From the NCBI RefSeq assembly GCF_004323595.1, contig NZ_AP019373.1:868001-932000 (forward strand): 64,000 nucleotides of DNA, given 5' to 3'. Shown one piece after another: positions 1 to 64,000 of the stretch. Both the position numbers and the translations under genes were made by a program. This DNA is from Sulfuricystis thermophila. GTDB lineage: Bacteria > Pseudomonadota > Gammaproteobacteria > Burkholderiales > Rhodocyclaceae. Under the pieces are notes generated by a model that ran no database searches, was not told the origin of the DNA, and saw only the letters and a program-made list of their open reading frames with translations. Numbering within the stretch: the first letter of the stretch is position 1; each line of letters opens with the position of its first letter.

Positions 1-93
1 ACTTGAAAATCGCTGGATCGGACTATGCGCGCTTTCGCAAGGAAATGCAACGAAAAATTTGTAACAGTTGCAAGGTCTTCGATTCGCCTTGAT

Positions 94-134
94 TTGATCT
101 GAGTCAAAGCAGAGTATCAACAAATACTTATGAT
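94..134 (+). promoter_or_regulatory. FNR/Anr-type box and -10 element, class II layout
   Basis: Positions 94-107 read TTGATCTGAGTCAA, one base from the FNR consensus TTGAT-N4-ATCAA. A TATGAT -10 element lies at 129-134, placing the transcription start near 141. The box centre (100.5) is then about 41 bases upstream of the start, the classic position for an FNR-activated promoter. This fits a respiratory operon downstream. The inference is oxygen-responsive activation by an FNR/Anr protein; no such regulator gene is in the window. Confidence 0.6.
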
Positions 135-198
135 GGCCCGCTTTATGTTTTGGCGGTGGCCATCACGCCAGACGGTTCCTAATTACCGGAGGATGACT

Positions 199-1290
199 GT
201 GACAGAAGACATGAATTCGCAGGCGGGTGCCGAGCGGCAGGATACACAAGTTCCGCGGCAACCGGCGCCCGCCGATCCATCCCGTGTTGCCCTGAAAACC
301 TCGCGTCGTGATTTCTTGAAGAGCGGCGGAATGTTGAGCCTGTCCTCGCTGATGGGCACGGCGGCATTGATGACCGAATCCGATGATGCGCAGGCGGCGA
401 TCGAATGGGCCGAGCACTTCCAGAAAAATTATCGCCTGATGACGCCGGAGGAAAAGGCCGAGGCACGCGCACGGCTCGAACGGCGCTATTCCGAGGAATA
501 CGGCAAGAAGGTCACCGTCGATACCACCGAGGCGCAACCCGGCGTGCTGATGGGTTATGCGCTCAACATCCGCAAGTGCATCGGTTGCCGGCGCTGCGTG
601 CATGCCTGTGTCGCCGAGAACAACCAGTCGCGCGGCAGGAACCGTCCTGGTGAAAAGATCGAGTGGATCCAGGTGCTGCGCATGGAACGCGGTAAGTTCG
701 AAGCCGAGAAGATGAATCACGGCTATCCGGAGGGTCTGGGCATCCAGGTTGGCGGCAATGCCTATACACCGGTCGGCCAGGTGCTCGAAGGCCAGTATCA
801 CTACACACCGGACCTCGTACCCGAGAAAGATGCCACCTACATGCCGATCGCCTGCATGCAGTGCGAGAAGCCGCCTTGCGTGAAGGTGTGTCCGGTGCGT
901 ACCACCTATCGCGAGCCGGACGGCGTGGTGGTGATCGACTACAACTGGTGCATCGGCTGCCGCATGTGCATGGGCGCCTGCCCTTACTGGGCACGTCGTC
1001 TCAATGTCACCAACCCCGTGCTGCCGAAAGAAGAGATGAATCCGGTGACACACTATCTCGGTAACCGGCCCCGGATGCGTGGTGTGGTCGAGAAGTGTCA
1101 CTGGTGTCTGCAACGCACTCGTCATGGGCGCTATCCGGCCTGCGTCGAGGCTTGCCCGGTCGGTGCCCGCAAGTTCGGCAACCTGCTCGATCCAAACAGC
1201 GAGGTGAGCCTGATCCTGGCGCGGAAGAATGTCTTCCGTCTCAAGGCCGAGCTCAATACCTTCCCGAAGTTCTTCTATTTCTACGATTGA
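199..1290 (+). CDS. Tat-exported four-cluster [4Fe-4S] ferredoxin subunit (DsrO/NrfC-like)
   Basis: Electron-transfer subunit of a membrane-bound quinone oxidoreductase, expected on the periplasmic face. A twin-arginine signal (SRRDFLK, residues 35-41) precedes a hydrophobic stretch. Four cysteine groups follow near residues 127-137, 222-234, 251-262 and 300-322, 16 Cys in all, enough for four [4Fe-4S] clusters as in NrfC, DsrO and DmsB-type proteins. I chose the GTG at 199 because GGAGG (188-192) sits six bases upstream; the ATG at 193 is too close to it, and an ATG at 130 would lie inside the predicted -10. The protein is 363 aa. The next gene starts ten bases later and encodes the matching NrfD-type membrane partner. 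The substrate cannot be told from sequence; DsrO is the nearest known analogue because a cytochrome c is also encoded. Confidence 0.88.
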   Translation: MTEDMNSQAGAERQDTQVPRQPAPADPSRVALKTSRRDFLKSGGMLSLSSLMGTAALMTESDDAQAAIEWAEHFQKNYRLMTPEEKAEARARLERRYSEEYGKKVTVDTTEAQPGVLMGYALNIRKCIGCRRCVHACVAENNQSRGRNRPGEKIEWIQVLRMERGKFEAEKMNHGYPEGLGIQVGGNAYTPVGQVLEGQYHYTPDLVPEKDATYMPIACMQCEKPPCVKVCPVRTTYREPDGVVVIDYNWCIGCRMCMGACPYWARRLNVTNPVLPKEEMNPVTHYLGNRPRMRGVVEKCHWCLQRTRHGRYPACVEACPVGARKFGNLLDPNSEVSLILARKNVFRLKAELNTFPKFFYFYD

Positions 1291-1300
1291 GGAGGCGGCC

Positions 1301-2545
1301 GTGCTGATCCGTTTCATTTCCGACTACGTGCGCTATGTCCTCAAGGGGGGCAGCAAGTTCTACACATGGATGGGCATCTTGGGGGTATTCATCCTCGGCA
1401 TGCTCTATGTGTTCTACCTGCAGAACACCGATGGCCTGATCGTCACCGGCATGACCAGCCAGATCCACGAGGGACTCTACTTTGCCAATCTGGTGTTCCT
1501 CGTCGGCGTCGCGGCGGGGGCGGTGACCATCGTCTTTCCGGCCTACGGCTATCATCACGAGGGGATGCACAAAGTGGCGGTGCTGGGCGAGATGCTGGCA
1601 ATAACCGCAGTGATCATGGTGATGATGTTCGTGTTTGCCCACATGGGGCGGCCCGACCGCCTCTGGCACATGATCCCGCCCTGGGGTATCTACAGCTTTT
1701 CCTCGATGCTCGGTTGGGACGTGATGGTGCTCACCGGCTATCTGTTCCTCAACTTCGTCTGCGGCTTCTACTACCTGTGGTGCAAATACACCGGCAACCC
1801 GATCAACTACAAGTGGTTCCTGCCGGTGGTGTGGGTCGCGATCGTCTGGGCATTGTCGATCCACACCGTGACGGCCTTCCTGATCTCGACGATGCCGGCG
1901 CGTCCGATGTGGCATCACAGCATGATGCCGATCCGCTTCATCACCACCGCGTTTGCCGCGGGTCCGGCACTGATCATCCTGGCCTTCCTGATCATCCGCA
2001 ACAACACCCGGTTCTGGATCGATGACAGCGTGATCAAGCTGCTGACCACCATCGTCACCTGGTGTCTCGGTATCGCGATCTTCCTCACCCTGTCGGAAGT
2101 CGTCGTCGAGCTGTATGCCCGCACCGAGCACGCCAATGGCCTTTACTACCTGATGTTCGGCCTGCATGGACTGACCCGCCTGGTGCCGTGGTTCTGGTCT
2201 TCGGTCGTGCTGATGGTGGGCGCCTTCATCCTGTTCCTGATCCCGCGCTTCCGCAACGACTTCAAGCTGCTGGTCATTCCCTGCGTGATGTCGTTTGCCG
2301 GCATCTGGATCGAAAAGGGCATGGGCCTGATCGTTCCCGGTTTCATTCCCACCCCGATCGGCGAGGTGACCGAGTATTACCCGACCTTCGTCGAGTGGCT
2401 GATGACGTTGGGTATCTGGGCCTTCGGCTTCTTCATCCTGACCATCCTGCTCAAGGGCGCCATCGGCATCCTGCTGGGCGAAGTCAAATATGGCGGCAAG
2501 CCGGCCACTGCAGGCTATGGCGCACAAGCGGCCGCAGCGAAGTGA
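1301..2545 (+). CDS. NrfD/DsrP-family integral membrane quinone-interacting subunit
   Basis: Polytopic membrane subunit that exchanges electrons between the quinone pool and the periplasmic ferredoxin. At 414 aa with about ten hydrophobic segments it matches the long NrfD branch (DsrP, HybB) rather than the eight-helix NrfD proper. I chose the GTG at 1301 because GGAGG at 1291-1295 lies at normal spacing; the in-frame extension upstream runs through the preceding gene and looks like out-of-frame coding. It lies between the ferredoxin and the multihaem cytochrome, so the three probably form one complex like DsrOP-J. Direction of electron flow (quinol oxidation or quinone reduction) is not determinable here. 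Confidence 0.88.
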   Translation: MLIRFISDYVRYVLKGGSKFYTWMGILGVFILGMLYVFYLQNTDGLIVTGMTSQIHEGLYFANLVFLVGVAAGAVTIVFPAYGYHHEGMHKVAVLGEMLAITAVIMVMMFVFAHMGRPDRLWHMIPPWGIYSFSSMLGWDVMVLTGYLFLNFVCGFYYLWCKYTGNPINYKWFLPVVWVAIVWALSIHTVTAFLISTMPARPMWHHSMMPIRFITTAFAAGPALIILAFLIIRNNTRFWIDDSVIKLLTTIVTWCLGIAIFLTLSEVVVELYARTEHANGLYYLMFGLHGLTRLVPWFWSSVVLMVGAFILFLIPRFRNDFKLLVIPCVMSFAGIWIEKGMGLIVPGFIPTPIGEVTEYYPTFVEWLMTLGIWAFGFFILTILLKGAIGILLGEVKYGGKPATAGYGAQAAAAK

Positions 2546-2555
2546 GGTTGACACC

Positions 2556-3425
2556 ATGAAGAAACTCGCGATAACCGCTCTGATCCTCGCCGCGAGCGGC
2601 GGCGTGCTGTTTGCGGTGTCCGCCGCTGAAAAATCCGGCGCGCCGGCGCAGGAACCAGCCGCCCAGGCGCAACAGGCTGCACCCTCTGAAGGCAAGCCGG
2701 CCGAGTCTGCGGCACCGCAAGAGGTCGTTTGCTTCGAGAGCCGCAAGGGGGCTTCGGAAGTGACCCAAAGGGAGATCAGTCCTGGCTGGCCTAATGTCAA
2801 GTGCTCGCCGACCACTGGCGCCGCGCTCTGGTACGGCGATCCGTTCGACGGCACCGTGCCGATGGGCAAGATGCCCGGCCTCGAAAACATTCCCGAGGGC
2901 CATGCTCTCGTCAAACCGCGCTCGCAGAAGCTGGCCATCTTGCCGATGTGCGCAACGGCCTGTCACAATGGTGTGGGCCCACAGTTCACGCCGCCGACGC
3001 TGCCGAAAGACAAGAAGCCGACGCCGATCCCGACCATGGAAGGCCTGTTGCCGGAGCTCAAGGAGTTCCAGCATGGCCGCGGGCGCATCTGGTGTCTCGA
3101 TTGCCATCACACCACCCAGCGCAACAAGCTGGTCGACAACTTCGGCGATCCGATCGATTTCGACCAGTCGCAGCTGCTGTGCGGCAAGTGTCATGGTGAC
3201 AAGCTGCGCGACTGGCGCGACGGCATCCATGGCAAGCGCATCGGCGAGTGGGCCAGCGACGGTAAGAAGCGCTGGTTCCTGTGCACCGAATGCCACAATC
3301 CGCACAACGTCCAGCAAGGCGAACGCAACCGCGGCTTCGCGCAACTGCAGCCCGAGCCGCCCCCGCAGACGCCGAAGGGCATGCAGGGCATGAAGCACGA
3401 GCTGGTGCATCCGGTTGCGCACTGA
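2556..3425 (+). CDS. Periplasmic multihaem cytochrome c of the NrfD module
   Basis: A 289-aa protein with an N-terminal signal sequence (residues 1-25, ending in an Ala-Ala pair) followed by an Ala/Gln-rich linker. Three standard haem-binding motifs are visible: CLDCH (180-184), CGKCH (209-213) and CTECH (243-247). A fourth, CATACH (132-137), has three residues between the cysteines instead of two. Two further cysteines (CFES, KCSP) lie in the N-terminal third. It starts ten bases after the NrfD gene and overlaps the next gene by one base. It most likely relays electrons between the ferredoxin/NrfD pair and a periplasmic partner. DsrJ is the nearest functional analogue by context, but I do not see clear DsrJ sequence identity. 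Confidence 0.85.
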   Translation: MKKLAITALILAASGGVLFAVSAAEKSGAPAQEPAAQAQQAAPSEGKPAESAAPQEVVCFESRKGASEVTQREISPGWPNVKCSPTTGAALWYGDPFDGTVPMGKMPGLENIPEGHALVKPRSQKLAILPMCATACHNGVGPQFTPPTLPKDKKPTPIPTMEGLLPELKEFQHGRGRIWCLDCHHTTQRNKLVDNFGDPIDFDQSQLLCGKCHGDKLRDWRDGIHGKRIGEWASDGKKRWFLCTECHNPHNVQQGERNRGFAQLQPEPPPQTPKGMQGMKHELVHPVAH

Positions 3426-3859
3426 TGGCGGAATCGATCGAAAACGACCAGCCCCCGCCCGTCCGGGGTGACCCGACGTGGGTCCCCCCGGCGCTGACGC
3501 GCGAGGAAAAGACCCGCCATGTCGGCAAGACGCCGGTGTTCTTCGGCCCGCCGCTGGCGATCCTCACCGATGGCCTGAAAAACACGCTGGAGATCTCCGG
3601 AAGGCTCAACCGCACCGCCGAGCGCTATCTCGAAATCCTGCGCAGCCATGGACTGGAACTCACCGAAGCGGAACGCCAGTGCATCGCACACATCTGCAAC
3701 ATCGGCTTCATGTCGCCGCAGGAAATCCGCGAACTGCCCTTCGAGGTCGAGCTGACCAAGTTCGATCATCCCGATCTCGACAAGGCGGTATTGAAACAGA
3801 AGCTCGAGGCCGCCAGCTTCGCCGATCTGGTGGCCGTCGTCGAATCTCTAGGCTTTTGA
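3425..3859 (+). CDS. Unrecognised 144-aa protein of the NrfD operon
   Basis: I do not recognise this protein. It is soluble-looking, has no signal peptide or membrane segment, and begins with a Pro-rich acidic stretch. Residues from about 45 on look helical (a run around NTLEISGRLNRTAERYLEIL, then ELTEAERQCIAHICNIGFMS). Its ATG overlaps the cytochrome stop codon (TGATG) and the hemerythrin-like gene starts three bases after its stop. Translational coupling makes it part of the respiratory operon, so a role in assembly or regulation of the complex is plausible but unproven. Two cysteines (in RQCIAHICN) are close enough to bind a metal or form a disulfide. Confidence 0.75.
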   Translation: MAESIENDQPPPVRGDPTWVPPALTREEKTRHVGKTPVFFGPPLAILTDGLKNTLEISGRLNRTAERYLEILRSHGLELTEAERQCIAHICNIGFMSPQEIRELPFEVELTKFDHPDLDKAVLKQKLEAASFADLVAVVESLGF

Positions 3860-3862
3860 GCG

Positions 3863-4255
3863 ATGACCAACCGATTGAACTGGGACGAGCGTTTCAGTGT
3901 CGGGCATGAAGTGCTCGATGCGCAGCACAAGCACTTTTTCGCGTTGTGCAACGCCATGGCCGACTCATTGGCTGAGGAGGCGGCGCAAGAGCGTTTCGAT
4001 CAGTTGTTCGCGGAGTTGATGGACAAGGCGCGGGAACATTTCGCCGCCGAGGAAGCGCTACTCGCCGATTGCGGTTATCCCGAACTCGACGACCAGCGCA
4101 GTGAGCAGGAGGAGTTCGCCTTTCTGGCCGATGAAATCGCCACTACCGAGAATTTCGACCGCAGCGAACTGCAGACCTTCCTGGCATTGTGGTGGGCGGG
4201 ACACGTGATGGGCGCGGCGCGGAACTACCCGCCTTGGCTTGCCGGCCGCGACTGA
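3863..4255 (+). CDS. Hemerythrin-like protein with a degenerate di-iron site
   Basis: A 130-aa single-domain bacteriohemerythrin fold. The start (NWDERFSVGHEVLDAQHKHFF) and HFAAEEALL match the family. Of the seven canonical iron ligands, His22, His59, Glu63 and His114 are present. The two His of the usual H-x3-H pair are Gln78 and Gln82 (in DDQRSEQEEF), and the last-helix Asp is Ala119 (HVMGAARNY). The fold is intact, so this reads as loss of one iron position rather than truncation. It is the last gene of the ferredoxin-NrfD-cytochrome operon and is followed by a terminator. Classical hemerythrin binds O2 for sensing or storage; this one may bind one metal or none. Confidence 0.85.
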   Translation: MTNRLNWDERFSVGHEVLDAQHKHFFALCNAMADSLAEEAAQERFDQLFAELMDKAREHFAAEEALLADCGYPELDDQRSEQEEFAFLADEIATTENFDRSELQTFLALWWAGHVMGAARNYPPWLAGRD

Positions 4256-4273
4256 GACCGGATGCATAAAACG

Positions 4274-4298
4274 AAACGGGCGCCGCGGCGCCCGTTTT
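4274..4298. terminator. Bidirectional rho-independent terminator
   Basis: An 11-bp perfect stem (4274-4284 with 4287-4297) and a two-base loop lie between convergent genes. T-rich sequence follows the hairpin on both strands (CGTTTT on plus, CGTTTCGTTTT on minus). It should end both the respiratory operon and sodB. Confidence 0.85.
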
Positions 4299-4315
4299 CC
4301 CGAAGTAGCGTGGGA

Positions 4316-4900
4316 TTACGCGAAGTTCTTTTCGGCGAACTCCCAGTTCACCAAGTGGTTGAGGAAGGTCTCGACGAACTTCGGGCGCAGGTTGCGGTAA
4401 TCGATGTAGTAGGCGTGTTCCCAGACGTCGATGCACAGCAGCGGCTTGTCGCCCGTGGTCAGCGGAGTGCCGGCAGCGCCCATGTTGACGATGTCGACCG
4501 AGCCATCGGCCTTTTTGACCAGCCAGGTCCAGCCCGAGCCGAAATTGCCGACCGCGGACGCCTGGAAGGCCTTCTTGAACTCGTCGAACGAGCCCCACTT
4601 CTTGTTGATCGCGTCAGCCAGGGCGCCGCTCGGCGCACCACCGCCGTTCGGCTTCATGCAGTTCCAGAAGAAGGTGTGGTTCCAGACTTGTGCGGCATTG
4701 TTGTAGATGCCGCCGGCCGGCGCCTTCTTGACGATCGCTTCGAGATCGAGGTTTTCGTATTCGGTGCCCTTGATCAGGTTGTTCAGGTTGGTGACGTAAG
4801 CCTGATGATGCTTGCCGTAGTGGTAGTCGAAGGTTTCCTCGGACATGTACGGCGCCAGGGCGTTTTTCGGATAGGGCAGGGGGGGAAGGGTGTGTTCCAT
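4316..4900 (-). CDS. sodB: Iron superoxide dismutase
   Basis: Converts superoxide to O2 and H2O2 in the cytoplasm. The protein is 194 aa, the normal FeSOD length. Metal ligands are in [11 protein letters not shown] (His), [11 protein letters not shown] (His) and [12 protein letters not shown] (Asp, His). The Gln in [11 protein letters not shown] is typical of Fe rather than Mn enzymes. I chose the ATG at 4900, which has a strong ribosome site (GGAGAAC); an upstream in-frame ATG lacks one. It follows xseA by 60 bases on the same strand and ends at a bidirectional terminator. Confidence 0.96.
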
Positions 4901-4960
4901 GTCGTTCTCCTGTTTATTGGGGTTGAAAGCTCGCAAACTATATGGCGCTCGGACACGATT

Positions 4961-6265
4961 TTACAAGTCGCCGGCCGGGGTGATCGTCTCGATGTGGCCG
5001 CAGGCCTTGCCGCGGGCAAACTGTAGCTCGATACGTTCTCCAGCTGCGAGACGGCTGGCGTCCCGCACGATGGTGCCATCGACCTGGCGCACGATGCTGT
5101 AGCCGCGTTCCAACGTGGCGAGCGGTGAAAGACCGACCAGCGCGCCTCGACAACGGGAAAGGCTGTGTTGGCAACGCGCCAGCCGGTCGTGGATGGCCCG
5201 ACGCAGACGGTGTTCCAGCGGGCCGAGACGGGTCTGTTGCGCCAGGCGTCGCTCGATCGCCGCGTGCAAACGGTGTTCGAGCGATTCCAGCCGTTGACGT
5301 CCGGCGGCGAGCCGCTGGGCGGGATGAATGAGTCGCAGGGCCAACCGGTCGACTGCCTGCATGCGGCCCTCCAGCGCCGTTCGCAACGTGCGCTGCAAGG
5401 TAGTGGCGAGAGTGGCGAGCTCCTTGGCCGCGGCATGCCAGCCGGCGCTGGCCAGTTCTGCGGCGGCGGTGGGGGTTGCGGCCCGCTGGTCGGCGACGAG
5501 ATCGGCGATCGTCGTGTCGGTTTCGTGGCCGATGCCGGCGATGATGGGCATCGGCGCGGCGGCGATCTGCCGCGCCACCGCCTCATCGTTGAAGGCCCAG
5601 AGGTCCTCGAGACTGCCACCGCCGCGCACGAGCAGCAGCAGATCGCATTCGGCGCGCTCATAGGCCTTGGCCAGGGCGGCAACCAGGCTGGCCGGGGCGT
5701 CCGTGCCTTGCACCAGGGTCGGATAGACGATCAGCTCGACATGTTTCGCCCGCCGCGCGAAGGCGGCGAGCACGTCGGACAGTGCTGCGGCCTGGGCGGA
5801 GGTGACGATGCCGACCCGGCATGGGTAGCGCGGCAGCGGCCGCTTTCGGGCGGCATCGAGCAATCCTTCACGGCCGAGCTTGTCGCGCAGCTGCAGGAAG
5901 CGCTCGTAGAGGCGGCCAAGGCCGGCGCGGCGCAGAGCTTCGACGTTGAGCTGGAATTCTCCACGTGCCTCATAAAGCGTGACGAGCGTCTGCGCTTCGA
6001 CCTGTTGGCCGTTTTCGAGCCGCCAAGGCAACAGTTGGGCACGCGAACGGAACATCACGCAGCGCACCTGTGCTTGGTCGTCCTTCAGGGAAAAATACAG
6101 GTGCCCGGATGCGGCACGCGTCAGGTTGGAAATCTCGCCGCTGACCCACAGCAGTGGGAAGTGCTGTTCGAGCAGCTGACGGGCGGCACGGTTGAGCTCG
6201 CTGACGGTGAGGATTTCTGCGTTCAATTGGTGCGAAAATGGGGTTAAAAGGGTGGCTGGAGGCAC
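4961..6265 (-). CDS. xseA: Exodeoxyribonuclease VII large subunit
   Basis: Catalytic subunit of ExoVII, which degrades single-stranded DNA in mismatch repair and recombination. The protein is up to 434 aa. The N-terminal OB-fold covers WVSGEISNLTRAASGHLYFSLKD. The central family signature includes GIVTSAQAAALSDVL, RGGGSLEDLWAFNDE and GIGHETDTTIADLVAD. The C-terminal half is a long Arg/Leu-rich helical region ending in GYSIVRQVDG. The first codon is a GTG without an obvious ribosome site; a TTG 13 codons downstream is an alternative. The small subunit xseB is not in the window. Confidence 0.95.
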   Translation of the reverse strand: MPPATLLTPFSHQLNAEILTVSELNRAARQLLEQHFPLLWVSGEISNLTRAASGHLYFSLKDDQAQVRCVMFRSRAQLLPWRLENGQQVEAQTLVTLYEARGEFQLNVEALRRAGLGRLYERFLQLRDKLGREGLLDAARKRPLPRYPCRVGIVTSAQAAALSDVLAAFARRAKHVELIVYPTLVQGTDAPASLVAALAKAYERAECDLLLLVRGGGSLEDLWAFNDEAVARQIAAAPMPIIAGIGHETDTTIADLVADQRAATPTAAAELASAGWHAAAKELATLATTLQRTLRTALEGRMQAVDRLALRLIHPAQRLAAGRQRLESLEHRLHAAIERRLAQQTRLGPLEHRLRRAIHDRLARCQHSLSRCRGALVGLSPLATLERGYSIVRQVDGTIVRDASRLAAGERIELQFARGKACGHIETITPAGDL

Positions 6266-6280
6266 TCGGCGAATGCTACC

Positions 6281-6491
6281 TCATCCACAATCGTGTTTCG
6301 TCTCCGAGAATCTTGCCGAAATGTGACTGGAGTGCCGCCAAAATCTCGCAATATCCGTATAACTCATTGATAAATAATGATATTTATTTTGGTCAGTTTT
6401 GCGCCGAAGTAACAAAAGTCCTTTCCCGATGGCTACTTAGCAACATCATGCGCAAGCGATTCACAAAGTTATCCACAAATTTTGGGGATAA
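6281..6491. other. AT-rich divergent gap with DnaA-box-like sites
   Basis: The 6266-6562 gap separates divergent xseA and the Sel1-repeat gene. It contains a perfect DnaA box TTATCCACA (6469-6477), an inverted near-match TTATCCCCA (read on minus, 6483-6491) and TCATCCACA (6281-6289), each near-match with one mismatch. Positions 6350-6412 are strikingly AT-rich for this genome, with short inverted repeats. It could be a DnaA-binding regulatory or titration site, or simply the divergent promoter. No dnaA, dnaN or rpmH is nearby, so I do not call it oriC. Confidence 0.4.
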
Positions 6492-6562
6492 TTCGAACAG
6501 CCGTCGTTTCTGGTCGCTTTTCTCATTTTCGCCCGCTGCCGTTCTCTGATCTTGCCTGGCCG

Positions 6563-8539
6563 ATGAACCTCGTCCCGCTGGAAACCCCTGCGCTGATCGG
6601 CCTGTTTCGCGAGGCGCTCGAGGGTAGCCTGGTCGAGCGCGGCATTGCCGAAGGGCTCGACCTCCTCGGTCATGCCGATGCCTTCTGGCAGGAGGTCGAG
6701 TGGCCGGAGTTGCAGCGCATGGCGCAGGGCGGCAATCCTCACGCCCAAGCGGAACTGGCCTGGCGTTTCGCGGTCGGCAAGGAGGTGCCGCAATCGGCGC
6801 AGGATGCGGTGCGCTGGGCGACACGCAGCGCGGAACGACAATGCCCGGCCGGCGAGGCGGTGCTGGGCTGGCTGCTCTATCAGGGCATCGGTCTGCCGCG
6901 CGATTTTCGTGAGGCGGCGGCGCTCTTCGAACGGGCTGCGCGGCAGCAGGATGGCCGCGGCGCGACCTGGTTCGCGCTCTGCCTGCTGCGCGGGCATGGC
7001 GTGGCTGCTGACCGCGAGCGCGGCTTGACGTTGCTGCGCGAAACGGCAGAGCATGGCAACCGCGAGGCGCAGTACTGGATGGGCAGATTGTCCTATGCGG
7101 GCGATTACCTTCCTGTCGATCCCGCAGCGGCCGTGGCTTGGTTGCGCCGCGCCAGTGGGCAAGGCCATGCCGAGGCGTCCGATCTCCTTGCACGCTGCTG
7201 CTTCTTCGGTCGTGGCATCGCCCAAGACCGCGCCGAAGCCGTACGGCTGTGGCGCGAAGCCGCCAAGACGGGGGTGCCGACGGCGATGTTCAGCCTTGGC
7301 CTGTGTTTGTATGCGGGGGAAGGGGTGGCGGTCGATTACCCTGAAGCGGTGCGCTGGCTGCGTGCCGCGGCACGGCAGGGGGTGGTCGAAGCGATGACCC
7401 TGCTCGGCCAATGCGCGACCTTCGGCTTCGGCCTGCCCGCCGACCCGGCCGCCGGTCTGGCCTGGTATCGTCGGGCGGCCGCGCTCGGCAGCCGTGAAGC
7501 GCAATTCGAGCTGGGCGAAGCCCATGCGGCCGGCCTCGGACTGGTCGAGCGTGATTTGATGCAAGCCGTGCATTGGTGGCGCGAGGCGGCCAGCCGCGGC
7601 CATGCGCGCGCGCAGCTCAAGCTGGGCCATTGCTACCGTTGGGGCGAAGGCGTCGAGGAAAACAAGGCGCTGGCGCTCGCCTGGTACCGACGGGCTGCGG
7701 CGGGCGGCGAGGCGAGCGCGCACGTCTGGCTCGGGGAATGTCACGAGCATGGCGAGGGCGTGGCGGCCGATCCGGTCGCGGCGCGTCGCCATTACCATGA
7801 AGCCGCCACGGCAGGTCTTGCGCATGGCAAGGCCGAGCTGGGGCGTTGTCTGCTGTATGGGATCGGTGGCCAGGCCGACATCGAGCGCGGCGAGGCCCTA
7901 TTGCGCGAAGCGGCCGAGCAAGGCTGGCAGCCGGCGCTGGACGAGCTGGAACGTTACTGGTTCAACGAGGGCGAGCGCCATTTCCACGGCCGCGGCACGC
8001 TCGTCGATGCCGCGCGTGCCCGCGAGTGCTACCGCAAGGCCGGTGAGCTCGGCCACCGTCGCGCCGCCTGGATGCTGGCCGAATGTCTGCGTCACGGTCT
8101 CGGCGGCCCAAACGACGCCGTGCAGGCGGTGACCTGGTACCGGCGCGCCGCGACCTTGTTCGACGCCAAGCTGGCGCTCGCGGATCTTTATTACCACGGC
8201 GAGGGCGTGGTACAGAATTACCGCGAGGCCTATCGCTGGTTCGCCCAGGCGGTCGAGCAGCACGAGGATGCCTATGCGCTCTACAGCCTCGGTTTCATGC
8301 TGCTTTATGGCCAAGGGGTGCGCCGCGACGCGAAACGTGCACTGAAGTATTTGCGCCGTGCGGCGCTGCTCGGCGAACCGAATGCCCAGTACGAGCTCGG
8401 CTGCGCCTGGTATCGCGGCGCCGGCGGGACGAAGAATCCGAAGCTGGCGATGAAATGGCTGCGCATGGCCGCCGCGCATGGGCACGAGGCCGCGCGTGCC
8501 TTCCTAGAACGCATTGGCGAGGGAAAGAAGCTCAATTGA
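6563..8539 (+). CDS. Large Sel1-like repeat (TPR-like) protein
   Basis: A 658-aa protein made almost entirely of about 15 Sel1-like repeats of roughly 36 residues, with recurring patterns such as AVRWYRRAA, G-x-x-AQ-x-x-LG and YxxGxGVxxD. Sel1 repeats are helical scaffolds for protein-protein contacts in signalling and envelope processes. There is no signal peptide or membrane segment, so a cytoplasmic location is likely. I prefer the ATG at 6563; an in-frame TTG at 6482 would start inside a DnaA-box-like sequence and add a non-repeat tail. The stop codon lies at the edge of the inverted-repeat element downstream. No partner can be inferred from neighbours. Confidence 0.85.
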   Translation: MNLVPLETPALIGLFREALEGSLVERGIAEGLDLLGHADAFWQEVEWPELQRMAQGGNPHAQAELAWRFAVGKEVPQSAQDAVRWATRSAERQCPAGEAVLGWLLYQGIGLPRDFREAAALFERAARQQDGRGATWFALCLLRGHGVAADRERGLTLLRETAEHGNREAQYWMGRLSYAGDYLPVDPAAAVAWLRRASGQGHAEASDLLARCCFFGRGIAQDRAEAVRLWREAAKTGVPTAMFSLGLCLYAGEGVAVDYPEAVRWLRAAARQGVVEAMTLLGQCATFGFGLPADPAAGLAWYRRAAALGSREAQFELGEAHAAGLGLVERDLMQAVHWWREAASRGHARAQLKLGHCYRWGEGVEENKALALAWYRRAAAGGEASAHVWLGECHEHGEGVAADPVAARRHYHEAATAGLAHGKAELGRCLLYGIGGQADIERGEALLREAAEQGWQPALDELERYWFNEGERHFHGRGTLVDAARARECYRKAGELGHRRAAWMLAECLRHGLGGPNDAVQAVTWYRRAATLFDAKLALADLYYHGEGVVQNYREAYRWFAQAVEQHEDAYALYSLGFMLLYGQGVRRDAKRALKYLRRAALLGEPNAQYELGCAWYRGAGGTKNPKLAMKWLRMAAAHGHEAARAFLERIGEGKKLN

Positions 8540-8752
8540 ACCCAGATTGTCCATTGGAACACGAGCGGGTTTCGAAGGTGAGGGCGAGCAGGTTTGCGTC
8601 CCCGCGACGAGCCAATAACGGTGTCTATTGGCGAGGAGCGGGGGCGCGAAGAAGCCGCCCGCAGCCCGAAACCCGCCGTGTAGGGCGATGAAATGACCGT
8701 TTCGCATGCTCATGGCGCATCAGCCTGGTCTAATGGACAATCTGGGTTGAAG
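8535..8752. repeat. 218-bp nested inverted-repeat element (MITE-like)
   Basis: The outer arms AACCCAGATTGTCCAT (8539-8554) and its exact complement (8733-8748) extend to about 22 bp with two mismatches. Inside are a 10-bp perfect pair (8565-8574 with 8667-8676), a 10-bp pair with one mismatch (8596-8605 with 8637-8646) and a 7-bp pair (8611-8617 with 8626-8632). The whole element could fold into one long hairpin. No coding sequence lies inside. The right arm overlaps the last codons of the histidine kinase, and the left arm touches the Sel1 stop codon. No second copy was seen in the window and no clear target-site duplication. Confidence 0.65.
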
Positions 8753-10200
8753 GGCAGCACGATCCGTGCCGCGAGCCCGCCGCCTTCGCGTGGCAGGAGT
8801 TCCAGATGCCCGCCATGGGCGCGCGCGATGCGCTCGACGATCGCCAGGCCGAGACCGGCGCCGCTCGCATTGGTGCGTGCCGCCTCGCCGCGCGTGAAAG
8901 GCTGCTTCAGGCGCTCGGCGTCCTCTGGAGCGATGCCGGGTCCGCGGTCGAGCACGGCGATGACGAGCCGGCCGTCTTCCCGCTCGAGCGCCAATTCCAC
9001 CGGTGCGCTGCCGCCGCCATGGCGCAGCGCATTTTCGATCAGATTGACGATCGCCCGCCGCAGAGGCTCGCGCTCGACCGGGTGCGAAAACTCGGCGCTG
9101 GCGGGACGGCACTTCACCTTGTCGCCATAGCGCGCGGCGATCTCTTCGAGCCATGCGGCGAGATTCGTCGGCGCCGCTGCGGCACTTACCTGCGCCTGTG
9201 GGCGTGCGAAGTCGAGGAACTGGCCGATGGTGCGATCCATTTCGTCGATGTCGGCCGCCATGCCGGCGCGCGCCTCCGAATCGCTGACCGAGAGTTCGAT
9301 CTCCATACGCAGACGCGCAAGCGGGGTGCGCAGGTCGTGCGAGATGCCGGCGAGCAGCAGGCGGCGATCCTCTTCGAGCCGGGCGAGGTTCGCGCTCATC
9401 TGGTTGAAGGCGTGGGTGACGGCGACGATCTCGTCGGGGCCGCGTTCGGGGAGCTTGGCGGGTGTTTTGCCCTGGCCGAGCTGGTGCGCCGCGCTTTCCA
9501 GTGCCTTGAGCGGACGGGTGAGCAGCAGCACGATCAACCAGGCGCCTGCCAGCGCGAGGAGCAGCACCAGGGCGCCCCAGCCCAGCCACTGCAGCGGAAA
9601 GCGTCGTTCGAGGCGTTCGCGCGGCAGTGCGAGCCAGAATTCGCCTTCCTCGCCGGGAAAGATGCGGAAGCTGACGAACAGCCCCGGCTCGCCATTGAGC
9701 TCGAAGGCAAGCCGTGTCTGCGGGCCGAGCCGCTCGCGCAGGTCGGCCTCCAGATGACGGGTGAGCGGCGAGGGCGGCGGTGGCGTGACGCGGTCATCGG
9801 CTTCTGCCGGATAGACGTGCACACCTTCGCTGTCGGACAGTTCGGCCAACAGGTCGAGGCGCCGTTCCGGTCGCGCGGTGAGCAAGGCGGTGCGCGTCAG
9901 ATTGCTGATGCTGACGATCATCTGGCTCAAGACGTGGGCGCGCGGCTCGATCTCGGCCTGACGGAAGATCGCGAGCCAGGCGGCCACCGCCGCCAGCATC
10001 AGCGTGGCGATCAGCAGGAAAGCGCGCCATAACAGGCTGCGCGGCAGCAATTTAGTGGAATCCACAGCAAAAAATGAGCCAACGATCGTTTCGACGACGA
10101 AAGCTACCCTCGCGGCGGCACGCCGCGCTGACAGTCTCCCCTCCCGCGAGGGAGGGGCTGGGGGTGGGCGGGTGTTTATTTTTGCGCATGGGCATTTCAT
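8710..10200 (-). CDS. EnvZ-type sensor histidine kinase
   Basis: Membrane sensor that phosphorylates the OmpR-like regulator encoded just upstream. In order: first membrane helix (around LLWRAFLLIATLMLAAVAAWLAIF), a periplasmic domain of about 130 residues, a second helix (LGWGALVLLLALAGAWLIVLLL), HAMP, the H-box GISHDLRTPLARLRME, the N-box NLIENALRHGG, then DRGPGI and GAGLGLAIV of the ATPase domain. The start is uncertain. The ATG at 10200 lies inside a dispersed repeat and would give about 33 Pro/Arg-rich residues of repeat origin; GTG at 10065 gives a cleaner 451-aa protein. The last residues (NPDCPLDQADAP) are encoded by the arm of the inverted-repeat element. The signal sensed is unknown. 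Confidence 0.9.
   Translation of the reverse strand: MKCPCAKINTRPPPAPPSREGRLSARRAAARVAFVVETIVGSFFAVDSTKLLPRSLLWRAFLLIATLMLAAVAAWLAIFRQAEIEPRAHVLSQMIVSISNLTRTALLTARPERRLDLLAELSDSEGVHVYPAEADDRVTPPPPSPLTRHLEADLRERLGPQTRLAFELNGEPGLFVSFRIFPGEEGEFWLALPRERLERRFPLQWLGWGALVLLLALAGAWLIVLLLTRPLKALESAAHQLGQGKTPAKLPERGPDEIVAVTHAFNQMSANLARLEEDRRLLLAGISHDLRTPLARLRMEIELSVSDSEARAGMAADIDEMDRTIGQFLDFARPQAQVSAAAAPTNLAAWLEEIAARYGDKVKCRPASAEFSHPVEREPLRRAIVNLIENALRHGGGSAPVELALEREDGRLVIAVLDRGPGIAPEDAERLKQPFTRGEAARTNASGAGLGLAIVERIARAHGGHLELLPREGGGLAARIVLPFNPDCPLDQADAP
9088..9111 (-). repeat. 24-base dispersed motif, copy 1
   Basis: Reads (minus strand) TGCCGT, CCC, GCCAGCGCCGA, G, TTT: an exact consensus copy. It lies inside the histidine kinase ATPase domain and is translated there as CRPASAEF. 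Confidence 0.85.
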
Positions 10201-10233
10201 CCTCTGCGGGTGAGTGTGCTGTCATGCGCGTTT
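10104..10233 (-). repeat. REP-like ~130-bp dispersed repeat, copy A
   Basis: About 85% identical by eye to copy B at 13247-13375. Both contain a perfect hairpin (CCCCTCCC, GCGA, GGGAGGGG), a G-rich tail, TTTATTTTTGCGCAT and, read leftward, an AGAGGATG or GGAGGATG stretch that resembles a ribosome site with start codon. It sits between the OmpR-like gene, whose TAA stop is at its right edge, and the histidine kinase gene. Confidence 0.85.
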
Positions 10234-10975
10234 AGGCCGCATCCCCGCCGTCGGGAACGAACACGTAGCCGAAGCCCCAGACCGTCTGGATGTGGCGTGG
10301 CTTGGCCGGGTCTTCTTCGACGAGCTTTCTCAAGCGCGAGATCTGCACATCGATCGCGCGGTCGAACACGCCATGCTCGCGGCCGCGGGCGAGTTCCATC
10401 AGCTTGTCGCGCGACAACGGCTGGCGCGGATGCTTGAGCAGCACCGCGAGCAGGCTGAATTCGCCGGTGGTGAGCATCGTCGTGCTGCCGTTGCGCCGCA
10501 ACTCACGGGTGGCGAGATTCACCTCGACCTTGCCGAAGCGGACGATCTCCGACGTCGGCGCGGGCGCACCCGCCGGCATCAACCTGCTGCGTCGGCGCAG
10601 GATGGCATGGATGCGCGCGACCAGCTCGCGCGGATTGAAGGGTTTCCCCAGATAATCGTCGGCGCCGAGCTCCAGGCCGACGATGCGATCGATGTCGTCA
10701 CCCTTGGCGGTGAGCATCAGGATCGCGACGTCATGGTAAGCGTCGCGGTTCGCGCGCAGCCGGCGGCAAATCGACAGACCATCCTCGCCGGGCAGCATCA
10801 GGTCGAGCACGATGAGATCATAGAGCTCGCGCTCGAGCTGGCGATCCATCTGCGGCGCGTCGCCCACCGCCTTGACGGTGAAGCCTTGCTCGCCGAGATA
10901 GCGTTCGAGCTGGCTTCTCAGCCGCACATCGTCATCGACGACGAGGATTTTCGGTTTGCGGGTCTCGGTGTTCAT
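10232..10975 (-). CDS. OmpR-family response regulator
   Basis: DNA-binding transcription factor paired with the kinase downstream. The receiver domain (residues 1-120) has the acidic pocket VVDDD, the phosphoacceptor Asp in LIVLDLMLPGEDG, LTAKG and the Lys in LGKPF. The C-terminal winged-helix domain includes LTTGEFSLL, RAIDVQISRLRKLVEEDP and TVWGFGYVF. The protein is 247 aa from the ATG at 10975. Closest to OmpR by motif, but the target genes are unknown. Between it and the kinase lies the REP-like repeat copy A. It diverges from the small secreted protein at 11101. Confidence 0.92.
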   Translation of the reverse strand: MNTETRKPKILVVDDDVRLRSQLERYLGEQGFTVKAVGDAPQMDRQLERELYDLIVLDLMLPGEDGLSICRRLRANRDAYHDVAILMLTAKGDDIDRIVGLELGADDYLGKPFNPRELVARIHAILRRRSRLMPAGAPAPTSEIVRFGKVEVNLATRELRRNGSTTMLTTGEFSLLAVLLKHPRQPLSRDKLMELARGREHGVFDRAIDVQISRLRKLVEEDPAKPRHIQTVWGFGYVFVPDGGDAA

Positions 10976-11100
10976 GATTTGCAAGGATAGCGCCGAATGT
11001 CCGCTGGAATCTTATCCGGATGTTGCATGGCCGGCCCTCGGCAACGGATTGTTACAAAGCCGGGCTCGCCTGGGCAGTGCCGCGTCCTACAATTCCAGTC

Positions 11101-11391
11101 ATGAAAAAGCGCGTGCAGATTCTCTTCCTGCTGGGGTGGCTGGCAAGTATGGCGAGCGCAGGGGCGCAGGAGGCGCCGTTTGCGCCACCCGGCCCGCCGC
11201 GGCCAAGCGAAGCGCCATGGCAGCCACGCTACGGGATGCCCCCGGAACAGCGCGAGCACTGGCGGGAGTGGCGCGAAGAGCGGCGCGAGCGCCACGAGGC
11301 GTGGCGACAAATGTCTCCAGAAGAGCGGCAACAGCTGCGTCGCGACATCCGCGATGCGGGGCGGTTTTATCGGCGCGGTCCTGGGCGCTGA
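11101..11391 (+). CDS. Small secreted Pro/Arg/Glu-rich protein
   Basis: A 96-aa protein with a signal peptide (residues 1-23, cleavage after ASAGA). The mature part is a Pro-rich segment followed by a strongly charged helical run (REHWREWREERRERHEAW) and MSPEERQQLRRDIRDAG. The MSPEER pattern resembles DUF3106-like and CpxP/Spy-like small periplasmic proteins, but I cannot assign a family. It is divergent from the OmpR-like regulator with about 125 bases between starts, so it could be a target of that system. Confidence 0.65.
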   Translation: MKKRVQILFLLGWLASMASAGAQEAPFAPPGPPRPSEAPWQPRYGMPPEQREHWREWREERRERHEAWRQMSPEERQQLRRDIRDAGRFYRRGPGR

Positions 11392-11401
11392 AATTTCCTC
11401 C

Positions 11402-11430
11402 TTGACATCACAGGGTAATGTGCTTATTTA
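11402..11430 (+). promoter_or_regulatory. Candidate sigma-70 promoter of the DsrC-like gene
   Basis: TTGACA (11402-11407) is a perfect -35; the best -10 after 17 bases is TATTTA (11425-11430). It is 70 bases upstream of the DsrC/TusE-like gene, which has its own ribosome site (AAGGAGG). Confidence 0.55.
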
Positions 11431-11499
11431 AAAGCATAGTAAAAGAGTCGGGTAAAGCCGACCGCTCGTTGCACCCGAAACACACCCAAGGAGGCTGCC

Positions 11500-11865
11500 A
11501 TGTACGACATCAACAAGTTCATCGCCAATCCGAAGCTCGCCAATTTCGATGCCGAAGGTTTTCTCGCCGACTTGCCGCACTGGTCGCCGCGCGTCGCCCA
11601 CCAGCTCGCCGAAGAGGAGGGTTTGACCTTGACCGAGGCGCATTGGGACGTGATCCATCACCTGCGCGAGATGTACCGCGCCGAAGGGCCGCAATGGAAA
11701 GCGCGCGACGTGACCCAGGCGCTCGAGAAGGCATTCGCTCATGAGGGCGGCCGTCGGCATCTGTATGCCCTCTTTCCCGGTGGTCCGCTGGCGCAGGGCT
11801 GCAAACTGGCCGGCCTGCCGCTGCCGCAAGGTACGCTCGACCGGTCCTTCGGCAGTGTGCATTGA
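11500..11865 (+). CDS. DsrC/TusE-family protein lacking the C-terminal cysteine
   Basis: A small sulfur-trafficking or regulatory protein of 121 aa. The family fold is clear: WSPRVAHQLAEEEGLTLTEAHWDVIHHLREMY, then LYALFPGGPLAQGCKLAGLPLPQG. In DsrC two cysteines sit 11 residues apart at the C-terminus, and TusE keeps the last one. Here Cys101 (the upstream one) is present, but the terminal position is Thr112 and nine more residues follow (ending SFGSVH). It is thus neither a canonical DsrC nor a canonical TusE, and a regulatory or different sulfur-binding role is possible. Its stop codon directly abuts the stop codon of convergent nikO. Confidence 0.88.
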   Translation: MYDINKFIANPKLANFDAEGFLADLPHWSPRVAHQLAEEEGLTLTEAHWDVIHHLREMYRAEGPQWKARDVTQALEKAFAHEGGRRHLYALFPGGPLAQGCKLAGLPLPQGTLDRSFGSVH

Positions 11866-12651
11866 TCAACTGCTGCCCCAATCATGGGCGTGCAAATGGC
11901 TATGCTGCGCGCCGCCGTGCCGGTGACGGTGGCGGTGCGCGAGATGCGCTTCTTCGAGTAGCGCGAGGTTGCCCAGCGCCGCCTCGACCGGGCCGTCGAA
12001 GAGCAACCGGCCACGTGGGTCCAGGACGATACAGCGGCTGCCGAGTTCGGCGGCGAGTGACAGATTGTGGGTCGCTGCGACCACCGTCATGCTCGATTCG
12101 ATGAGCAGATCGATGAGCCAGCCGACGCTGGCCGGATCGAGGCTGGCCGAGGGTTCGTCGAGCAGCAGCAGTTTCGGCTCCAGCACCAGGATCGCGGCGA
12201 GCGCCACTTTCTGCTTTTCACCGCCGGAGAGCAGAAACGGCGGTTTGTCCAAGAGCGCTGTGAGCCCCAGGGCGGCGGCCCAGTGCGCGACGCGCGCCTC
12301 GACGTCGGCAAGCCCCAGCTGCCGCGGCCCATAGGCGATTTCCTCGCGCACCGTCGGATTGAACAGCATCGCCTCCGGATGCTGGAAGAGCAGCGCGCAC
12401 TCGGTGCGAAAGCGCCGCGCGAAGTGCCGTTCCGCCAGCGCCGACTTTGTGAGCGGCATGCCCTCGTAAAGGAGGGAGCCCGACTGCGGTTCGATGAGCC
12501 CGTTCATCAGCTTGAGCAGGGTGGATTTGCCGCAGCCGTTGGCACCCAACAGCACGAGCTTGTCGCCGGCGCGCACCTTGAGCGAGAGAGTTTCGATCAC
12601 CGGCGGGTCGGCTTCCCAGCCGAAGCGTATGTCGTTGAGTTCCAGCATCAA
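11866..12651 (-). CDS. nikO: Nickel ECF transporter ATPase NikO
   Basis: ATP-binding subunit that powers the NikMQ importer. It has Walker A GANGCGKST, the Q-loop LFQHPE, the signature LSGGEKQ, Walker B LLLLDEP and the switch His in ATHN. The 261-aa protein ends in a His-rich tail (HRHRHRHGGAQHSHLHAH), common in nickel and cobalt proteins and likely to bind metal. Its first codons overlap the nikQ stop. Nickel rather than cobalt is inferred from the NikR operator and the nikK/nikL genes upstream in the operon. Confidence 0.9.
   Translation of the reverse strand: MMLELNDIRFGWEADPPVIETLSLKVRAGDKLVLLGANGCGKSTLLKLMNGLIEPQSGSLLYEGMPLTKSALAERHFARRFRTECALLFQHPEAMLFNPTVREEIAYGPRQLGLADVEARVAHWAAALGLTALLDKPPFLLSGGEKQKVALAAILVLEPKLLLLDEPSASLDPASVGWLIDLLIESSMTVVAATHNLSLAAELGSRCIVLDPRGRLLFDGPVEAALGNLALLEEAHLAHRHRHRHGGAQHSHLHAHDWGSS
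12425..12448 (+). repeat. 24-base dispersed motif, copy 2
   Basis: TGCCGT, TCC, GCCAGCGCCGA, C, TTT. It lies antisense inside nikO and is translated from the minus strand as KSALAERH, a frame not used by the other copies. Confidence 0.85.
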
Positions 12652-13331
12652 TCGAACGTTCCGCGCGAGCGCATCGCCAGCGCCACGTCAAGGGCCTGCG
12701 CCTGTGCCTTGTCGAGCAGGGCGATGACCTGTGCGCCGGCGTGATGGCGACGGTCGAGGAGACGGGGGCGCGCGATGTTCCGGCTAGCGAAAGCCAGGCG
12801 AAAATCACCGAGCACGCGCTCGAAGGTGCGGATCTGGCCGAGCGTCAGTGTGACCAGCCGCCGTGCGGTCGGCAGACCGTCGAGCGCGGCGATGAGATCG
12901 CCTTGCGCGACGAACCAGAAACCGAGATAGACCATCAGCAGCACGCGCAGGTTGGCAAGCAGCAGCCAATCGACATCGATGCGGCCTTGCCACAGACCGA
13001 CCAAGACGACGCCGAGGCTCACCGACAGATTGAAAGCGAGGATCGCAATGAGGCTGCGGCTCAAGATGCGCCAGCGCGTTTTGCCGGCAAGCAGCAAAGC
13101 GAGGGCGAACCCGGCGGCGAGAAGCGCCGGCTGATGGATGAGCGTCGGCGCTGGCAGAACGGCAAGGTAGAGGAGGAGTTTTTGGCGCGGTGTAAAGTGA
13201 AATACAAGGCAAAAAGTGCGCCGCCTTTCGTTTCCTTGACGGCAGCCTACCTTCGCGGCGCAAGCCGCGCTGATAGTCTCCCCTCCCGCGAGGGAGGGGT
13301 TGGGGGAGGGCGGGCGTTTATTTTTGCGCAT
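12648..13331 (-). CDS. nikQ: Nickel ECF transporter membrane subunit NikQ
   Basis: Transmembrane coupling protein (CbiQ/EcfT family) between NikM and NikO. The family core begins at FTPRQKLLLYLAVL and includes several hydrophobic helices, the coupling segment around ASRNIARPRLLDRRH and the terminal ALAMRSRG. The only usable start codon in frame is the ATG at 13331, inside the REP-like repeat copy B. There is no ATG, GTG or TTG between it and the family core. The first 29 or so residues (rich in Pro, Arg, Lys) are therefore repeat-derived, and the repeat also supplies a GGAGG ribosome site. Confidence 0.88.
   Translation of the reverse strand: MRKNKRPPSPNPSLAGGETISAACAAKVGCRQGNERRRTFCLVFHFTPRQKLLLYLAVLPAPTLIHQPALLAAGFALALLLAGKTRWRILSRSLIAILAFNLSVSLGVVLVGLWQGRIDVDWLLLANLRVLLMVYLGFWFVAQGDLIAALDGLPTARRLVTLTLGQIRTFERVLGDFRLAFASRNIARPRLLDRRHHAGAQVIALLDKAQAQALDVALAMRSRGTFD
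13141..13164 (-). repeat. 24-base dispersed motif, copy 3
   Basis: On the minus strand: TGCCGT, TCT, GCCAGCGCCGA, C, GCT (last three bases diverged). Inside nikQ it is read as AVLPAPT. Confidence 0.8.
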
Positions 13332-13375
13332 GGTATTTCATCCTCCGCGGGTGCCGATTGCTGGCATGCGCGTTA
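13247..13375 (-). repeat. REP-like ~130-bp dispersed repeat, copy B
   Basis: Second copy of the repeat at 10104-10233, in the same orientation and the same kind of place: after the TAA of nikM (at its right edge) and before nikQ in one operon. It carries the CCCCTCCC hairpin, a G-rich run and, read leftward, GGAGG then ATG 13331, which is the nikQ start. Confidence 0.85.
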
Positions 13376-14014
13376 GGATGTCCATTTGCGTGCTTTCGCA
13401 TAGCGCCAGACGAACAGGGTGAGCGCCGCTTCGGCGAGGCCTATCAGGGCATGGGGGATCAGGATCGCCGGCAAGGTGATCGACCAGCCGAAGGGAAAGA
13501 ACAGCGGCGAACCGTCGGGTTTGTGGGCGATCAAGGGCTGCAGCCCCAGCACGAGGGCGATGACGATGCCCGGCAGGATGACGGAAGCCCAGGCGGATAA
13601 CAGCACCGCGACGGATTCGTTGCTGCGTTTTACCAGGCGGAAGATGATCAGTGCCGTCCCGCTGCCGATGAACCCCATCGCCAGGGCATTGACCGGCAGC
13701 GCGGTCAAGCCCCCGGCGCCGAAGAGCAGCGCCTGTAGGAGCAGCACGCCGGAATAGGCGAGAAAGGCGAGCCGCCAGCCAAACAGCAGTGCGAGCATTG
13801 CGACACCGATCAGATGCGCCGAGGTGCCGCCGGGCAGCGGCAGCATCACCAGCCCCAGGGCATAGGCGAGCGCCGTGACCATCGCCAGACGTGGCAGCAG
13901 GGTTTCATCCAGTCGCGATTTGAGCCCCCGGGCCGCCCAGACCCACGTCCCGACGGCCAGCAGCGTGGCGGGCAGATAGGTCTGCGGCGAGAGGAAGCCG
14001 TCGGGGATGTGCAT
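13373..14014 (-). CDS. nikM: Nickel ECF transporter substrate-binding membrane subunit NikM
   Basis: The S-component (CbiM/NikM family) that binds the metal ion. The invariant start MHIPDGFLS is present; its N-terminal Met-His contributes to the metal site in this family. The 213-aa protein has about six hydrophobic helices. The start is fixed by that motif, but no good ribosome site precedes it because a heptanucleotide tandem repeat fills the upstream gap. The stop codon lies at the edge of the REP-like repeat. Confidence 0.93.
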   Translation of the reverse strand: MHIPDGFLSPQTYLPATLLAVGTWVWAARGLKSRLDETLLPRLAMVTALAYALGLVMLPLPGGTSAHLIGVAMLALLFGWRLAFLAYSGVLLLQALLFGAGGLTALPVNALAMGFIGSGTALIIFRLVKRSNESVAVLLSAWASVILPGIVIALVLGLQPLIAHKPDGSPLFFPFGWSITLPAILIPHALIGLAEAALTLFVWRYAKARKWTS

Positions 14015-14018
14015 GGCA

Positions 14019-14100
14019 GAGGTCAGGGATCAGAGGTCAGGGATCAGAGGTCAGGGGGTCAGAGGTCAGGGATCAGGGATCAGGGATCAGAGGTCAGAAG
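14019..14100. repeat. Heptanucleotide tandem repeat before nikM
   Basis: About eleven tandem units of a seven-base pattern, GRTCAGR (for example GGTCAGG, GATCAGA), one of them eight bases long. It fills the gap between the stop codon of the barrel gene (14094-14096) and the nikM start (14014), where a ribosome site would normally be. The unit length is not a multiple of three. Confidence 0.9.
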
Positions 14101-15071
14101 AGGTAGGAGGCGGAAAAGACCAGCCGGTATTTTTCCTTGCCTTCGGCGCCCTGCTGGTCGGCCGATTCGTTGAGACGGGTCCACACCGCTTTCTTGATGC
14201 CGAAGGCGAAGCTCATGTTGTCCTTGTAGAGCCTCAGCCCCGGCATGAGATAGAGCATTCTGCCGCCGGTGGCCTCGGCCGGCGCGCCGTTTTCGATGTC
14301 GCGGCCCAGTTGCAGGTATTGCGCCTCCAGTACGCCATCGAGCCGCAGGCGATGCTCGGCATGCGAGTGGAGACGTTGCGCGAGGCCGAGGTTCAACCGA
14401 TTCTCGGTGCCGAATTTCATCGTCTGGCCGTCGTCGTAACGGTATTCGCGGAAACGGATCGTCGAGGCTTCGAGGTTGAAGGTGATATCACGCGTCAGCT
14501 GCTTGGTCGCCGTGACGCCGAGGCTGAGCGCCGGTTTGCCGAAACCGTGTGCTTTGCCGGGATCGATCGTCCCGTCGGCGAGCCGATGGTTGGCGTTGCC
14601 GGTCGGCAAGGTGCTACCGAAGAACACGGTGAAATGCCAGTCTTCCATGTCGTCGAGGCTCTCGTGCGCCGGCACGAGTTTGAGCCCGCCATCGTATTTG
14701 AAACCGATCTGGCCCATGACCGAGACATCGGCCCAGCCTTTCGAATCGAGCCCGCCGGGCTCGTCGATCTTGACGTGATAGGGGACGAAGAAATAGGCCG
14801 AGAACCAGGGGGTGAACCCGTGGCCCAGCCCCAGCATCCAGTAGTTGGCATAATCGCTTTCCGGATTGGCAGGGTCCGGATCATAGGTCTTGAATTTCGC
14901 ATGATCGAGCTTGGCATAGAGCAGCGTTTTGCCGACGGGCAGGACGGCGGAACTCGCCGACTCGACCGGCGCGCCCGGCCCTTCGAGGGCGGCCGCGCCG
15001 ACACCGGCGACGCCGTGATGGGCGAGCGCGACAGTCGGCGAAAGCAGCAGGGAGATCATGAGGCGTTTCAT
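14094..15071 (-). CDS. Outer-membrane beta-barrel protein of the nickel operon
   Basis: A 325-aa protein with a signal peptide (residues 1-18, ending VALAHH) and a mature part dominated by short alternating amphipathic strands with aromatic girdles, ending in YRLVFSASYLF with a terminal Phe typical of outer-membrane barrels. It resembles the broad 'transporter' barrel families found in metal-handling operons. The start at 15071 has a GGAGG site and overlaps the nikL stop by four bases. Position inside nikKLMQO suggests it lets nickel or a nickel complex cross the outer membrane; that is inference. Confidence 0.75.
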   Translation of the reverse strand: MKRLMISLLLSPTVALAHHGVAGVGAAALEGPGAPVESASSAVLPVGKTLLYAKLDHAKFKTYDPDPANPESDYANYWMLGLGHGFTPWFSAYFFVPYHVKIDEPGGLDSKGWADVSVMGQIGFKYDGGLKLVPAHESLDDMEDWHFTVFFGSTLPTGNANHRLADGTIDPGKAHGFGKPALSLGVTATKQLTRDITFNLEASTIRFREYRYDDGQTMKFGTENRLNLGLAQRLHSHAEHRLRLDGVLEAQYLQLGRDIENGAPAEATGGRMLYLMPGLRLYKDNMSFAFGIKKAVWTRLNESADQQGAEGKEKYRLVFSASYLF

Positions 15072-15499
15072 CGTTTCCTCCGCAGGAAAAGTTGCCAGAG
15101 ACCAAACAGGCCGAAGATCAAGGCGATGCCGCTCAAGGCGATGAGCCAGCGTGGCGGCGTCGGATCGGCGGCGGGCGTTGCCAAAGCGGCGGCATCGTGG
15201 ATCGGCACGGTGATTTCCTGGCTCACCCCATGGCCATCGGCCGAGGTGGCCGCAAGTTGCCATTTCTCGTGTTGGCCGGGCAGGAAAACGATGCGGCCGG
15301 CGGCGTCGGTGTTGCCGACCTGCTGCGGCGTGGGTTGTCCTGCGGCGGTGAGGGCGTATTTTTCGTAAGCGAAGGGCTCGCCATTGGCATAGGAAAGCGT
15401 GATCACCACGGCGCGCGAGGGTTCGATGCGCATGTGCACTTCGTGCGCCGCCACGAGGGGGCTCAAGCCAAGCAGCAACAGGCCGAGAAAACGCTTCAT
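15068..15499 (-). CDS. nikL: NikL-like accessory protein with one C-terminal membrane helix
   Basis: A 143-aa protein with a signal sequence (cleaved near LVAAHE), a periplasmic beta-rich domain (residues 20-105) and one C-terminal membrane helix (WLIALSGIALIFGLFGLWQLF) ending in RRKR. The mature N-terminus begins with His-Glu-Val-His, suitable for metal binding. Size, layout and position between nikK and nikM match NikL of NikKLMQO nickel transporters. The assignment rests mainly on operon context. Confidence 0.75.
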   Translation of the reverse strand: MKRFLGLLLLGLSPLVAAHEVHMRIEPSRAVVITLSYANGEPFAYEKYALTAAGQPTPQQVGNTDAAGRIVFLPGQHEKWQLAATSADGHGVSQEITVPIHDAAALATPAADPTPPRWLIALSGIALIFGLFGLWQLFLRRKR

Positions 15500-16209
15500 T
15501 GCGGCAGCTCGAATTGCAGCGTAGCCGCCATGATCTCGACATCGGCCTTGCCGTCGGCAAGCGGCTGCTCGAGGCTTGCCGAGATGAGCTGCAGCCCGCC
15601 ATGGCGCAGACGGATCGCGATCTTGCCTTGCGGGTCGGTCGTGCCGCGCGTCTCGCCGTGATAGGCCACCGGCACGTTCGCCTGCGGCTTGCCGGAGAGA
15701 ACGACCTGCACGATGAGTTTGTCGCCGGGTTTGAGCGTGAATGGATCGGCTTCCGGCACGATTTCCAGCCCTTCGCTCAAAGGGTTTGCAAAGGGCGGCG
15801 CCCAGCGCTCGAGCCGCTTGATGCTCTCGGAAGAGCGCCAGCTCTTGATGGCACCAGGCGCTTGCGGCTTCGGCACGTTCTTCGTCTCCCACGGCGTCTT
15901 GCTCCAATAGCCGGAAGAAGCGGTAATGAGGAGCGCCGCACACTCGCCGCTGGCTTTCCAGGGCGCGGGGCTTGTCGCAGCGAGCGGACGTTTCCCGCCA
16001 CGGCCATCGAAACAGCTGGCGGCGGTGACGAAATTCTTGCCATAGTCCATCGTTTCGGCGCCGGCATGGGCGCTGTGGCGATGGCCTTGATACAGGGTGA
16101 ATTGCTGGCCGGATTTTTCGATCCACAGATCGTGGGCGAAGGCCGTCGGGGCGCCCAGGCACAGTAAAGCTGCAAGACGCAGCAGGGTGAGCGGGAAAGG
16201 ACGGGTCAT
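15496..16209 (-). CDS. nikK: DUF4198-family periplasmic nickel protein NikK
   Basis: A 237-aa periplasmic protein. After a signal peptide (cleaved near TAFAHD) the mature start AHDLWIEKSGQQFTLYQGHRHSAHAG is typical of DUF4198, with several His that could bind nickel. The C-terminal half is a transthyretin-like beta domain (KLIVQVVLSGKPQANVPVAY). It is the first gene of the operon; the start at 16209 lies ten bases from a NikR operator, so repression by nickel-loaded NikR would act on the whole operon. DUF4198 proteins also occur with cobalt and other uptake systems; the operator settles on nickel. Confidence 0.8.
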   Translation of the reverse strand: MTRPFPLTLLRLAALLCLGAPTAFAHDLWIEKSGQQFTLYQGHRHSAHAGAETMDYGKNFVTAASCFDGRGGKRPLAATSPAPWKASGECAALLITASSGYWSKTPWETKNVPKPQAPGAIKSWRSSESIKRLERWAPPFANPLSEGLEIVPEADPFTLKPGDKLIVQVVLSGKPQANVPVAYHGETRGTTDPQGKIAIRLRHGGLQLISASLEQPLADGKADVEIMAATLQFELPQ

Positions 16210-16218
16210 CGCTGCCTC

Positions 16219-16246
16219 GTATGAAGAAAATCGAGCTTCATCATAC
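16219..16246. promoter_or_regulatory. NikR operator (GTATGA, 16 bases, TCATAC)
   Basis: GTATGA at 16219-16224 and TCATAC at 16241-16246 are separated by exactly 16 bases, identical to the operator described for Escherichia coli NikR. It lies just upstream of nikK, so bound NikR would block the nickel operon when nickel is plentiful. No nikR gene is in the window. Confidence 0.9.
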
Positions 16247-16344
16247 GAAGCGTGCCGGGGAAAAGCAAGCGGGGCAGGCCGATCGGCTGCGCGGGTCACG
16301 GATGGCGACATGCGCGGCGACATGCGCGTTAAGATGGTGGCGCC

Positions 16345-17127
16345 ATGAGCCGAGCCGATTCTTCCAAGCTTCCATTCCCCGTCCGATTTGGGTTGCTGCG
16401 CGCTATCGAGAGCGAATGGCGTTTCGTGCGTTTCTTCGCGCTGTTATTGACCGCGGCGCTGTCGTTCGGGAGCTATCGATCCGCTGTGCGCCGAGCGGTG
16501 GCGCAGGCGTTGTGCTTCGCGGCGGGCGAGGCGCTGCCGGGCTATGCGCTGTTCTCGGCGCTCTTCGCCGCGGTGACGACGCACATCGTCGCGGTGAGCG
16601 CCGCCAGCTACGGCCTTTCTCATCTGGCGCTCGAAGGGGTGGTGCGCGTCTTCGTCGTCGAACTCCTGCCTCTCGCGGCAGCCTTGTTCGTCGCGATGCG
16701 CTCAGGCTTGGCGGTGCTCGATCATCTCGCCGGGCTGCGTGCCCATGGCGAGCCGTTGGCCGTGGGTGAGGCCTTCCTGCGCATCGTGCTGCCCGGTTTC
16801 ATCGGCAACCTGTTCGCCACGCTGCTGCTGACGCTGGCGAGCAGCCTGATCGCGCTGCTCGTGGCTTATCTCATCGTCTATGGCCTCACCCCCTGGGGAA
16901 TTGCCGGTTTCTCGCGACTCGTCGGTCAGGTGTTCGACCCGGTGACCCTGCCCGGATTTCTGCTCAAGACAGTGCTGTTCGGTCTGGCCGTCGGGGCGGC
17001 GCCGGCCACGGTGGCGCTCGATACGCCGCGCCGCGCCGCGGCGGGCAGCGAAATGCGCGTGATGGCGCGGCTGTTCCTTTCTCTCGTGCTGATCGAAGGT
17101 GCGAGTCTCATCGTGCTGCATCTGTGA
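16345..17127 (+). CDS. MlaE-family lipid ABC transporter permease
   Basis: Inner-membrane permease of an MCE-type lipid transport system, 260 aa with about five or six hydrophobic segments. The family pattern (an LPGF-x-GNLFATLLLTLASSLIALLVAYLI region, then TLPGFLLKTVLFGLAVG) is recognisable. The next gene is the MCE substrate-binding protein, with the stop and start nearly touching. An ATPase gene normally lies between or before these; here none is found, so the ATPase must be encoded elsewhere or shared. Confidence 0.82.
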   Translation: MSRADSSKLPFPVRFGLLRAIESEWRFVRFFALLLTAALSFGSYRSAVRRAVAQALCFAAGEALPGYALFSALFAAVTTHIVAVSAASYGLSHLALEGVVRVFVVELLPLAAALFVAMRSGLAVLDHLAGLRAHGEPLAVGEAFLRIVLPGFIGNLFATLLLTLASSLIALLVAYLIVYGLTPWGIAGFSRLVGQVFDPVTLPGFLLKTVLFGLAVGAAPATVALDTPRRAAAGSEMRVMARLFLSLVLIEGASLIVLHL

Positions 17128-17129
17128 TC

Positions 17130-18074
17130 ATGGACACGGAACCCGTCGAACGCGATCCGCTGGCTACGCCGATTGCGCATGCCACCGCCAAGGCCTATCT
17201 ACTCTTGGCCTTGCTCATCGCCCTGCTTGCCGGCTTCGTGCTGTACGTGATGCACGCGCGTGGGGTGTTCGAGGAGAAACGGCATTTCGTGCTGCTGGCG
17301 GAAAATTCTGAAGGGGTTGCCGTCGGCATGGACATGACCTTTTCCGGCTTTGCGATCGGCCGGGTGGCGAAGATCGAGCTGGGAGAAGACGGCAAGGCGC
17401 ACATCCATGTCGAGGTGCCAGTCAAGGATGCCCGCTGGCTGCGCACATCCTCGGTGTTCACGCTCGAACGCGGTCTCGTCGGCGGCACAAAGTTGCGCGC
17501 CTACACCGGCATCCTCGACGATCCGCCGCTCGAAGAAGGGGCGCGCCGCGAGGTCTTGATCGGTGATGCCACGGCCGGCATTCCGCAGCTCGTCGCGACG
17601 ATGCGCGAGCTGATTGAAAACCTCAAGCGCATGACGGGCGAGGAAGCGGCGCTCAATAGAAGTCTGGCCAATGTCGAAACCCTCACCGGCCGGATGACGG
17701 GCAAAGGCGGCGCCTTGCCCGGCCTGATCGGCGAAGACGGCGCACAGCGGATCCTCGCCGCGCTCGAGCGCACCAACCGCCTGATCGACACGGCGGAAGC
17801 GAAGATCGCCGGCTCCGGCGGCGTGCTCGATACGTCACTGGCGGCCGTCGACGAGCTGCGCCGCTTGCTGGCGGCGGCGCGCGAAAGTCTCAGGAAAGTC
17901 GATGCGACGCTCGATGAAGCGCAGAAGATCGCCGTGAATGCGCGCGTGGCGAGCGAAGATCTCGATGTCTTGCGCGCCGAGGTCGAGGGGAGTCTGCGGC
18001 GCATCTCCCAGCTCGTCGAGGAGGTCAATCGCAAGTGGCCGTTTGCGAGAGATCGGGAGCTCAAGCTGCCATGA
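17130..18074 (+). CDS. MCE-domain (MlaD-like) lipid-binding protein
   Basis: A 314-aa protein anchored by one N-terminal helix (YLLLALLIALLAGFVLYVM), followed by the MCE domain (residues 45-140: FVLLAENSEGVAVGMDMTFSGFAIGRVAKIEL) and a long helical C-terminal region. MCE proteins form rings that carry phospholipids across the periplasm with an MlaE permease, which is the preceding gene. The start could also be the GTG at 17124. The following lipoprotein gene overlaps the stop by four bases, so all three are one unit. Confidence 0.88.
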   Translation: MDTEPVERDPLATPIAHATAKAYLLLALLIALLAGFVLYVMHARGVFEEKRHFVLLAENSEGVAVGMDMTFSGFAIGRVAKIELGEDGKAHIHVEVPVKDARWLRTSSVFTLERGLVGGTKLRAYTGILDDPPLEEGARREVLIGDATAGIPQLVATMRELIENLKRMTGEEAALNRSLANVETLTGRMTGKGGALPGLIGEDGAQRILAALERTNRLIDTAEAKIAGSGGVLDTSLAAVDELRRLLAAARESLRKVDATLDEAQKIAVNARVASEDLDVLRAEVEGSLRRISQLVEEVNRKWPFARDRELKLP

Positions 18075-18712
18075 GGTACTGGTTGGCGTTGTTACTGCTG
18101 CTTTCCGGTTGTGCCGGCGGACCGGCCGTGCCGGACTGGCAGGCCAACGCCCATGCGGCGCTCGCCAGTTACACGAGCGCCTATTTTGCCGGCCACGAGC
18201 GTGTTGCCCGGCAGGAGCTCGAGCGCGCCCGCAGAGAGGTTTCCCGCACCGGCGATGCAAGCCAGATGGCGCGGGTGGAGCTCACCGTCTGCGCACTGGC
18301 CGTCGCCAGCCTCGCCTCCTCCGAGTGCCCGGCTTTCGAGGCGCTCGAGCAGGATGCCGATGCTGCGGCCAAGGCGTATGCTGACTATCTCGCCGGCCGC
18401 TGGGAGAGGCTCGATGCCGAGCGCTTGCCCCCGGCGCAACGCGGTGTGCCGGCAAGCCGCGATGCGCTCGCGACACTTTCCGCGATCGACGAGCCGCTGT
18501 CGCGACTGGTTGCGGCTGCCGTGCTGTTGCACGCCGGCCGCCTGCCGCCGGCAGGCATCGCGCTGGCGATCGACACCGCGGCGAAGCAGGGCTGGCGGCG
18601 GCCGCTCCTCGCCTGGCTGGGCTTCGACCGCGACCGCTGCCGGGCCGCAGGAGATGCTGAGTGCGCCGCTGCGCGGCAGCGGCGCATCGATTACCTGAGC
18701 GGTGCCCGGTAG
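18071..18712 (+). CDS. Lipoprotein, probable accessory of the MCE transporter
   Basis: A 213-aa protein with a lipoprotein signal (lipobox LLSGC, Cys14). The rest is Ala/Arg/Glu-rich and helical with several repeat-like segments; I do not recognise a named family. The gene overlaps the MCE gene and ends ten bases before tsaB. ABC-type lipid transporters often have a lipoprotein subunit encoded at this position, though those usually carry an ABC-auxiliary domain I cannot confirm here. Confidence 0.7.
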   Translation: MRYWLALLLLLSGCAGGPAVPDWQANAHAALASYTSAYFAGHERVARQELERARREVSRTGDASQMARVELTVCALAVASLASSECPAFEALEQDADAAAKAYADYLAGRWERLDAERLPPAQRGVPASRDALATLSAIDEPLSRLVAAAVLLHAGRLPPAGIALAIDTAAKQGWRRPLLAWLGFDRDRCRAAGDAECAAARQRRIDYLSGAR

Positions 18713-18722
18713 AATCCGCCGC

Positions 18723-19418
18723 GTGAAACTGATTGCCTTCGAAGCGGCCACGCGCCGCCTGTCCGTCGCCTTGTGGTGCGACGGCACCGTGAGCGAAAAA
18801 TGCGCGGATTTCGCCAATGGCGGCTCCGAAGTGCTGCTGCCCTGGGCGCTGGAATTGCTCGCTGAAAGCGGGCTGACGTTGAAACAGCTCGATGGCATCG
18901 CCTTCGGCGCCGGCCCCGGCGGCTTTACCGGTTTGCGGCTGGCTTGCGGCGTCACGCAGGGGCTCGCCTGTGGCCTCGATCTGCCGCTGGTGCCGGTATC
19001 GACCCTGGCCGCGCTGGCCCTGGCGGCGGGCGACGGTTTAGTGCTCACCTGCCTCGATGCGCGGATGAACGAAGTCTATCTCGGCGCCTATCGGGTTGCC
19101 GGGGGGGAGGTCACGGCGCTGATGGCGCCGAAAGTCGGCGCTGGCGGAACGGCACCCCTGCCGGAAGGCGATGGCTTCCGCGGGGTCGGCGATGGCTTTG
19201 CGACACCGCACGGCGAGGCGATCCGCGCCCGCATGGGTGGACGTCTCGAAGCCGTCGATGCGGCGCTATTTCCGAGCGCCGCGGCTTGCGCGCGGCTCGC
19301 CGCCCCGTTGCTCGCGCGTGGCGAAGGCGTGTCGGCGAGAGAGGCGCAGCCGGTCTATCTGCGTGACAAGGTGGCGCTCACCGTCGCGGAACGCCGCGCG
19401 CGCGGCGGTGAGAAATGA
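18723..19418 (+). CDS. tsaB: tRNA threonylcarbamoyladenosine protein TsaB
   Basis: Partner of TsaD and TsaE in making the universal t6A37 modification of ANN-decoding tRNAs. The 231-aa protein has the ASKHA-fold features AFEAATRRLSVALW and the conserved AFGAGPGGFTGLRLACG. I chose GTG 18723, at the start of the conserved KLIAFEAAT segment. rimI overlaps its stop by four bases, a common bacterial pairing. Confidence 0.95.
   Translation: MKLIAFEAATRRLSVALWCDGTVSEKCADFANGGSEVLLPWALELLAESGLTLKQLDGIAFGAGPGGFTGLRLACGVTQGLACGLDLPLVPVSTLAALALAAGDGLVLTCLDARMNEVYLGAYRVAGGEVTALMAPKVGAGGTAPLPEGDGFRGVGDGFATPHGEAIRARMGGRLEAVDAALFPSAAACARLAAPLLARGEGVSAREAQPVYLRDKVALTVAERRARGGEK
19131..19154 (-). repeat. 24-base dispersed motif, copy 4
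   Basis: On the minus strand: TGCCGT, TCC, GCCAGCGCCGA, C, TTT. It lies antisense inside tsaB and is translated from the plus strand as KVGAGGTA. Confidence 0.85.
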
Positions 19419-19852
19419 GTTTCGTGCCGATGACGCCGGAAGATATCGATGCGGTGCTGGCCATCGAGGAGGCGGTGCAGGAATTTCCCTGGACGCGCGG
19501 CAATTTTCTCGATGCGCTCGCCGCCGGTTATGATGCCTGGGTAATGCGCGAAGGCGACCGCCTGATCGGCTTCGCGGTGCTGATGTATGCGGTCGATGAG
19601 GCGCATCTGCTGGTGATCGGCATCGCGCCGGATCGGCAGCGCGCCGGACGTGGCCGCGCACTGCTCGAATTCCTCGCCGCGCGGGCGCGCACGGCCGGCA
19701 TGACGCGCCTGCTGCTCGAGGTGCGTCCCTCGAATCTGCCGGCAGTCGCTTTCTACCGGCAGGCAGGCTTCGTCGAAATCGGCCGGCGGCGGGCTTACTA
19801 TCCGGCACGTGAAGGAAGGGAAGATGCCATCGTGATGGCCAGGAAACCATGA
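19415..19852 (+). CDS. rimI: Ribosomal protein S18 alanine N-acetyltransferase
   Basis: GNAT-family enzyme that acetylates the N-terminus of ribosomal protein S18. The 145-aa protein has the acetyl-CoA loop IAPDRQRAGRGRALLEFL, and VRPSNLPAVAFYRQAGFVEIGRRRAYY of the family core. The ATG overlaps the tsaB stop. The tsaB-rimI-uracil glycosylase order, each overlapping by four bases, implies a translationally coupled unit. Confidence 0.93.
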   Translation: MSFVPMTPEDIDAVLAIEEAVQEFPWTRGNFLDALAAGYDAWVMREGDRLIGFAVLMYAVDEAHLLVIGIAPDRQRAGRGRALLEFLAARARTAGMTRLLLEVRPSNLPAVAFYRQAGFVEIGRRRAYYPAREGREDAIVMARKP

Positions 19853-20541
19853 ACCGCGAACAGTTGATCAAGGAAATGGGCCTCGGCCCGATCTGGAAAC
19901 TGCGCCAGCCGGCGAAGAAAAGGGGCGGCGAGGCAGCGCCTGCCTTGTCGCCATCGGTCGATGAGCGCACCGCCGCGATCGCCGCGATGAGCTGGGAGGA
20001 ATTGCGGCAAGCCGTCGCGACCTGCACGGCCTGTGAGCTGTACAAGACGCGCAAGCAGGCGGTGCTCGGCGTCGGCGACATCCATGCCGACTGGCTGTTC
20101 GTCGGCGAAGGGCCGGGCGCCGAGGAAGACGAGCGCGGCGAACCCTTCGTCGGTCAGGCGGGAAAGCTTCTCGATGCGATGCTCGCCGCGGTCGGTCTCA
20201 AGCGCGGTGAGAACGTCTATATCGCCAATGCGGTGAAATGCCGGCCGCCCAACAACCGCACGCCGGAAGCCGCTGAGACGGCGGCCTGCTGGCCGTTTCT
20301 CGCGCGGCAGATCGAGCTGATCCGCCCGAAGTTGATCGTCGCGCTCGGCAAGCCCGCCGCACAGACTTTGCTGCAGCAGGAGGTGACGATCGCCAAGGCG
20401 CGCGGGATCGTCCATGACTTTGCCGGCATACCCTTGATCGTCACCTACCATCCCGCCTATCTGCTGCGCAACCTGCCGGACAAGGCCAAGGCCTGGGAGG
20501 ACCTCTGTTTCATGCGCAGGACGATGGCAGGGCTCCGGTAA
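19849..20541 (+). CDS. Family 4 uracil-DNA glycosylase (iron-sulfur)
   Basis: Removes uracil from DNA to start base-excision repair. The 230-aa protein has the four cysteines expected for a [4Fe-4S] cluster (ATCTACELYKTR, VKCRPPNNR and ETAAC), the active-site region VGEGPGAEEDERGEPFVGQAG, and TYHPAYLLR near the C-terminus. The first 50 residues are a variable tail sometimes described as phage polymerase-like. Its gene overlaps rimI and is followed nine bases later by surE. Confidence 0.93.
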   Translation: MNREQLIKEMGLGPIWKLRQPAKKRGGEAAPALSPSVDERTAAIAAMSWEELRQAVATCTACELYKTRKQAVLGVGDIHADWLFVGEGPGAEEDERGEPFVGQAGKLLDAMLAAVGLKRGENVYIANAVKCRPPNNRTPEAAETAACWPFLARQIELIRPKLIVALGKPAAQTLLQQEVTIAKARGIVHDFAGIPLIVTYHPAYLLRNLPDKAKAWEDLCFMRRTMAGLR

Positions 20542-20550
20542 AATCGCGTC

Positions 20551-21294
20551 ATGAATATCCTGCTCTCCAACGACGACGGCTATTCGGCCCCGGGGCTCGT
20601 CGCGCTCGCCGCGGCCTTGCAGGATCTGGGCAAGGTCACCGTGGTGGCGCCCGAGCGGAACAGGAGCGGCGCTTCGAATTCGCTGACCCTCGATCGCCCC
20701 CTGCTGCTCAAGACGGCGGAGAACGGTTTCCACTATGTGAATGGCACGCCCAGCGACTGCGTGCATCTGGCGGTGACCGGCATGCTGCCACAAGAGCCGG
20801 ACATGGTGATTTCCGGCATCAACCTCGGCGCCAACATGGGCGATGACACGATCTATTCCGGCACCGTCGCGGCGGCGATGGAAGGCTATCTGCTCGGCAT
20901 CCCCGCGCTGGCCATCTCGCTGGCGAGCTTCGCGGGGCGCCATTTCGAGACGGCGGCACGCGTCGCCCGAACCTTGGTCGAGCAATTTTGCGCTCGGCCC
21001 TTTGGTGCGCCGGTGCTCTTGAACGTCAATGTCCCGGACGTGCCGATCGAAGCGCTCGCCGGCTGGGAAGTGACCCGGCTGGGGCGGCGCCACAAGGCCG
21101 AGCCGGTGGTCAAGCAGGTCTCCCCGCGCGGCGACACGGTGTATTGGATCGGGCCCGCCGGTGCGGCGGCCGATGCCGGCGAGGGCACGGATTTCCATGC
21201 GGTCGCGCAGGGCAGGGTGTCGATCACGCCGTTGCAGATCGACTTGACGCACAACGCCCAGCTCGGCCGCGTGCGGGAGTGGCTCGGACGATGA
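20551..21294 (+). CDS. surE: 5'-nucleotidase / stationary-phase survival protein SurE
   Basis: Metal-dependent nucleoside monophosphate phosphatase of 247 aa. Key motifs are NDDGYSAPG at the start, [26 protein letters not shown] and [19 protein letters not shown]. It opens the widely conserved surE-pcm-nlpD-rpoS stress block; the pcm start overlaps its stop by four bases. Confidence 0.97.
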
Positions 21295-21956
21295 ACGCGC
21301 ATGTCGGCTTGCGTGGCGTCGGCATGACCTCGGAGCGCACGCGCGCGCGCATGATCGAACGCCTGCGCGAACAGGGCATCAAGAACGAACAGGTGCTGAT
21401 GGCGCTCGGCGTCGTGCCGCGCCACATCTTCGTCGAGCCGGCGATGGCGCACCGCGCTTATGAGGACACCGCGCTGCCGCTGATCCTCGGCCAGACCATC
21501 TCGCAGCCCTACATCGTCGCGCGCATGATCGAGCTGTTGCTCGAAGGTCGCGCCGGGCTCGGCAAGACCCTGGAGGTGGGCGCCGGCTGCGGCTATCAAG
21601 CGGCCGTGCTCGCCCAGCTGACGCGCGAAGTCTATGGCATCGAACGGCTCGCCTCGCTACTGGCGCGGGCGCGCGAGAACCTCAAGGCCCTGCGCCTTGC
21701 GCGCGTGCGCCTCAAGCATGGCGATGGCATGATGGGGCTGCCCGAAGCGGCGCCGTTCGAATCGATCATCGTCGCCGCGGCGGCTGCGGCCGTGCCGCAG
21801 GCATTGAAGGACCAGTTGGCGGTCGGCGGACGCCTGGTGATGCCGGTCGGCAGCGGCGCGCAGACGCTGATGGTCGTCGAGCGCACCGCGCAGGGCTGGA
21901 AGGAAAGCCTCTTCGAGGCGGTGCGCTTCGTACCGCTGCTGCCTGGAGTCGCCTGA
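21291..21956 (+). CDS. pcm: Protein-L-isoaspartate O-methyltransferase
   Basis: Repairs isoaspartyl residues in ageing proteins using S-adenosylmethionine. At 221 aa it matches the family, with the SAM-binding loop [33 protein letters not shown] near the substrate site and [14 protein letters not shown]. The ATG overlaps surE, and the stop overlaps the nlpD start by one base. Confidence 0.96.
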
Positions 21957-22954
21957 TGAGACGCAAAATCTTCACCCTCGCGCTGCTCCTCCTCGCCGGC
22001 TGCGCCAGCACCGTGCCGGCGCCCGTGACCGAGGTGCAATCGGCCGCGCGCATCGAGACGCCGCGTGTGGCTCGGCCTGCCGAACCCGTGGGCAAGGTGC
22101 ATGTCGTCAGGAAGGGCGATACCCTCTACAGCATCGCCCGCGAGCATGGTCTGAGTCCGCGCGACCTCGCCGCTTGGAACGGTCTCGACAACACGAGCCG
22201 CATCAGCGTCGGCCAGACCCTGCGTCTGACCCCGCCCGGCGCGCCACCGGCGCCTGCTGCAGGGGCGGCGCCATCCCCGGAAGGCGCCGAAGTGCGCCCG
22301 GTCATCGGCAGCGGCGCCGTCGTTGCCCGTCCGCTCGACGGCGCTCCCGCCGGTAGTGCCGTCCCGCCAGCGCCGACGGTGGTGCCCGGCAGCCATGATG
22401 CCGTCAAGCGCGCGCCGAAAGGCGGCAAGCTGCCTTACTCGGCAGAGAATCTCGCTCTGCTCAAGGGCGAATCCGCACCGCCGCCCGCAGCGGCCGCTGC
22501 GCCCGTGCCCGCCCCCGCAAATCCTGCTGCGCCAGCTGCGCCGGCGACATCGCCTGGCGCTGCGACGGACTCTGGTATCGACTGGCTCTGGCCCGCCAGC
22601 GGCAAGCTCATCGCCACGTTCAGCGATGGCAACGGTGGCGCGCAGGCGATCAACCGCGGCATCGACATCGCCGGCAAGATCGGCGATCCGGTGCGCGCCG
22701 CCGCCGCCGGCAAGGTGATCTTCGTCGGCGTCTATCCGAAGCATGGCAATCTCGTCGTGTTGCTGCACGCCGATGGCTACAGCAGCGTCTATGCCCACAA
22801 CAGTCGCATCCTCGTCAAGGAGGGCCAGATGGTCAAACGGGGCGACAAAATCGCCGAGCTCGGCGATTCCGACGCCGATCAACCCAAACTGCATTTCGAG
22901 CTGCGGCACAAGGGCAAGCCGCTCGATCCGCTGAAGCTGTTGCCCGCCCGATGA
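21956..22954 (+). CDS. nlpD: Murein hydrolase activator lipoprotein NlpD
   Basis: Envelope lipoprotein that activates amidases at the division septum. The 332-aa protein has a lipobox (LLAGC, Cys16), a LysM domain (residues 43-87: [26 protein letters not shown]), a long Pro/Ala linker and a C-terminal M23/LytM domain ([24 protein letters not shown]). The domain lacks the full zinc ligand set usual for active M23 peptidases, as expected for NlpD. In other bacteria a promoter inside nlpD drives rpoS; I could not identify one here with confidence. Confidence 0.94.
22357..22380 (+). repeat. 24-base dispersed motif, copy 5
   Basis: TGCCGT, CCC, GCCAGCGCCGA, C, GGT (last three bases diverged). Located in the linker of nlpD and translated as AVPPAPT. 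Confidence 0.8.
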
Positions 22955-23910
22955 CGGCCGCCGACGAAGAGAACGCCATCGGCGCCAGCGCCCCTTTCGA
23001 CGCAGCGGAGGCGCTGCCGTCGAATGACCGTGAGGCGAGCACTGAGCTGGGCGGCGAGGACGGTTTCCTCGACGACGTCACACAGCTGTATCTGAACGAG
23101 ATCGGCGCGACACCGCTGCTCAAGCCGGAAGAAGAGCTCAAGCTCGCGCGTGCGGTGCGTGCCGGCGATTTCGCCGCCCGCCAGAAGATGATCGAGGCCA
23201 ATCTGCGGCTGGTGGTGAGCATCGCCAAGCATTACCAGCATCGCGGCATTCCACTCGACGACCTGATCGAGGAAGGCAATCTCGGCCTGATCCATGCGCT
23301 GGAGAAATTCGATCCCGAGCGCGGCTTCCGCTTCTCGACCTACGCGACCTGGTGGATCCGCCAGAACATCGAGCGTGCGATCATGAACCAGTCGCGCACC
23401 GTGCGCCTGCCGGTGCATGTGGTCAAGGAGCTCAATGCCGTGCTGATGGCGCTGCGCAAGGTCGGCGCCGACCCGGAAACGGTCGATGCCGCGCCGACCC
23501 CGGTGCTGGAGAAAGTGGCCGGCCTGCTACACAAGCCGGTCGATGAGATTCGCCGCCTGCTGCTGCTCAACGAGCGCACCGCTTCGCTCGATGCGCCGCT
23601 CGACATCGACCCCGATCTGTCGATCGCCGATGCGCTCGCCGACGAAAACGCCGTCGACCCCGCGGCGACCGTCGAAGAAGATGAGATCGCCCGCCACATC
23701 GAAGGCTGGGTCGCCGAGCTGCCCGAGCGTCATCGTTACATCGTCGAAAAGCGCTACGGTCTGAACGACCGCGATGTCGCGACGCTGGAGGAGTTGGCCA
23801 GCGAGCTCGGCGTCACGCGCGAGCGCGTGCGTCAGCTGCAGATGGAGGCGTTATCCCGCCTGCGCCAGCGCATGGCGCGCGATGGGGTCGGGGTGCGGTC
23901 ACTGCTGTAG
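22951..23910 (+). CDS. rpoS: Stationary-phase sigma factor RpoS
   Basis: Sigma-38 master regulator of the general stress response. The 319-aa protein has region 1.2 ([17 protein letters not shown]), region 2 ([57 protein letters not shown]), region 3 and region 4 with the helix-turn-helix [21 protein letters not shown]. The acidic N-terminal tail is variable. The gene overlaps nlpD by four bases. Confidence 0.97.
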
Positions 23911-24014
23911 CTTGGGCCAACGCCCCCCAGCAATTCCTCCTCCAGCACCAACCCGCGTGCCCAATGTGGCGGACTCCCACAGTCGCCTCGACCAGCGGCC
24001 GCTGGCGCGCTCGT

Positions 24015-26438
24015 CTATGCAGTCTGCTTGATCGCCAAGAGCGCCTGATTGCGCAGGGTTTTCAAGAGCGTCAGTTGCTTCTCGGGAATGACGATCGAGC
24101 CCGCCTTGTCCTTGTCGCAATAGATCAGCGCCACCGGCCGCCCCTTCAGGGTGAGCGGAAACAGCACGAAGGTCTTGGCGGGAATGCGCTCGCGATACCA
24201 CTTGGGCACCTTGTCGGCGATCTTCGGGTCGTCGATGTCGGTGATGATGATGTCGAGGCCACGCCCGGTGGCGAGCAGGAAGACGTCATTCACCTGTGTC
24301 GAGAGCGGGAAGCGGAACTGCTTGACCAAATCGCCGATGTCGGGTCCGAGGCCGAAGCGGCCGGCCATCGTGTTGGTTTTCGGGTCGCGCAGTGCGAGCA
24401 GCACGCGCTTGAAGCCCATCGCACGGTACATCGTCTCGAGGATGATGCGCAGGATGTCGTTCAGGGTGAAATCGTCGATGAGTGAGTTGCTGATGTCCTG
24501 AATACCAGCCGACAGCACAGCCTGTGCGTCCTCCGGCAATCCTGTCTCCTCCTCGACCGGATGCGCATCCGGCAACATCGCATCTTCGAGCAGGGTTTCG
24601 GCAAACTTATCGACGGGCAAGGTCTGTGTGGTGAGCACCGTCTCGATCTCCTGGGTGCTACCGCCGACGACCGCCGCCGCCTGACGCGCGAAGGGGCTTT
24701 GCTTCAAATTGACGTGCAGGATCGCCGCCACCTGCGCCAGGTCCTCGACGGCCTTCTTCGCGCTCTCCTGCATCTGGCGTTCGCTCATCTGCAGGCCGGC
24801 CGAGAAACGCTGCGCCATCTTCGCCATCACCCTGCCGCGCTGCTCCAAGGGCGTCGCGGCGAGCAGGTCGCACATCTCGTTGGCGTAGCCGGAAACGATG
24901 CGTAGCGCTTCCTCGGGTGTGTTCGGCTTGCGCACTTCGTCGGGGGATAGGCGCCGCATGCTGTTGATGATGGCATGCGGAAACCCCCAGCTCTTTGCGA
25001 TGCCGATGCCGAGCTCCTCGAAAGACAGCCCGAGCACCTGGGCCGAGGCGGCGTTCTCCGAGAGTTTCTTGAATTCGATCAGCTTGTCGATCTCTTCGAC
25101 TTCCTCGGGAAAATAGTATTTCGCCAGCAGGCGGCCGAGGCCGTGGAACAGCGCGCAGATGAAGGCCTCCTCGCCTTGGCGGCGCAGAAACGGCCCTTGG
25201 CAGCTCTCGCGCGCCAGGAGGCCGGCGAGGTTGGCGCGCAGGAAGGCTTCTTTCAGTTCCCGCGCGTTCGCCTTGTCCTGCAGATGTTCGAAGAGCAACA
25301 CGGTGATGGCGATGTTGCGGATGGTGTCGAAGCCGAGCACGATCACGGCGCGAGAGACCGTGCTGATGTTGCCGCCGCCCGCCTGGCGGTAGAAAGCCGA
25401 ATTGACGAGCCGCAGGATCTTGTTGGTCAGCGCGAAATCCTTGAGGATGGCGTTCGACAACGAATTCACGCTTTCGCTCTCGGCGGCGGTGAGTTTGTTG
25501 ATCGCCGACACCGTGTCGGACAGAGCGGGGAAATCTGTCTTGTGGCGCATGCGTCGCAAGAGGAATTCGAGCGTGTCGTTCTGGGCGATGGCCGCCTGGC
25601 CTTCGGCCCGCTCGGCGTCGCCCTCGCCGAGAAAGCCATCGAGCGCGTCGCGCAGTTCCGCGGCGCTCGCGTAACGCTTGCCAGGATCGAGCGCGCAGGC
25701 GGTGAGCACGATGCGTCCGAGGCGCGGATCGATCGGCGGCGCGGCGGGCAGCGTCACGGGCTCGGTCGAAATGCGATAGAGGATGGATTCGACCGAATCG
25801 CCCTGGAAGACGCGTTGGCCGGTCAGCATCTCGATGAGCACGAGACCGGCGGCGAAGACGTCGATCTGTGGACTGACGCGCTGCTGCGTGACATATTCGG
25901 GCGCCATGTAGGCCGGCGTGCCCAAGAGCCCCTCGGCCTTGGCCCCGGCGTCGCGGCGCTCGTCGGTCACGCGCGTGGCGATGCCGAAATCCATCACGCG
26001 CGGGCTGCCGTCGCGCGCGTCGATGAGGATGTTCGAGGGCTTGAGATCACGATGGATGATGCCCTGCGCATGCGCCTCGGCGAGCGCGTCGGCGACCTCG
26101 CGCATCAGCTTCGCCGCCTTGATCGGCGCCAGCGGCCCATCATTTTTGAGGATGTCGGCGAGATTGCGTCCTTGCACGCGCTCGAAGACGAGATAAGGGT
26201 CACCGTCTTGTTCCCCGGCGTCGAAGATCGGCACGACGTGGGGATGGCGGAACTTGCTCGCGGTACGCGCCTCGTCGAGCAGCATTGCGTTCCAGGCCGG
26301 GTCGGCGCGCGTGAAATGCAGCGTCTTGATCGCCACCTCGCGCTGCAACTGCGGATCCCAGGCGAGATAGACGACGCTTTGCGCGCCGCGCCCGAGTTCG
26401 CCGCGAATCTCGAAACGGCCGATTTTTTTCCCGTTCAT
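24015..26438 (-). CDS. Ser/Thr protein kinase fused to HDOD and GAF-like domains
   Basis: An 807-aa cytoplasmic signalling protein. Residues 1-265 form an active-looking Hanks-type kinase: GRGAQSVVYLAW, VAIKTL, HRDLKPSNIL (His129-Asp131) and DFGIATRV. Residues about 285-490 form an HDOD domain (FPALSDTVSAINKL, LRLVNSAFYRQAGG, AVIVLGFDTIRNIAI). Residues about 640-800 resemble a GAF sensor (NDILRIILETMYRAMGFKRVLLALRD ... FPLTLKGRPVALIYCDK). HDOD proteins act in chemotaxis, c-di-GMP and stress pathways. The gene converges on rpoS with a 104-base gap that shows only a short palindrome. Kinase substrate unknown. Confidence 0.9.
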   Translation of the reverse strand: MNGKKIGRFEIRGELGRGAQSVVYLAWDPQLQREVAIKTLHFTRADPAWNAMLLDEARTASKFRHPHVVPIFDAGEQDGDPYLVFERVQGRNLADILKNDGPLAPIKAAKLMREVADALAEAHAQGIIHRDLKPSNILIDARDGSPRVMDFGIATRVTDERRDAGAKAEGLLGTPAYMAPEYVTQQRVSPQIDVFAAGLVLIEMLTGQRVFQGDSVESILYRISTEPVTLPAAPPIDPRLGRIVLTACALDPGKRYASAAELRDALDGFLGEGDAERAEGQAAIAQNDTLEFLLRRMRHKTDFPALSDTVSAINKLTAAESESVNSLSNAILKDFALTNKILRLVNSAFYRQAGGGNISTVSRAVIVLGFDTIRNIAITVLLFEHLQDKANARELKEAFLRANLAGLLARESCQGPFLRRQGEEAFICALFHGLGRLLAKYYFPEEVEEIDKLIEFKKLSENAASAQVLGLSFEELGIGIAKSWGFPHAIINSMRRLSPDEVRKPNTPEEALRIVSGYANEMCDLLAATPLEQRGRVMAKMAQRFSAGLQMSERQMQESAKKAVEDLAQVAAILHVNLKQSPFARQAAAVVGGSTQEIETVLTTQTLPVDKFAETLLEDAMLPDAHPVEEETGLPEDAQAVLSAGIQDISNSLIDDFTLNDILRIILETMYRAMGFKRVLLALRDPKTNTMAGRFGLGPDIGDLVKQFRFPLSTQVNDVFLLATGRGLDIIITDIDDPKIADKVPKWYRERIPAKTFVLFPLTLKGRPVALIYCDKDKAGSIVIPEKQLTLLKTLRNQALLAIKQTA

Positions 26439-26463
26439 CGAGGCATTTTACGTCGCCAACCTT

Positions 26464-27450
26464 TTACGGCTGTTCGCGCAATTGCTGGGCGAACCGAACC
26501 ACCGCCATCGCGTAGAAGCTCGAACGGTTGTAGCGCGTGAGCACATAGAAGTTCTGATAGCCCAGCCAGTATTCGGTTGGCTCTCCCGGTGTGACGAGAT
26601 CGATCAGCGCGGCAGGGGCGTCGGGCGCATCGGCAGGGATGTCCACGCCGAAGGCCTTCATCTCCTGCGGCCGCCGCTGGGGCAGGATGCCCTCCCCGAT
26701 CAGGGCGTCGACTGCCGTCTCGCCGGCGCCGACTTTGACCGGGATCGCGAGCGGCCCGCCTTCTTGCCAGCCGTGATCCTTGAGGAAATTCGCCACGCTG
26801 CCGATCGCATCCTCGGCGCTGCCGACGAGATCGATGCGGCCGTCGCGATCGAAATCCACCGCATAGTGGCGAATGCTCGAGGGCAGAAACTGCGGCAGGC
26901 CGATCGCGCCGGCGTAGGAGCCGCGGTAGCTGTCGGGCGGGCGCTGCGCCTCGCGGGCGAGCAGCAGCAGGGCTTCGAGCTCGCGGCGGAACAGCTCGGC
27001 GCGCGGCGGATAGTCGAAGGCCAGCGTCGCCAGCGCCGCGAAGGTATCGAAGCGGCCGAGCTGTCGGCCGTAGATCGTTTCGATGCCGATGATGGCGGCG
27101 ATGATCTCTGCCGGCACACCGGTTTTCGCCTCGGCCCGGGCGAGCGCCGCGCGGTGTTGGCGCATGAAGCGCAAGCCGGCGGCGATGCGTTTGGGTTCGA
27201 TGAAGCGCGCACGATAGGCTTGCCATGAGCGGATGCGCGGATCGGCCGGCGGCGCGATGGCCTTGAGCACGGCGGGGATCGGACGCGCCCGGGCAAACAG
27301 CCGGGTGAGCCGCACACCATCGAGGCCGTGCTTTTCCTGCATCTCGGCGATGAACGCCTGCACCTCCTCGCGCTCGGCAAAGGTTCCGGCGCTGGCGGGG
27401 AGGACGGTCAGGGCGAGCAAAGCAATGACGAGTGGGACAAGCGGTTTCAT
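26464..27450 (-). CDS. mltB: Membrane-bound lytic murein transglycosylase B-like protein
   Basis: Cleaves the glycan strands of peptidoglycan, leaving 1,6-anhydro ends. The 328-aa protein has a signal peptide (residues 1-21, ending ASAG), the catalytic Glu in IIGIETIYGRQLGRFDTF, YAGAIGLPQFLPSSIRHYAVDFDRDGRIDL and a C-terminal WLGYQNFYVLTRYNRSSFYAMAV. No lipobox is seen, so it is probably soluble in the periplasm. The start at 27450 overlaps the stop of the transglutaminase gene. Confidence 0.93.
   Translation of the reverse strand: MKPLVPLVIALLALTVLPASAGTFAEREEVQAFIAEMQEKHGLDGVRLTRLFARARPIPAVLKAIAPPADPRIRSWQAYRARFIEPKRIAAGLRFMRQHRAALARAEAKTGVPAEIIAAIIGIETIYGRQLGRFDTFAALATLAFDYPPRAELFRRELEALLLLAREAQRPPDSYRGSYAGAIGLPQFLPSSIRHYAVDFDRDGRIDLVGSAEDAIGSVANFLKDHGWQEGGPLAIPVKVGAGETAVDALIGEGILPQRRPQEMKAFGVDIPADAPDAPAALIDLVTPGEPTEYWLGYQNFYVLTRYNRSSFYAMAVVRFAQQLREQP
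26713..26736 (+). repeat. 24-base dispersed motif, copy 6
   Basis: TGCCGT, CTC, GCCGGCGCCGA, C, TTT (one core change). It is antisense inside mltB and read from the minus strand as KVGAGETA. Confidence 0.8.
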
Positions 27451-29405
27451 GGGCGGAAAGCGGTGACACGCCGTTTGAGCGCGGCGAGCGTTTCGTGCGA
27501 AGCCGTTCCGTAGCGTAGCGCGCAGTAAGCCTGCGCGATGGCGCGAATATCGTCCGCCGCAGCGGGCAATTCCCGCGCGACGCGTTCCGCGTAATCCAGC
27601 GCGCCTTCCCACGGCCGGCGCGCCAAGCCCTGTTTGGCCAGACGCCGGCAGACCGCGAGCCATGCGCGCTGCGCCGGATCGAGATGCGGACGGCGCCAGA
27701 ACATTGCGGCCGCCAGGCCAAACAGCGCACAGCCGGTCAGGCCGACGAGCCAGGCGGTCATCGATCGCCAGTCGGGTGCGGTCATGCCCAGCCGGGCGAG
27801 CAGATCGCGCTGGCGCTCCGGGTCGAAGCCGAGCACCCATTGGTTCCAGGCGTTGTTGATCGCCCACCACTGGTAGCGCAGCGTGCGCAGCCAGTCGAAG
27901 CCGGGCCGGGCCAGGAGGGGGAGTGGCTCGCCGGCCGGTAGCGCGGCGGCGAGATCCTCTTCGATGCGCGCCGGCGCGGCGGTCGCGGTGGGATCGATGC
28001 GCACCCAGCCGCGGTCGTCGAGCCAGACCTCGGCCCACGCATGTGCGTCGGACTGGCGGATCACCCAGGTGCCATCGACGGGATTCTTTTCTCCGCCCTG
28101 ATAGCCGGTGACGACGCGCGCGGGCACGCCGGCCGCGCGCATCAGCACGACGAAGGCGGCGGCGAAATGCTCGCAGAAGCCGCGTTTCGTCTCGAACAGG
28201 AAAGTGTCGGCGACATGCTCGTCGGTGAGCGGCGGGCGCAGCGTGTAGACGAGTTGCTGGCCACGCAGGAAGTCCAGACCACGCGCGATGCGCTCGGCGG
28301 GCGTCAAGCCCGCTGCCGCCCAGTCCGCGCCGATGGCCACGGTGCGCGGATTGAGCCCAGCGGGCAGCGCCAGCGCGGCATCCAGCACGGGCGGGTCTTC
28401 CGCGACGAAATCGACCAGCGGATGCGAGACGAGGCGGTACTGCCGCCGTTCGCGCACCGGCCGTTTCGCATGCAGCTGAAAGTCGTCGGTGCGGAAAGCG
28501 TCGGCGGGCAGCGTCTCTGGCAGCTCGAGCGCGAACAGCCAGGGCCGGTTGTGCGCTTCGAGCGTCACGGTGTAGCGGTAGGCAGGGCTTGTCTGTCGAG
28601 CCGTGTAGGGCGGTTCATCGAGACGTCGCACCTCGCCGGCCCGGAAGATGCGGCCATCGAGTTTCACGAGCACCGGCCCGCGCCAGTACATGTCACGTTT
28701 CGGCGGCGCCGCACCATCGAATTTGACGCGGAAGGCGATCGCGTCCGATTGCGCCAGGCTCTGGATCGTGCCGGGCGCCATGCTGTCCGACAATCCGCTC
28801 AGTCCGGCGTAGGCGTCGCGTGGCAGGCCCCACAACGGCCCCTGCACGCGCGGGAAGAGCAGAAACAGGATCAGCATGAAAGGAGTGGCTTGCAGCAACA
28901 GCGTGCCCGCCATCCGCAAAAGCACGGCGGGACTGCCTTCGGCATCGGCGAGGCTCGCCAGCGCGGCGGTGGTCACCAGCACGGTGATGAGCATCGTCGC
29001 GGCGATCGGGATCGACTGGTTCGCGAAGAATTGCGCCAGCGTCAGGAAGTAGCCGAGCAGCACGATCGTGACGCCATCGCGTGACGCGCGCGCTTCCAAT
29101 TGCTTGAGGGCCATGAACACGACCAGCAGCGCAACGCCCGCCTGCTGGCCGAACAGCGTGCGAGTGTGGATCAGCACCGCAGCGACGCTGCCCAGCGTGA
29201 CGAGGATCAGCAGCCAGCGCGGCGGCAACGGCAGGCCGCGCCAGGCGAGCCACACGCGCCAGAGAAAGACACCGGCGGCAAGAATGATCAGCCACGACGG
29301 CACTTGGCTGGCGAGCGGCAGCGTGGCCGCGATGCCTGTCGCCAGGAGCCAGCCGCTCTGCGCCGACGTCAGCGGCGGCGCGGTTCGCTCACGCTTCATG
29401 ATCAT
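27447..29405 (-). CDS. DUF3488/transglutaminase-like membrane protein (TgpA-type)
   Basis: A 652-aa inner-membrane protein with about six N-terminal helices, a periplasmic transglutaminase-core domain (residues about 330-480) and a final membrane helix near residue 555. The catalytic triad is visible: Cys in TKRGFCEHFAAAFVVLMRAAGVPARVVTGYQGG, His in SDAHAWAEVWLDDRGW and the following Asp. It is encoded with DUF58 and MoxR proteins, the standard cluster in which MoxR acts as a chaperone. The physiological substrate is unknown; TgpA is essential in Pseudomonas aeruginosa. Confidence 0.92.
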   Translation of the reverse strand: MIMKRERTAPPLTSAQSGWLLATGIAATLPLASQVPSWLIILAAGVFLWRVWLAWRGLPLPPRWLLILVTLGSVAAVLIHTRTLFGQQAGVALLVVFMALKQLEARASRDGVTIVLLGYFLTLAQFFANQSIPIAATMLITVLVTTAALASLADAEGSPAVLLRMAGTLLLQATPFMLILFLLFPRVQGPLWGLPRDAYAGLSGLSDSMAPGTIQSLAQSDAIAFRVKFDGAAPPKRDMYWRGPVLVKLDGRIFRAGEVRRLDEPPYTARQTSPAYRYTVTLEAHNRPWLFALELPETLPADAFRTDDFQLHAKRPVRERRQYRLVSHPLVDFVAEDPPVLDAALALPAGLNPRTVAIGADWAAAGLTPAERIARGLDFLRGQQLVYTLRPPLTDEHVADTFLFETKRGFCEHFAAAFVVLMRAAGVPARVVTGYQGGEKNPVDGTWVIRQSDAHAWAEVWLDDRGWVRIDPTATAAPARIEEDLAAALPAGEPLPLLARPGFDWLRTLRYQWWAINNAWNQWVLGFDPERQRDLLARLGMTAPDWRSMTAWLVGLTGCALFGLAAAMFWRRPHLDPAQRAWLAVCRRLAKQGLARRPWEGALDYAERVARELPAAADDIRAIAQAYCALRYGTASHETLAALKRRVTAFRP

Positions 29406-30369
29406 AGAGCGCGAGGGCCTTCAGACAAGCATGCAGATGGGCCGGGCCATGCGTCTGCGAGATTTCCCGACCGGGCAGCCGCAAGCCATATGACAGGCCG
29501 GCTGCTTCGGCGTCGAGCACCCAGCGGGCGAGGATCGACAAACGCGTCTCGACATCGAGTGTCGGCGGCAACAGTGTCCAGTCGAACCACAGCGCTTGTG
29601 CCGTCGAACCCGAGAACTGCTTGGTTTGCAATACCGCTTCCGGCCCCAGCCGCGCCGCGGTCTTCCAGGCGACGTGATGGAGCGAGTCGCCCGGCTGGTG
29701 ACGTTTGAGACCGGCGAAATCCTCGTCGCCGGCATCCGATGGCAGGCGGCCGGCCTGCAGGCCACCAAAATTCGGCGCTGGCGGCACGGCACGAGCGGGT
29801 CGCGGATAGACCAGGCAGCGCGCAAAAGGCGCAGCATAGGCCCAGCAGCGCACCAGGCCCAAGGGCCAGACCGTGTCGATCGTCACCCGCGGCAGCGTCA
29901 GCCAGCCGCGCTGCTTCGCCGGCAGAGGCAGCAGCGCGCGGGTGCTCTCCTGTGGCGGCAGATCGATGATGACGGCTGCCTGTCCCGGCAAAAACAGCCG
30001 CACGCGGCGACGCGCGCGGACATCCGGGTTGTGGAGCAGCAGGGGAAAGTGTGCGTCGTCGCCGGCGAACACGGGGGCCGCCTCAGCGACGCCGAGCGTG
30101 ATGCCGGCCAGGTTGCGGAACGTGTGCAGGATCGTGACGACGCCCAGGCCGGCGAGCAGGAACACCAGTGCATGGCCGAGCGAGAGGTTGTAGTTGATCG
30201 CGCCGATCAAGAGTACCAGCAGCGATGCAGCGAACAGCAGCCCGGCACGCGTCGGCAGCACATAGACGCGCCGCTGCGTGAGTACGACCGGCACGGCTTC
30301 CGGCGGGCGCACGCGCAGCGCCCAGGCGACGAACTTCTGCTCGAGGGTACTGCGCGTTGCTGACAGCAT
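29389..30369 (-). CDS. DUF58-family membrane protein
   Basis: A 326-aa protein with two N-terminal membrane helices (AGLLFAASLLVLLIGAINYNL and ALVFLLAGLGVVTILHTF), a beta-rich region and the DUF58 signature DFAGLKRHQPGDSLHHVAWKTAARLG. DUF58 proteins are companions of MoxR ATPases. The gene overlaps transglutaminase by 17 bases, and its start touches the moxR stop. Confidence 0.92.
   Translation of the reverse strand: MLSATRSTLEQKFVAWALRVRPPEAVPVVLTQRRVYVLPTRAGLLFAASLLVLLIGAINYNLSLGHALVFLLAGLGVVTILHTFRNLAGITLGVAEAAPVFAGDDAHFPLLLHNPDVRARRRVRLFLPGQAAVIIDLPPQESTRALLPLPAKQRGWLTLPRVTIDTVWPLGLVRCWAYAAPFARCLVYPRPARAVPPAPNFGGLQAGRLPSDAGDEDFAGLKRHQPGDSLHHVAWKTAARLGPEAVLQTKQFSGSTAQALWFDWTLLPPTLDVETRLSILARWVLDAEAAGLSYGLRLPGREISQTHGPAHLHACLKALALYDHEA
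29768..29791 (-). repeat. 24-base dispersed motif, copy 7
   Basis: On the minus strand: TGCCGT, GCC, GCCAGCGCCGA, A, TTT. Inside the DUF58 gene it is translated as AVPPAPNF. Confidence 0.85.
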
Positions 30370-31283
30370 CAGGGAAGCGGGACGGCTTCGATCAGCGTGC
30401 GGCCGGCCTCATCGGCCGTGCGCGGCTCACTCGATGTCTGCAGACGATGGGCGACGACGGCTGGCAGCACGGCCTGCACGTCCTCGGGCAGTACATGATC
30501 ACGCCCCGCGAGATGCGCCCAGGCGCGCGCCGCGGCGACGAGGCCGAGCGCCGCGCGAGGCGATAGCCCGGTGGGCGACGTGTTGCGGCTATGCGCGACC
30601 AACGCCTGCACGTAGTCGAGCAATGCCGGGGAGGCATGCACCGCGGCGGCGTGTTGCTGCTCGTTGAGCAGCGTTTCGGCGGAGAGCAGCGGCGCGGTTT
30701 CGGCGAGCAGGACGCGCCGGTCACGGCCTTCGAGCAGCGCGCGCTCGGCGGCACGGTCGGGGTAGCCCAGCGCGATCTTCATCAGGAAACGGTCGAGCTG
30801 CGATTCGGGCAGTGGAAAGGTGCCGAGCTGGTAGGCCGGGTTCTGCGTGGCGATGACGAAGAAGGGCTGCGGCAGCGGACGCGTCGCGCCTTCGACCGTG
30901 ACCTGGCGTTCTTCCATCGCTTCGAGCAGCGCGCTCTGGGTTTTCGGCGTAGCGCGGTTGATCTCGTCGGCGAGCACCACCTGGGTGAAGATCGGCCCGG
31001 GGTGGAAGCGAAAGACGCCGGTTTCGCGGTCGAAGACCGAAATGCCGAGGATGTCCGCCGGCAGCATGTCGCTGGTGAACTGGATGCGCTGGAAATCGAG
31101 GCCGAGCAGCCGGGCGAGCGTGTGCGCCAGCGTCGTCTTGCCGACGCCGGGCAAGTCCTCGATCAACAGGTGGCCGCGTGCCAAGAGGCAGGCGAGCGCC
31201 AGCCGGATCTGCCGCTCCTTGCCGAGGACGATGCGGCTGGCGGCGTCCAGTACGGCGGCAAGGGGAGTGGGCTGGGAGGGCAT
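30369..31283 (-). CDS. MoxR-family AAA+ ATPase
   Basis: A 304-aa AAA+ ATPase with Walker A LPGVGKTTLA, Walker B VVLADEINRATPKTQSALLEAMEE, sensor 1 VIATQNPAYQLGTFPLPESQLDRF and the C-terminal lid with SPRAALGLVAAARAWA. MoxR proteins act as chaperones or activators for the DUF58 and transglutaminase proteins encoded next to them. First gene of the leftward three-gene unit, divergent from the deacetylase-like gene. Confidence 0.95.
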   Translation of the reverse strand: MPSQPTPLAAVLDAASRIVLGKERQIRLALACLLARGHLLIEDLPGVGKTTLAHTLARLLGLDFQRIQFTSDMLPADILGISVFDRETGVFRFHPGPIFTQVVLADEINRATPKTQSALLEAMEERQVTVEGATRPLPQPFFVIATQNPAYQLGTFPLPESQLDRFLMKIALGYPDRAAERALLEGRDRRVLLAETAPLLSAETLLNEQQHAAAVHASPALLDYVQALVAHSRNTSPTGLSPRAALGLVAAARAWAHLAGRDHVLPEDVQAVLPAVVAHRLQTSSEPRTADEAGRTLIEAVPLP

Positions 31284-31356
31284 GCGTTACAATCCGAAAA
31301 AGCGCCATAATGGCGTTGCCGAGATTGTAAGCGAAGCCCCCACGTCCCCTTCCGCC

Positions 31357-32280
31357 ATGCCGATCGCCTTCATCACCCATCGCGAGTGCCTGTTGCACGA
31401 CATGGGCGCGCATCACCCCGAATGCCCCGACCGGCTCGGCGCCATCCAGGATCGGCTGATCGCCGCGGGGCTCGACATGTATCTCAACTACTACGACGCC
31501 CCGCTCGTCACGCGGGAGCAGCTGTTACGTGTCCATCCGGCCGAATACATCGATTTCATCCATGCCAGCGCGCCCGAGCAAGGCATCCACCATCTCGACC
31601 CGGACACGGCGATGAGCCCCGGCACCTTGCGGGCGGCGCTGCGCGCTGCGGGCGCCGGCGTGCTGGCGACCGATCTGGTGATGCAGGGCGAGGTGCGGGC
31701 GGCGTTCTGCGCGGTGCGGCCGCCCGGCCATCACGCCGAACGCGCCAAGCCGATGGGCTTTTGTTTCTTCAACAACATCGCCGTCGCGGCGCGCCATGCG
31801 TTGGCGGCCTGGGGCTTGCAGCGCGTCGCCGTCGTCGATTTCGACGTGCATCACGGCAACGGCACCGAAGACATCCTCGCTGGCGACATGCGCACCTTGA
31901 TGGTCAGCATGTTCCAGCATCCGTTCTATCCCTACTGCGGCACCGAAAATCCGGCGCCCAACATGTGCAACGTCCCGGTGAGCGCCGGCATGCGCGGCGA
32001 GGCTTTCCGCGAGATGGTGACGGAAAAATGGCTGCCGCGGCTCAACGACTTCGCCCCCGAACTGATTTTCATCTCCGCCGGCTTCGATGCCCATTACGAG
32101 GACGACATGGCCTCATTGGGCCTGGTGGAATCCGATTACGCCTGGGTGACCGAGCGGTTGCTCGAAGTCGCCCGTCAGAGCGCGCAAGGCCGCATCGTCT
32201 CGATGCTCGAAGGCGGCTATGCGCTCTCGGCGCTGGCGCGCAGCGTGACCGCCCACATCAAGGCATTGGCCGAAATCTAA
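31357..32280 (+). CDS. Histone deacetylase-family (acetoin utilisation-like) amidohydrolase
   Basis: Zinc-dependent deacetylase of 307 aa. The active site includes [39 protein letters not shown] (Asp and His zinc ligands) and [14 protein letters not shown]. Bacterial members deacetylate small molecules such as acetylpolyamines, or proteins; the substrate cannot be told here. I chose the ATG at 31357, just before the conserved [21 protein letters not shown]. dapA follows 20 bases later. Confidence 0.92.
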
Positions 32281-32299
32281 CCCACGGTTCGCACACATC

Positions 32300-33178
32300 A
32301 TGATTCGAGGTTCCATTCCCGCGATCGTCACTCCGATGCAGGAGGACGGCTCGCTCGATCTCCCCGCATTGCGCCGCCTGCTCGACTGGCACATCCAGGA
32401 GGGCTCCGACGCCGTCGTCGTCGTCGGCACCACCGGCGAGTCGCCGACCGTCGACATGGCAGAGCACTGCCTGCTCATCCGCGAAACCGTCGCACACGTC
32501 GCCGGACGCATTCCGGTGATCGCCGGCACCGGCGCGAATTCGACCACCGAGGCGATCGAGCTCGCGCAGTGCGCCAAGGCCGCCGGCGCCAGCGCGCATC
32601 TGTCGGTCGTGCCCTATTACAACAAGCCGACTCAGGAAGGGCTCTACCAGCACTTCAAGGCCATCGCCGAGGAAGTCGATCTGCCGCTGATCCTCTACAA
32701 CGTGCCGGGCCGCACCGTCGCGGATCTCGCCAATGAGACCACGCTGCGGCTGGCGCAGGTGCCCGGCATCGTCGGCATCAAGGATGCCACCGGCAACCTG
32801 GAGCGCGGCATCGACCTGATCAAGCGCGCCCCGGCGGGCTTCGCGATCTACAGCGGCGACGATGCGACCGGCCTCGCCCTGGTGCTGATGGGCGGTCACG
32901 GCATCATCACCGTCACCGGCAATGTCGCGCCCCGGCTGATGCACGAAATGGTCGCCGCGGGGCTTGCCGGCGACGTCAAGTCGGCGCGCGAGATCAACCT
33001 GCGGCTGATGGGCCTGCACAAGCAACTGTTCTGCGAAGCGAATCCGATCCCCGTCAAATGGGCCTGCGCGCGCATGGGGCTGATCAAGGACGCGCTGCGG
33101 CTGCCGCTCACCACGTTGCCGCCCGAATATCACGGCCGGGTGCGAGCAGCCATGCTCGAAGCCGGCATCGACCTGTGA
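32300..33178 (+). CDS. dapA: 4-hydroxy-tetrahydrodipicolinate synthase
   Basis: Condenses pyruvate with aspartate semialdehyde, the first step of the lysine/diaminopimelate branch. The 292-aa protein shows [11 protein letters not shown], the Tyr of LYNVPGRT and the Schiff-base Lys in [13 protein letters not shown]. bamC follows immediately, the common dapA-bamC order of proteobacteria. Confidence 0.97.
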
Positions 33179-33180
33179 TC

Positions 33181-34338
33181 ATGAGCATGAAACTTCCCCT
33201 GTTCCGTCTCGCCGGCGCGCTGTTTGGCGCTGTGCTGCTCTCCGCGTGCACCGGTAACATCCTGCCGGAATCGAAGAAAATCGAATACAAGTCGGCGGGC
33301 AAGCTGCCCTCGCTCGAAGTGCCGCCGGATCTGACCCAGCCCTCGCGCGACGATCGTTATGCGGTGCCTGACATCACGCCGCGGGGCAGCGCGACCTACT
33401 CCGAATATGCCGGCGAGCGCAAGAGTGGCACGACCACCGCGGCGGCGAGCCCGGTGTTGCCGAGCACCGAGAAAATGCGCATCGAGCGCGCCGGCACGCA
33501 GCGTTGGCTGGTGGTCGCCGGCACGCCTGAGGAGCTGTGGCCCAAGCTGAAGGAATTCTGGCAGGAGCTGGGTTTCATCATCGATGTCGAGCTGCCCGAA
33601 GCCGGCGTGATGGAAACCGACTGGGCCGAAAACCGTGCCAAGATTCCCCAGGACATCATCCGTTCGACGATCGGCAAGGTGTTCGACAGCCTGTATTCGA
33701 CGCCGGAGCGCGACAAGTTCCGCACCCGGATCGAAAAGGGCGCCGAGCCCGGCACCGTGGAGATCTACATCAGCCATCGCGGCATGTATGAGGTGTATGT
33801 CACCGAAGGCAAGGATCAGACCCGCTGGCAGCCGCGCCCGCCCGATCCCGAGCTCGAAGCCGAGATGCTGCGCCGGCTGATGGTGCGCCTCGGTGTCGAG
33901 GAGACGCGCGCCAAGACCTTGATGGCCGCCGAGAAGGCGCCGGAACGCGCCAAGCTCACGCGTGCAGCGGACGGCGCCGGCACGTTGTTGATCGAGGAGT
34001 CCTTCGATCGCGCCTGGCGGCGTGTCGGTCTGGCGCTCGACCGCGTCGGCTTCACCGTCGAAGACCGCGACCGCAGCCAGGGGCTGTATTACGTGCGCTA
34101 CATCGACCCGGAGGCCGATCCGAAGAAGAAGGGCGAAAACGAGGGTTGGCTCTCCAAGCTCAACCCGTTGAACCTGTTCAAGGGCAAGCCCGAAGTCGAC
34201 CCGAAGCAGCAGTACCGCATCCACGTGCAGGGCAACGGCCCGGAAAGCAGCGTGCGCGTGCTGACCCGCGAGGGTGGCGTCGACAATTCGGAGACGGCGA
34301 GAAAGATCCTCACCCTGCTACACGAACAGTTGAAGTGA
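33181..34338 (+). CDS. bamC: Outer membrane assembly lipoprotein BamC
   Basis: Lipoprotein of the beta-barrel assembly machine. The 385-aa protein has a lipobox (LLSAC, Cys23), an unstructured conserved segment (KIEYKSAGKLPSLEVPPDLTQPSRDDRYAVPD) that binds BamD, and two helix-grip domains. The second codon set allows a start at 33187 as well. The next gene overlaps its stop. Confidence 0.93.
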   Translation: MSMKLPLFRLAGALFGAVLLSACTGNILPESKKIEYKSAGKLPSLEVPPDLTQPSRDDRYAVPDITPRGSATYSEYAGERKSGTTTAAASPVLPSTEKMRIERAGTQRWLVVAGTPEELWPKLKEFWQELGFIIDVELPEAGVMETDWAENRAKIPQDIIRSTIGKVFDSLYSTPERDKFRTRIEKGAEPGTVEIYISHRGMYEVYVTEGKDQTRWQPRPPDPELEAEMLRRLMVRLGVEETRAKTLMAAEKAPERAKLTRAADGAGTLLIEESFDRAWRRVGLALDRVGFTVEDRDRSQGLYYVRYIDPEADPKKKGENEGWLSKLNPLNLFKGKPEVDPKQQYRIHVQGNGPESSVRVLTREGGVDNSETARKILTLLHEQLK

Positions 34339-35096
34339 TTCGCTTCGCTTCACTGGGCAGCGGCAGCAAGGGCAACGCGCTGCTGGTCGAATCGGGCGCC
34401 ACGCGCGTGCTGCTCGACTGCGGCTTCGGGCCGCGCGAGCTCGCGCGCCGGCTGGCGCGCCTCGCTATCGTGCCGGAGAGCATCGCTGCAGTCTTGATCA
34501 CGCACGAGCATGCCGATCATGTCGGCGGCGCGGCGCGCTGCGCCGCGCGCTACGGCTGGCGGGTGCATGCGAGTTTCGGCACCGCTGCAGCATCCCGGCA
34601 GCTTGAAGGCGTGCCGGTGCATCGTTTCGACAGCCACACTGCTTTTGCGATCGGCGATCTGGAGATTCATCCCTACCCGGTGCCGCATGATGCGCGCGAG
34701 CCGACCCAGTTCGTCTTTTCCGACGGCGCCAGTCGCCTGGGCGTGCTCACCGATGCCGGCAGCATCACGCCGCACATCGTCGCGATGCTAAAGGAATGTG
34801 CGGCGCTGGTGCTCGAATGCAATCACGACGCCGCGATGCTCGCCAACGGTCGCTATCCGCCGCCGTTGAAGCAGCGCATCGCCGGCGCCTACGGCCATCT
34901 CGACAACGGCCAGGCAGCGGAGCTGTTGCGCGCCATCGGCAGTGCCCGGCTCAGGCATGTCGTCGCCGCGCATCTGTCCGAGGAAAACAACCGGCCGGAA
35001 CTGGCGCGCGCCGCGCTGGCAGAAGCCCTGAACTGCACGAGCGATTGGATCGGCGTGGCGACGCAAAACGATGGTGTGGGTTGGCTTGCCGTTTGA
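34335..35096 (+). CDS. YycJ/WalJ-like metallo-beta-lactamase-fold hydrolase
   Basis: A 253-aa hydrolase with the metal motif THEHADHVGG (HxHxDH), an Asp in GVLTDAGSI and the final His of AAHLSEENN. FASLGSGSKGNALLVESG is the family start. YycJ-like proteins are thought to act on nucleic acids. The GTG start (34335) overlaps the bamC stop (GTGA). Confidence 0.9.
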   Translation: MIRFASLGSGSKGNALLVESGATRVLLDCGFGPRELARRLARLAIVPESIAAVLITHEHADHVGGAARCAARYGWRVHASFGTAAASRQLEGVPVHRFDSHTAFAIGDLEIHPYPVPHDAREPTQFVFSDGASRLGVLTDAGSITPHIVAMLKECAALVLECNHDAAMLANGRYPPPLKQRIAGAYGHLDNGQAAELLRAIGSARLRHVVAAHLSEENNRPELARAALAEALNCTSDWIGVATQNDGVGWLAV

Positions 35097-35123
35097 ACCG
35101 TCAGACGAAAAGAAATCTGCCGA

Positions 35124-38045
35124 TTACTGCCATGCTTTCAACCAGTCCTCGACTGGTATCGGTTTTCCGTAGTAATACCCTTGACGAACGATCTCGCCCT
35201 TGCCATCGAGGAATGCCGCATGAAGAGCGGTTTCCACGCCTTCGGCGACGACGCGCAGCTTGAGCTGTCGAGCCACTGCGAGGATCGTATCGACGAGGGC
35301 CGCATCATCAGAATCCTGCGGTGCATCGAGAATGAAGCTTTTGTCGATTTTGATTTCAGAGAGCGGCAGACGTTTCAGATAGGCGAGCGACGAGTATCCC
35401 GTGCCGAAGTCATCCAGCGAGAAATGCAAGCCCGTGGTGCGCATGGCATGCATGCGGCCGACGGTGACGGCAAAATCTTCGATGGCAAGACTTTCCGTGA
35501 CCTCCAGGGTGAGTAGCGCAGGATCGGCTCCATGTGCTTCGATCAGATCGGTGAGCCAATGCTCGAAACCAGGCTGTCGAAACTGCCGTGCCGAGAGATT
35601 GACCGACAGGCGAAGGGGGCGACCTTCATCGAGCGTTCGGCGGATCAACCGACAGGCTTCACGCAGTACCCAGGCGCCGAGGTCGAGGATCAGTTTCGAT
35701 TCTTCGGCGATCGGCACGAACTGGCCTGGAGGGATCAACCCCCGTTCGGGATGTTGCCAACGTAGCAGGACTTCCGCACCGATGGTGCGACCCGAGCCGT
35801 CGACTTGCGATTGCAGGAACAATCGCAGCTCGTCTCGCGCCAGGGCACGGCGAAGTTCCTTTTCGAGCTCGAAACGCAGGCGCGCAGCTTCGCCCATTGC
35901 TGCCTCGAAGAAGGCATATTCTCCGGCACCTTTGGCTTTTGCGCGATGCAGGGCAGTATCTGCGCGGCGCAATACGGCTTCGGCGTTGTCACCCGAGCTC
36001 GCGGGCAGGTGGGTGATACCGAAGCAGGCGGCGAGCGTGATTTCCTCGCTTTCCAGGAAGATTGGCGCAGAAATCGCCTGTTGCAATTTGGTCAGCACGG
36101 TGGCGATCTGCTTGGTTGTCTGATCGATACGATTGTCGAGATTCGTCAGCAACAAGGCAAATTCATCACCATAGGCACGTGCGACGAGATCGCCCTCGCG
36201 CAGGGTATGCTGCAGGCGCTCGGCGACGGCGATCAGCACCTGGTTGCCGAAGGCTTCGCCGCGTGCTTCGTTGAGCCGCTTGAAACCGGACAGGTTGATC
36301 AGGATCAGCGCCGCAAGTATTTTTTTACGCGGCAATGTGGAGAGCTCTTGGTCGAGCCGTTGCACAAGATGGCGTCGGTTGGGCAGCCCGGTGAGCAGAT
36401 CGTGATTGGCGAGCCGTTCGGCTTCCGCCTCGGCTTTCTTTCTTGCCGTGATGTCACGAAAAGCGCCACGTCGCCCGAGATAATGGCCCTGTTCGTAGAC
36501 CGGTGTGCAATCGTGTTCGATCCAGATGATCTCGCCATCTGGACGGGTCAGGCGCAGCTCCATTCCTTGAGCTGGTTTGTCGGGTTGTTCGAGATGGGCA
36601 TGCCATCTCCGCCGATCTTCCTCATGCACCATCCGATTCGGCAAGGCTTCGCCATTGGCCTTCAGTTCTTCGGCGGATACGCCGAAGACACTCAGAGCGG
36701 AAGGCGAGACATAGGAGAAGCTGCCGGTGGGTTGTTCGAATGTGATGCAATCTCTTCCATGTTCGGCGAGCAGCCGATAGCGTGCCTCGGATTCGGCCAG
36801 CTTCTTCTGGGCGAGACGTTCACGCGTGACATCGCGAAACACGAGCACGACGCCTGATACTCGTCCCTGCTTGTCTCGGATCGGAGCGCCGGCGTCGGCG
36901 ATCGGCGTTTTTTCACCATCGCGTCGTAGCAGTAAGGTATGGTTGGCCAGCCCGACGACGATGCCTTCGCGCAATACCCGTGCGACGGGATTTTCCATCG
37001 ATTCGCCAGTCTGCTCGTTGACGATGCGGAATACTTCGCCAATCGGCAGCCCCGCTGCTTCAGCCATACTCCAGCCGGTCAACGCCTCGGCAACCGGGTT
37101 CATGAACTCGATGCGTCCTGCAGCATCGGTGCTGATCACCGCATCGCCAATCGAAGAGAGCGTCGTGAACAGACGGGCTTCGCTGTCGGCGAGCGCTTTT
37201 TGCGACTCGCCGAGGCTGGCCGCCATGCGGTTGAAACTCTCGGCGACTGCCTGGACCTCATCGATCGACGAGGCAGGCTGTGCGCGTGCCGCAAGATCAC
37301 CAGCGGCCAGCCGTCGTGCCGCCTCTGAAACGCTTGCCAATGGTCGGGCGAGATCACGACGCAGTCGCCAGATCAGTATGGTGCCGGCGACAAAAAAGAT
37401 CGCCAAGCTGATCAGAAGCTGCCATCGGAAGTCGCGCCAGGCATGCAAAGCGACCTGTTCTTTGGGCAGCTTGATCGACAGCACGCCGCGGAGATCACCG
37501 AGTTTGTATCCGAAGGCGGTGGTATAGCGCGCGCGGATCGAGGGCGGCGCATCTTCTGGATTTCCGTGACATTTCAGGCAATAAGGCTCGATCCAGATCG
37601 GACGCGCATAAAGGAGCTTCGCGCGTCCATCGGTGTCGACGATCTGCGCCGTGTATCGCTCGGCTTTCGGGTTTTCGCGGAAAAAGGCGAGTGCCTTGAG
37701 TTCTTCGGCATCAGCCAAATTCTGGTGGTCACGCGCTTGGTCAGAAACGTTGTTGAAAGTAAAGCCGCTGTTGTCGTAGCTTTTCAGTTCGTTGGCGATC
37801 CGGGTCATCGCGAAGGCCGGCAGAAGCGGCAGTGTCTGTTCATTGAGTTCGAGGTTGGCGTCAATGAAAGCACGGTGATAGACACGGCGCACGCTCATCA
37901 GAATGGCACTGACGCGCTCGGCGTCCTCGATGGCCCGAGCTTCGGCGGTCTGCCTTGCCAACCCCCAAGTGACAAACTGGAATAACAACAGCAGAGCCAG
38001 CAGGATGCCGGCGAGCGAATATAAAAGCTGGCGATGAAATTTCAT
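35124..38045 (-). CDS. c-haem sensor PAS-GGDEF-EAL protein (c-di-GMP metabolism)
   Basis: A 973-aa membrane protein. Membrane helix 1 (residues 6-26), a periplasmic DUF3365/Tll0287-type domain with a covalent haem motif CLKCH (156-160), membrane helix 2 (about 205-225), HAMP, two PAS domains (about 290-540), GGDEF (about 540-705) and EAL (about 715-970). The GGDEF signature is AYGDEF (624-629), probably inactive as a cyclase. The EAL signature is EVL (Glu758) and the other phosphodiesterase motifs (LEVTES, SLDDFGTGYSSLAYLKRLP, AEGVET) are intact, so c-di-GMP breakdown is likely. I chose ATG 38045 over TTG 38057. GC content looks lower than neighbours, suggesting transfer. Confidence 0.92.
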   Translation of the reverse strand: MKFHRQLLYSLAGILLALLLLFQFVTWGLARQTAEARAIEDAERVSAILMSVRRVYHRAFIDANLELNEQTLPLLPAFAMTRIANELKSYDNSGFTFNNVSDQARDHQNLADAEELKALAFFRENPKAERYTAQIVDTDGRAKLLYARPIWIEPYCLKCHGNPEDAPPSIRARYTTAFGYKLGDLRGVLSIKLPKEQVALHAWRDFRWQLLISLAIFFVAGTILIWRLRRDLARPLASVSEAARRLAAGDLAARAQPASSIDEVQAVAESFNRMAASLGESQKALADSEARLFTTLSSIGDAVISTDAAGRIEFMNPVAEALTGWSMAEAAGLPIGEVFRIVNEQTGESMENPVARVLREGIVVGLANHTLLLRRDGEKTPIADAGAPIRDKQGRVSGVVLVFRDVTRERLAQKKLAESEARYRLLAEHGRDCITFEQPTGSFSYVSPSALSVFGVSAEELKANGEALPNRMVHEEDRRRWHAHLEQPDKPAQGMELRLTRPDGEIIWIEHDCTPVYEQGHYLGRRGAFRDITARKKAEAEAERLANHDLLTGLPNRRHLVQRLDQELSTLPRKKILAALILINLSGFKRLNEARGEAFGNQVLIAVAERLQHTLREGDLVARAYGDEFALLLTNLDNRIDQTTKQIATVLTKLQQAISAPIFLESEEITLAACFGITHLPASSGDNAEAVLRRADTALHRAKAKGAGEYAFFEAAMGEAARLRFELEKELRRALARDELRLFLQSQVDGSGRTIGAEVLLRWQHPERGLIPPGQFVPIAEESKLILDLGAWVLREACRLIRRTLDEGRPLRLSVNLSARQFRQPGFEHWLTDLIEAHGADPALLTLEVTESLAIEDFAVTVGRMHAMRTTGLHFSLDDFGTGYSSLAYLKRLPLSEIKIDKSFILDAPQDSDDAALVDTILAVARQLKLRVVAEGVETALHAAFLDGKGEIVRQGYYYGKPIPVEDWLKAWQ

Positions 38046-38084
38046 TTTGTAAAACAAATTTAAGCTTTTACGGATTCTCGCCAG

Positions 38085-38098
38085 TTGACCGAGATCAA
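38085..38098. promoter_or_regulatory. FNR/Anr-like box upstream of the haem-sensor gene
   Basis: TTGACCGAGATCAA differs from the FNR consensus TTGAT-N4-ATCAA at one base. It lies 47 bases (centre) upstream of the haem-sensor GGDEF/EAL start, in the AT-rich gap 38046-38242 shared with divergent rlmD. A class II position would put the transcription start only a few bases before the ATG, so the arrangement is less convincing than at 94-134. The rest of the gap has a TATAAT (38216-38221) that could serve rlmD. Confidence 0.45.
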
Positions 38099-38242
38099 TG
38101 AAATATTACTTAGGATATGCAGGGGTGCGCTGGTGTGGCCCGGTTCTTTCGCATGAATACATGAATTGGTGGGGTTCATTCCGCTCACCTCGATTTTTTC
38201 GATCTTTTTTTATTTTATAATTAACTATTTGCCTGGCCGCCC

Positions 38243-39541
38243 ATGAACGTCGCCGACATCGAATCGCTCGACCACGACGGCCGCGGTGTCGCCCACGTCG
38301 AGGGCAAGGTGGTCTTCATCGAAGGGGCCTTGCCGGGGGAACGGGTGCGCTACCAACGCCTGCGCAGCAAGCCGAAATTCGATACCGGGCGTGTCGAGGA
38401 CATCCTTAAGCCATCGAGCCAACGGGTCGCGCCGCGCTGTCCGCATTACGGCGTCTGCGGCGGCTGCAGCATGCAACATCTGGAGATCGGCGCGCAGACG
38501 GCGATCAAACAGCGCGTGCTCGAAGACGCCTTCTGGCATATCGCGCGTCTGCGCCCCGAGACGATCCTGCCGCCGATCGTCGGCCCGGCTTGGGGCTATC
38601 GGCGCCGTGCACGGCTGACCGTACGCAAGGTGGTGAAGAAAGGCGGCGTGCTGGTGGGTTTTCACGAGAAAAAGAGCAGCTATGTCGCCGACATGACGGC
38701 CTGTGCCGTGCTGCCAGCGCCGATTTCCGCACTGCTGCCGGGCTTGCGGGTCTTGGTCGGCCGGCTTTCGATCGCCGAGCGCTTGCCGCAGATCGAGGTG
38801 GCCGTCGGCGAGGGCCCGCCGGTCTTGGTGTTGCGCATCCTCGAACCGCTGACCGCTGCGGATGAGGCGGTGCTGCGCGGCTTCGCCGAGGAAGTCGGCG
38901 TGCATCTGTGGCTGCAGCCGGGCGGGCCGGATACCGCCGCGCCCTTTCATCCCGCCGATGCGCCGTGGCCGAGTTATCGCCTGCCGGATTTCGATGTCTG
39001 CCTGCGCTTTCGCCCAACCGATTTCACGCAGGTGAATCATGAGGTGAATCGCGTGCTGGTGCGCCGGGCGCTGAATCTGATGCAGGTGCGACCGGGCGAA
39101 ACCATCGCCGACATGTTCTGCGGCTTGGGAAATTTCACACTGCCGCTCGCCCGCCTCGGCGCGCGGGTGGTCGGCGTCGAGGGCAGTGCCGCGCTGGTGG
39201 CGCGGGCACGCGAGAATGCGCTGGCCAATGGCCTCGCCGCGCAGATCGACTATCACGTCGCCAATCTGTTCACGGTCACCGCCGGCGAGCTCGATGGCTG
39301 GGGACGCTTCGACAAGATGCTGATCGACCCGCCGCGCGAAGGGGCGGTCGAGCTCGTCAAATGTCTCGCTGTCGATGCGCCGGCGCGCATCGTCTATGTC
39401 TCCTGCAATCCGGCCACACTCGCGCGCGATGCCGCGGTGCTGGTGCATGAAAAAGGCTATCGGCTCGTCACGGCGGGCATCGCCAACATGTTCCCACACA
39501 CCTCGCACGTCGAGTCGGTGGCGCTATTCGAGCGCGGCTAG
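38243..39541 (+). CDS. rlmD: 23S rRNA (uracil-1939-C5)-methyltransferase
   Basis: Methylates U1939 of 23S rRNA using S-adenosylmethionine. The 432-aa protein starts with a TRAM-like domain, then the iron-sulfur cysteines [10 protein letters not shown] and a later Cys (TACAVLPAP), the SAM loop [25 protein letters not shown] and the catalytic Cys in [13 protein letters not shown]. It converges with the DsbA-like gene, overlapping its end by 18 bases. Confidence 0.95.
38704..38727 (+). repeat. 24-base dispersed motif, copy 8
   Basis: TGCCGT, GCT, GCCAGCGCCGA, T, TTC. Inside rlmD, read as AVLPAPIS. Confidence 0.8.
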
Positions 39542-40174
39542 CGCCGCCGCGACGGTTTTTTGCAGCACGCCGAAACCAAAGCCCGGCAGCGGCCGGCCAT
39601 TGACGTAAAAGGTCGGCGTCGTGTCGATCTTCAGCCGGGCGGCATCGTCTTCGTCCAGTCTGATGCGTGCGGCGATTTCTGGATCGGACATGTCGCGGCG
39701 CAGCCGGTCGAGGTCGAGTCCCAGCACGTCGAGATGTTTCCAGACTCGCGGCAGTTCGGCTTCATGCAGCGGTTTCCAGTCGTCCTGCGTTGCCATCAGC
39801 ACGTCGAGCACCGGCCAAAACTTGTCCTGGCGGCGGGCGGCTTCCAGCAGGGCGACTATGTGCTCGGAACCGATCTGGAAGGGCGCATAGCGCAGCACCA
39901 GTTTGAGCTTGCCCGGATGCGCGTCGATCAGCGCCATCAGCGGGGCGTGGAAGGCCTGGCAGGTGGCGCAGGCGGGGTCGAAGAATTCGACGATCGTCAC
40001 CGGTGCGGCGGCGGCGCCGAGGATCGGGGCATGCGGGCGGATCAGGCTGTCGCCGTGCTCGGTGGCGCGCTGGCTGGCGGCTTCGGCCTGCGTGCGGTGG
40101 TAGAGCAGGGTGGCCGTGGTGAACAATGCCAGCAGCAGGGCGGCCGTCGTGAGGACGAGGGTGCGCGGATTCAC
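39524..40174 (-). CDS. DsbA/DsbG-like thiol-disulfide oxidoreductase
   Basis: Periplasmic thioredoxin-fold protein of 216 aa with an N-terminal membrane anchor or signal ([21 protein letters not shown]), the redox motif CATC in [14 protein letters not shown] and the cis-Pro region [16 protein letters not shown]. The GTG start at 40174 overlaps the stop of the DsbB-like gene (GTGA), so the two are coupled as a dedicated oxidase pair. This is closer to BdbD-type proteins than to classical DsbA. Confidence 0.88.
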
Positions 40175-40599
40175 CGTCTCATCTCCCGCCAGGCGAGCGC
40201 CAGCAAAGCGACGAGCGCCGCGAACGCCGCGATCGACAGCCAGGGAATGGTCAAAAAGCCGAACCACTCGATGACGGTCTTCGAGCAGGGCACGCCACGC
40301 GCGCAGGGTTCGAGACTTTTCGGTACCCAGCCGGCCACCAGCGCCTGATGGAACAGCGCGACGCCCAGGCCGATCACGGCGAGCGGCAGCGCATAACGGA
40401 CGATGCGGGGATCCCAGGAGATGAGCCCGAGCGGCAGGATCAGCGCCAGCGGGAACATGCAGATGCGCTGATACCAGCACAGCAGGCAGGGCGGGATGCC
40501 CATCACCTCGCCGAAGAACAGCGCGCCCAGTGTCGCACCGGCGGCGACGAGCCAGGCGGCGAAGACCAGCCACCAGGCACGGGGCAGGCGTTCGCTCAT
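40171..40599 (-). CDS. DsbB-like quinone-linked disulfide oxidase
   Basis: A 142-aa inner-membrane protein with four hydrophobic helices. The first cysteine pair CLLC (PPCLLCWYQRICMFPLALI) and a second loop pair (EPCARGVPCSKTV) match DsbB/BdbC, which reoxidises its DsbA partner using quinone. It is coupled to the DsbA-like gene. The upstream gene ends in a terminator (40611-40630) just before it, so it must have its own promoter or depend on read-through. Confidence 0.9.
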   Translation of the reverse strand: MSERLPRAWWLVFAAWLVAAGATLGALFFGEVMGIPPCLLCWYQRICMFPLALILPLGLISWDPRIVRYALPLAVIGLGVALFHQALVAGWVPKSLEPCARGVPCSKTVIEWFGFLTIPWLSIAAFAALVALLALAWREMRR

Positions 40600-40610
40600 T
40601 GAAACGAAAA

Positions 40611-40630
40611 CGGCGCCCGCGGGGGCGCCG
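40611..40630 (-). terminator. Rho-independent terminator after the Bax-inhibitor-1 gene
   Basis: An eight-base perfect stem (40611-40618 with 40623-40630) is followed, on the minus strand, by CGTTTTCGTTTC. It lies between the Bax-inhibitor-1 gene and the DsbB-like gene and ends only 11 bases before the DsbB start. Confidence 0.75.
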
Positions 40631-40646
40631 TCGCAGGGCGCTGGGG

Positions 40647-40670
40647 TGCCGTCCCGTCAGCGCCGAGTTT
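40647..40670 (+). repeat. 24-base dispersed motif, copy 9 (intergenic)
   Basis: TGCCGT, CCC, GTCAGCGCCGA, G, TTT. It lies between the terminator and the stop codon of the Bax-inhibitor-1 gene, one of only two copies outside genes. Confidence 0.85.
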
Positions 40671-40675
40671 CATCA

Positions 40676-41365
40676 TCAATCCCGCTGGCCGCCAAAGGCG
40701 AGCAGCAGGTTCAAGAGGCTGACGAAGACGTTGTAGATGTCGAGATAGACCGCCAGCGTCGCCGAGATGTAGTTGTCCTCGCCGCCCTGGACGATGCGGT
40801 TGATATCGTAGAGGATCAGCGCGGAGAAGATGCCGATCGCGAGCACCGAGATCGTCAGCGCCAGCGCCGGAATCTGGAAGAACAGATTGGCGAGCATCGC
40901 CAGGAGCAGCAGGATCACGCCGGCGAAGAGGAACTTGTCAAGGTTGGAGAAGTTGCGTTTGGTCGTCGCGGCGATGCCGGCCATCACGAAGAAGATCGCG
41001 CCGGTGCCGCCCGCGGCCAGCGCGATGAGGCTGCCGCCGTTGGCAAAGCCCAGCGCCACCTGCAGGATGCGCGAGAGCATCAGGCCCATGAAGAACGTAA
41101 AAGCCAGCAGCAGCACGACACCCATGCCGCTGTTCTTGGTGCGCTCGATACCGTACATGAAGCCCCAGGCGATGCCGAGGAACAGCAGGAAGGCCATAAA
41201 CGGGCTGCCGGCGAGGAAGGAGAACTTCATCTGGATGCCGAGCAGGGCGCCGAGCACGGTCGGCACCATCGACAGGCCGAGCAGGGCGTAGGTGTTGCGC
41301 AGCACGCGGTTTTGACGGACGACCGATTCGGCAGAGGTTTGCGTGACGATGTCGAACGGTTGCAT
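40676..41365 (-). CDS. Bax inhibitor-1/YccA family membrane protein
   Basis: A 229-aa protein with seven hydrophobic helices and the family end DINRIVQGGEDNYISATLAVYLDIYNVFVSLLNLL. Bacterial members are calcium-leak or protease-modulating proteins (YccA interacts with FtsH). The ATG at 41365 has a clear ribosome site (AGAGGTAAC). It ends in a terminator and stands as its own unit. Confidence 0.93.
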   Translation of the reverse strand: MQPFDIVTQTSAESVVRQNRVLRNTYALLGLSMVPTVLGALLGIQMKFSFLAGSPFMAFLLFLGIAWGFMYGIERTKNSGMGVVLLLAFTFFMGLMLSRILQVALGFANGGSLIALAAGGTGAIFFVMAGIAATTKRNFSNLDKFLFAGVILLLLAMLANLFFQIPALALTISVLAIGIFSALILYDINRIVQGGEDNYISATLAVYLDIYNVFVSLLNLLLAFGGQRD

Positions 41366-41427
41366 GGTGTTACCTCTCTGTGGTTGGTTGAAACGTTCTT
41401 TAAGACTACCGAACGCGGATGAAAGTT

Positions 41428-41781
41428 TCAATCGAGATCGGGCGATGCATGTGCGATTGCCGGTTTGAGTCTTGCGATCAGCGGCGGCAAAGCCAGGTGG
41501 ACGGTATCCCAGAGGATGTCGAGATTGATATCGAAATAGGCATGAACCAGCCGGTTGCGCATACCGACGATCTGTGGCCAGGGGATGTCGTCCAACTCGA
41601 TTCGAGCAGAGTCGCTTACTTGGGCGGCGGCCTCGCCCAGGATCTCGATCGCACGGGTGAGTGCAAGACGTCGCATCGGATCGGCCTCCAAGTCCGTGCG
41701 CTGGCGATTGCGTACAAAAGCCAGCGCCTGTTCCGCAGCCTCGACCATGTGCAGGATGCGCCAGCGGTCAGCGGGCGACAT
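41428..41781 (-). CDS. hepT: HepT-like HEPN ribonuclease toxin (DUF86)
   Basis: Toxin of a type VII toxin-antitoxin pair. The 117-aa helical protein has the HEPN active-site motif RNRLVHAY (Arg-x4-His-x-Tyr), whose Tyr is the residue modified by the partner antitoxin. I chose ATG 41781. The gene overlaps the end of the mntA gene by 14 bases. GC content looks lower than the surroundings, consistent with transfer. Confidence 0.9.
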
Positions 41782-42073
41782 ACTGCACCTGCGCGGTGCG
41801 CACGACTTCATCCCGGAAGTGACGGCTCAGATCCTCGGCGGTGCGCAGATCGACTTTCCTGCCACCCAAGGCGCGCGACAGTTCGATCTCGATTTGAGCG
41901 AGATCGAGAAGGGTCGGGTGAGCTTCGGGGTCGAATTCGACCAACAGATCGATGTCGCTGTCGGGGCGGTCAGTACCTTTGAGCACAGAGCCGAACAAGG
42001 CGAGCCGACGGATATGGTGCGCTTTGCACAATTGCGTCAGGCTCGTTTCGTCTACAGCGAAGCGCGGGTGCAT
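41768..42073 (-). CDS. mntA: MntA-like minimal nucleotidyltransferase antitoxin
   Basis: Antitoxin of 101 aa with the nucleotidyltransferase motif [20 protein letters not shown] (Gly-Ser, then Asp-x-Asp). In characterised pairs MntA AMPylates the HepT tyrosine and so blocks its RNase. A ribosome site (AGGAGCTC) precedes ATG 42073. The 42074-42230 gap upstream is AT-richer than average with no clear operator. Confidence 0.9.
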
Positions 42074-42230
42074 GAAGAGCTCCTTACGATTGCAGCGCTA
42101 TTTTGCCTGGCAACGAATCATCGAGGCAATGCCAGGTTTTTTCTGCCCGTTACATTCTTGCCTCGTCCGCATCGCCGACCTTGATCAGCCAAACGCAAGT
42201 GGCCATGGTCGGCATGTAAGATATTTCATG

Positions 42231-42371
42231 CTATCCATAGATCTTGCACATCAGCGGCATCACCGGCGTCTGGGAAAGGAGGCCGATCAGCGAAAGGATC
42301 GCGCTGACGATTGCGATGCGCCACAGCCAGCGACGCGCGGCCGGCGGCAGCTTATTCAGAAGATTCCTCAC
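42231..42371 (-). CDS. 46-aa single-helix membrane protein overlapping typA
   Basis: A short open frame begins at GTG 42371, inside the last codons of typA, and ends at TAG 42231. It encodes 46 residues: a basic start ([18 protein letters not shown]), one membrane helix ([14 protein letters not shown]) and a short tail ending KIYG. The positive-inside layout and overlap with typA suggest a real, translationally coupled small protein. I recognise no family; conservation in relatives would decide. Confidence 0.45.
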
Positions 42372-44172
42372 GGCCGGCACGCTTGCGCTCGTGCGCTTTC
42401 AGGAAACGCTTGCGCAGCCGGATCGACTTCGGCGTGATCTCGACCAGCTCGTCGTCGGCGATGAATTCGACCGCCGATTCGAGTGTGAGCCGGATCGGCG
42501 GGGTGAGCTGCACCGCCTCGTCCTTGCCGGCGGCACGGATGTTGGTGAGCTGCTTGCCCTTGATCGGATTCACCACCAGGTCGTTCTCGCGGCTGTGGAT
42601 ACCGATGATCATGCCCTCGTAGACCGGATCGCCGGGGTTGACGAACATGCGGCCGCGCTCCTGCAGTTTCCACAGCGCATAGGCGACGGCGGCGCCGTCT
42701 TCGGCCGAGACCAGCACGCCGTTCCTGCGGTCGGAGAGCGGGCCGGCCCAGGGGCCGTATTCGTCGAAGACGTGGCTCATCAGGCCCGTGCCGCGGGTCA
42801 GCGTCAAGAATTCGCCCTGGAAGCCGATCAGCCCGCGCGCGGGAATGCGGTATTCGAGGCGCACGCGCCCCTTGCCGTCGGGCTGCATGTCCTGGAGCTC
42901 GCCCTTCCTGCGGCCGAGTTCCTCCATTACTCCGCCCTGATGGGCTTCCTCGACATCCACGGTGAGCATTTCATAGGGCTCCTGCTTCTCGCCATCGACT
43001 TCATGGAGCACCACGCGCGGTCGGGAGACGGCGAGCTCATAGCCTTCGCGGCGCATGTTTTCGAGCAGGATGGTCAGATGCAGCTCGCCGCGGCCGGAAA
43101 CTTCGAAGACATCGGCATTGTCGGTATCCTTGACGCGCAGCGCGACGTTGGAGAGCAGCTCACGCGCCAAGCGTTCGCGGATCTGACGGCTGGTGACGAA
43201 CTTGCCTTCACGACCGGCGAGTGGCGACGTATTGACCTGGAAATTCATCGTCAGCGTCGGTTCATCGACCAGGATCGGCGGTAAGCCCACGGGGTTGTCG
43301 ACGGCGCAGAGCGTGACGCCGATGCCGACTTGTTCGATGCCGGTGACCAGCACGATGTCGCCGGCTTCGGCGTCTTGGGTGGACTCGCGCTCAAGCCCCT
43401 TGAACACGAAGATCTGCCCGACCTTTGCGGTGCCGCGGTGCTCACTGCCATACATTACCGCGACCTGCTGACCGGGCTGCAAATGCCCCTGTTTGATGCG
43501 GCCGATACCGATGCGGCCCAGATACGGGCTGTAGTCGAGCGAGCAGATCTGCAATTGCAGCGGTGCTGCCGAGTCGACGTCGGGTGGCGGCACGTGACGC
43601 AGGATGGCCTCGAAAAGCGGCCGCATGTCGATGCCAGGGGTGTGGGAAGCCATCATCGCGTAGCCGTTCAACGCCGAGGCATAGACGACTGGGAAATCGA
43701 GCTGCTCCTCGGTGGCGCCGAGCTTGTCGAACAGGTCGAAGGTGTGGTCGATCACCCAGTCGGGACGCGCGCCGGGCCGGTCGATCTTGTTGATGACGAC
43801 GATCGGCTTCAAGCCCAGCGCCAGCGCCTTCCGGGTCACGAAGCGCGTCTGCGGCATCGGCCCCTCGACGGCATCGACCAAGAGCAGCACGCCGTCGACC
43901 ATCGACAGCACGCGTTCGACCTCGCCGCCGAAGTCGGCATGGCCCGGGGTGTCGACGATGTTGATGTGGGTGCCCTCCCAATCGATCGCGCAGTTCTTGG
44001 CCAGGATGGTGATGCCGCGTTCCCGTTCGAGGTCGTTGGAATCCATCACCCGCTCGGCGACCTGCTGGTTCTCGCGGAAGGTACCGGACTGGCGCAGCAG
44101 TTGGTCGACCAGGGTGGTCTTGCCGTGGTCGACGTGGGCGATAATGGCGATATTGCGTAAGGCGCGGGACAT
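42352..44172 (-). CDS. typA: Ribosome-associated GTPase TypA/BipA
   Basis: Translational GTPase involved in ribosome assembly and stress adaptation. The 606-aa protein has G1 [10 protein letters not shown]2 RGITI, G3 [15 protein letters not shown]4 NKIDRPGA, then the EF-G-like domains and the TypA C-terminal domain, ending in a Lys/Arg-rich tail. I chose ATG 44172, at the usual [17 protein letters not shown] start. Confidence 0.97.
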
Positions 44173-44243
44173 GGAGTGGGGCCTGGAAGAAGGGGCGCGC
44201 ATTCTAGCAGAGCCCGTGTACCGGTTTCATGAAGGAGATCAGA

Positions 44244-44996
44244 ATGTTGGCAGTCATCGGCGGCAGCGGCCTCACGCAGCTGGCGAGTCTCGAAGTGCTG
44301 CGCCGCGAAGTGGTGCGCACGCCTTATGGCGAGCCTTCGGGGGTGCTCACTTTCGGCCGCATCGGCAAGCAGGAGGTGGTTTTTCTGCCGCGCCACGGGT
44401 ATGGTCATACGATTCCGCCGCACCGCGTCAACTACCGCGCCAACCTCTGGGCGCTGGTCAAGGCCGCGGGTGCCGAGAACATCGTCTCGGTGGCCTCGGT
44501 CGGGGGCATCCGCGCCGACCTGGGCCCGGGTTCGCTCGTGGTGCCGCACCAGATCATCGATTACACCTGGGGGCGGCCGCATACCTTCTTCGATGGCGGC
44601 GAAGCGCCCGTGGTGCACGTCGATTTCACCGAGCCGTACGACCGTGCCTTGCGCGAACGGCTGCTGTGCGCCGCCGATGCAGTCGGCTTGACGGTGTCCG
44701 GCGCAGCGGTGTATGCCGCGACCCAAGGCCCGCGTCTGGAGAGCGCGGCGGAGATCGAGCGGCTGGCGCGCGACGGCGCCGATGTCGTCGGCATGACGGG
44801 GATGCCCGAGGCAGGGCTGGCGCGCGAGCTGGAAACCCCTTACGCAGCGATCTGTGCGGTGGCGAACTGGGCGGCCGGGCGCGGCGATTCGAAAACGGCG
44901 ATCAGTTTCGCTCAGCTCGAGGCGGTGCTGGAAGAAGCGCTGATCAAGGTGCGGCGGGTGATCGAACACATGTGTGAGTCCGGATTCGCCGGCTGA
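44244..44996 (+). CDS. S-methyl-5'-thioinosine phosphorylase (MTAP family)
   Basis: Purine-salvage phosphorylase of 250 aa: IGGSGLTQL, the phosphate site [26 protein letters not shown] and [15 protein letters not shown]. The last motif resembles methylthioinosine phosphorylases of Pseudomonas-like bacteria rather than methylthioadenosine enzymes; confirmation needs biochemistry. ATG 44244 has a strong ribosome site (AAGGAG); an ATG at 44229 lacks one. Divergent from typA and convergent with glnD. Confidence 0.88.
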
Positions 44997-44999
44997 GCG

Positions 45000-45023
45000 T
45001 GCCGTCTTGCCAGCGCCGAGTTT
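45000..45023 (+). repeat. 24-base dispersed motif, copy 10 (intergenic)
   Basis: TGCCGT, CTT, GCCAGCGCCGA, G, TTT: a perfect consensus copy in the 26-base gap between convergent phosphorylase and glnD, touching the glnD stop codon. No ordinary terminator hairpin is seen here. Confidence 0.9.
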
Positions 45024-47602
45024 CAGATCTTCAGCGTTTCGAGCAACTCCTGCTCCAACTGCACCAGCGAGGCGGTTTGGCCGAGTTCCGCGCCGCTGAT
45101 CAGGAACGTATCCTCGACGCGTTCGCCGAGCGTCATGATCTTGGCGCCATGCACCGTGATGCCATGCCGCGCCAGCACCAGAGCGATCGCATAGAGTAAG
45201 CCGGTGCGGTCGGCGGCGACGATCGACAGCAGATGATGCCTGCCATTTTCGTCGATGCGAATCGAAACTTCCGGCGCGAGCGGCATATGCCGCACCCGGC
45301 GCGACAGGCGCGCTTGTGGCGGCGATGACAACGGCGGCAGCCGTGTGAGCTCGTCGGCGAGTTCGTGTTCGATGAAGCTCAGCATGTCGCGGTAAGGCAT
45401 CTGATGCTCCGGATCGAGCAGCGCGAAGCTGTCGAGCGCGTAGCCGTGGCGGGTGGTGTGAATCTTGGCATCGACGATCGTGAAGCCCAGACGGGCAAAG
45501 AAACCGCAGATGCGCGCGAATAGCGCCGGCTGGTCGCGCACATAGATCATCACTTGCAGGCCGGCACCCGCCGGGTTCATGCGCGCACGGACCAAAGGAG
45601 TGTCCGGCGCCGGCCGATGGTAGAGCTGCTGGGTGTGCCAGGCGATTTCGTCACTGTCGTGGCGCAGGAAGTAGGCGGTATCGAATTCGCGCCACAAGGC
45701 GTCCTCGATGCCGGAGCGCAGGCCACGCAGTCGCAGCTTGCCGCGCGCCTCCTCCTGGCGTTCTTCCACACCGCCTGACGAGATACGACTCTCCCCGGTC
45801 AGCAATGGTCGCGTCAGCCGGAAGAGATCCTCGAGCAATTTGGCCTTCCAGGGGTTCCAAACTTTCGGCCCGGTACCGCGGATGTCGCAGACGGTGAGCA
45901 GATACAGCGCGGTCAGCCGCTCTTCCGTGCCGACGAGTGCAGCGAAGCGGCGGATCACCTCGGGATCGGTGAGGTCGCGTTTTTGTGCAAACAGCGACAT
46001 CGTCAGATGATGCTCGACGAGGAAGACGATCAGCGCCGTATCGTCCCGACTGATGCCGTGAGCGCGACAGAAGCGACGCGCATCGCGCATGCCGAGCTGC
46101 GAATGATCGCCACCGCGCCCCTTGGCGATGTCGTGGAACAGTGCGGCGACATAAAGCCGCCAGCGGTCCGGGAACTCCGCCATCAGGCGCGAGTGTTCGG
46201 GATATTCGTGGGCGAATTCGGGCAGCGAGAGGCGGCGCAGGTTGCGCACCACCTGCAGGATGTGCTGATCGACGGTATAGACATGGAACAGGTCGTGCTG
46301 CATGCGCCCGACGATGCGGCCGAAGGCGGGCAGATAGGCGCCGAGGAGGTCGAACTGGTTCATGCGCCGCAGCTGGTGGGTCAGCCCACGTTGCGTCTTG
46401 AACAACGCGAGGAAGCTGGCGCGGTTGGCCGCATCGCGCCGGAACGCGGCATCGATGTGCCGCCGCGCATGCCACAGGGCGCGCAGTGTGCGGGCCGTCA
46501 TGCCTTTCAGTTCCGGACGCTGGGAGAGCAGCAAAAAGCTCTTCAGCAATGCTGCCGGCTGGCGTTCGAAGAGGTCGTCGCTGCGGATGTCGAGCAGATT
46601 CTGATCGATCTGGAAATCGGCGTCGATGGCAATGGGGGCAACGGCGCGGCGTTGCTCCAGCCGGGCGGCCAAATCGAGCAGGATTAGCGTGTTCAGCTGC
46701 GTGATGCGCTTGGCGTTACGGTAATAGCGCTGCATCAGGACTTCGGAAGCGCGGCGGTGGGTGGTGGCGGCGATTCCAAGACTTTTGGCGAGTGCTTCCT
46801 GATGGTCGAACAACAAGCGGTCTTCGCGCCGGCGGGCGATCAGGTGCAAAGCGATCCGCACGCGGCGCAGGAAGTTTTCCGTGCCCGCCAGTTGTCGTGC
46901 TTCGAGCGCCGAGACGATGCCTTGGCGGGCGAGCGCCTGCCAGCCGATGGCCCCGGTCGCCGCGCGCCCGACCCAGAGGATGATCTGCAGGTCGCGCAGG
47001 CCGCCGGGATGTTCCTTGCAGTTCGGTTCCAGCGCGTAGGGCGTGTCCTGATATTTCGCGTAACGCTCTTCCTGTTCGAGGCGTTTCGCCCGAAAAAAGG
47101 CCAGCGGCTCGAGCTGCGTGGCAAAGGCGGTGTGAAAGCGCTCGTACAGTGCGCGGTCGCCGCACAAGAAGCGCGCTTCGAGCAGCGCGGTCTGGATCGT
47201 GATGTCGCGCGAGGCTTCGCTCAGGCACTCGCCGATGCTGCGCACGCTGTGACCGATTTCGAGGCCGATGTCCCAGAGCATGCCGATGAGCGATTCCAGT
47301 TGCGGCGTATGGTTCTCGCCGGCATCCTCCGGCAGCAAGATCAAGAGATCGACATCCGATGCCGGGTAGAGCTCGCCGCGTCCGTAGCCGCCGACGGCGA
47401 CGAGCGCCAACTGCCGGTCCATCCCGGCGGTCCGCCAGAGGTGGCGCAGCACACGGTCGATCAGCCGGGCGGTGCCGTGGAGCAGGGCGGCGGGGTGGCC
47501 GCCGGCGAGATAGCGCTGCTGCAATGCCTCGCGTTGCGTCCGCAACTGGTCGCGACAGAAGGCGATCAGATCGCTTGAAGGGGCGGGGCAGGGCTTTGCC
47601 AA
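45023..47602 (-). CDS. glnD: PII uridylyltransferase / uridylyl-removing enzyme
   Basis: Senses glutamine and modifies the PII nitrogen regulators. The 859-aa protein has the nucleotidyltransferase motif GGYGRGELYPASDVDLLILL, an HD domain (residues about 425-560) with ALFHDIAKGRGGDHS, and two ACT domains at the C-terminus (MIYVRDQPALFARICGFFARLG and LLSIVAADRTGLLYAIALVLARHG). It follows map by 13 bases. Confidence 0.97.
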   Translation of the reverse strand: MAKPCPAPSSDLIAFCRDQLRTQREALQQRYLAGGHPAALLHGTARLIDRVLRHLWRTAGMDRQLALVAVGGYGRGELYPASDVDLLILLPEDAGENHTPQLESLIGMLWDIGLEIGHSVRSIGECLSEASRDITIQTALLEARFLCGDRALYERFHTAFATQLEPLAFFRAKRLEQEERYAKYQDTPYALEPNCKEHPGGLRDLQIILWVGRAATGAIGWQALARQGIVSALEARQLAGTENFLRRVRIALHLIARRREDRLLFDHQEALAKSLGIAATTHRRASEVLMQRYYRNAKRITQLNTLILLDLAARLEQRRAVAPIAIDADFQIDQNLLDIRSDDLFERQPAALLKSFLLLSQRPELKGMTARTLRALWHARRHIDAAFRRDAANRASFLALFKTQRGLTHQLRRMNQFDLLGAYLPAFGRIVGRMQHDLFHVYTVDQHILQVVRNLRRLSLPEFAHEYPEHSRLMAEFPDRWRLYVAALFHDIAKGRGGDHSQLGMRDARRFCRAHGISRDDTALIVFLVEHHLTMSLFAQKRDLTDPEVIRRFAALVGTEERLTALYLLTVCDIRGTGPKVWNPWKAKLLEDLFRLTRPLLTGESRISSGGVEERQEEARGKLRLRGLRSGIEDALWREFDTAYFLRHDSDEIAWHTQQLYHRPAPDTPLVRARMNPAGAGLQVMIYVRDQPALFARICGFFARLGFTIVDAKIHTTRHGYALDSFALLDPEHQMPYRDMLSFIEHELADELTRLPPLSSPPQARLSRRVRHMPLAPEVSIRIDENGRHHLLSIVAADRTGLLYAIALVLARHGITVHGAKIMTLGERVEDTFLISGAELGQTASLVQLEQELLETLKI

Positions 47603-47615
47603 AGCGGCGAAATAT

Positions 47616-48422
47616 TCAGGACTGGAGAGGATTGGGCGGCGCGCCCGCCGACAATGTCAGCACCTCGACGCCGGTCTCGGTGACCGCGACGGTGTGCTCC
47701 CACTGCGCGGAGAGGCTGCGGTCCTTGGTGACGATCGTCCAGCCATCGGCCAATTCGGAGATCGCGGCCTTGCCGGCATTGATCATCGGCTCGATGGTGA
47801 ACACCATGCCGGGCTCCAGGCGCAGACCCTCGCCGCGCTTGCCGTAATGGAGCACCTGCGGTTCTTCGTGGAACTTGCGGCCGATGCCGTGGCCGCAGAA
47901 CTCGCGCACCACCGAAAAGCCATTGGCTTCGGCATGGCGCTGGATCGCCGCGCCGATGTCGCCCAGGTGCGCGCCCGGACGCACTGCCGCGATGCCGAGC
48001 CAGAGGCACTCGTGGGTGACGCGGATCAGCCGCCTGGCGAGGATCGAGGCGGCGGCCTCCCCGCCCGCGACGAACATGCGGGAAGTGTCGCCATGCCAGC
48101 CGTCCTTGATCGTCGTGATGTCGAGATTGACGATATCGCCTTTCTTGAGCGGGCGGTCGTTGGGCACGCCATGACAGACCTGATGATTGACCGAGGCGCA
48201 GATCGATTTCGGGTATGGCACATAGCCGGGCGGCGCGTAGTTGAGCGGGGCGGGGATGCAGCCCTGCACCTTGACCATGTAATCATGGCACAACCGGTCG
48301 AGCTCATCGGTGGTGACACCGGGTTTCACGAAAGGCTCGATGTAGTCGAGTACCTCACCGGCGAGCCGGCCGGCGATGCGCATCTTTTCGATTTCTTCTG
48401 GGGTCTTGATCGTGACGCTCAT
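47616..48422 (-). CDS. map: Methionine aminopeptidase type I
   Basis: Removes the initiator methionine from new proteins. The 268-aa enzyme has the five metal ligands in NLDITTIKDGWHGDTSRMF (two Asp), FCGHGIGRKFHEEP (His), FTIEPMIN (Glu) and QWEHTVAV (Glu). Divergent from rpsB, the common bacterial arrangement. Confidence 0.97.
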   Translation of the reverse strand: MSVTIKTPEEIEKMRIAGRLAGEVLDYIEPFVKPGVTTDELDRLCHDYMVKVQGCIPAPLNYAPPGYVPYPKSICASVNHQVCHGVPNDRPLKKGDIVNLDITTIKDGWHGDTSRMFVAGGEAAASILARRLIRVTHECLWLGIAAVRPGAHLGDIGAAIQRHAEANGFSVVREFCGHGIGRKFHEEPQVLHYGKRGEGLRLEPGMVFTIEPMINAGKAAISELADGWTIVTKDRSLSAQWEHTVAVTETGVEVLTLSAGAPPNPLQS

Positions 48423-48498
48423 TTTTCTCTGTGGGGCGATGGTGATCGCAATGATTCTAACCCCTCGCGCGGCGAGAAAGCCCCGCCGCTACCGCCCG

Positions 48499-48528
48499 TT
48501 GCGATAGGGCGCGAAATGCATTTATAAT
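48499..48528 (+). promoter_or_regulatory. Sigma-70 promoter of rpsB with a structured leader
   Basis: TTGCGA (48499-48504) and TATAAT (48523-48528) are 18 bases apart. The leader of about 110 bases (to ATG 48644) contains two hairpins (around 48536-48554 and 48587-48601). S2 commonly represses its own mRNA through leader structure; whether this leader does so is untested. Confidence 0.6.
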
Positions 48529-48643
48529 TCGCCGCTTGTCTTGCCTGGCAGGACAAAATTCACACACCCGGCGCCGAATGGGTGCCCGCATCGGGCGGGA
48601 ACCAGCCGGGTGGCGGACCAACCCATATCGGAGATCGATCGCA

Positions 48644-49399
48644 ATGAGCACCACCATGCGCCAGATGCTGGAGGCCGGCGTGCATTTCGGCCACCAGACG
48701 CGTTTCTGGAACCCCAAGATGGCCCCATTCATTTTCGGCCATCGCAACAAGATCCACATCATCAACCTCGAAAAGACCCTCGCCAAGTACAACGAGGCGA
48801 TGGACTTCCTCAAGAAGCTGTCGGCGAAGAAGGGTACCGTGCTGTTCGTCGGCACCAAGCGCCAGGCGCGCGAGATCATTGCCGAGGAAGCGCAACGTGC
48901 CGGCATGCCCTATGTCGATGAGCGTTGGTTGGGCGGCATGCTGACCAACTTCAAGACCGTCAAGCAATCATTGAAGCGTCTCAAGGAAATGGAGCAGATG
49001 GTCGAGGATGGCACGCTCGAGAAAATGAACAAGAAAGAAGGCTTGATGCTGACGCGTGAACTTGCCAAGCTGCAAAAGAGCCTCGGTGGCATCAAGGACA
49101 TGGCGGCGTTGCCGGATGCGCTGTTCGTCATCGACGTCGGCTATCACAAGATTGCCGTCACCGAAGCCAACAAGCTCGGGATCCCGATCGTCGGTGTCGT
49201 CGATACCAATCACAGCCCGATCGGCATCGACTACGTGATCCCGGGCAACGACGACTCCTCGCGCGCGATCCGTCTCTATGCGCGCGGCGCCGCGGATGCC
49301 ATTCTGGAAGGCCGGAATCAGGCGATCGACGAGGTGGTGCAGCAGTTGGCCGGCGACGATGAGTTCGTCGAGGTCGCGGAAGAAGAAACGGAAGAGTGA
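48644..49399 (+). CDS. rpsB: 30S ribosomal protein S2
   Basis: Small-subunit ribosomal protein of 251 aa. The conserved start [24 protein letters not shown] and [30 protein letters not shown] are present. First gene of rpsB-tsf-pyrH-frr; its start is fixed by the family N-terminus and an upstream GGAG. Confidence 0.98.
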
Positions 49400-49418
49400 G
49401 CATAGGGAGCAGATGAGC

Positions 49419-50312
49419 ATGGCTGAAATTACCGCGAGCATGGTCAAGGAGCTGCGCGAGAAGACCGACGCGCCGATGATGGAATGCAAGAAGGCGCTCA
49501 GCGAGGCGGGCGGCGACATGGCCAAGGCCGAGGAGATCCTGCGCGTCAAGCTCGGCAACAAGGCAACCAAGGCGGCGACCCGCATCGCCGCCGAGGGGGT
49601 CATCGGCATGTATCTGGCCGCCGACGGCAAGCTGGGCGCGATGGTCGAAGTGAACTCCGAAACCGATTTCGTCGCCAAGAACGACGAGTTCGTTGCGCTG
49701 GCAAAGAATTGTGCCGAGCTCGTCGCGACGCAGAACCCTGCCGATGTCGCAGCGCTTTCTGCACTGCCGCTGGGCGATGGCACGGTCGAATCGACGCGTG
49801 CCGCCCTGGTCGGCAAGATCGGCGAGAACATGACGATCCGCCGCTTCGTGCGCATGGAGGCGAAAGGCAAGCTCGCTGCCTATGTGCATGGTGGTTCGAA
49901 GATTGGCGTGCTGGTCGATGTCAGTGGCGGTGATGATCAGATGGCCAAGGACATCGCGATGCACATTGCCGCCTCCAAGCCCAAGGCGCTGGATGCCTCC
50001 GGCGTGCCGGCCGAACTCTTGGACACCGAGCGGCGCATTGCGATCGAAAAGGCGCGCGAGGCCGGCAAGCCCGAAGCGATGCTCGAGAAGATCGCCGAAG
50101 GCACGGTGCAGAAGTTCCTCAAGGACGTCACGCTGCTGGGTCAGGTGTTCGTCAAGGCCGAGGACGGCAAGCAGACCATCGGTGAGCTGCTGAAGAGCAA
50201 GGGCGCGACGGTCAACGCCTTCACGCTCTACATCGTCGGCGAAGGGATTGAAAAGAAACAGTCCGACTTCGCTGCCGAAGTGGCCGCCCAGGCTGCCGCC
50301 GCCAAGAAGTAA
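49419..50312 (+). CDS. tsf: Elongation factor Ts
   Basis: Guanine-nucleotide exchange factor for EF-Tu. The 297-aa protein has the UBA-like start [27 protein letters not shown], the core [12 protein letters not shown] and the C-terminal coiled coil and module. AGGGAG at 49404-49409 is nine bases from ATG 49419 and only three from ATG 49413, so I chose 49419. Confidence 0.98.
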
Positions 50313-50320
50313 GCATCATC

Positions 50321-51043
50321 ATGCCGGCCGCCGCACCGCGTTACCGTCGCATCCTGCTCAAGCTCTCCGGCGAGGCGTTGATGGGCGACGATGCCTATGG
50401 CATCAATCGCGAGACGCTCTGGCGGATCGTCAACGAGGTCAAGGCGGTCGCCGATCTCGGCGTCGAGATCGGCGTGGTGATCGGCGGCGGCAACATCTTC
50501 CGTGGCGTAGCCGGTGCCTCCTCGGGCATGGACCGCGCCACCGCCGACTACATGGGCATGCTGGCGACCGTGATGAATGCGATGGCGCTCGCCGACGCGA
50601 TGCGCCAGGCGGGTATGAATGCGCGCGTGCAGTCGGCGCTGACCATCGAACAGGTCGTCGAGCCCTACATCCGCGGCAAGGCGATCCGCTATCTCGAAGA
50701 AGGCAGGGTCGTCATCTTCGGCGGTGGCACCGGCAATCCGTTCTTCACCACCGACACGGCGGCTGCGCTGCGCGGCTCGGAGATCGGCGCCGAGATCGTC
50801 TTGAAGGCCACCAAAGTCGATGGCGTGTATAGCGCCGATCCGAAGAAGGATCCGGCCGCGATCCGCTACACCAAGATCAGCTTCGACGAGGCGATCGGCC
50901 GGGGCTTGGGCGTCATGGATGCCACCGCCTTCGCGCTGTGCCGCGACCAAAAGTTGCCGATCAACGTGTTCTCGATCTTCAAGCCCGGCGCCTTAAAGCG
51001 TGTCGTGATGGGTGAGGACGAGGGCACGCTGGTCCATTGCTGA
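50321..51043 (+). CDS. pyrH: UMP kinase
   Basis: Phosphorylates UMP to UDP. The 240-aa amino-acid-kinase-fold protein has [40 protein letters not shown] and [15 protein letters not shown]. It follows tsf by eight bases. Confidence 0.98.
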
Positions 51044-51059
51044 TGAGCGGGAGTTTTCC

Positions 51060-51620
51060 ATGATCATTGCAGAACTGAAGAAAACCACCGAACACAAGAT
51101 GCAGAAGAGCGTCGAGGCTCTGAAGGCCGATCTCGCCAAGGTGCGCACCGGCCGGGCCCATACCGGGCTGCTCGATCACGTGATGGTCGACTATTACGGC
51201 AGCCTGGTGCCGATCAACCAGGTGGCGAACGTCACGCTGCTCGATGCGCGCACCATCGGCGTGCAGCCGTGGGAAAAGGGCATGGGGCCGAAGATCGAGA
51301 AAGCGATCCGCGAATCCGATCTGGGCCTCAATCCTTCGGCACAGGGCGATCTGCTGCGCGTGCCGATGCCGATGCTCACCGAGGAACGGCGCCGCGATCT
51401 GATCAAAGTGGTGCGCCACGAAGGCGAGACCGCCAAGGTGGCGGTGCGCAACCTGCGCCGCGATGCGATCACTCATCTCAAGGATGCGCTCAAGAAGCAC
51501 GAGATTTCCGAAGACGAGGAACGGCGCGCACAAGACGAGGTGCAGAAGCTCACCGACAAGTATGTTGCCGAGATCGACAAGCTGCTCGCCGAAAAGGAAA
51601 AGGACCTGATGGCCGTCTAG
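51060..51620 (+). CDS. frr: Ribosome recycling factor
   Basis: Splits post-termination ribosomes together with EF-G. The 186-aa protein has [20 protein letters not shown], the domain II linker and [15 protein letters not shown]. Seventeen bases after pyrH, ATG 51060. Confidence 0.98.
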
Positions 51621-51645
51621 GCCGTCGGCGTTCGCGCAGGCCGCG

Positions 51646-52431
51646 ATGTTTTCCAGCTCGACACGCAGCATTCCCGAAACACGCAGCGTTCCGCGCCATC
51701 TGGCGATCATCATGGATGGCAACGGGCGCTGGGCGAAGCAGCGTTTCCTGCCCCGTGTCGCCGGCCATCAGCAGGGCCTCGAGGCGGTGCGCCGTATCGT
51801 GCGTGCCTCGATCGAGCGCGGTATCGAGTATCTGACGCTGTTCGCCTTCAGCTCGGAAAACTGGCGCCGTCCTCCCGAGGAAGTCGGTTTCCTGATGAAT
51901 CTGTTCATGGCGGCGCTGGAGCGCGAGGTCGGCAAGCTGCATCAGAACGGTGTGCGCCTGCGCGTCGTCGGCGATCTGGCCGCATTCGAGCCGCGCCTCA
52001 TCGACCTGATCCGCCGCGGCGAGAATCTCACCGCGGAAAACAGAAAGCTCACCCTGACGATCGCTGCCAACTACGGTGGTCGCTGGGATTTGATGCAGGC
52101 GATGAACGGCCTGGCGCTGGCTTATCCGGAAAAGGCCGGCAGCTATACCGAGGCGGATCTGGAGCCTTTCCTGGCGATGAGCTACGCGCCCGAGCCGGAC
52201 CTGTTCATCCGCACCGGCGGCGAACAGCGCATCAGCAACTTCCTGCTCTGGCAGCTCGCCTACTGCGAGTTGTATTTCACCGAAACCTTCTGGCCCGATT
52301 TCGATGCCGCGGCGCTCGATGCCGCGATCGAGAGCTACCGGCGCCGCGAGCGGCGTTTTGGGCGCACTAGCGAGCAGTTGGCGAGTTCCGCTGGAATTGT
52401 TCCGTCGGTGGCGGAATTGATGAAAAAATGA
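51646..52431 (+). CDS. uppS: Undecaprenyl diphosphate synthase
   Basis: Makes the C55 isoprenoid carrier for peptidoglycan and other envelope polymers. The 261-aa cis-prenyltransferase has [41 protein letters not shown] and [12 protein letters not shown]. The first ~20 residues are variable. Confidence 0.97.
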
Positions 52432-52638
52432 AACCGCTGCATGACGCCGCGAGCGGGATGGGATGCAAGGCGCCCGGAGCGCAGAGACCGAGACATATCG
52501 AGTGGATAGGCGAGGGAGCGAAAACGAAGTTTCGGCGCAGGCTAACATCGGCGCAGCCGATGTTAAGCGAAGCGGCCGGAGCCAACACCGCGCAACGCTG
52601 CAGACCGCCCGCGCAGCCAGTCAGGCAGAGGTTTCGCT
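52432..52638 (+). other. Structured intergenic region between uppS and cdsA
   Basis: A 207-base gap interrupts an otherwise tightly packed operon. It holds a perfect hairpin (52543-52552 with 52556-52565, ten base pairs, three-base loop) without a following T-run, plus purine-rich sequence with no credible ORF. It may be a dispersed repeat, an mRNA processing or stability element, or a remnant of an inserted sequence; no second copy was seen in the window. Confidence 0.55.
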
Positions 52639-53421
52639 ATGCTTAAGGCGCGGATCATCACCGCGCTGTTCCTCGTCGCCGGCTTCCTCGCCGTCCTGTT
52701 TCTGCTGCCGTCGCGTCCGGCGGGCATCATCTTCGCACTGGTGGCCGCCCTTGCCGCCTGGGAATGGGCCGGGTTGATGCAGGCAGCCAGCCGCGGGCGC
52801 ATCGCCTACGGGCTGTTGACCTTCGGATTGTGCCTGCTGTTCTGGACACGACCAGAAGACGGTTTTCCGCTGCTCTGGGGGCTCGGTGCGCTGTTCTGGC
52901 TCGGCTTTGCGCCCCTGTGGCTGAAGCGGCAATGGTCCACCGCCTGTGCCACCCTCGGCCTGGTCCTGATTTTGCCCGCCTGGGCGGCGCTGGCGGCCTT
53001 GCATGAACGCAGCCCGCTGCTGTTGCTGGCCGTGATGGCGCTGGTCTGGGTCGCGGACATCGCGGCCTATTTCAGCGGTCGCGCCTTCGGCCGCCATAAA
53101 CTCGCACCGAGCATCAGCCCGGGAAAGACCTGGGAGGGCGTGGCCGGCGCGATGGCCGGTGTGCTCGTCTATGGCTTCGCGGTCGCTCCCACGCTGCCGG
53201 CCGTGCAAAACCTCGACCGGCTTGTGCTGGTCGGCTGCCTGCTGCTGCTCACCGCGCTGTCGATCGTCGGTGACCTGTTCGAGTCGCTGGCCAAGCGCCA
53301 GGCCGGCGTCAAGGACAGCAGCCAGTTGCTGCCCGGGCATGGCGGCATACTCGATCGTATCGACAGCCAGCTGTCGACCCTGCCGCTCGTCGCGCTGGGC
53401 ATCCATCTCTGGCTGTCATGA
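52639..53421 (+). CDS. cdsA: Phosphatidate cytidylyltransferase
   Basis: Makes CDP-diacylglycerol for phospholipid synthesis. The 260-aa inner-membrane protein has about eight helices and the signature from [18 protein letters not shown] to SPGKTWEG, then the C-terminal [28 protein letters not shown]. The dxr start overlaps its stop by four bases. Confidence 0.96.
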
Positions 53422-54599
53422 AGAAACTCACGGTTCTTGGCGCGACGGGTTCGATCGGGGTGTCCACGCTCGATGTCGTGGCGCGTCATCCGGACCGCTT
53501 CCAGATCGTCGCGCTCACCGGCAACAGCCGCATCGAGGTGCTCTATGAACAATGCCTGCGGCACCGGCCACGCTATGCGGTGGTCGGTCGGCCGGAGGAC
53601 GTTCCTGGCTTGAGCAAGCGTCTTTCGGCGGCCGGGCTCGCCACCGAGGTGCTCGCTGGCAGCGAGGCGCTCGAATTCGTCGCCGCCTTGCCCGAGGTCG
53701 ATGCGGTGATGGCTGCGATCGTCGGCGCCGCCGGTTTGCAGCCGACGCTCGCCGCAGTGCGCGCGGGCAAGCAGGTGTTGCTGGCGAACAAGGAGGCGCT
53801 GGTGATGGCCGGCCACCTGTTCATGGCCGAAGTCAAGGCGCATCGCGCCACGCTGTTGCCGATCGATTCCGAGCACAACGCGGTATTCCAGTCGCTGCCG
53901 CCCGATTACGCCGGCGAGCCTGCACGCGCCGGCGTGAGTCACATCCTGCTCACCGCCTCGGGCGGGCCGTTCCGCTCGGTGCCGCTCGAACGGCTCCGGA
54001 ATGTCACACCGGAGGAGGCCTGTGCACATCCGAACTGGTCGATGGGCCGCAAGATCTCGGTCGATTCGGCGACGATGATGAACAAGGGGCTCGAAGTCAT
54101 CGAGGCGCACTGGCTGTTCGGCCTCGCGCCCGAGCAGATCGAGGTGGTCGTCCATCCGCAGAGCGTGATCCATTCGCTGGTGCAATATGTCGATGGCTCG
54201 GTGCTGGCGGAACTCGGTAATCCCGACATGCGCACGCCGATCGCCCAGGCGCTCGCCTGGCCGGAACGCATCGCGGCCGGCGTGGCGCCGCTCGATCTGC
54301 CGGCCATCGCCCGGCTCGATTTCGAACAGCCTGATTTCGAGCGCTTTCCCTGTCTGGCGCTCGCTTATCGGGCGCTCGCCGCGGGCGGCAATGCGGCGAC
54401 CGTGCTCAATGCCGCCAACGAAGTGGCGGTCGCCGCCTTCCTCGACGGTCGGCTGCCTTTCCTCGGTATCAGTGAGGTGATTGCCGCGACGCTGGATGCG
54501 ATTCCGGTCGAGGAGATGCCGGATCTCGCCGCGATCCTCGCCACGGATGCGCACGCCCGCGCCATCGCCTCGGAAATGCAGCTCCGCTTCCAGCGATGA
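53418..54599 (+). CDS. dxr: 1-deoxy-D-xylulose 5-phosphate reductoisomerase
   Basis: First committed enzyme of the non-mevalonate isoprenoid pathway. The 393-aa protein has [13 protein letters not shown] for [29 protein letters not shown] and TASGGPFR (metal and substrate site). It feeds uppS, encoded two genes upstream. Overlaps cdsA and rseP. Confidence 0.97.
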
Positions 54600-55969
54600 A
54601 TTCCACCGGAGTCATCTGGACGCTCGGCGCATTCCTGCTGGCGCTTGGCGTGCTGATCGTCGTGCACGAGCTGGGCCATTATTGGGTGGCGCGGCTCTGT
54701 AACGTCAAGATCCTGCGTTTTTCGATCGGCTTCGGCCGGCCGCTCTGGTCACGACGACTGGGACGCGACGGCACCGAATGGCAGATTGCCGCGTTTCCGC
54801 TCGGCGGTTATGTGAAGATGCTCGACGAGCACGAAGGCGAAGTGCCGCCTGCCGAACTGCCGCGTGCCTTCAATCGTCAGAGTCTGGCCAAGCGGGCGGC
54901 CATCGTCGTCGCCGGCCCGCTCGCCAACCTGCTGCTCGCCGTGGTGCTCTATGCCTTCCTGTTCATGAGCGGCGTCGCGGAACCGCGGCCGATTTTTGCC
55001 GCGCCGCCGGAAGGCAGCCTGGCGGCGGAACTGAAAATCGGCGCTGGCGAGACGGCACGCAGCGTCTCCGGCAAGCCGGTGGCGACCTGGAGCGAGCTGC
55101 GCTGGGAAATCCTGCGCCATGTGCTGGCGCGCGATGAGATCGTGCTCGAAACCCTCGATGCCCGTGGCAATATCCAGCTGCATCGCATCGATCTGTCGCG
55201 CCTGCCGCCGGAGGCGCTGGAAGGCGATGTGCTGCCGGCGCTGGGCCTGCGGCTGCAGCCTCCCGATCTGCCGGCGGTGATCGGCAGCGTGCAGCCGGAT
55301 TCGCCGGCCGCACGGGCCGGCCTGCGGGTCGGGGATCGCATCGTCGCGATCGACGGCGCGCCGATGGGCGGTTGGCAGGCTGTCGCAGTGGCGATCCGTT
55401 CCGCCGGCGCGCGTCAAATGACACTCGAGGTGGAGCGTGACGCACAACGGCTTGCCATCGACGTCCAAGCCGAGCTCGTCGAGGAACGCGGCAAGCCGGT
55501 GGCGCGCATCGGTATCGCGGTACGTGACGATCCGGAAGTGCGCCGCGCGTTCCTGGTGACGGTGCGGTACGGTGCGTTCGAATCCCTAAAGCGCGCGCTG
55601 AACCAGACCTGGGATACGGCGACGCTGTCATTGCGCATGATCGGGCGCATGATCATGGGCGAAGCTTCGCTCCGCAACGTCTCGGGACCGCTCACCATCG
55701 CCGACTATGCCGGCCAGTCGGCGCGCATGGGCGGCGAGCATTTCCTGCGCTTCCTGGCGCTGATCAGCATCAGTCTCGGCGTGCTGAACCTGCTGCCCAT
55801 CCCGGTGCTGGATGGCGGGCACTTGATGTATTATCTGGCCGAGCTGATCAAGGGGAAACCGCTCTCGGAACGCGTCATGGCAATCGGCCAGCAAATCGGT
55901 CTGACCGTGCTTGCATTGCTGATGGGGCTGGCCCTTTACAACGACATTTTCCGACTGATTTCCGGCTGA
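54596..55969 (+). CDS. rseP: Site-2 zinc protease RseP
   Basis: Inner-membrane protease that cleaves anti-sigma factors in envelope stress. The 457-aa protein has the zinc motif HELGHYW in the first helix, PDZ domains (residues about 125-310) and the C-terminal [18 protein letters not shown]. It is followed by bamA, the usual order. Confidence 0.96.
55034..55057 (-). repeat. 24-base dispersed motif, copy 11
   Basis: On the minus strand: TGCCGT, CTC, GCCAGCGCCGA, T, TTT. It is antisense inside the first PDZ domain of rseP and read as KIGAGETA, at a place where the protein keeps the length of E. coli RseP. Confidence 0.85.
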
Positions 55970-55972
55970 CGC

Positions 55973-58261
55973 ATGAAACGTTCTGTTCTGGCAGGTTTGC
56001 TCGCTGCGCTGCTGACCTCCGGCGCCGCCGCCTTCGATCCTTTCGTGGTGCGCGACATCCGCGTCGAAGGCATCCAGCGCACCGAGGCTGGTACCGTATT
56101 CGGCTATCTGCCGGTCAAGGTCGGCGATACGCTGACCGAAGACAAGGCGGCGCAGGCCATCAAGGCGCTGTTCGCTACCGGTTTCTTCAAGGATGTGCGG
56201 CTCGAGGTCGAGGGCAATGTGCTGGTGGTGTTCGTCGAGGAACGCCCGGCCATCGCCTCGCTCGAATTCATCGGCGTCAAGGCCTTCGAAAAAGACAATC
56301 TGCGCAAGGGGCTGCGTGAGGTGGGCTTGGCCGAGTCACGCATCTTCGATCGTTCGCTGGTCGAGCGCGCGGAGCAGGAGCTCAAACGCCAGTATCTGTC
56401 GCAGGGCTATTACGCGGCGCAAGTGACGACGACCGTGACGCCGCTCGAACGCAATCGCGTCGGCATCACCTTCGCGGTCGAGGAAGGCGACATCGCCAAG
56501 ATCCGCCAGATCAACATCGTCGGCGCCAAGGCCTTCAAGGAAAAGGAACTGCTCGAGCAATTCACCTTGCGTACCCCCGGCTGGCTGACCTGGTACACCA
56601 AGAACGACCAGTATTCGAAGCAGAAGCTCTCCGCCGACCTGGAAACCCTGCGTTCGTGGTATCTGGACCGCGGCTTCATCGAGTTCAATATCGAATCGAC
56701 GCAGGTGATGATCTCGCCGGACAAGCAGGACATCTACATCACCATCAACATCAACGAGGGTGAGCGCTATACCGTCTCCTCCGTCAAGCTCGCCGGCGAG
56801 CTGCTGCTGCCGGAAGACGAGCTGCTCAAGCTGGTGACGATCAAGCCTGGTAGTCTGTTTTCGCGCGAGCAGGTGACCGCGACCACCAAGGCGATCGCCG
56901 AGCGCCTCGGCAACGATGGCTATGCCTTCGCCAACGTGAATGCCGCGCCCGAGCTCGACAAGGAGAAGAAACAAGTCGCCTTCACGTTGTTCATCGACCC
57001 GGGCCGCCGCGTCTATGTGCGGCGCATCCAGGTGCAGGGCAACACCCGCACGCGCGACGAGGTGATCCGCCGCGAGATGCGCCAGATGGAGGCGGCTTGG
57101 TATGACGGCGAGAAGATCAACAAGTCGCGCACCCGCGTCGACCGGCTCGGCTATTTCGACGAGGTGACGGTCGAAACCCCGGCGGTGCCGGGCACCACCG
57201 ACCAGGTGGATGTGGTGATGAACGTCAAGGAGAAACCCACCGGCAATTTGATGCTGGGCGCCGGCTTGTCGAGCTCCGAAGGGCTGGTGTTCTCCGGCTC
57301 GGTCAACCAGCAGAACCTGTTCGGCAGCGGCAAGCATGTCGGCATCGGCTTCAACACCAGTAAGATCAATACGCTGTATTCGTTTTCTTATACCGATCCG
57401 TATTACACGGTCGATGGTGTCAGCCGCGGCTTCGACGTCTATGCGCGTGACACCGACACCACGAAGCTGACCAGCCTGGCAACCTATGCCACGAAATCGC
57501 TGGGTGGCGGTATCCGCTACGGTTTTCCGATCGGCGAGGACGACTCGATCAACTTCGGTCTCGCCGTCGATAGCACCCAGATCAAGACGACGAGCTACAC
57601 GACGCCGACTATCCAGCGATTCCTCGACCAATACGGCAGCAAATTCACCGGCGCGATCGGCACGCTCGGCTGGGCCAAGAATACGCTCGACAGCATCATC
57701 TATCCGATGTCCGGTTACAACGCCCGTGTCAGCGGTGAGGTGGGATTGGGCGGCAGCCTGCGTTATTACCGCACGAATTTCCAGTACCAGCGTTTCTTCC
57801 CGATTGGCCGCGAATACACCCTGATGCTCAATGGCGAATATGGCCATGGCGGCGGTATCGGTGGCAAGCCGCTGCCGTTCTACAAGTACTACTATGCCGG
57901 TGGCGTCGGCTCGGTGCGCGGTTTCAAGGCGGGCGCGCTCGGCCCGGTCGATCCGTATGCGACCGATTCCGACCAGCGCATCGGTGGTGACCGCCGCCTG
58001 GTGATGAACGCCGAATTCCTCTTCCCGATGCCTGGCAGCGGCAAGGACAAATCCTTCCGCCTCGGCGCTTTCGTCGATGCCGGCTGGGTATGGGGTGTCG
58101 GCGAGAAGCTGAACGTCGGCGACCTGCGCTACAGTACCGGGCTTTCGCTGTCCTGGTCTTCGCCGCTCGGTCCCCTGAAGTTCAGCCTGGCCCAACCGCT
58201 CAACCGCAAGGAAGGCGACAAGACGCAGCGGCTGCAGTTCCAGATGGGTACCGTCTTCTGA
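55973..58261 (+). CDS. bamA: Outer membrane protein assembly factor BamA
   Basis: Central barrel of the machine that inserts outer-membrane proteins. The 762-aa protein has a signal peptide (1-20), five POTRA domains (about 21-420) and a 16-strand barrel with VRGF (in GVGSVRGFKAGALGP) and the terminal Phe. skp follows 13 bases later. Confidence 0.97.
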   Translation: MKRSVLAGLLAALLTSGAAAFDPFVVRDIRVEGIQRTEAGTVFGYLPVKVGDTLTEDKAAQAIKALFATGFFKDVRLEVEGNVLVVFVEERPAIASLEFIGVKAFEKDNLRKGLREVGLAESRIFDRSLVERAEQELKRQYLSQGYYAAQVTTTVTPLERNRVGITFAVEEGDIAKIRQINIVGAKAFKEKELLEQFTLRTPGWLTWYTKNDQYSKQKLSADLETLRSWYLDRGFIEFNIESTQVMISPDKQDIYITININEGERYTVSSVKLAGELLLPEDELLKLVTIKPGSLFSREQVTATTKAIAERLGNDGYAFANVNAAPELDKEKKQVAFTLFIDPGRRVYVRRIQVQGNTRTRDEVIRREMRQMEAAWYDGEKINKSRTRVDRLGYFDEVTVETPAVPGTTDQVDVVMNVKEKPTGNLMLGAGLSSSEGLVFSGSVNQQNLFGSGKHVGIGFNTSKINTLYSFSYTDPYYTVDGVSRGFDVYARDTDTTKLTSLATYATKSLGGGIRYGFPIGEDDSINFGLAVDSTQIKTTSYTTPTIQRFLDQYGSKFTGAIGTLGWAKNTLDSIIYPMSGYNARVSGEVGLGGSLRYYRTNFQYQRFFPIGREYTLMLNGEYGHGGGIGGKPLPFYKYYYAGGVGSVRGFKAGALGPVDPYATDSDQRIGGDRRLVMNAEFLFPMPGSGKDKSFRLGAFVDAGWVWGVGEKLNVGDLRYSTGLSLSWSSPLGPLKFSLAQPLNRKEGDKTQRLQFQMGTVF

Positions 58262-58274
58262 AACAGGAGAGAAC

Positions 58275-58793
58275 ATGAATCGCATCATCAAAGTATTTGC
58301 ACCAGTATTACTGGCCCTCGTCGTCTCGCCCGCGCTCGCGGAGTCCGTCAAGATCGGCTTCGTCAATGGCCAGCGGGTCGTCAACGAGTCGCCACAGGCC
58401 AAGCGCGCCAAGCTGAAGCTCGAAAAAGAATTCGAAAAGCGCGATCAGGAATTGCAGCAAATGGCCAAGCGCCTCCAGGCGATGCAGGAAAACCTCGACA
58501 AGAACGGCGTGACGATGGCCGAAAGCGAGCGGCGCACCAAGGAGCGCGAATTTTCCGAGCTGAACCGTGAATTCCAGCGCAAGCAGCGCGAATTCCGCGA
58601 GGATCTGAACCTGCGCCAGAACGAGGAGCTGGCGGCGATCTTCGAGCGCGCCAACAAAGTCATCAAACAGGTCGCCGAAGCCGAGAAGTTCGATCTGATC
58701 GTCCAGGAGGCGGTGTATTTCAGTCCGCGCATCGATATCACCGACAAGGTGATCAAGGCGCTCAGCAACGAGACCGCGCCCGCCGCGAAGTAA
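58275..58793 (+). CDS. skp: Periplasmic chaperone Skp/OmpH
   Basis: Holds unfolded outer-membrane proteins on their way to BamA. The 172-aa protein has a signal peptide (cleaved after PALAE), the [17 protein letters not shown] start of the core and long Lys/Glu-rich coiled-coil arms. A strong GGAGAG site precedes the ATG. Confidence 0.95.
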
Positions 58794-58807
58794 GCAAGCA
58801 ACTGCAG

Positions 58808-59839
58808 GTGGCCACGCCACGTACCTTGGGCGAGATCGTCGCCCGTTTCGGCGGCGAGCTGAAAGGCGACCCGCAGCGGTTTGTCTCCGGGTTGGCGACG
58901 CTCGAAAATGCAACGCCCGATCAGCTCAGTTTTCTGGCGAATCCAAAGTATCGCCGTCAGCTGGCGACGACGCATGCGGGCGCAGTGATCCTCGCCGCCG
59001 ATGCCGCGGCGGAGTGTCCGGTCGATGCGATCGTCACGGCGCAGCCTTATCTCTATTTCGCCCGCGTCTCGCAATGGCTGGCCGAGCTGCCACGGCCGGC
59101 GCCGGGCATCCATCCGAGCGCAGTGGTCGAATCGGCGGTGCCGGCGAGCGCCGCGATCGGCCCGCTGGCCTGGATCGGTCCAGACGTCTCGATCGGTGAG
59201 AACTGCGTGATCGGCGCGCACTGTCGCATCGGCGCTGGCGTGAGCATCGGCGCGGACAGCTGGCTGTATCCCGGCGTCACGGTCTATCACGGCTGCCGCA
59301 TCGGCCGCCGCGCGATCATTCATTCGGGCGCGGTGATCGGCGCGGATGGCTTCGGCTTCGCGCAGGATGGCACGGCATGGGTGAAGATCGCCCAGACTGG
59401 CCGCGTCGTCATCGGCGATGACGTCGAGATCGGCGCCAATACGACGATCGATCGCGGCGCGCTGGAAGACACGGTGATCGGCGATGGCGTCAAGCTCGAC
59501 AACCAGATCCAGATCGCCCACAACGTCAGAATCGGCCGGCACACGGCGATCGCCGGCTGTGTCGGCATCGCCGGCAGCACGAAGATCGGTGAGCGCTGCA
59601 CCATCGGCGGTGCGGCAATGATCATCGGCCATCTGACCCTGGCGGATGACGTGCATGTCGCCGCCGGCACCTTCGTCGGCAAGTCGCTGCCGACAGCCGG
59701 CAGTTATACCGGCACCGTGCCCCTGCAACCGCATGCCGAGTGGCTGAAAAACTTCGCTCATCTGCGTCATCTCGACGCGCTGGCCGATAAAATACGCGCA
59801 CTCGAAAAACGCCTCGCCGAACTGGAGAACAGCCGATGA
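58808..59839 (+). CDS. lpxD: UDP-3-O-(3-hydroxyacyl)glucosamine N-acyltransferase
   Basis: Third acylation step of lipid A synthesis. The 343-aa protein has the N-terminal uridine-binding domain ([13 protein letters not shown]) and a left-handed beta-helix of hexapeptide repeats ([20 protein letters not shown]), with the catalytic His in [13 protein letters not shown] start at 58808. fabZ overlaps its stop by four bases. Confidence 0.96.
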
Positions 59840-60312
59840 ACGCCCCGACCGCCATGGACATCCACCAGATCCTCGAATATCTGCCGCACCGCTATCCGAT
59901 CCTGCTGGTCGATCGCGTGCTCGAGATCGTACCCGGGGAACGCATCGTCGCCCTCAAGAACGTCAGCATGAACGAGCCGTTCTTCCCCGGCCATTATCCG
60001 CATCATCCGGTGATGCCCGGCGTACTGATCGTCGAGGCGATGGCGCAGACGGCGGCGATCCTGTCGTTCCGCAAGATGGACGGCAAGCCCGAGACGGATG
60101 CCGTCTACTATTTCGTCGGCATCGATGGCGCGCGCTTCAAGCGGCCGGTGATGCCCGGCGATCAGCTGATCATCGAAATCACCATCCTCGGCAACAAGCG
60201 CGGCATGTGGAAGTTCGCCGGCAAGGCCAGGGTCGACGGCCAGCTCGCCTGCGAGGCGGAACTGATCTGCACGATGCGCAAGCTGGAAAAGCCGGAACAG
60301 CCGGAACAGTGA
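59836..60312 (+). CDS. fabZ: 3-hydroxyacyl-ACP dehydratase FabZ
   Basis: Dehydrates 3-hydroxyacyl-ACP in fatty acid synthesis. The 158-aa hot-dog protein has [13 protein letters not shown] and the catalytic His and Glu in [23 protein letters not shown]. Sitting between lpxD and lpxA it balances fatty acid and lipid A synthesis. Confidence 0.97.
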
Positions 60313-60313
60313 G

Positions 60314-61096
60314 ATGGCGGTCAGCATCCACCCCAGCGCGCTCGTCGACCCGAAGGCGCGGCTCGGCGAGAACGTCACGGTCGGCGCCTACACCATCATC
60401 GGCGCCGAGGTCGAAATCGGCGATGGCACCTGGATCGGCCCACACGTCGTGATCAACGGGCCGACCCGTATCGGCCGCGACAACCGCATCTTCCAGTTTT
60501 CCTCGCTCGGCGAAGCGCCGCAGGACAAGAAATATGCCGGCGAGCCGACATGGCTCGAGATCGGTGATCGCAACACCATTCGCGAGTTCTGCACCTTCAA
60601 CCGCGGCACGGTCCAGGATGCCGGCGTGACGCGTCTCGGCAATGACAACTGGATCATGGCCTATGTGCATCTGGCGCACGACTGCCAGATCGGCAACCAC
60701 ACAATCTTCGCCAACAACGCGCAACTCGCCGGCCATGTGCATGTCGGTGACTGGGCGATCCTCGGCGGTTATACCGGCGTGCATCAGTTCGTGCGCGTCG
60801 GCGCGCACTGCATGACCGGTGTCGGCAGCGTCGTGCTGCAGGACATCCCGCCCTACGTGATGGCCGCCGGCAACCCGGCCGCACCGCATGGCATCAACAG
60901 CGAAGGCCTGAAGCGGCGCGGCTTTGCGCCAGAGACGATCGCCAGCATCCGCCGCGCTTACAAGACGCTCTACCGCAGCGGTCTCAAGCTCGACGAGGCA
61001 GTCGCGGCGATCTCCTCGGCTGCGCAGGCGGGAACCCCGGAACTTGCTCCGCTGGCTGAATTCCTCGCGGTACCCGGGCGCGGCATCATTCGCTGA
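60314..61096 (+). CDS. lpxA: UDP-N-acetylglucosamine acyltransferase
   Basis: First step of lipid A synthesis. The 260-aa hexapeptide-repeat trimer has [22 protein letters not shown], the catalytic His in [15 protein letters not shown] and [13 protein letters not shown]. It follows fabZ by one base. Confidence 0.97.
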
Positions 61097-61102
61097 TCTG
61101 CC

Positions 61103-62323
61103 ATGACGCGTATTGCCCTGGTGGCAGGCGAGGCGTCGGGCGACCTGCTGGCCGCACACTTGATCGAAGCGCTCAAGTGCCGTCTTGCCAACGCCGAGTT
61201 CTACGGCATCGGTGGGCCGAAGATGCTGCGCGCGGGCTTCGATGCCTGGTGGCCGGCGGAAAGCCTGGCAGTGCGCGGCTATGCCGAAGTTCTGAAGCAC
61301 TATCGCAGGATTGCCGGGATACGCAGGGCGCTGCTCAAGCGTCTGCTCGCCGATCCCCCCGACGTCTTCATCGGCGTCGATGCGCCGGATTTCAACCTGT
61401 GGCTCGAAACTCGGCTCAAGCGCGCCGGCATTCCCACCGTGCACTATGTGAGCCCGTCGGTCTGGGCCTGGCGCGGCGGACGCATCCACAAGATCGCCCG
61501 CGCCTGCCACCGCCTGCTGGCGTTGTTTCCCTTCGAGCCGCCGCTTTATGAAAAAGTCGGTCTGCTGGTCGATTACGTCGGCCACCCGCTCGCCGACGTG
61601 CTGCCGCTCGAATCGCAGCGCAAGCAGGCACGCGAGCGGCTCGCTTTGAATGGCCGCGGGCCAGTGATCGCATTGCTGCCCGGCAGCCGCCAGTCGGAGG
61701 TCGCCTATCACGCGGATCTCTTCATCCGCACCGCGCGCCTACTGCGCGAGCGGTTTCCCGATGCGGTATTTCTGGTGCCGCTGGTGTCGCGCGAGACACG
61801 CACGTCGTTCGAAGAAACGCTCTGGAGGCTCGGTGGCCAGGACTGGCTGATCAACGAGGCGCCGGTGCACCCCGGTTTCGAGATCACCCACATCGAGCTC
61901 GATGCGGCACCGCCCGTCGCCGGCTGCATGAAGCTGTTGTTCGGCCATGGGCAGGATGCGCTCGCAGCCTGCGATGGCGCACTGGTGGCGAGCGGCACGG
62001 CGACGCTCGAAGCGGCGCTCGTCAAGGCGCCGCATGTCATCACCTATCGCATGTCCGAGTGGTCGTGGCGCATCATGAAACGGATGGGCTATTTGCCATG
62101 GGTGGGTTTGCCCAACATCCTCGCCGGCCGTTTCGTCGTCCCGGAATTCCTGCAGTACGAAGCGACGGCGGAGAACCTCGCCCAGGCGCTCGGCAATCTC
62201 GTCCAGGATGAGGAGGTCAAAAAACGTCTGACCCGCTGCTTTACCGAGATGCACCGGCAGTTGCGTCAAAACACCGCCGAGAAGGCGGCCGCGGCGATCC
62301 TGTCGCTGCTCGGACAAGCATGA
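61103..62323 (+). CDS. lpxB: Lipid-A-disaccharide synthase
   Basis: Joins two acylated sugars to form the lipid A disaccharide. The 406-aa GT-B glycosyltransferase has [44 protein letters not shown] and LPGSRQSEV. rnhB overlaps its stop. Confidence 0.97.
61178..61201 (+). repeat. 24-base dispersed motif, copy 12
   Basis: TGCCGT, CTT, GCCAACGCCGA, G, TTC (one core change). Inside lpxB as CRLANAEF. It aligns without a gap to the corresponding E. coli LpxB residues, so it was not inserted. Confidence 0.8.
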
Positions 62324-62883
62324 TCTGCGGCGTCGATGAGGCGGGCAGAGGACCCTTGGCCGGGCCGGTGGTCGCCGCGGCGGTGATCCTCGATCCAACT
62401 CGCCCCATCGTCGGTCTGGCCGACTCGAAGAAGCTGTCATCCGCCAAGCGCGAAAGACTCGCCGATGAGATCCGCGCCAAGGCCATCGCCTGGAGCGTGG
62501 CCGAGGCGACGGTCGAGGAAATCGACATGATCAACATCCTGCAGGCGACGCTGCTGGCGATGCAGCGCGCCGTGGCGGGGCTGGCCGTGCGTCCTGAAGA
62601 GGCGTGGATCGACGGCAACCGTTGCCCGCAACTGGAGATGCCGGCACGCGCCATCGTCGGCGGCGATGCGACGGTGGCGGCGATTTCCGCCGCTTCGATC
62701 CTCGCCAAGACGGCGCGCGACGCCATCATGCTCGACTTGCACGCATGCCATCCGCAATATGGCTTCGACCGGCACATGGGCTATGGCACGCCGGAGCATC
62801 TCGCGGCGCTCGCCGCGCACGGCCCCTGTGATGCACATCGCAAGAGCTTTGCGCCGGTGCGCCAACTGATACTGTTCGCATGA
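62320..62883 (+). CDS. rnhB: Ribonuclease HII
   Basis: Cleaves RNA in RNA-DNA hybrids, including single ribonucleotides. The 187-aa protein has [29 protein letters not shown] and the later acidic residues ([27 protein letters not shown]). Coupled to lpxB and the next methyltransferase gene. Confidence 0.97.
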
Positions 62884-63716
62884 AGACGATCACCTCACGT
62901 GACAACCCGACGTTCAAGGCTCTGCGCGATCTCGCAGGCGACGCGCGGCGGCAGAAGCGTGAAGGCCGCGCACTGCTGGAAGGTCCTCATCTGCTTGCCG
63001 CGGCGCTCGATCATGGCGTGGTTCCCGAGCTCGTCGCCGTGGCGGAAGAAGCCGTCGATCATCCCGAGATCGCCGCCCTACTGGCGCGCCTTCCCGGTGT
63101 GCCGGTGCTTTGTCTGCGCAGCACACTGTTTCGGGAGGTGAGCGAATTGAAGACGCCGGTCGGCATCCTGGCGCGCATTGCCGTGCCGAACGTGACCAAG
63201 GCTAAGGATGCCGTCTCATCAGCGCCGACTTTGGCTCCGGCGGGTGATTGTCTGCTGCTCGATGCGGTACAGGATGCCGGCAACGTCGGCACGCTGCTGC
63301 GCACTGCGGCGGCGGCCGGTGTGCGCGACGTGCTGCTCGGCCCGGGCTGCGCCGGTGCGTGGACGCAGCGCGTGCTGCGCGCTGCGCAGGGCGCGCATTT
63401 TTCGCTCGCCATCCACGAAAATGTCGATCTCGCCGCTTTCGTACAAAGCTTTTCCGGCCAATCGCTGGCCACCGTTGCGCATGGCGGCGAGTCGTTGTAT
63501 GCGCTCGATTTCTCTCGACCGACTGCATGGCTGTTTGGCAATGAGGGAGCAGGGCTCTCCCCCAGCCTCGTGGCCATGGCCGCAAAGCGCGTGACGATTC
63601 CGCTCGCCGCGGACTGCGAATCGCTCAACGTCGCCGCGGCCGCCGCGGTCTGCCTCTTTGAAATGCGCCGGCAGCGCTTGATCAGGCATAATCCTGGCGG
63701 AGAGAGCACGATATGA
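62880..63716 (+). CDS. SpoU/TrmH-family RNA 2'-O-methyltransferase
   Basis: SPOUT-fold methyltransferase of 278 aa: an N-terminal substrate-binding domain ([34 protein letters not shown]), then [36 protein letters not shown] and [22 protein letters not shown]. It resembles RlmB/TsnR-like enzymes; the RNA target is not known. It overlaps rnhB by four bases. Confidence 0.93.
63209..63232 (+). repeat. 24-base dispersed motif, copy 13
   Basis: TGCCGT, CTC, ATCAGCGCCGA, C, TTT (two core changes). It lies in the linker between the two domains of the methyltransferase and is translated as AVSSAPTL. Confidence 0.75.
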
Positions 63717-64000
63717 TGCAAAACCTCGAAGGCTTTTTCGCCGGGTCTGCTGCGCTCAAGACGTTGCTGGCCACGCTCGATAGCCATGCCATCGTCTCGG
63801 CGACCGATGTCAAAGGCGACATCGTCTATGTCAATGACCGGTTTTGCGAAGTCGCCGGCTATGTGCGTGAGGAACTGATCGGCCGCAACCACCGGATCCT
63901 CAAATCGGGTCTGCATCCGGACGCGCTCTACCGTGAGATGTGGCGCACCATTGCCGGTGGCGACATCTGGCAGGGCGAGGTTTGCAACCGCAAAAAGAAC
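63713..64000 (+). CDS. PAS-domain signalling protein, truncated by the window edge
   Basis: The visible 96 residues begin [29 protein letters not shown] and contain a PAS domain (DVKGDIVYVNDRFCEVAGY, ELIGRNHRILKSGLHP, MWRTIAGGDIWQGEVCNRKK). This PAS type is common at the N-terminus of GGDEF, EAL or histidine kinase proteins; the output domain is beyond the window. The ATG overlaps the methyltransferase stop (ATGA). Confidence 0.85.
   Translation, partial: MMQNLEGFFAGSAALKTLLATLDSHAIVSATDVKGDIVYVNDRFCEVAGYVREELIGRNHRILKSGLHPDALYREMWRTIAGGDIWQGEVCNRKKN

Follow-up and report, generated by a model that had tools for sequence, protein, structure and literature searches.

The stretch of DNA analyzed here, which we call the window, is 64,000 nucleotides long and carries 13 copies of a 24-base motif, 8 on the plus strand and 5 on the minus strand. 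Our search, in which up to 3 mismatches were allowed, recovered the motif with the predicted pattern at every one of the 13 coordinates listed in the original prediction. Four of the minus-strand copies have 0 mismatches: 9088..9111 (in a RisS-type sensor kinase gene, same strand, frame 0), 19131..19154 (in a gene matching TsaD, antisense, frame 0), 29768..29791 (in a predicted gene without a Pfam match, same strand, frame 2), and 55034..55057 (in rseP, antisense, frame 0). The fifth, at 13141..13164, has 2 mismatches and also lies in a predicted gene without a Pfam match (same strand, frame 2). On the plus strand, 0 mismatches were found at 12425..12448 (predicted gene, antisense, frame 2) and at 45000..45023, which is located at the 3' edge of a minus-strand open reading frame and was scored as gene edge. 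Plus-strand copies with 1 mismatch lie at 26713..26736, where the gene assignment is uncertain (the gene call is doubtful and without a Pfam match), at 38704..38727 (gene matching tRNA (uracil-5-)-methyltransferase, same strand, frame 2), and at 40647..40670, the one copy called intergenic. Those with 2 mismatches lie at 22357..22380 (LysM/M23 peptidase gene, same strand, frame 2), 61178..61201 (lpxB, same strand, frame 0), and 63209..63232 (SpoU-type methylase gene, same strand, frame 2). Gene calls made for this analysis thus placed 11 of the 13 copies wholly inside genes, in four frame/strand combinations, as had been proposed.

These 13 copies compare with a chance expectation of 0.04 on average, and at most 1, in 100 dinucleotide shuffles of the window. 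The expected ceiling of two changes per copy held, with 0, one, and two mismatches in 6, 3, and 4 copies, respectively. Across 464 kb, sites with 4 mismatches numbered 8 for the motif versus 3 for a reversed control, and sites with 5 mismatches numbered 16 for both. Because these counts are near those of the control, most such sites are not distinguishable from chance, and the case for degenerate remnants at 13653 and 27381, which the original prediction had raised, is weak.

The motif also occurs outside the window. We counted 572 copies in the 2.74-Mb genome (G000), 286 on each strand, whereas the reversed control had no match. The word is non-palindromic and spans 24-25 bases, G-YGCCGT-N-YY-GCCAGCGCC-GA-N-TTT, with about 36 bits of information across 24 positions; its edge is sharp at 25 bases, and the flanks are not conserved. 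Besides the window, 18 of 20 sampled 20-kb stretches carry the motif, at a density close to random scatter (mean, 3.8; variance, 3.5). Among these 20 stretches, one of the two empty ones holds rpoBC and ribosomal protein genes and the other is a mobile island; by arithmetic, about 0.4 empty stretches would be expected by chance at the observed density, so that two in so small a sample give no more than a hint of depletion in foreign DNA and in the most constrained genes. Copies were also present on phage-type contigs.

Sixty of 89 copies sampled in G000 lie wholly in genes and 22 lie between genes. All six gene frames are used, antisense frame 0 (23 copies) and sense frame 2 (17 copies) being the commonest. 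In 50 codon-preserving shuffles of the predicted genes, a mean of 9.96 and a maximum of 15 copies were obtained, versus the 60 observed; the count is therefore higher than the codon-based expectation. We infer that the shuffle mean is not near zero because shuffling retains motif-shaped peptides. At individual loci, we looked at gaps around the copies in rseP, lpxB, and the SpoU-type gene. Fifteen of the 17 rseP orthologues fetched have the motif in this position, the proteins align gapless around it, and its codons are synonymously the most conserved of 118 eight-codon windows. Of the 19 lpxB orthologues fetched, 13 have the motif in the corresponding position, which stands out only weakly by synonymous conservation: 11 of 210 windows score as high. 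The earlier proposal that both copies arose without insertion stood in full for rseP; the lpxB alignment is also gapless, save that the L036 protein is longer by one residue. In the SpoU-type gene, the copy sits in a linker of variable length and is found in 7 of 16 orthologues. The use of six frames, the strand balance, the synonymous conservation in rseP, and the excess over synonymous shuffles together bear out the proposal that selection or copying acts on the DNA.

We then considered relatives, the nearest named ones being Rhodocyclaceae. Seventeen of 18 other genomes of the genus contain 188-681 copies. Dialects in other genera keep one 24-base frame, GCCGT-N-YY-GC-N7-GACTTT, in which the inner bases differ between genera; at least ten genera and several dialects were observed, those of G028 and G102 being exposed by a de novo word search, and G040 has 113 copies in the generic frame. 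The highest count in other families of the order was 20 (386 genomes, 50 families). Some species inside motif-rich genera are almost without copies, a pattern that would be expected after loss of a preference, and the trees agree for G006 and G293. A de novo word search in 60-100 kb each of G006, G023, G036, G051, and G040 revealed no obvious uptake word, in what is a weak test, as the true word was not top even in the first 60 kb of G000 and as G040 turned out to carry its 113 copies all the same. Motif-rich genera include ones of the Sulfuritalea or Rugosibacter type. Judging from record titles, the group is known here largely from environmental bins.

Competence genes are widely encoded. 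ComEC was found in 60 of 61 genomes, PilQ in 35 of 35, and DprA in 35 of 35, and a minor pilin operon is present in G000, at about C1:1709.7-1712.9 kb. Of the competence genes that the original prediction had suggested checking, comEC and pilQ are thus encoded, but motif-poor relatives have such genes just as often. Even G006, G293, and G210, which are near-empty, retain PilQ and DprA. ComEC, PilQ, and DprA are nearly everywhere and therefore support capability, not specificity, and we rejected their presence or absence as the reason why some genomes carry the word. Pilin profiles were similar in this respect: the ComP_DUS profile matches 51 of 53 genomes, motif-rich and motif-poor alike, the GspH profile likewise matches both kinds, and the motif-rich G102 matches neither. 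Isoelectric points of pilins in four genomes gave nothing firm.

On the basis of these sequence comparisons, we consider it likely that this Rhodocyclaceae lineage uses the motif as its DNA uptake sequence. The hundreds of dispersed copies, equal use of strands, several genic frames, dialects in relatives, and encoded transformation machinery are all features of uptake sequences, and together with the gapless sites and the genus specificity of the dialects they favor the likeness to such sequences that had been suggested. The descriptive length of uptake words, 9-12 bases, is not matched by the 24-25 bases found here; the best explanation is a putative uptake word about twice as long as the known ones, in a third family. 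In this model, free DNA would be bound through the word by a type IV (minor) pilin or some other protein of the outer surface; pilus retraction and ComEC would then import the bound DNA, and recombination would install it in the chromosome. Because fragments carrying good copies would be taken up more often, good copies would be favored over mutated ones, a proposed molecular drive that could build and maintain copies through substitution. An altered receptor would select new inner bases, giving rise to dialects, and copies would decay where the preference was lost.

Could the word instead be the binding site of a chromosome-organizing or segregation protein (KOPS-, matS-, or SMC-loader-like) that tags the nucleoid evenly? 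Its length and specificity, near-random scatter, and presence in the window and in 18 of 20 sampled stretches would suit such a role. However, we observed no replication polarity in the sampled replichores (26 plus and 21 minus; 18 plus and 18 minus), and strands are equal genome-wide. Inner bases that vary by genus, almost empty species within motif-rich genera, and copies on phage-type contigs also argue against this explanation, which we regard as unlikely.

A second alternative is that a palindromic mobile repeat (REP/MITE or a Rickettsia-type in-frame element) left the copies behind as remnants, the 24-mer being its conserved part. A 54-bp hairpin unit does hold most of the word; it was found at 15 loci that we examined, some of them with tandem units and some within genes, and has entered some motif copies, including genic ones. 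Yet an inverted 9-base partner lies within 60 bases of just 11 of 89 copies in G000, 2 of 72 in other genomes of the genus, 3 of 47 in G126, 0 of 47 in G028, 1 of 17 in G102, and 1 of 41 in G123. One 54-bp unit of G000 corresponds to a plain copy in a close relative, and at the L106 site G002 is without any copy; about half of the 15 hairpin loci have no orthologous flank in the fetched G002 stretches. The rarity of inverted partners and the gapless rseP and lpxB sites largely refute a palindromic-repeat origin, and the unconserved flanks also speak against it, leaving it a very small probability. Still less probable is a Chi-like recombination signal or a site recognized by a DNA-modifying enzyme. 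Either would fit the strong genomic excess of the word; however, Chi-type signals are short and follow the direction of replication, unlike this unoriented 24-base word, and to our knowledge bipartite methylase sites are not normally enriched to hundreds of copies. Protein-level selection or codon usage, to which the two preferred frames and the roughly 10 matches left by peptide-keeping shuffles might point, is refuted as the main cause by the use of all six frames, the intergenic copies, and the synonymous shuffles, and its probability is negligible.

If the motif is an uptake sequence, a third family would add a further case in which to study why such sequences evolve and how receptor and word co-evolve. 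It would also predict natural transformability in these little-studied bacteria and point to a tag of possible use in transforming them. The species described as taking up DNA with strong sequence preference belong to two families, Pasteurellaceae and Neisseriaceae, and live mainly in mucosal habitats (PMC7811141); a family known here largely from environmental bins would test whether the mucosal-habitat explanation holds. Within open-licence papers, four stretches of motif letters had no match in published text, no title on Rhodocyclaceae was among the matches listed for uptake sequences, and papers that link such sequences to Rhodocyclaceae, to Betaproteobacteria, or to genomes from metagenomes were not found, apart from two whose titles concern other subjects.

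Among known systems, HIP1 of cyanobacteria is likewise a massively over-represented word inside genes, but it is an 8-base palindrome, unlike the asymmetric 24-base word with dialects described here. Rickettsia palindromic elements and REP/MITE repeats resemble the 54-bp hairpin unit, which occurs at a minority of sites and can sit in frame in genes; they are unlike the 24-mer, which is non-palindromic and lies at gapless sites where examined. The Pasteurellaceae uptake sequence has a 9-base core with flanking AT tracts, in contrast to the rigid two-part 24-mer of this other family. As shared features, it is present in many copies, it has dialects (two main ones), and prophages accumulate it (PMC6776037); phages carrying it are reported there, comparable to the copies on phage-type contigs here. 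The Neisseriaceae share with this lineage the type IV pilus competence genes and, in the sections of PMC3630211 that treat them, a dispersed many-copy word with a conserved core and related dialects in related species. Their words are 10-12 bases long versus 24-25 here, inverted pairs are rare in the word described here, and the available excerpts give 943 to 3,236 copies per genome versus about 190 to 680 in this genus. In the neisserial word, GCCGT is followed directly by CTGA. This order resembles the CTGA-type dialects here, GCCGT-N10-CTGAC, a likeness that may be chance. As a tentative and rather doubtful extension, these Rhodocyclaceae could possess a third, so far unreported system of self-DNA recognition, a modular 24-base address whose outer half-sites, YGCCGT-N-YY-GC and GACTTT, hardly vary and whose inner seven-base field is a lineage code; a selfish 54-bp hairpin unit would spread into such addresses, often in frame inside genes, and the neisserial 12-mer could be the same half-sites minus one helical turn (10 bases).

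The dispersed 24-base word was recovered in all 13 places claimed for it: TGCCGTNNNGCCAGCGCCGANTTT gave 13 matches in the window, 8 on the plus and 5 on the minus strand, each with no more than two mismatches, against a mean of 0.04 matches after shuffling. Its copies extend far beyond the window. The genome of Sulfuricystis thermophila (G000; one contig of 2,737,315 bases, with the window at C1:868001-932000) carried 286 copies in each orientation at ≤3 mismatches, and the pattern read backwards gave 0 matches there at the same threshold. Elsewhere in the window, a tandem repeat of GGTCAGGGATCAGAGGTCAG type lies at an ORF start at about 14007-14100, and the genes at 130-3425 resemble a DsrO/DsrP/cytochrome cluster of sulfur oxidisers (names from translations).

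A 464-kb sample of this genome, made up of the window and twenty 20-kb stretches, held 89 copies at ≤3 mismatches (48 plus, 41 minus) and none of the reversed control. Conservation began with a G directly 5' of TGCCGT (73 per cent) and ended with TTT, the flanking bases being close to background. Copies per 20 kb resembled random scatter (mean 3.8, variance 3.5). With replichores assigned from GC skew, the motif strands were 26+/21- on one replichore, 18+/18- on the other, and 4+/2- in two stretches where the skew was close to zero. Two of the 20 sampled stretches were empty at ≤3 mismatches, one containing rpoB, rpoC, elongation factors, and ribosomal proteins (names read from translations) and the other a mobile island with resolvase and DNA methylases; since about 0.4 empty stretches were expected at this density, these contents are suggestive only.

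Genes in this sample were predicted with a codon-based caller (coding fraction, 0.82). The original observation that copies are mostly genic and fall in several frames was borne out: 60 of 89 (67 per cent) lay wholly within genes, which is below the expectation from the coding fraction, with 22 between genes and 7 at gene edges. All six gene frames were used, most commonly antisense 0 (23) and sense 2 (17) and most rarely sense 1 (1). Synonymous shuffling within genes, the codon-preserving comparison, gave a mean of 9.96 and a maximum of 15 copies over 50 runs versus 60 observed. We then compared orthologues from 19 genomes (17 motif-bearing members of the genus, the near-empty G006, and G126). 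The rseP copy sat at identical residues in 15 of the 17 orthologues found and was missing from G006 and G126. For lpxB the position of the copy was shared by 13 of 19 orthologues, and for a SpoU-type gene, where the copy is seated in a variable-length linker, by 7 of 16. Among the proteins shown, the alignment around the copy was gapless for rseP and, save for one residue in locus L036, for lpxB. In rseP, the motif was the top eight-codon window for synonymous conservation (1/118 windows); in lpxB, synonymous conservation at the motif was weaker (11/210 windows). In other species, lpxD and the 3' end of uppS bear copies that the window lacks.

How far does the word reach among relatives? The nearest of the best 80 named loci retrieved with LpxA (82 to about 74 per cent identity) were Rhodocyclaceae and Rhodocyclales bins, one Sulfuritalea bin, and Accumulibacter. 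At least two copies (≤3 mismatches) were present in 10 of these 80 loci of 3 to 21 kb, titled Rhodocyclaceae, Rhodocyclales, Sulfuritalea, Rugosibacter, and, once, uncultured beta proteobacterium (L047). Loci L009 and L010 apparently correspond to genomes G016 and G013 and so are not independent of them. Loci L029, L031, and L081 had one weak match apiece, and the Accumulibacter, Azonexus, Thauera, Denitromonas, and Zoogloea loci (3 to 21 kb) among the best 80 had none of the G000-type form. At ≤2 mismatches, 17 of the 18 further congeneric genomes carried 188 to 681 copies, and G006 carried 0. A slightly relaxed pattern gave >100 matches in 38 of 297 family genomes, all within seven genera (g1, that of the window, g2, g9, g38, g85, g86, and g104), and 0 to 37 in the remainder.

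The dialects hold one common frame, GCCGT-N-YY-GC-N7-GACTTT, which was run on 77 genomes at ≤1 mismatch and added genera g11 (six of seven genomes with 359 to 453 copies, and G210 with 18), g23 (113 in G040), and g106 (211 in G123), with 0 to 6 matches per strand for the reversed control. Genera g1, g2, and g104 use YGCCGT-N-YC-GCCAGCGCCGACTTT, the first base being nearly always T in G000; g85 uses a TCGACTTT form, g11 CGCCGTGYYGC-NGN-GACTGACTTT, g106 GGCGTRYCGCC-ACGG-CTGACTTT, and g23 a looser CTGACTTT form alongside a less frequent CCGACTTT form. Across 24 positions, information content came to 34 to 38 bits, both in five genomes and in a pool of loci from other genus members; reversed-control matches numbered 6 versus 50 true copies in G126 (loosest threshold), 1 versus 47 in G028, and 0 in the remaining four sets. 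An order-wide sample comprised 399 genomes, of which 386 belong to 50 other families. Outside the family, the highest counts were 20 (G384, with two forms mixed in low number) and 10 (G079), all others being control-like at ≤9. In G079 (family f20), ten near-identical copies of GCAGTTTTGCGGGGACTGACTTT resemble the g11 dialect; they may represent either a dialect acquired by transfer or an independent repeat.

Trees built from PilQ and DprA for 20 genomes bear on the history of the word. Near-empty G006 paired with G000, with motif-rich G012 outside (support 96 and 81), and G293 was placed among motif-rich g2, g38, and g104 genomes; these positions suggest that both lost the word or let it decay. 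About 98 kb of G006 yielded no other word in a weak test, one that ranked the true word below the top in 60 kb of G000. Loci L121-L124 of G293, a g2 genome that has nearly lost the word, contain many overlapping CAGAGGCGCAGA repeats. G210 grouped with motif-rich G028; because their neighbour G023 is motif-poor, the trees do not decide for G210, although five other g11 genomes are rich. Deep branches, which bear on whether the word arose once, were weakly supported.

Within some copies in G000 we found a unit of 54 bp containing a strong hairpin, in the order GTGCCGTC, unit, rest of the word. Such units were seen at 15 examined loci, eight from an evenly spaced sample and five (L315-L317) picked for known paired copies; sites include L108:14057-14164, L315:5012, L316:5483-5555, L135:18341-18413, L136:1050, and L098:13340-13412. 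Some hairpin arms were degenerate, and units were doubled in tandem at 4 of 15 loci. Eight loci lay wholly within predicted ORFs, which remain open because 54 bases make 18 codons, six were intergenic, and one was at an edge; murA (name read from translation) bears two units. In the close relative G002 (LpxA, 93 per cent), the copy at the 597 kb site is plain and lacks the 54 bases that are additional in G000, two further sites look unoccupied, the murA site is occupied as in G000, and one site has no word copy; the others had no clear counterpart in the stretches compared or aligned roughly. The unit appears to be carried by the word rather than to have given rise to it.

The exact word occurred in at least 120 stretches of viral contigs (IMG/VR). 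Eighty of these loci (L195-L274), selected for at least one copy, held 138 copies at ≤3 mismatches in 741 kb. Phage-type genes were found in two of three copy-rich loci tested, L227 (RecT and YqaJ matches) and L226 (a DnaG/D5-type primase match); L199 had an RNA ligase match only. It therefore seems that phages infecting these hosts bear words of the host type. In viral contig L214, five exact copies lie at 883-2238, the first four at 316-base intervals, which points to a tandem repeat bearing the word. Accumulation of USS has likewise been reported for Pasteurellaceae phages (PMC6776037).

The competence genes searched for were nearly universal. Of 61 genomes, 60 had ComEC (the sole miss, G018, is 83% complete), and PilQ and DprA each in 35 of 35, 34 of them above the cut-off. 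The minor pilin operon of G000 encodes PilY1 and PilW matches, a GspH/FimT-type pilin, a pilin matching ComP_DUS (42.8 bits; cut-off 27.3), one protein with the N-methylation motif only, and one without a match. The ComP_DUS and GspH profiles matched motif-rich and motif-poor genomes alike (51 of 53 and 56 of 59), and profile searches of motif-rich G102 returned neither; therefore, no receptor is singled out. The PilQ proteins of G026, G102, G203, G055, G126, and G293 (g9, g85, g104, g38, and g2) form a long branch of their own that far exceeds its DprA counterpart in length, hinting that the secretin was replaced or is changing rapidly. These genera are motif-bearing; G293 itself is nearly empty.

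Strong sequence preference in uptake was attributed in 2020 to species of two families, Pasteurellaceae and Neisseriaceae (PMC7811141). Frye et al. (PMC3630211) describe neisserial dialects and five genomes, including Chromobacterium, in which they found no obvious uptake word. The likeness to uptake sequences noticed in the window extends to most traits that sequence can reveal, and we consider it probable that the word is a DNA uptake sequence by mechanism. It is, however, twice as long as known ones, and the competence genes tested fail to explain where it occurs. In the neisserial word, GCCGT directly precedes CTGA, whereas in the CTGA-type dialects here ten bases lie between them; a single helical turn might link the two, which is a post hoc conjecture.
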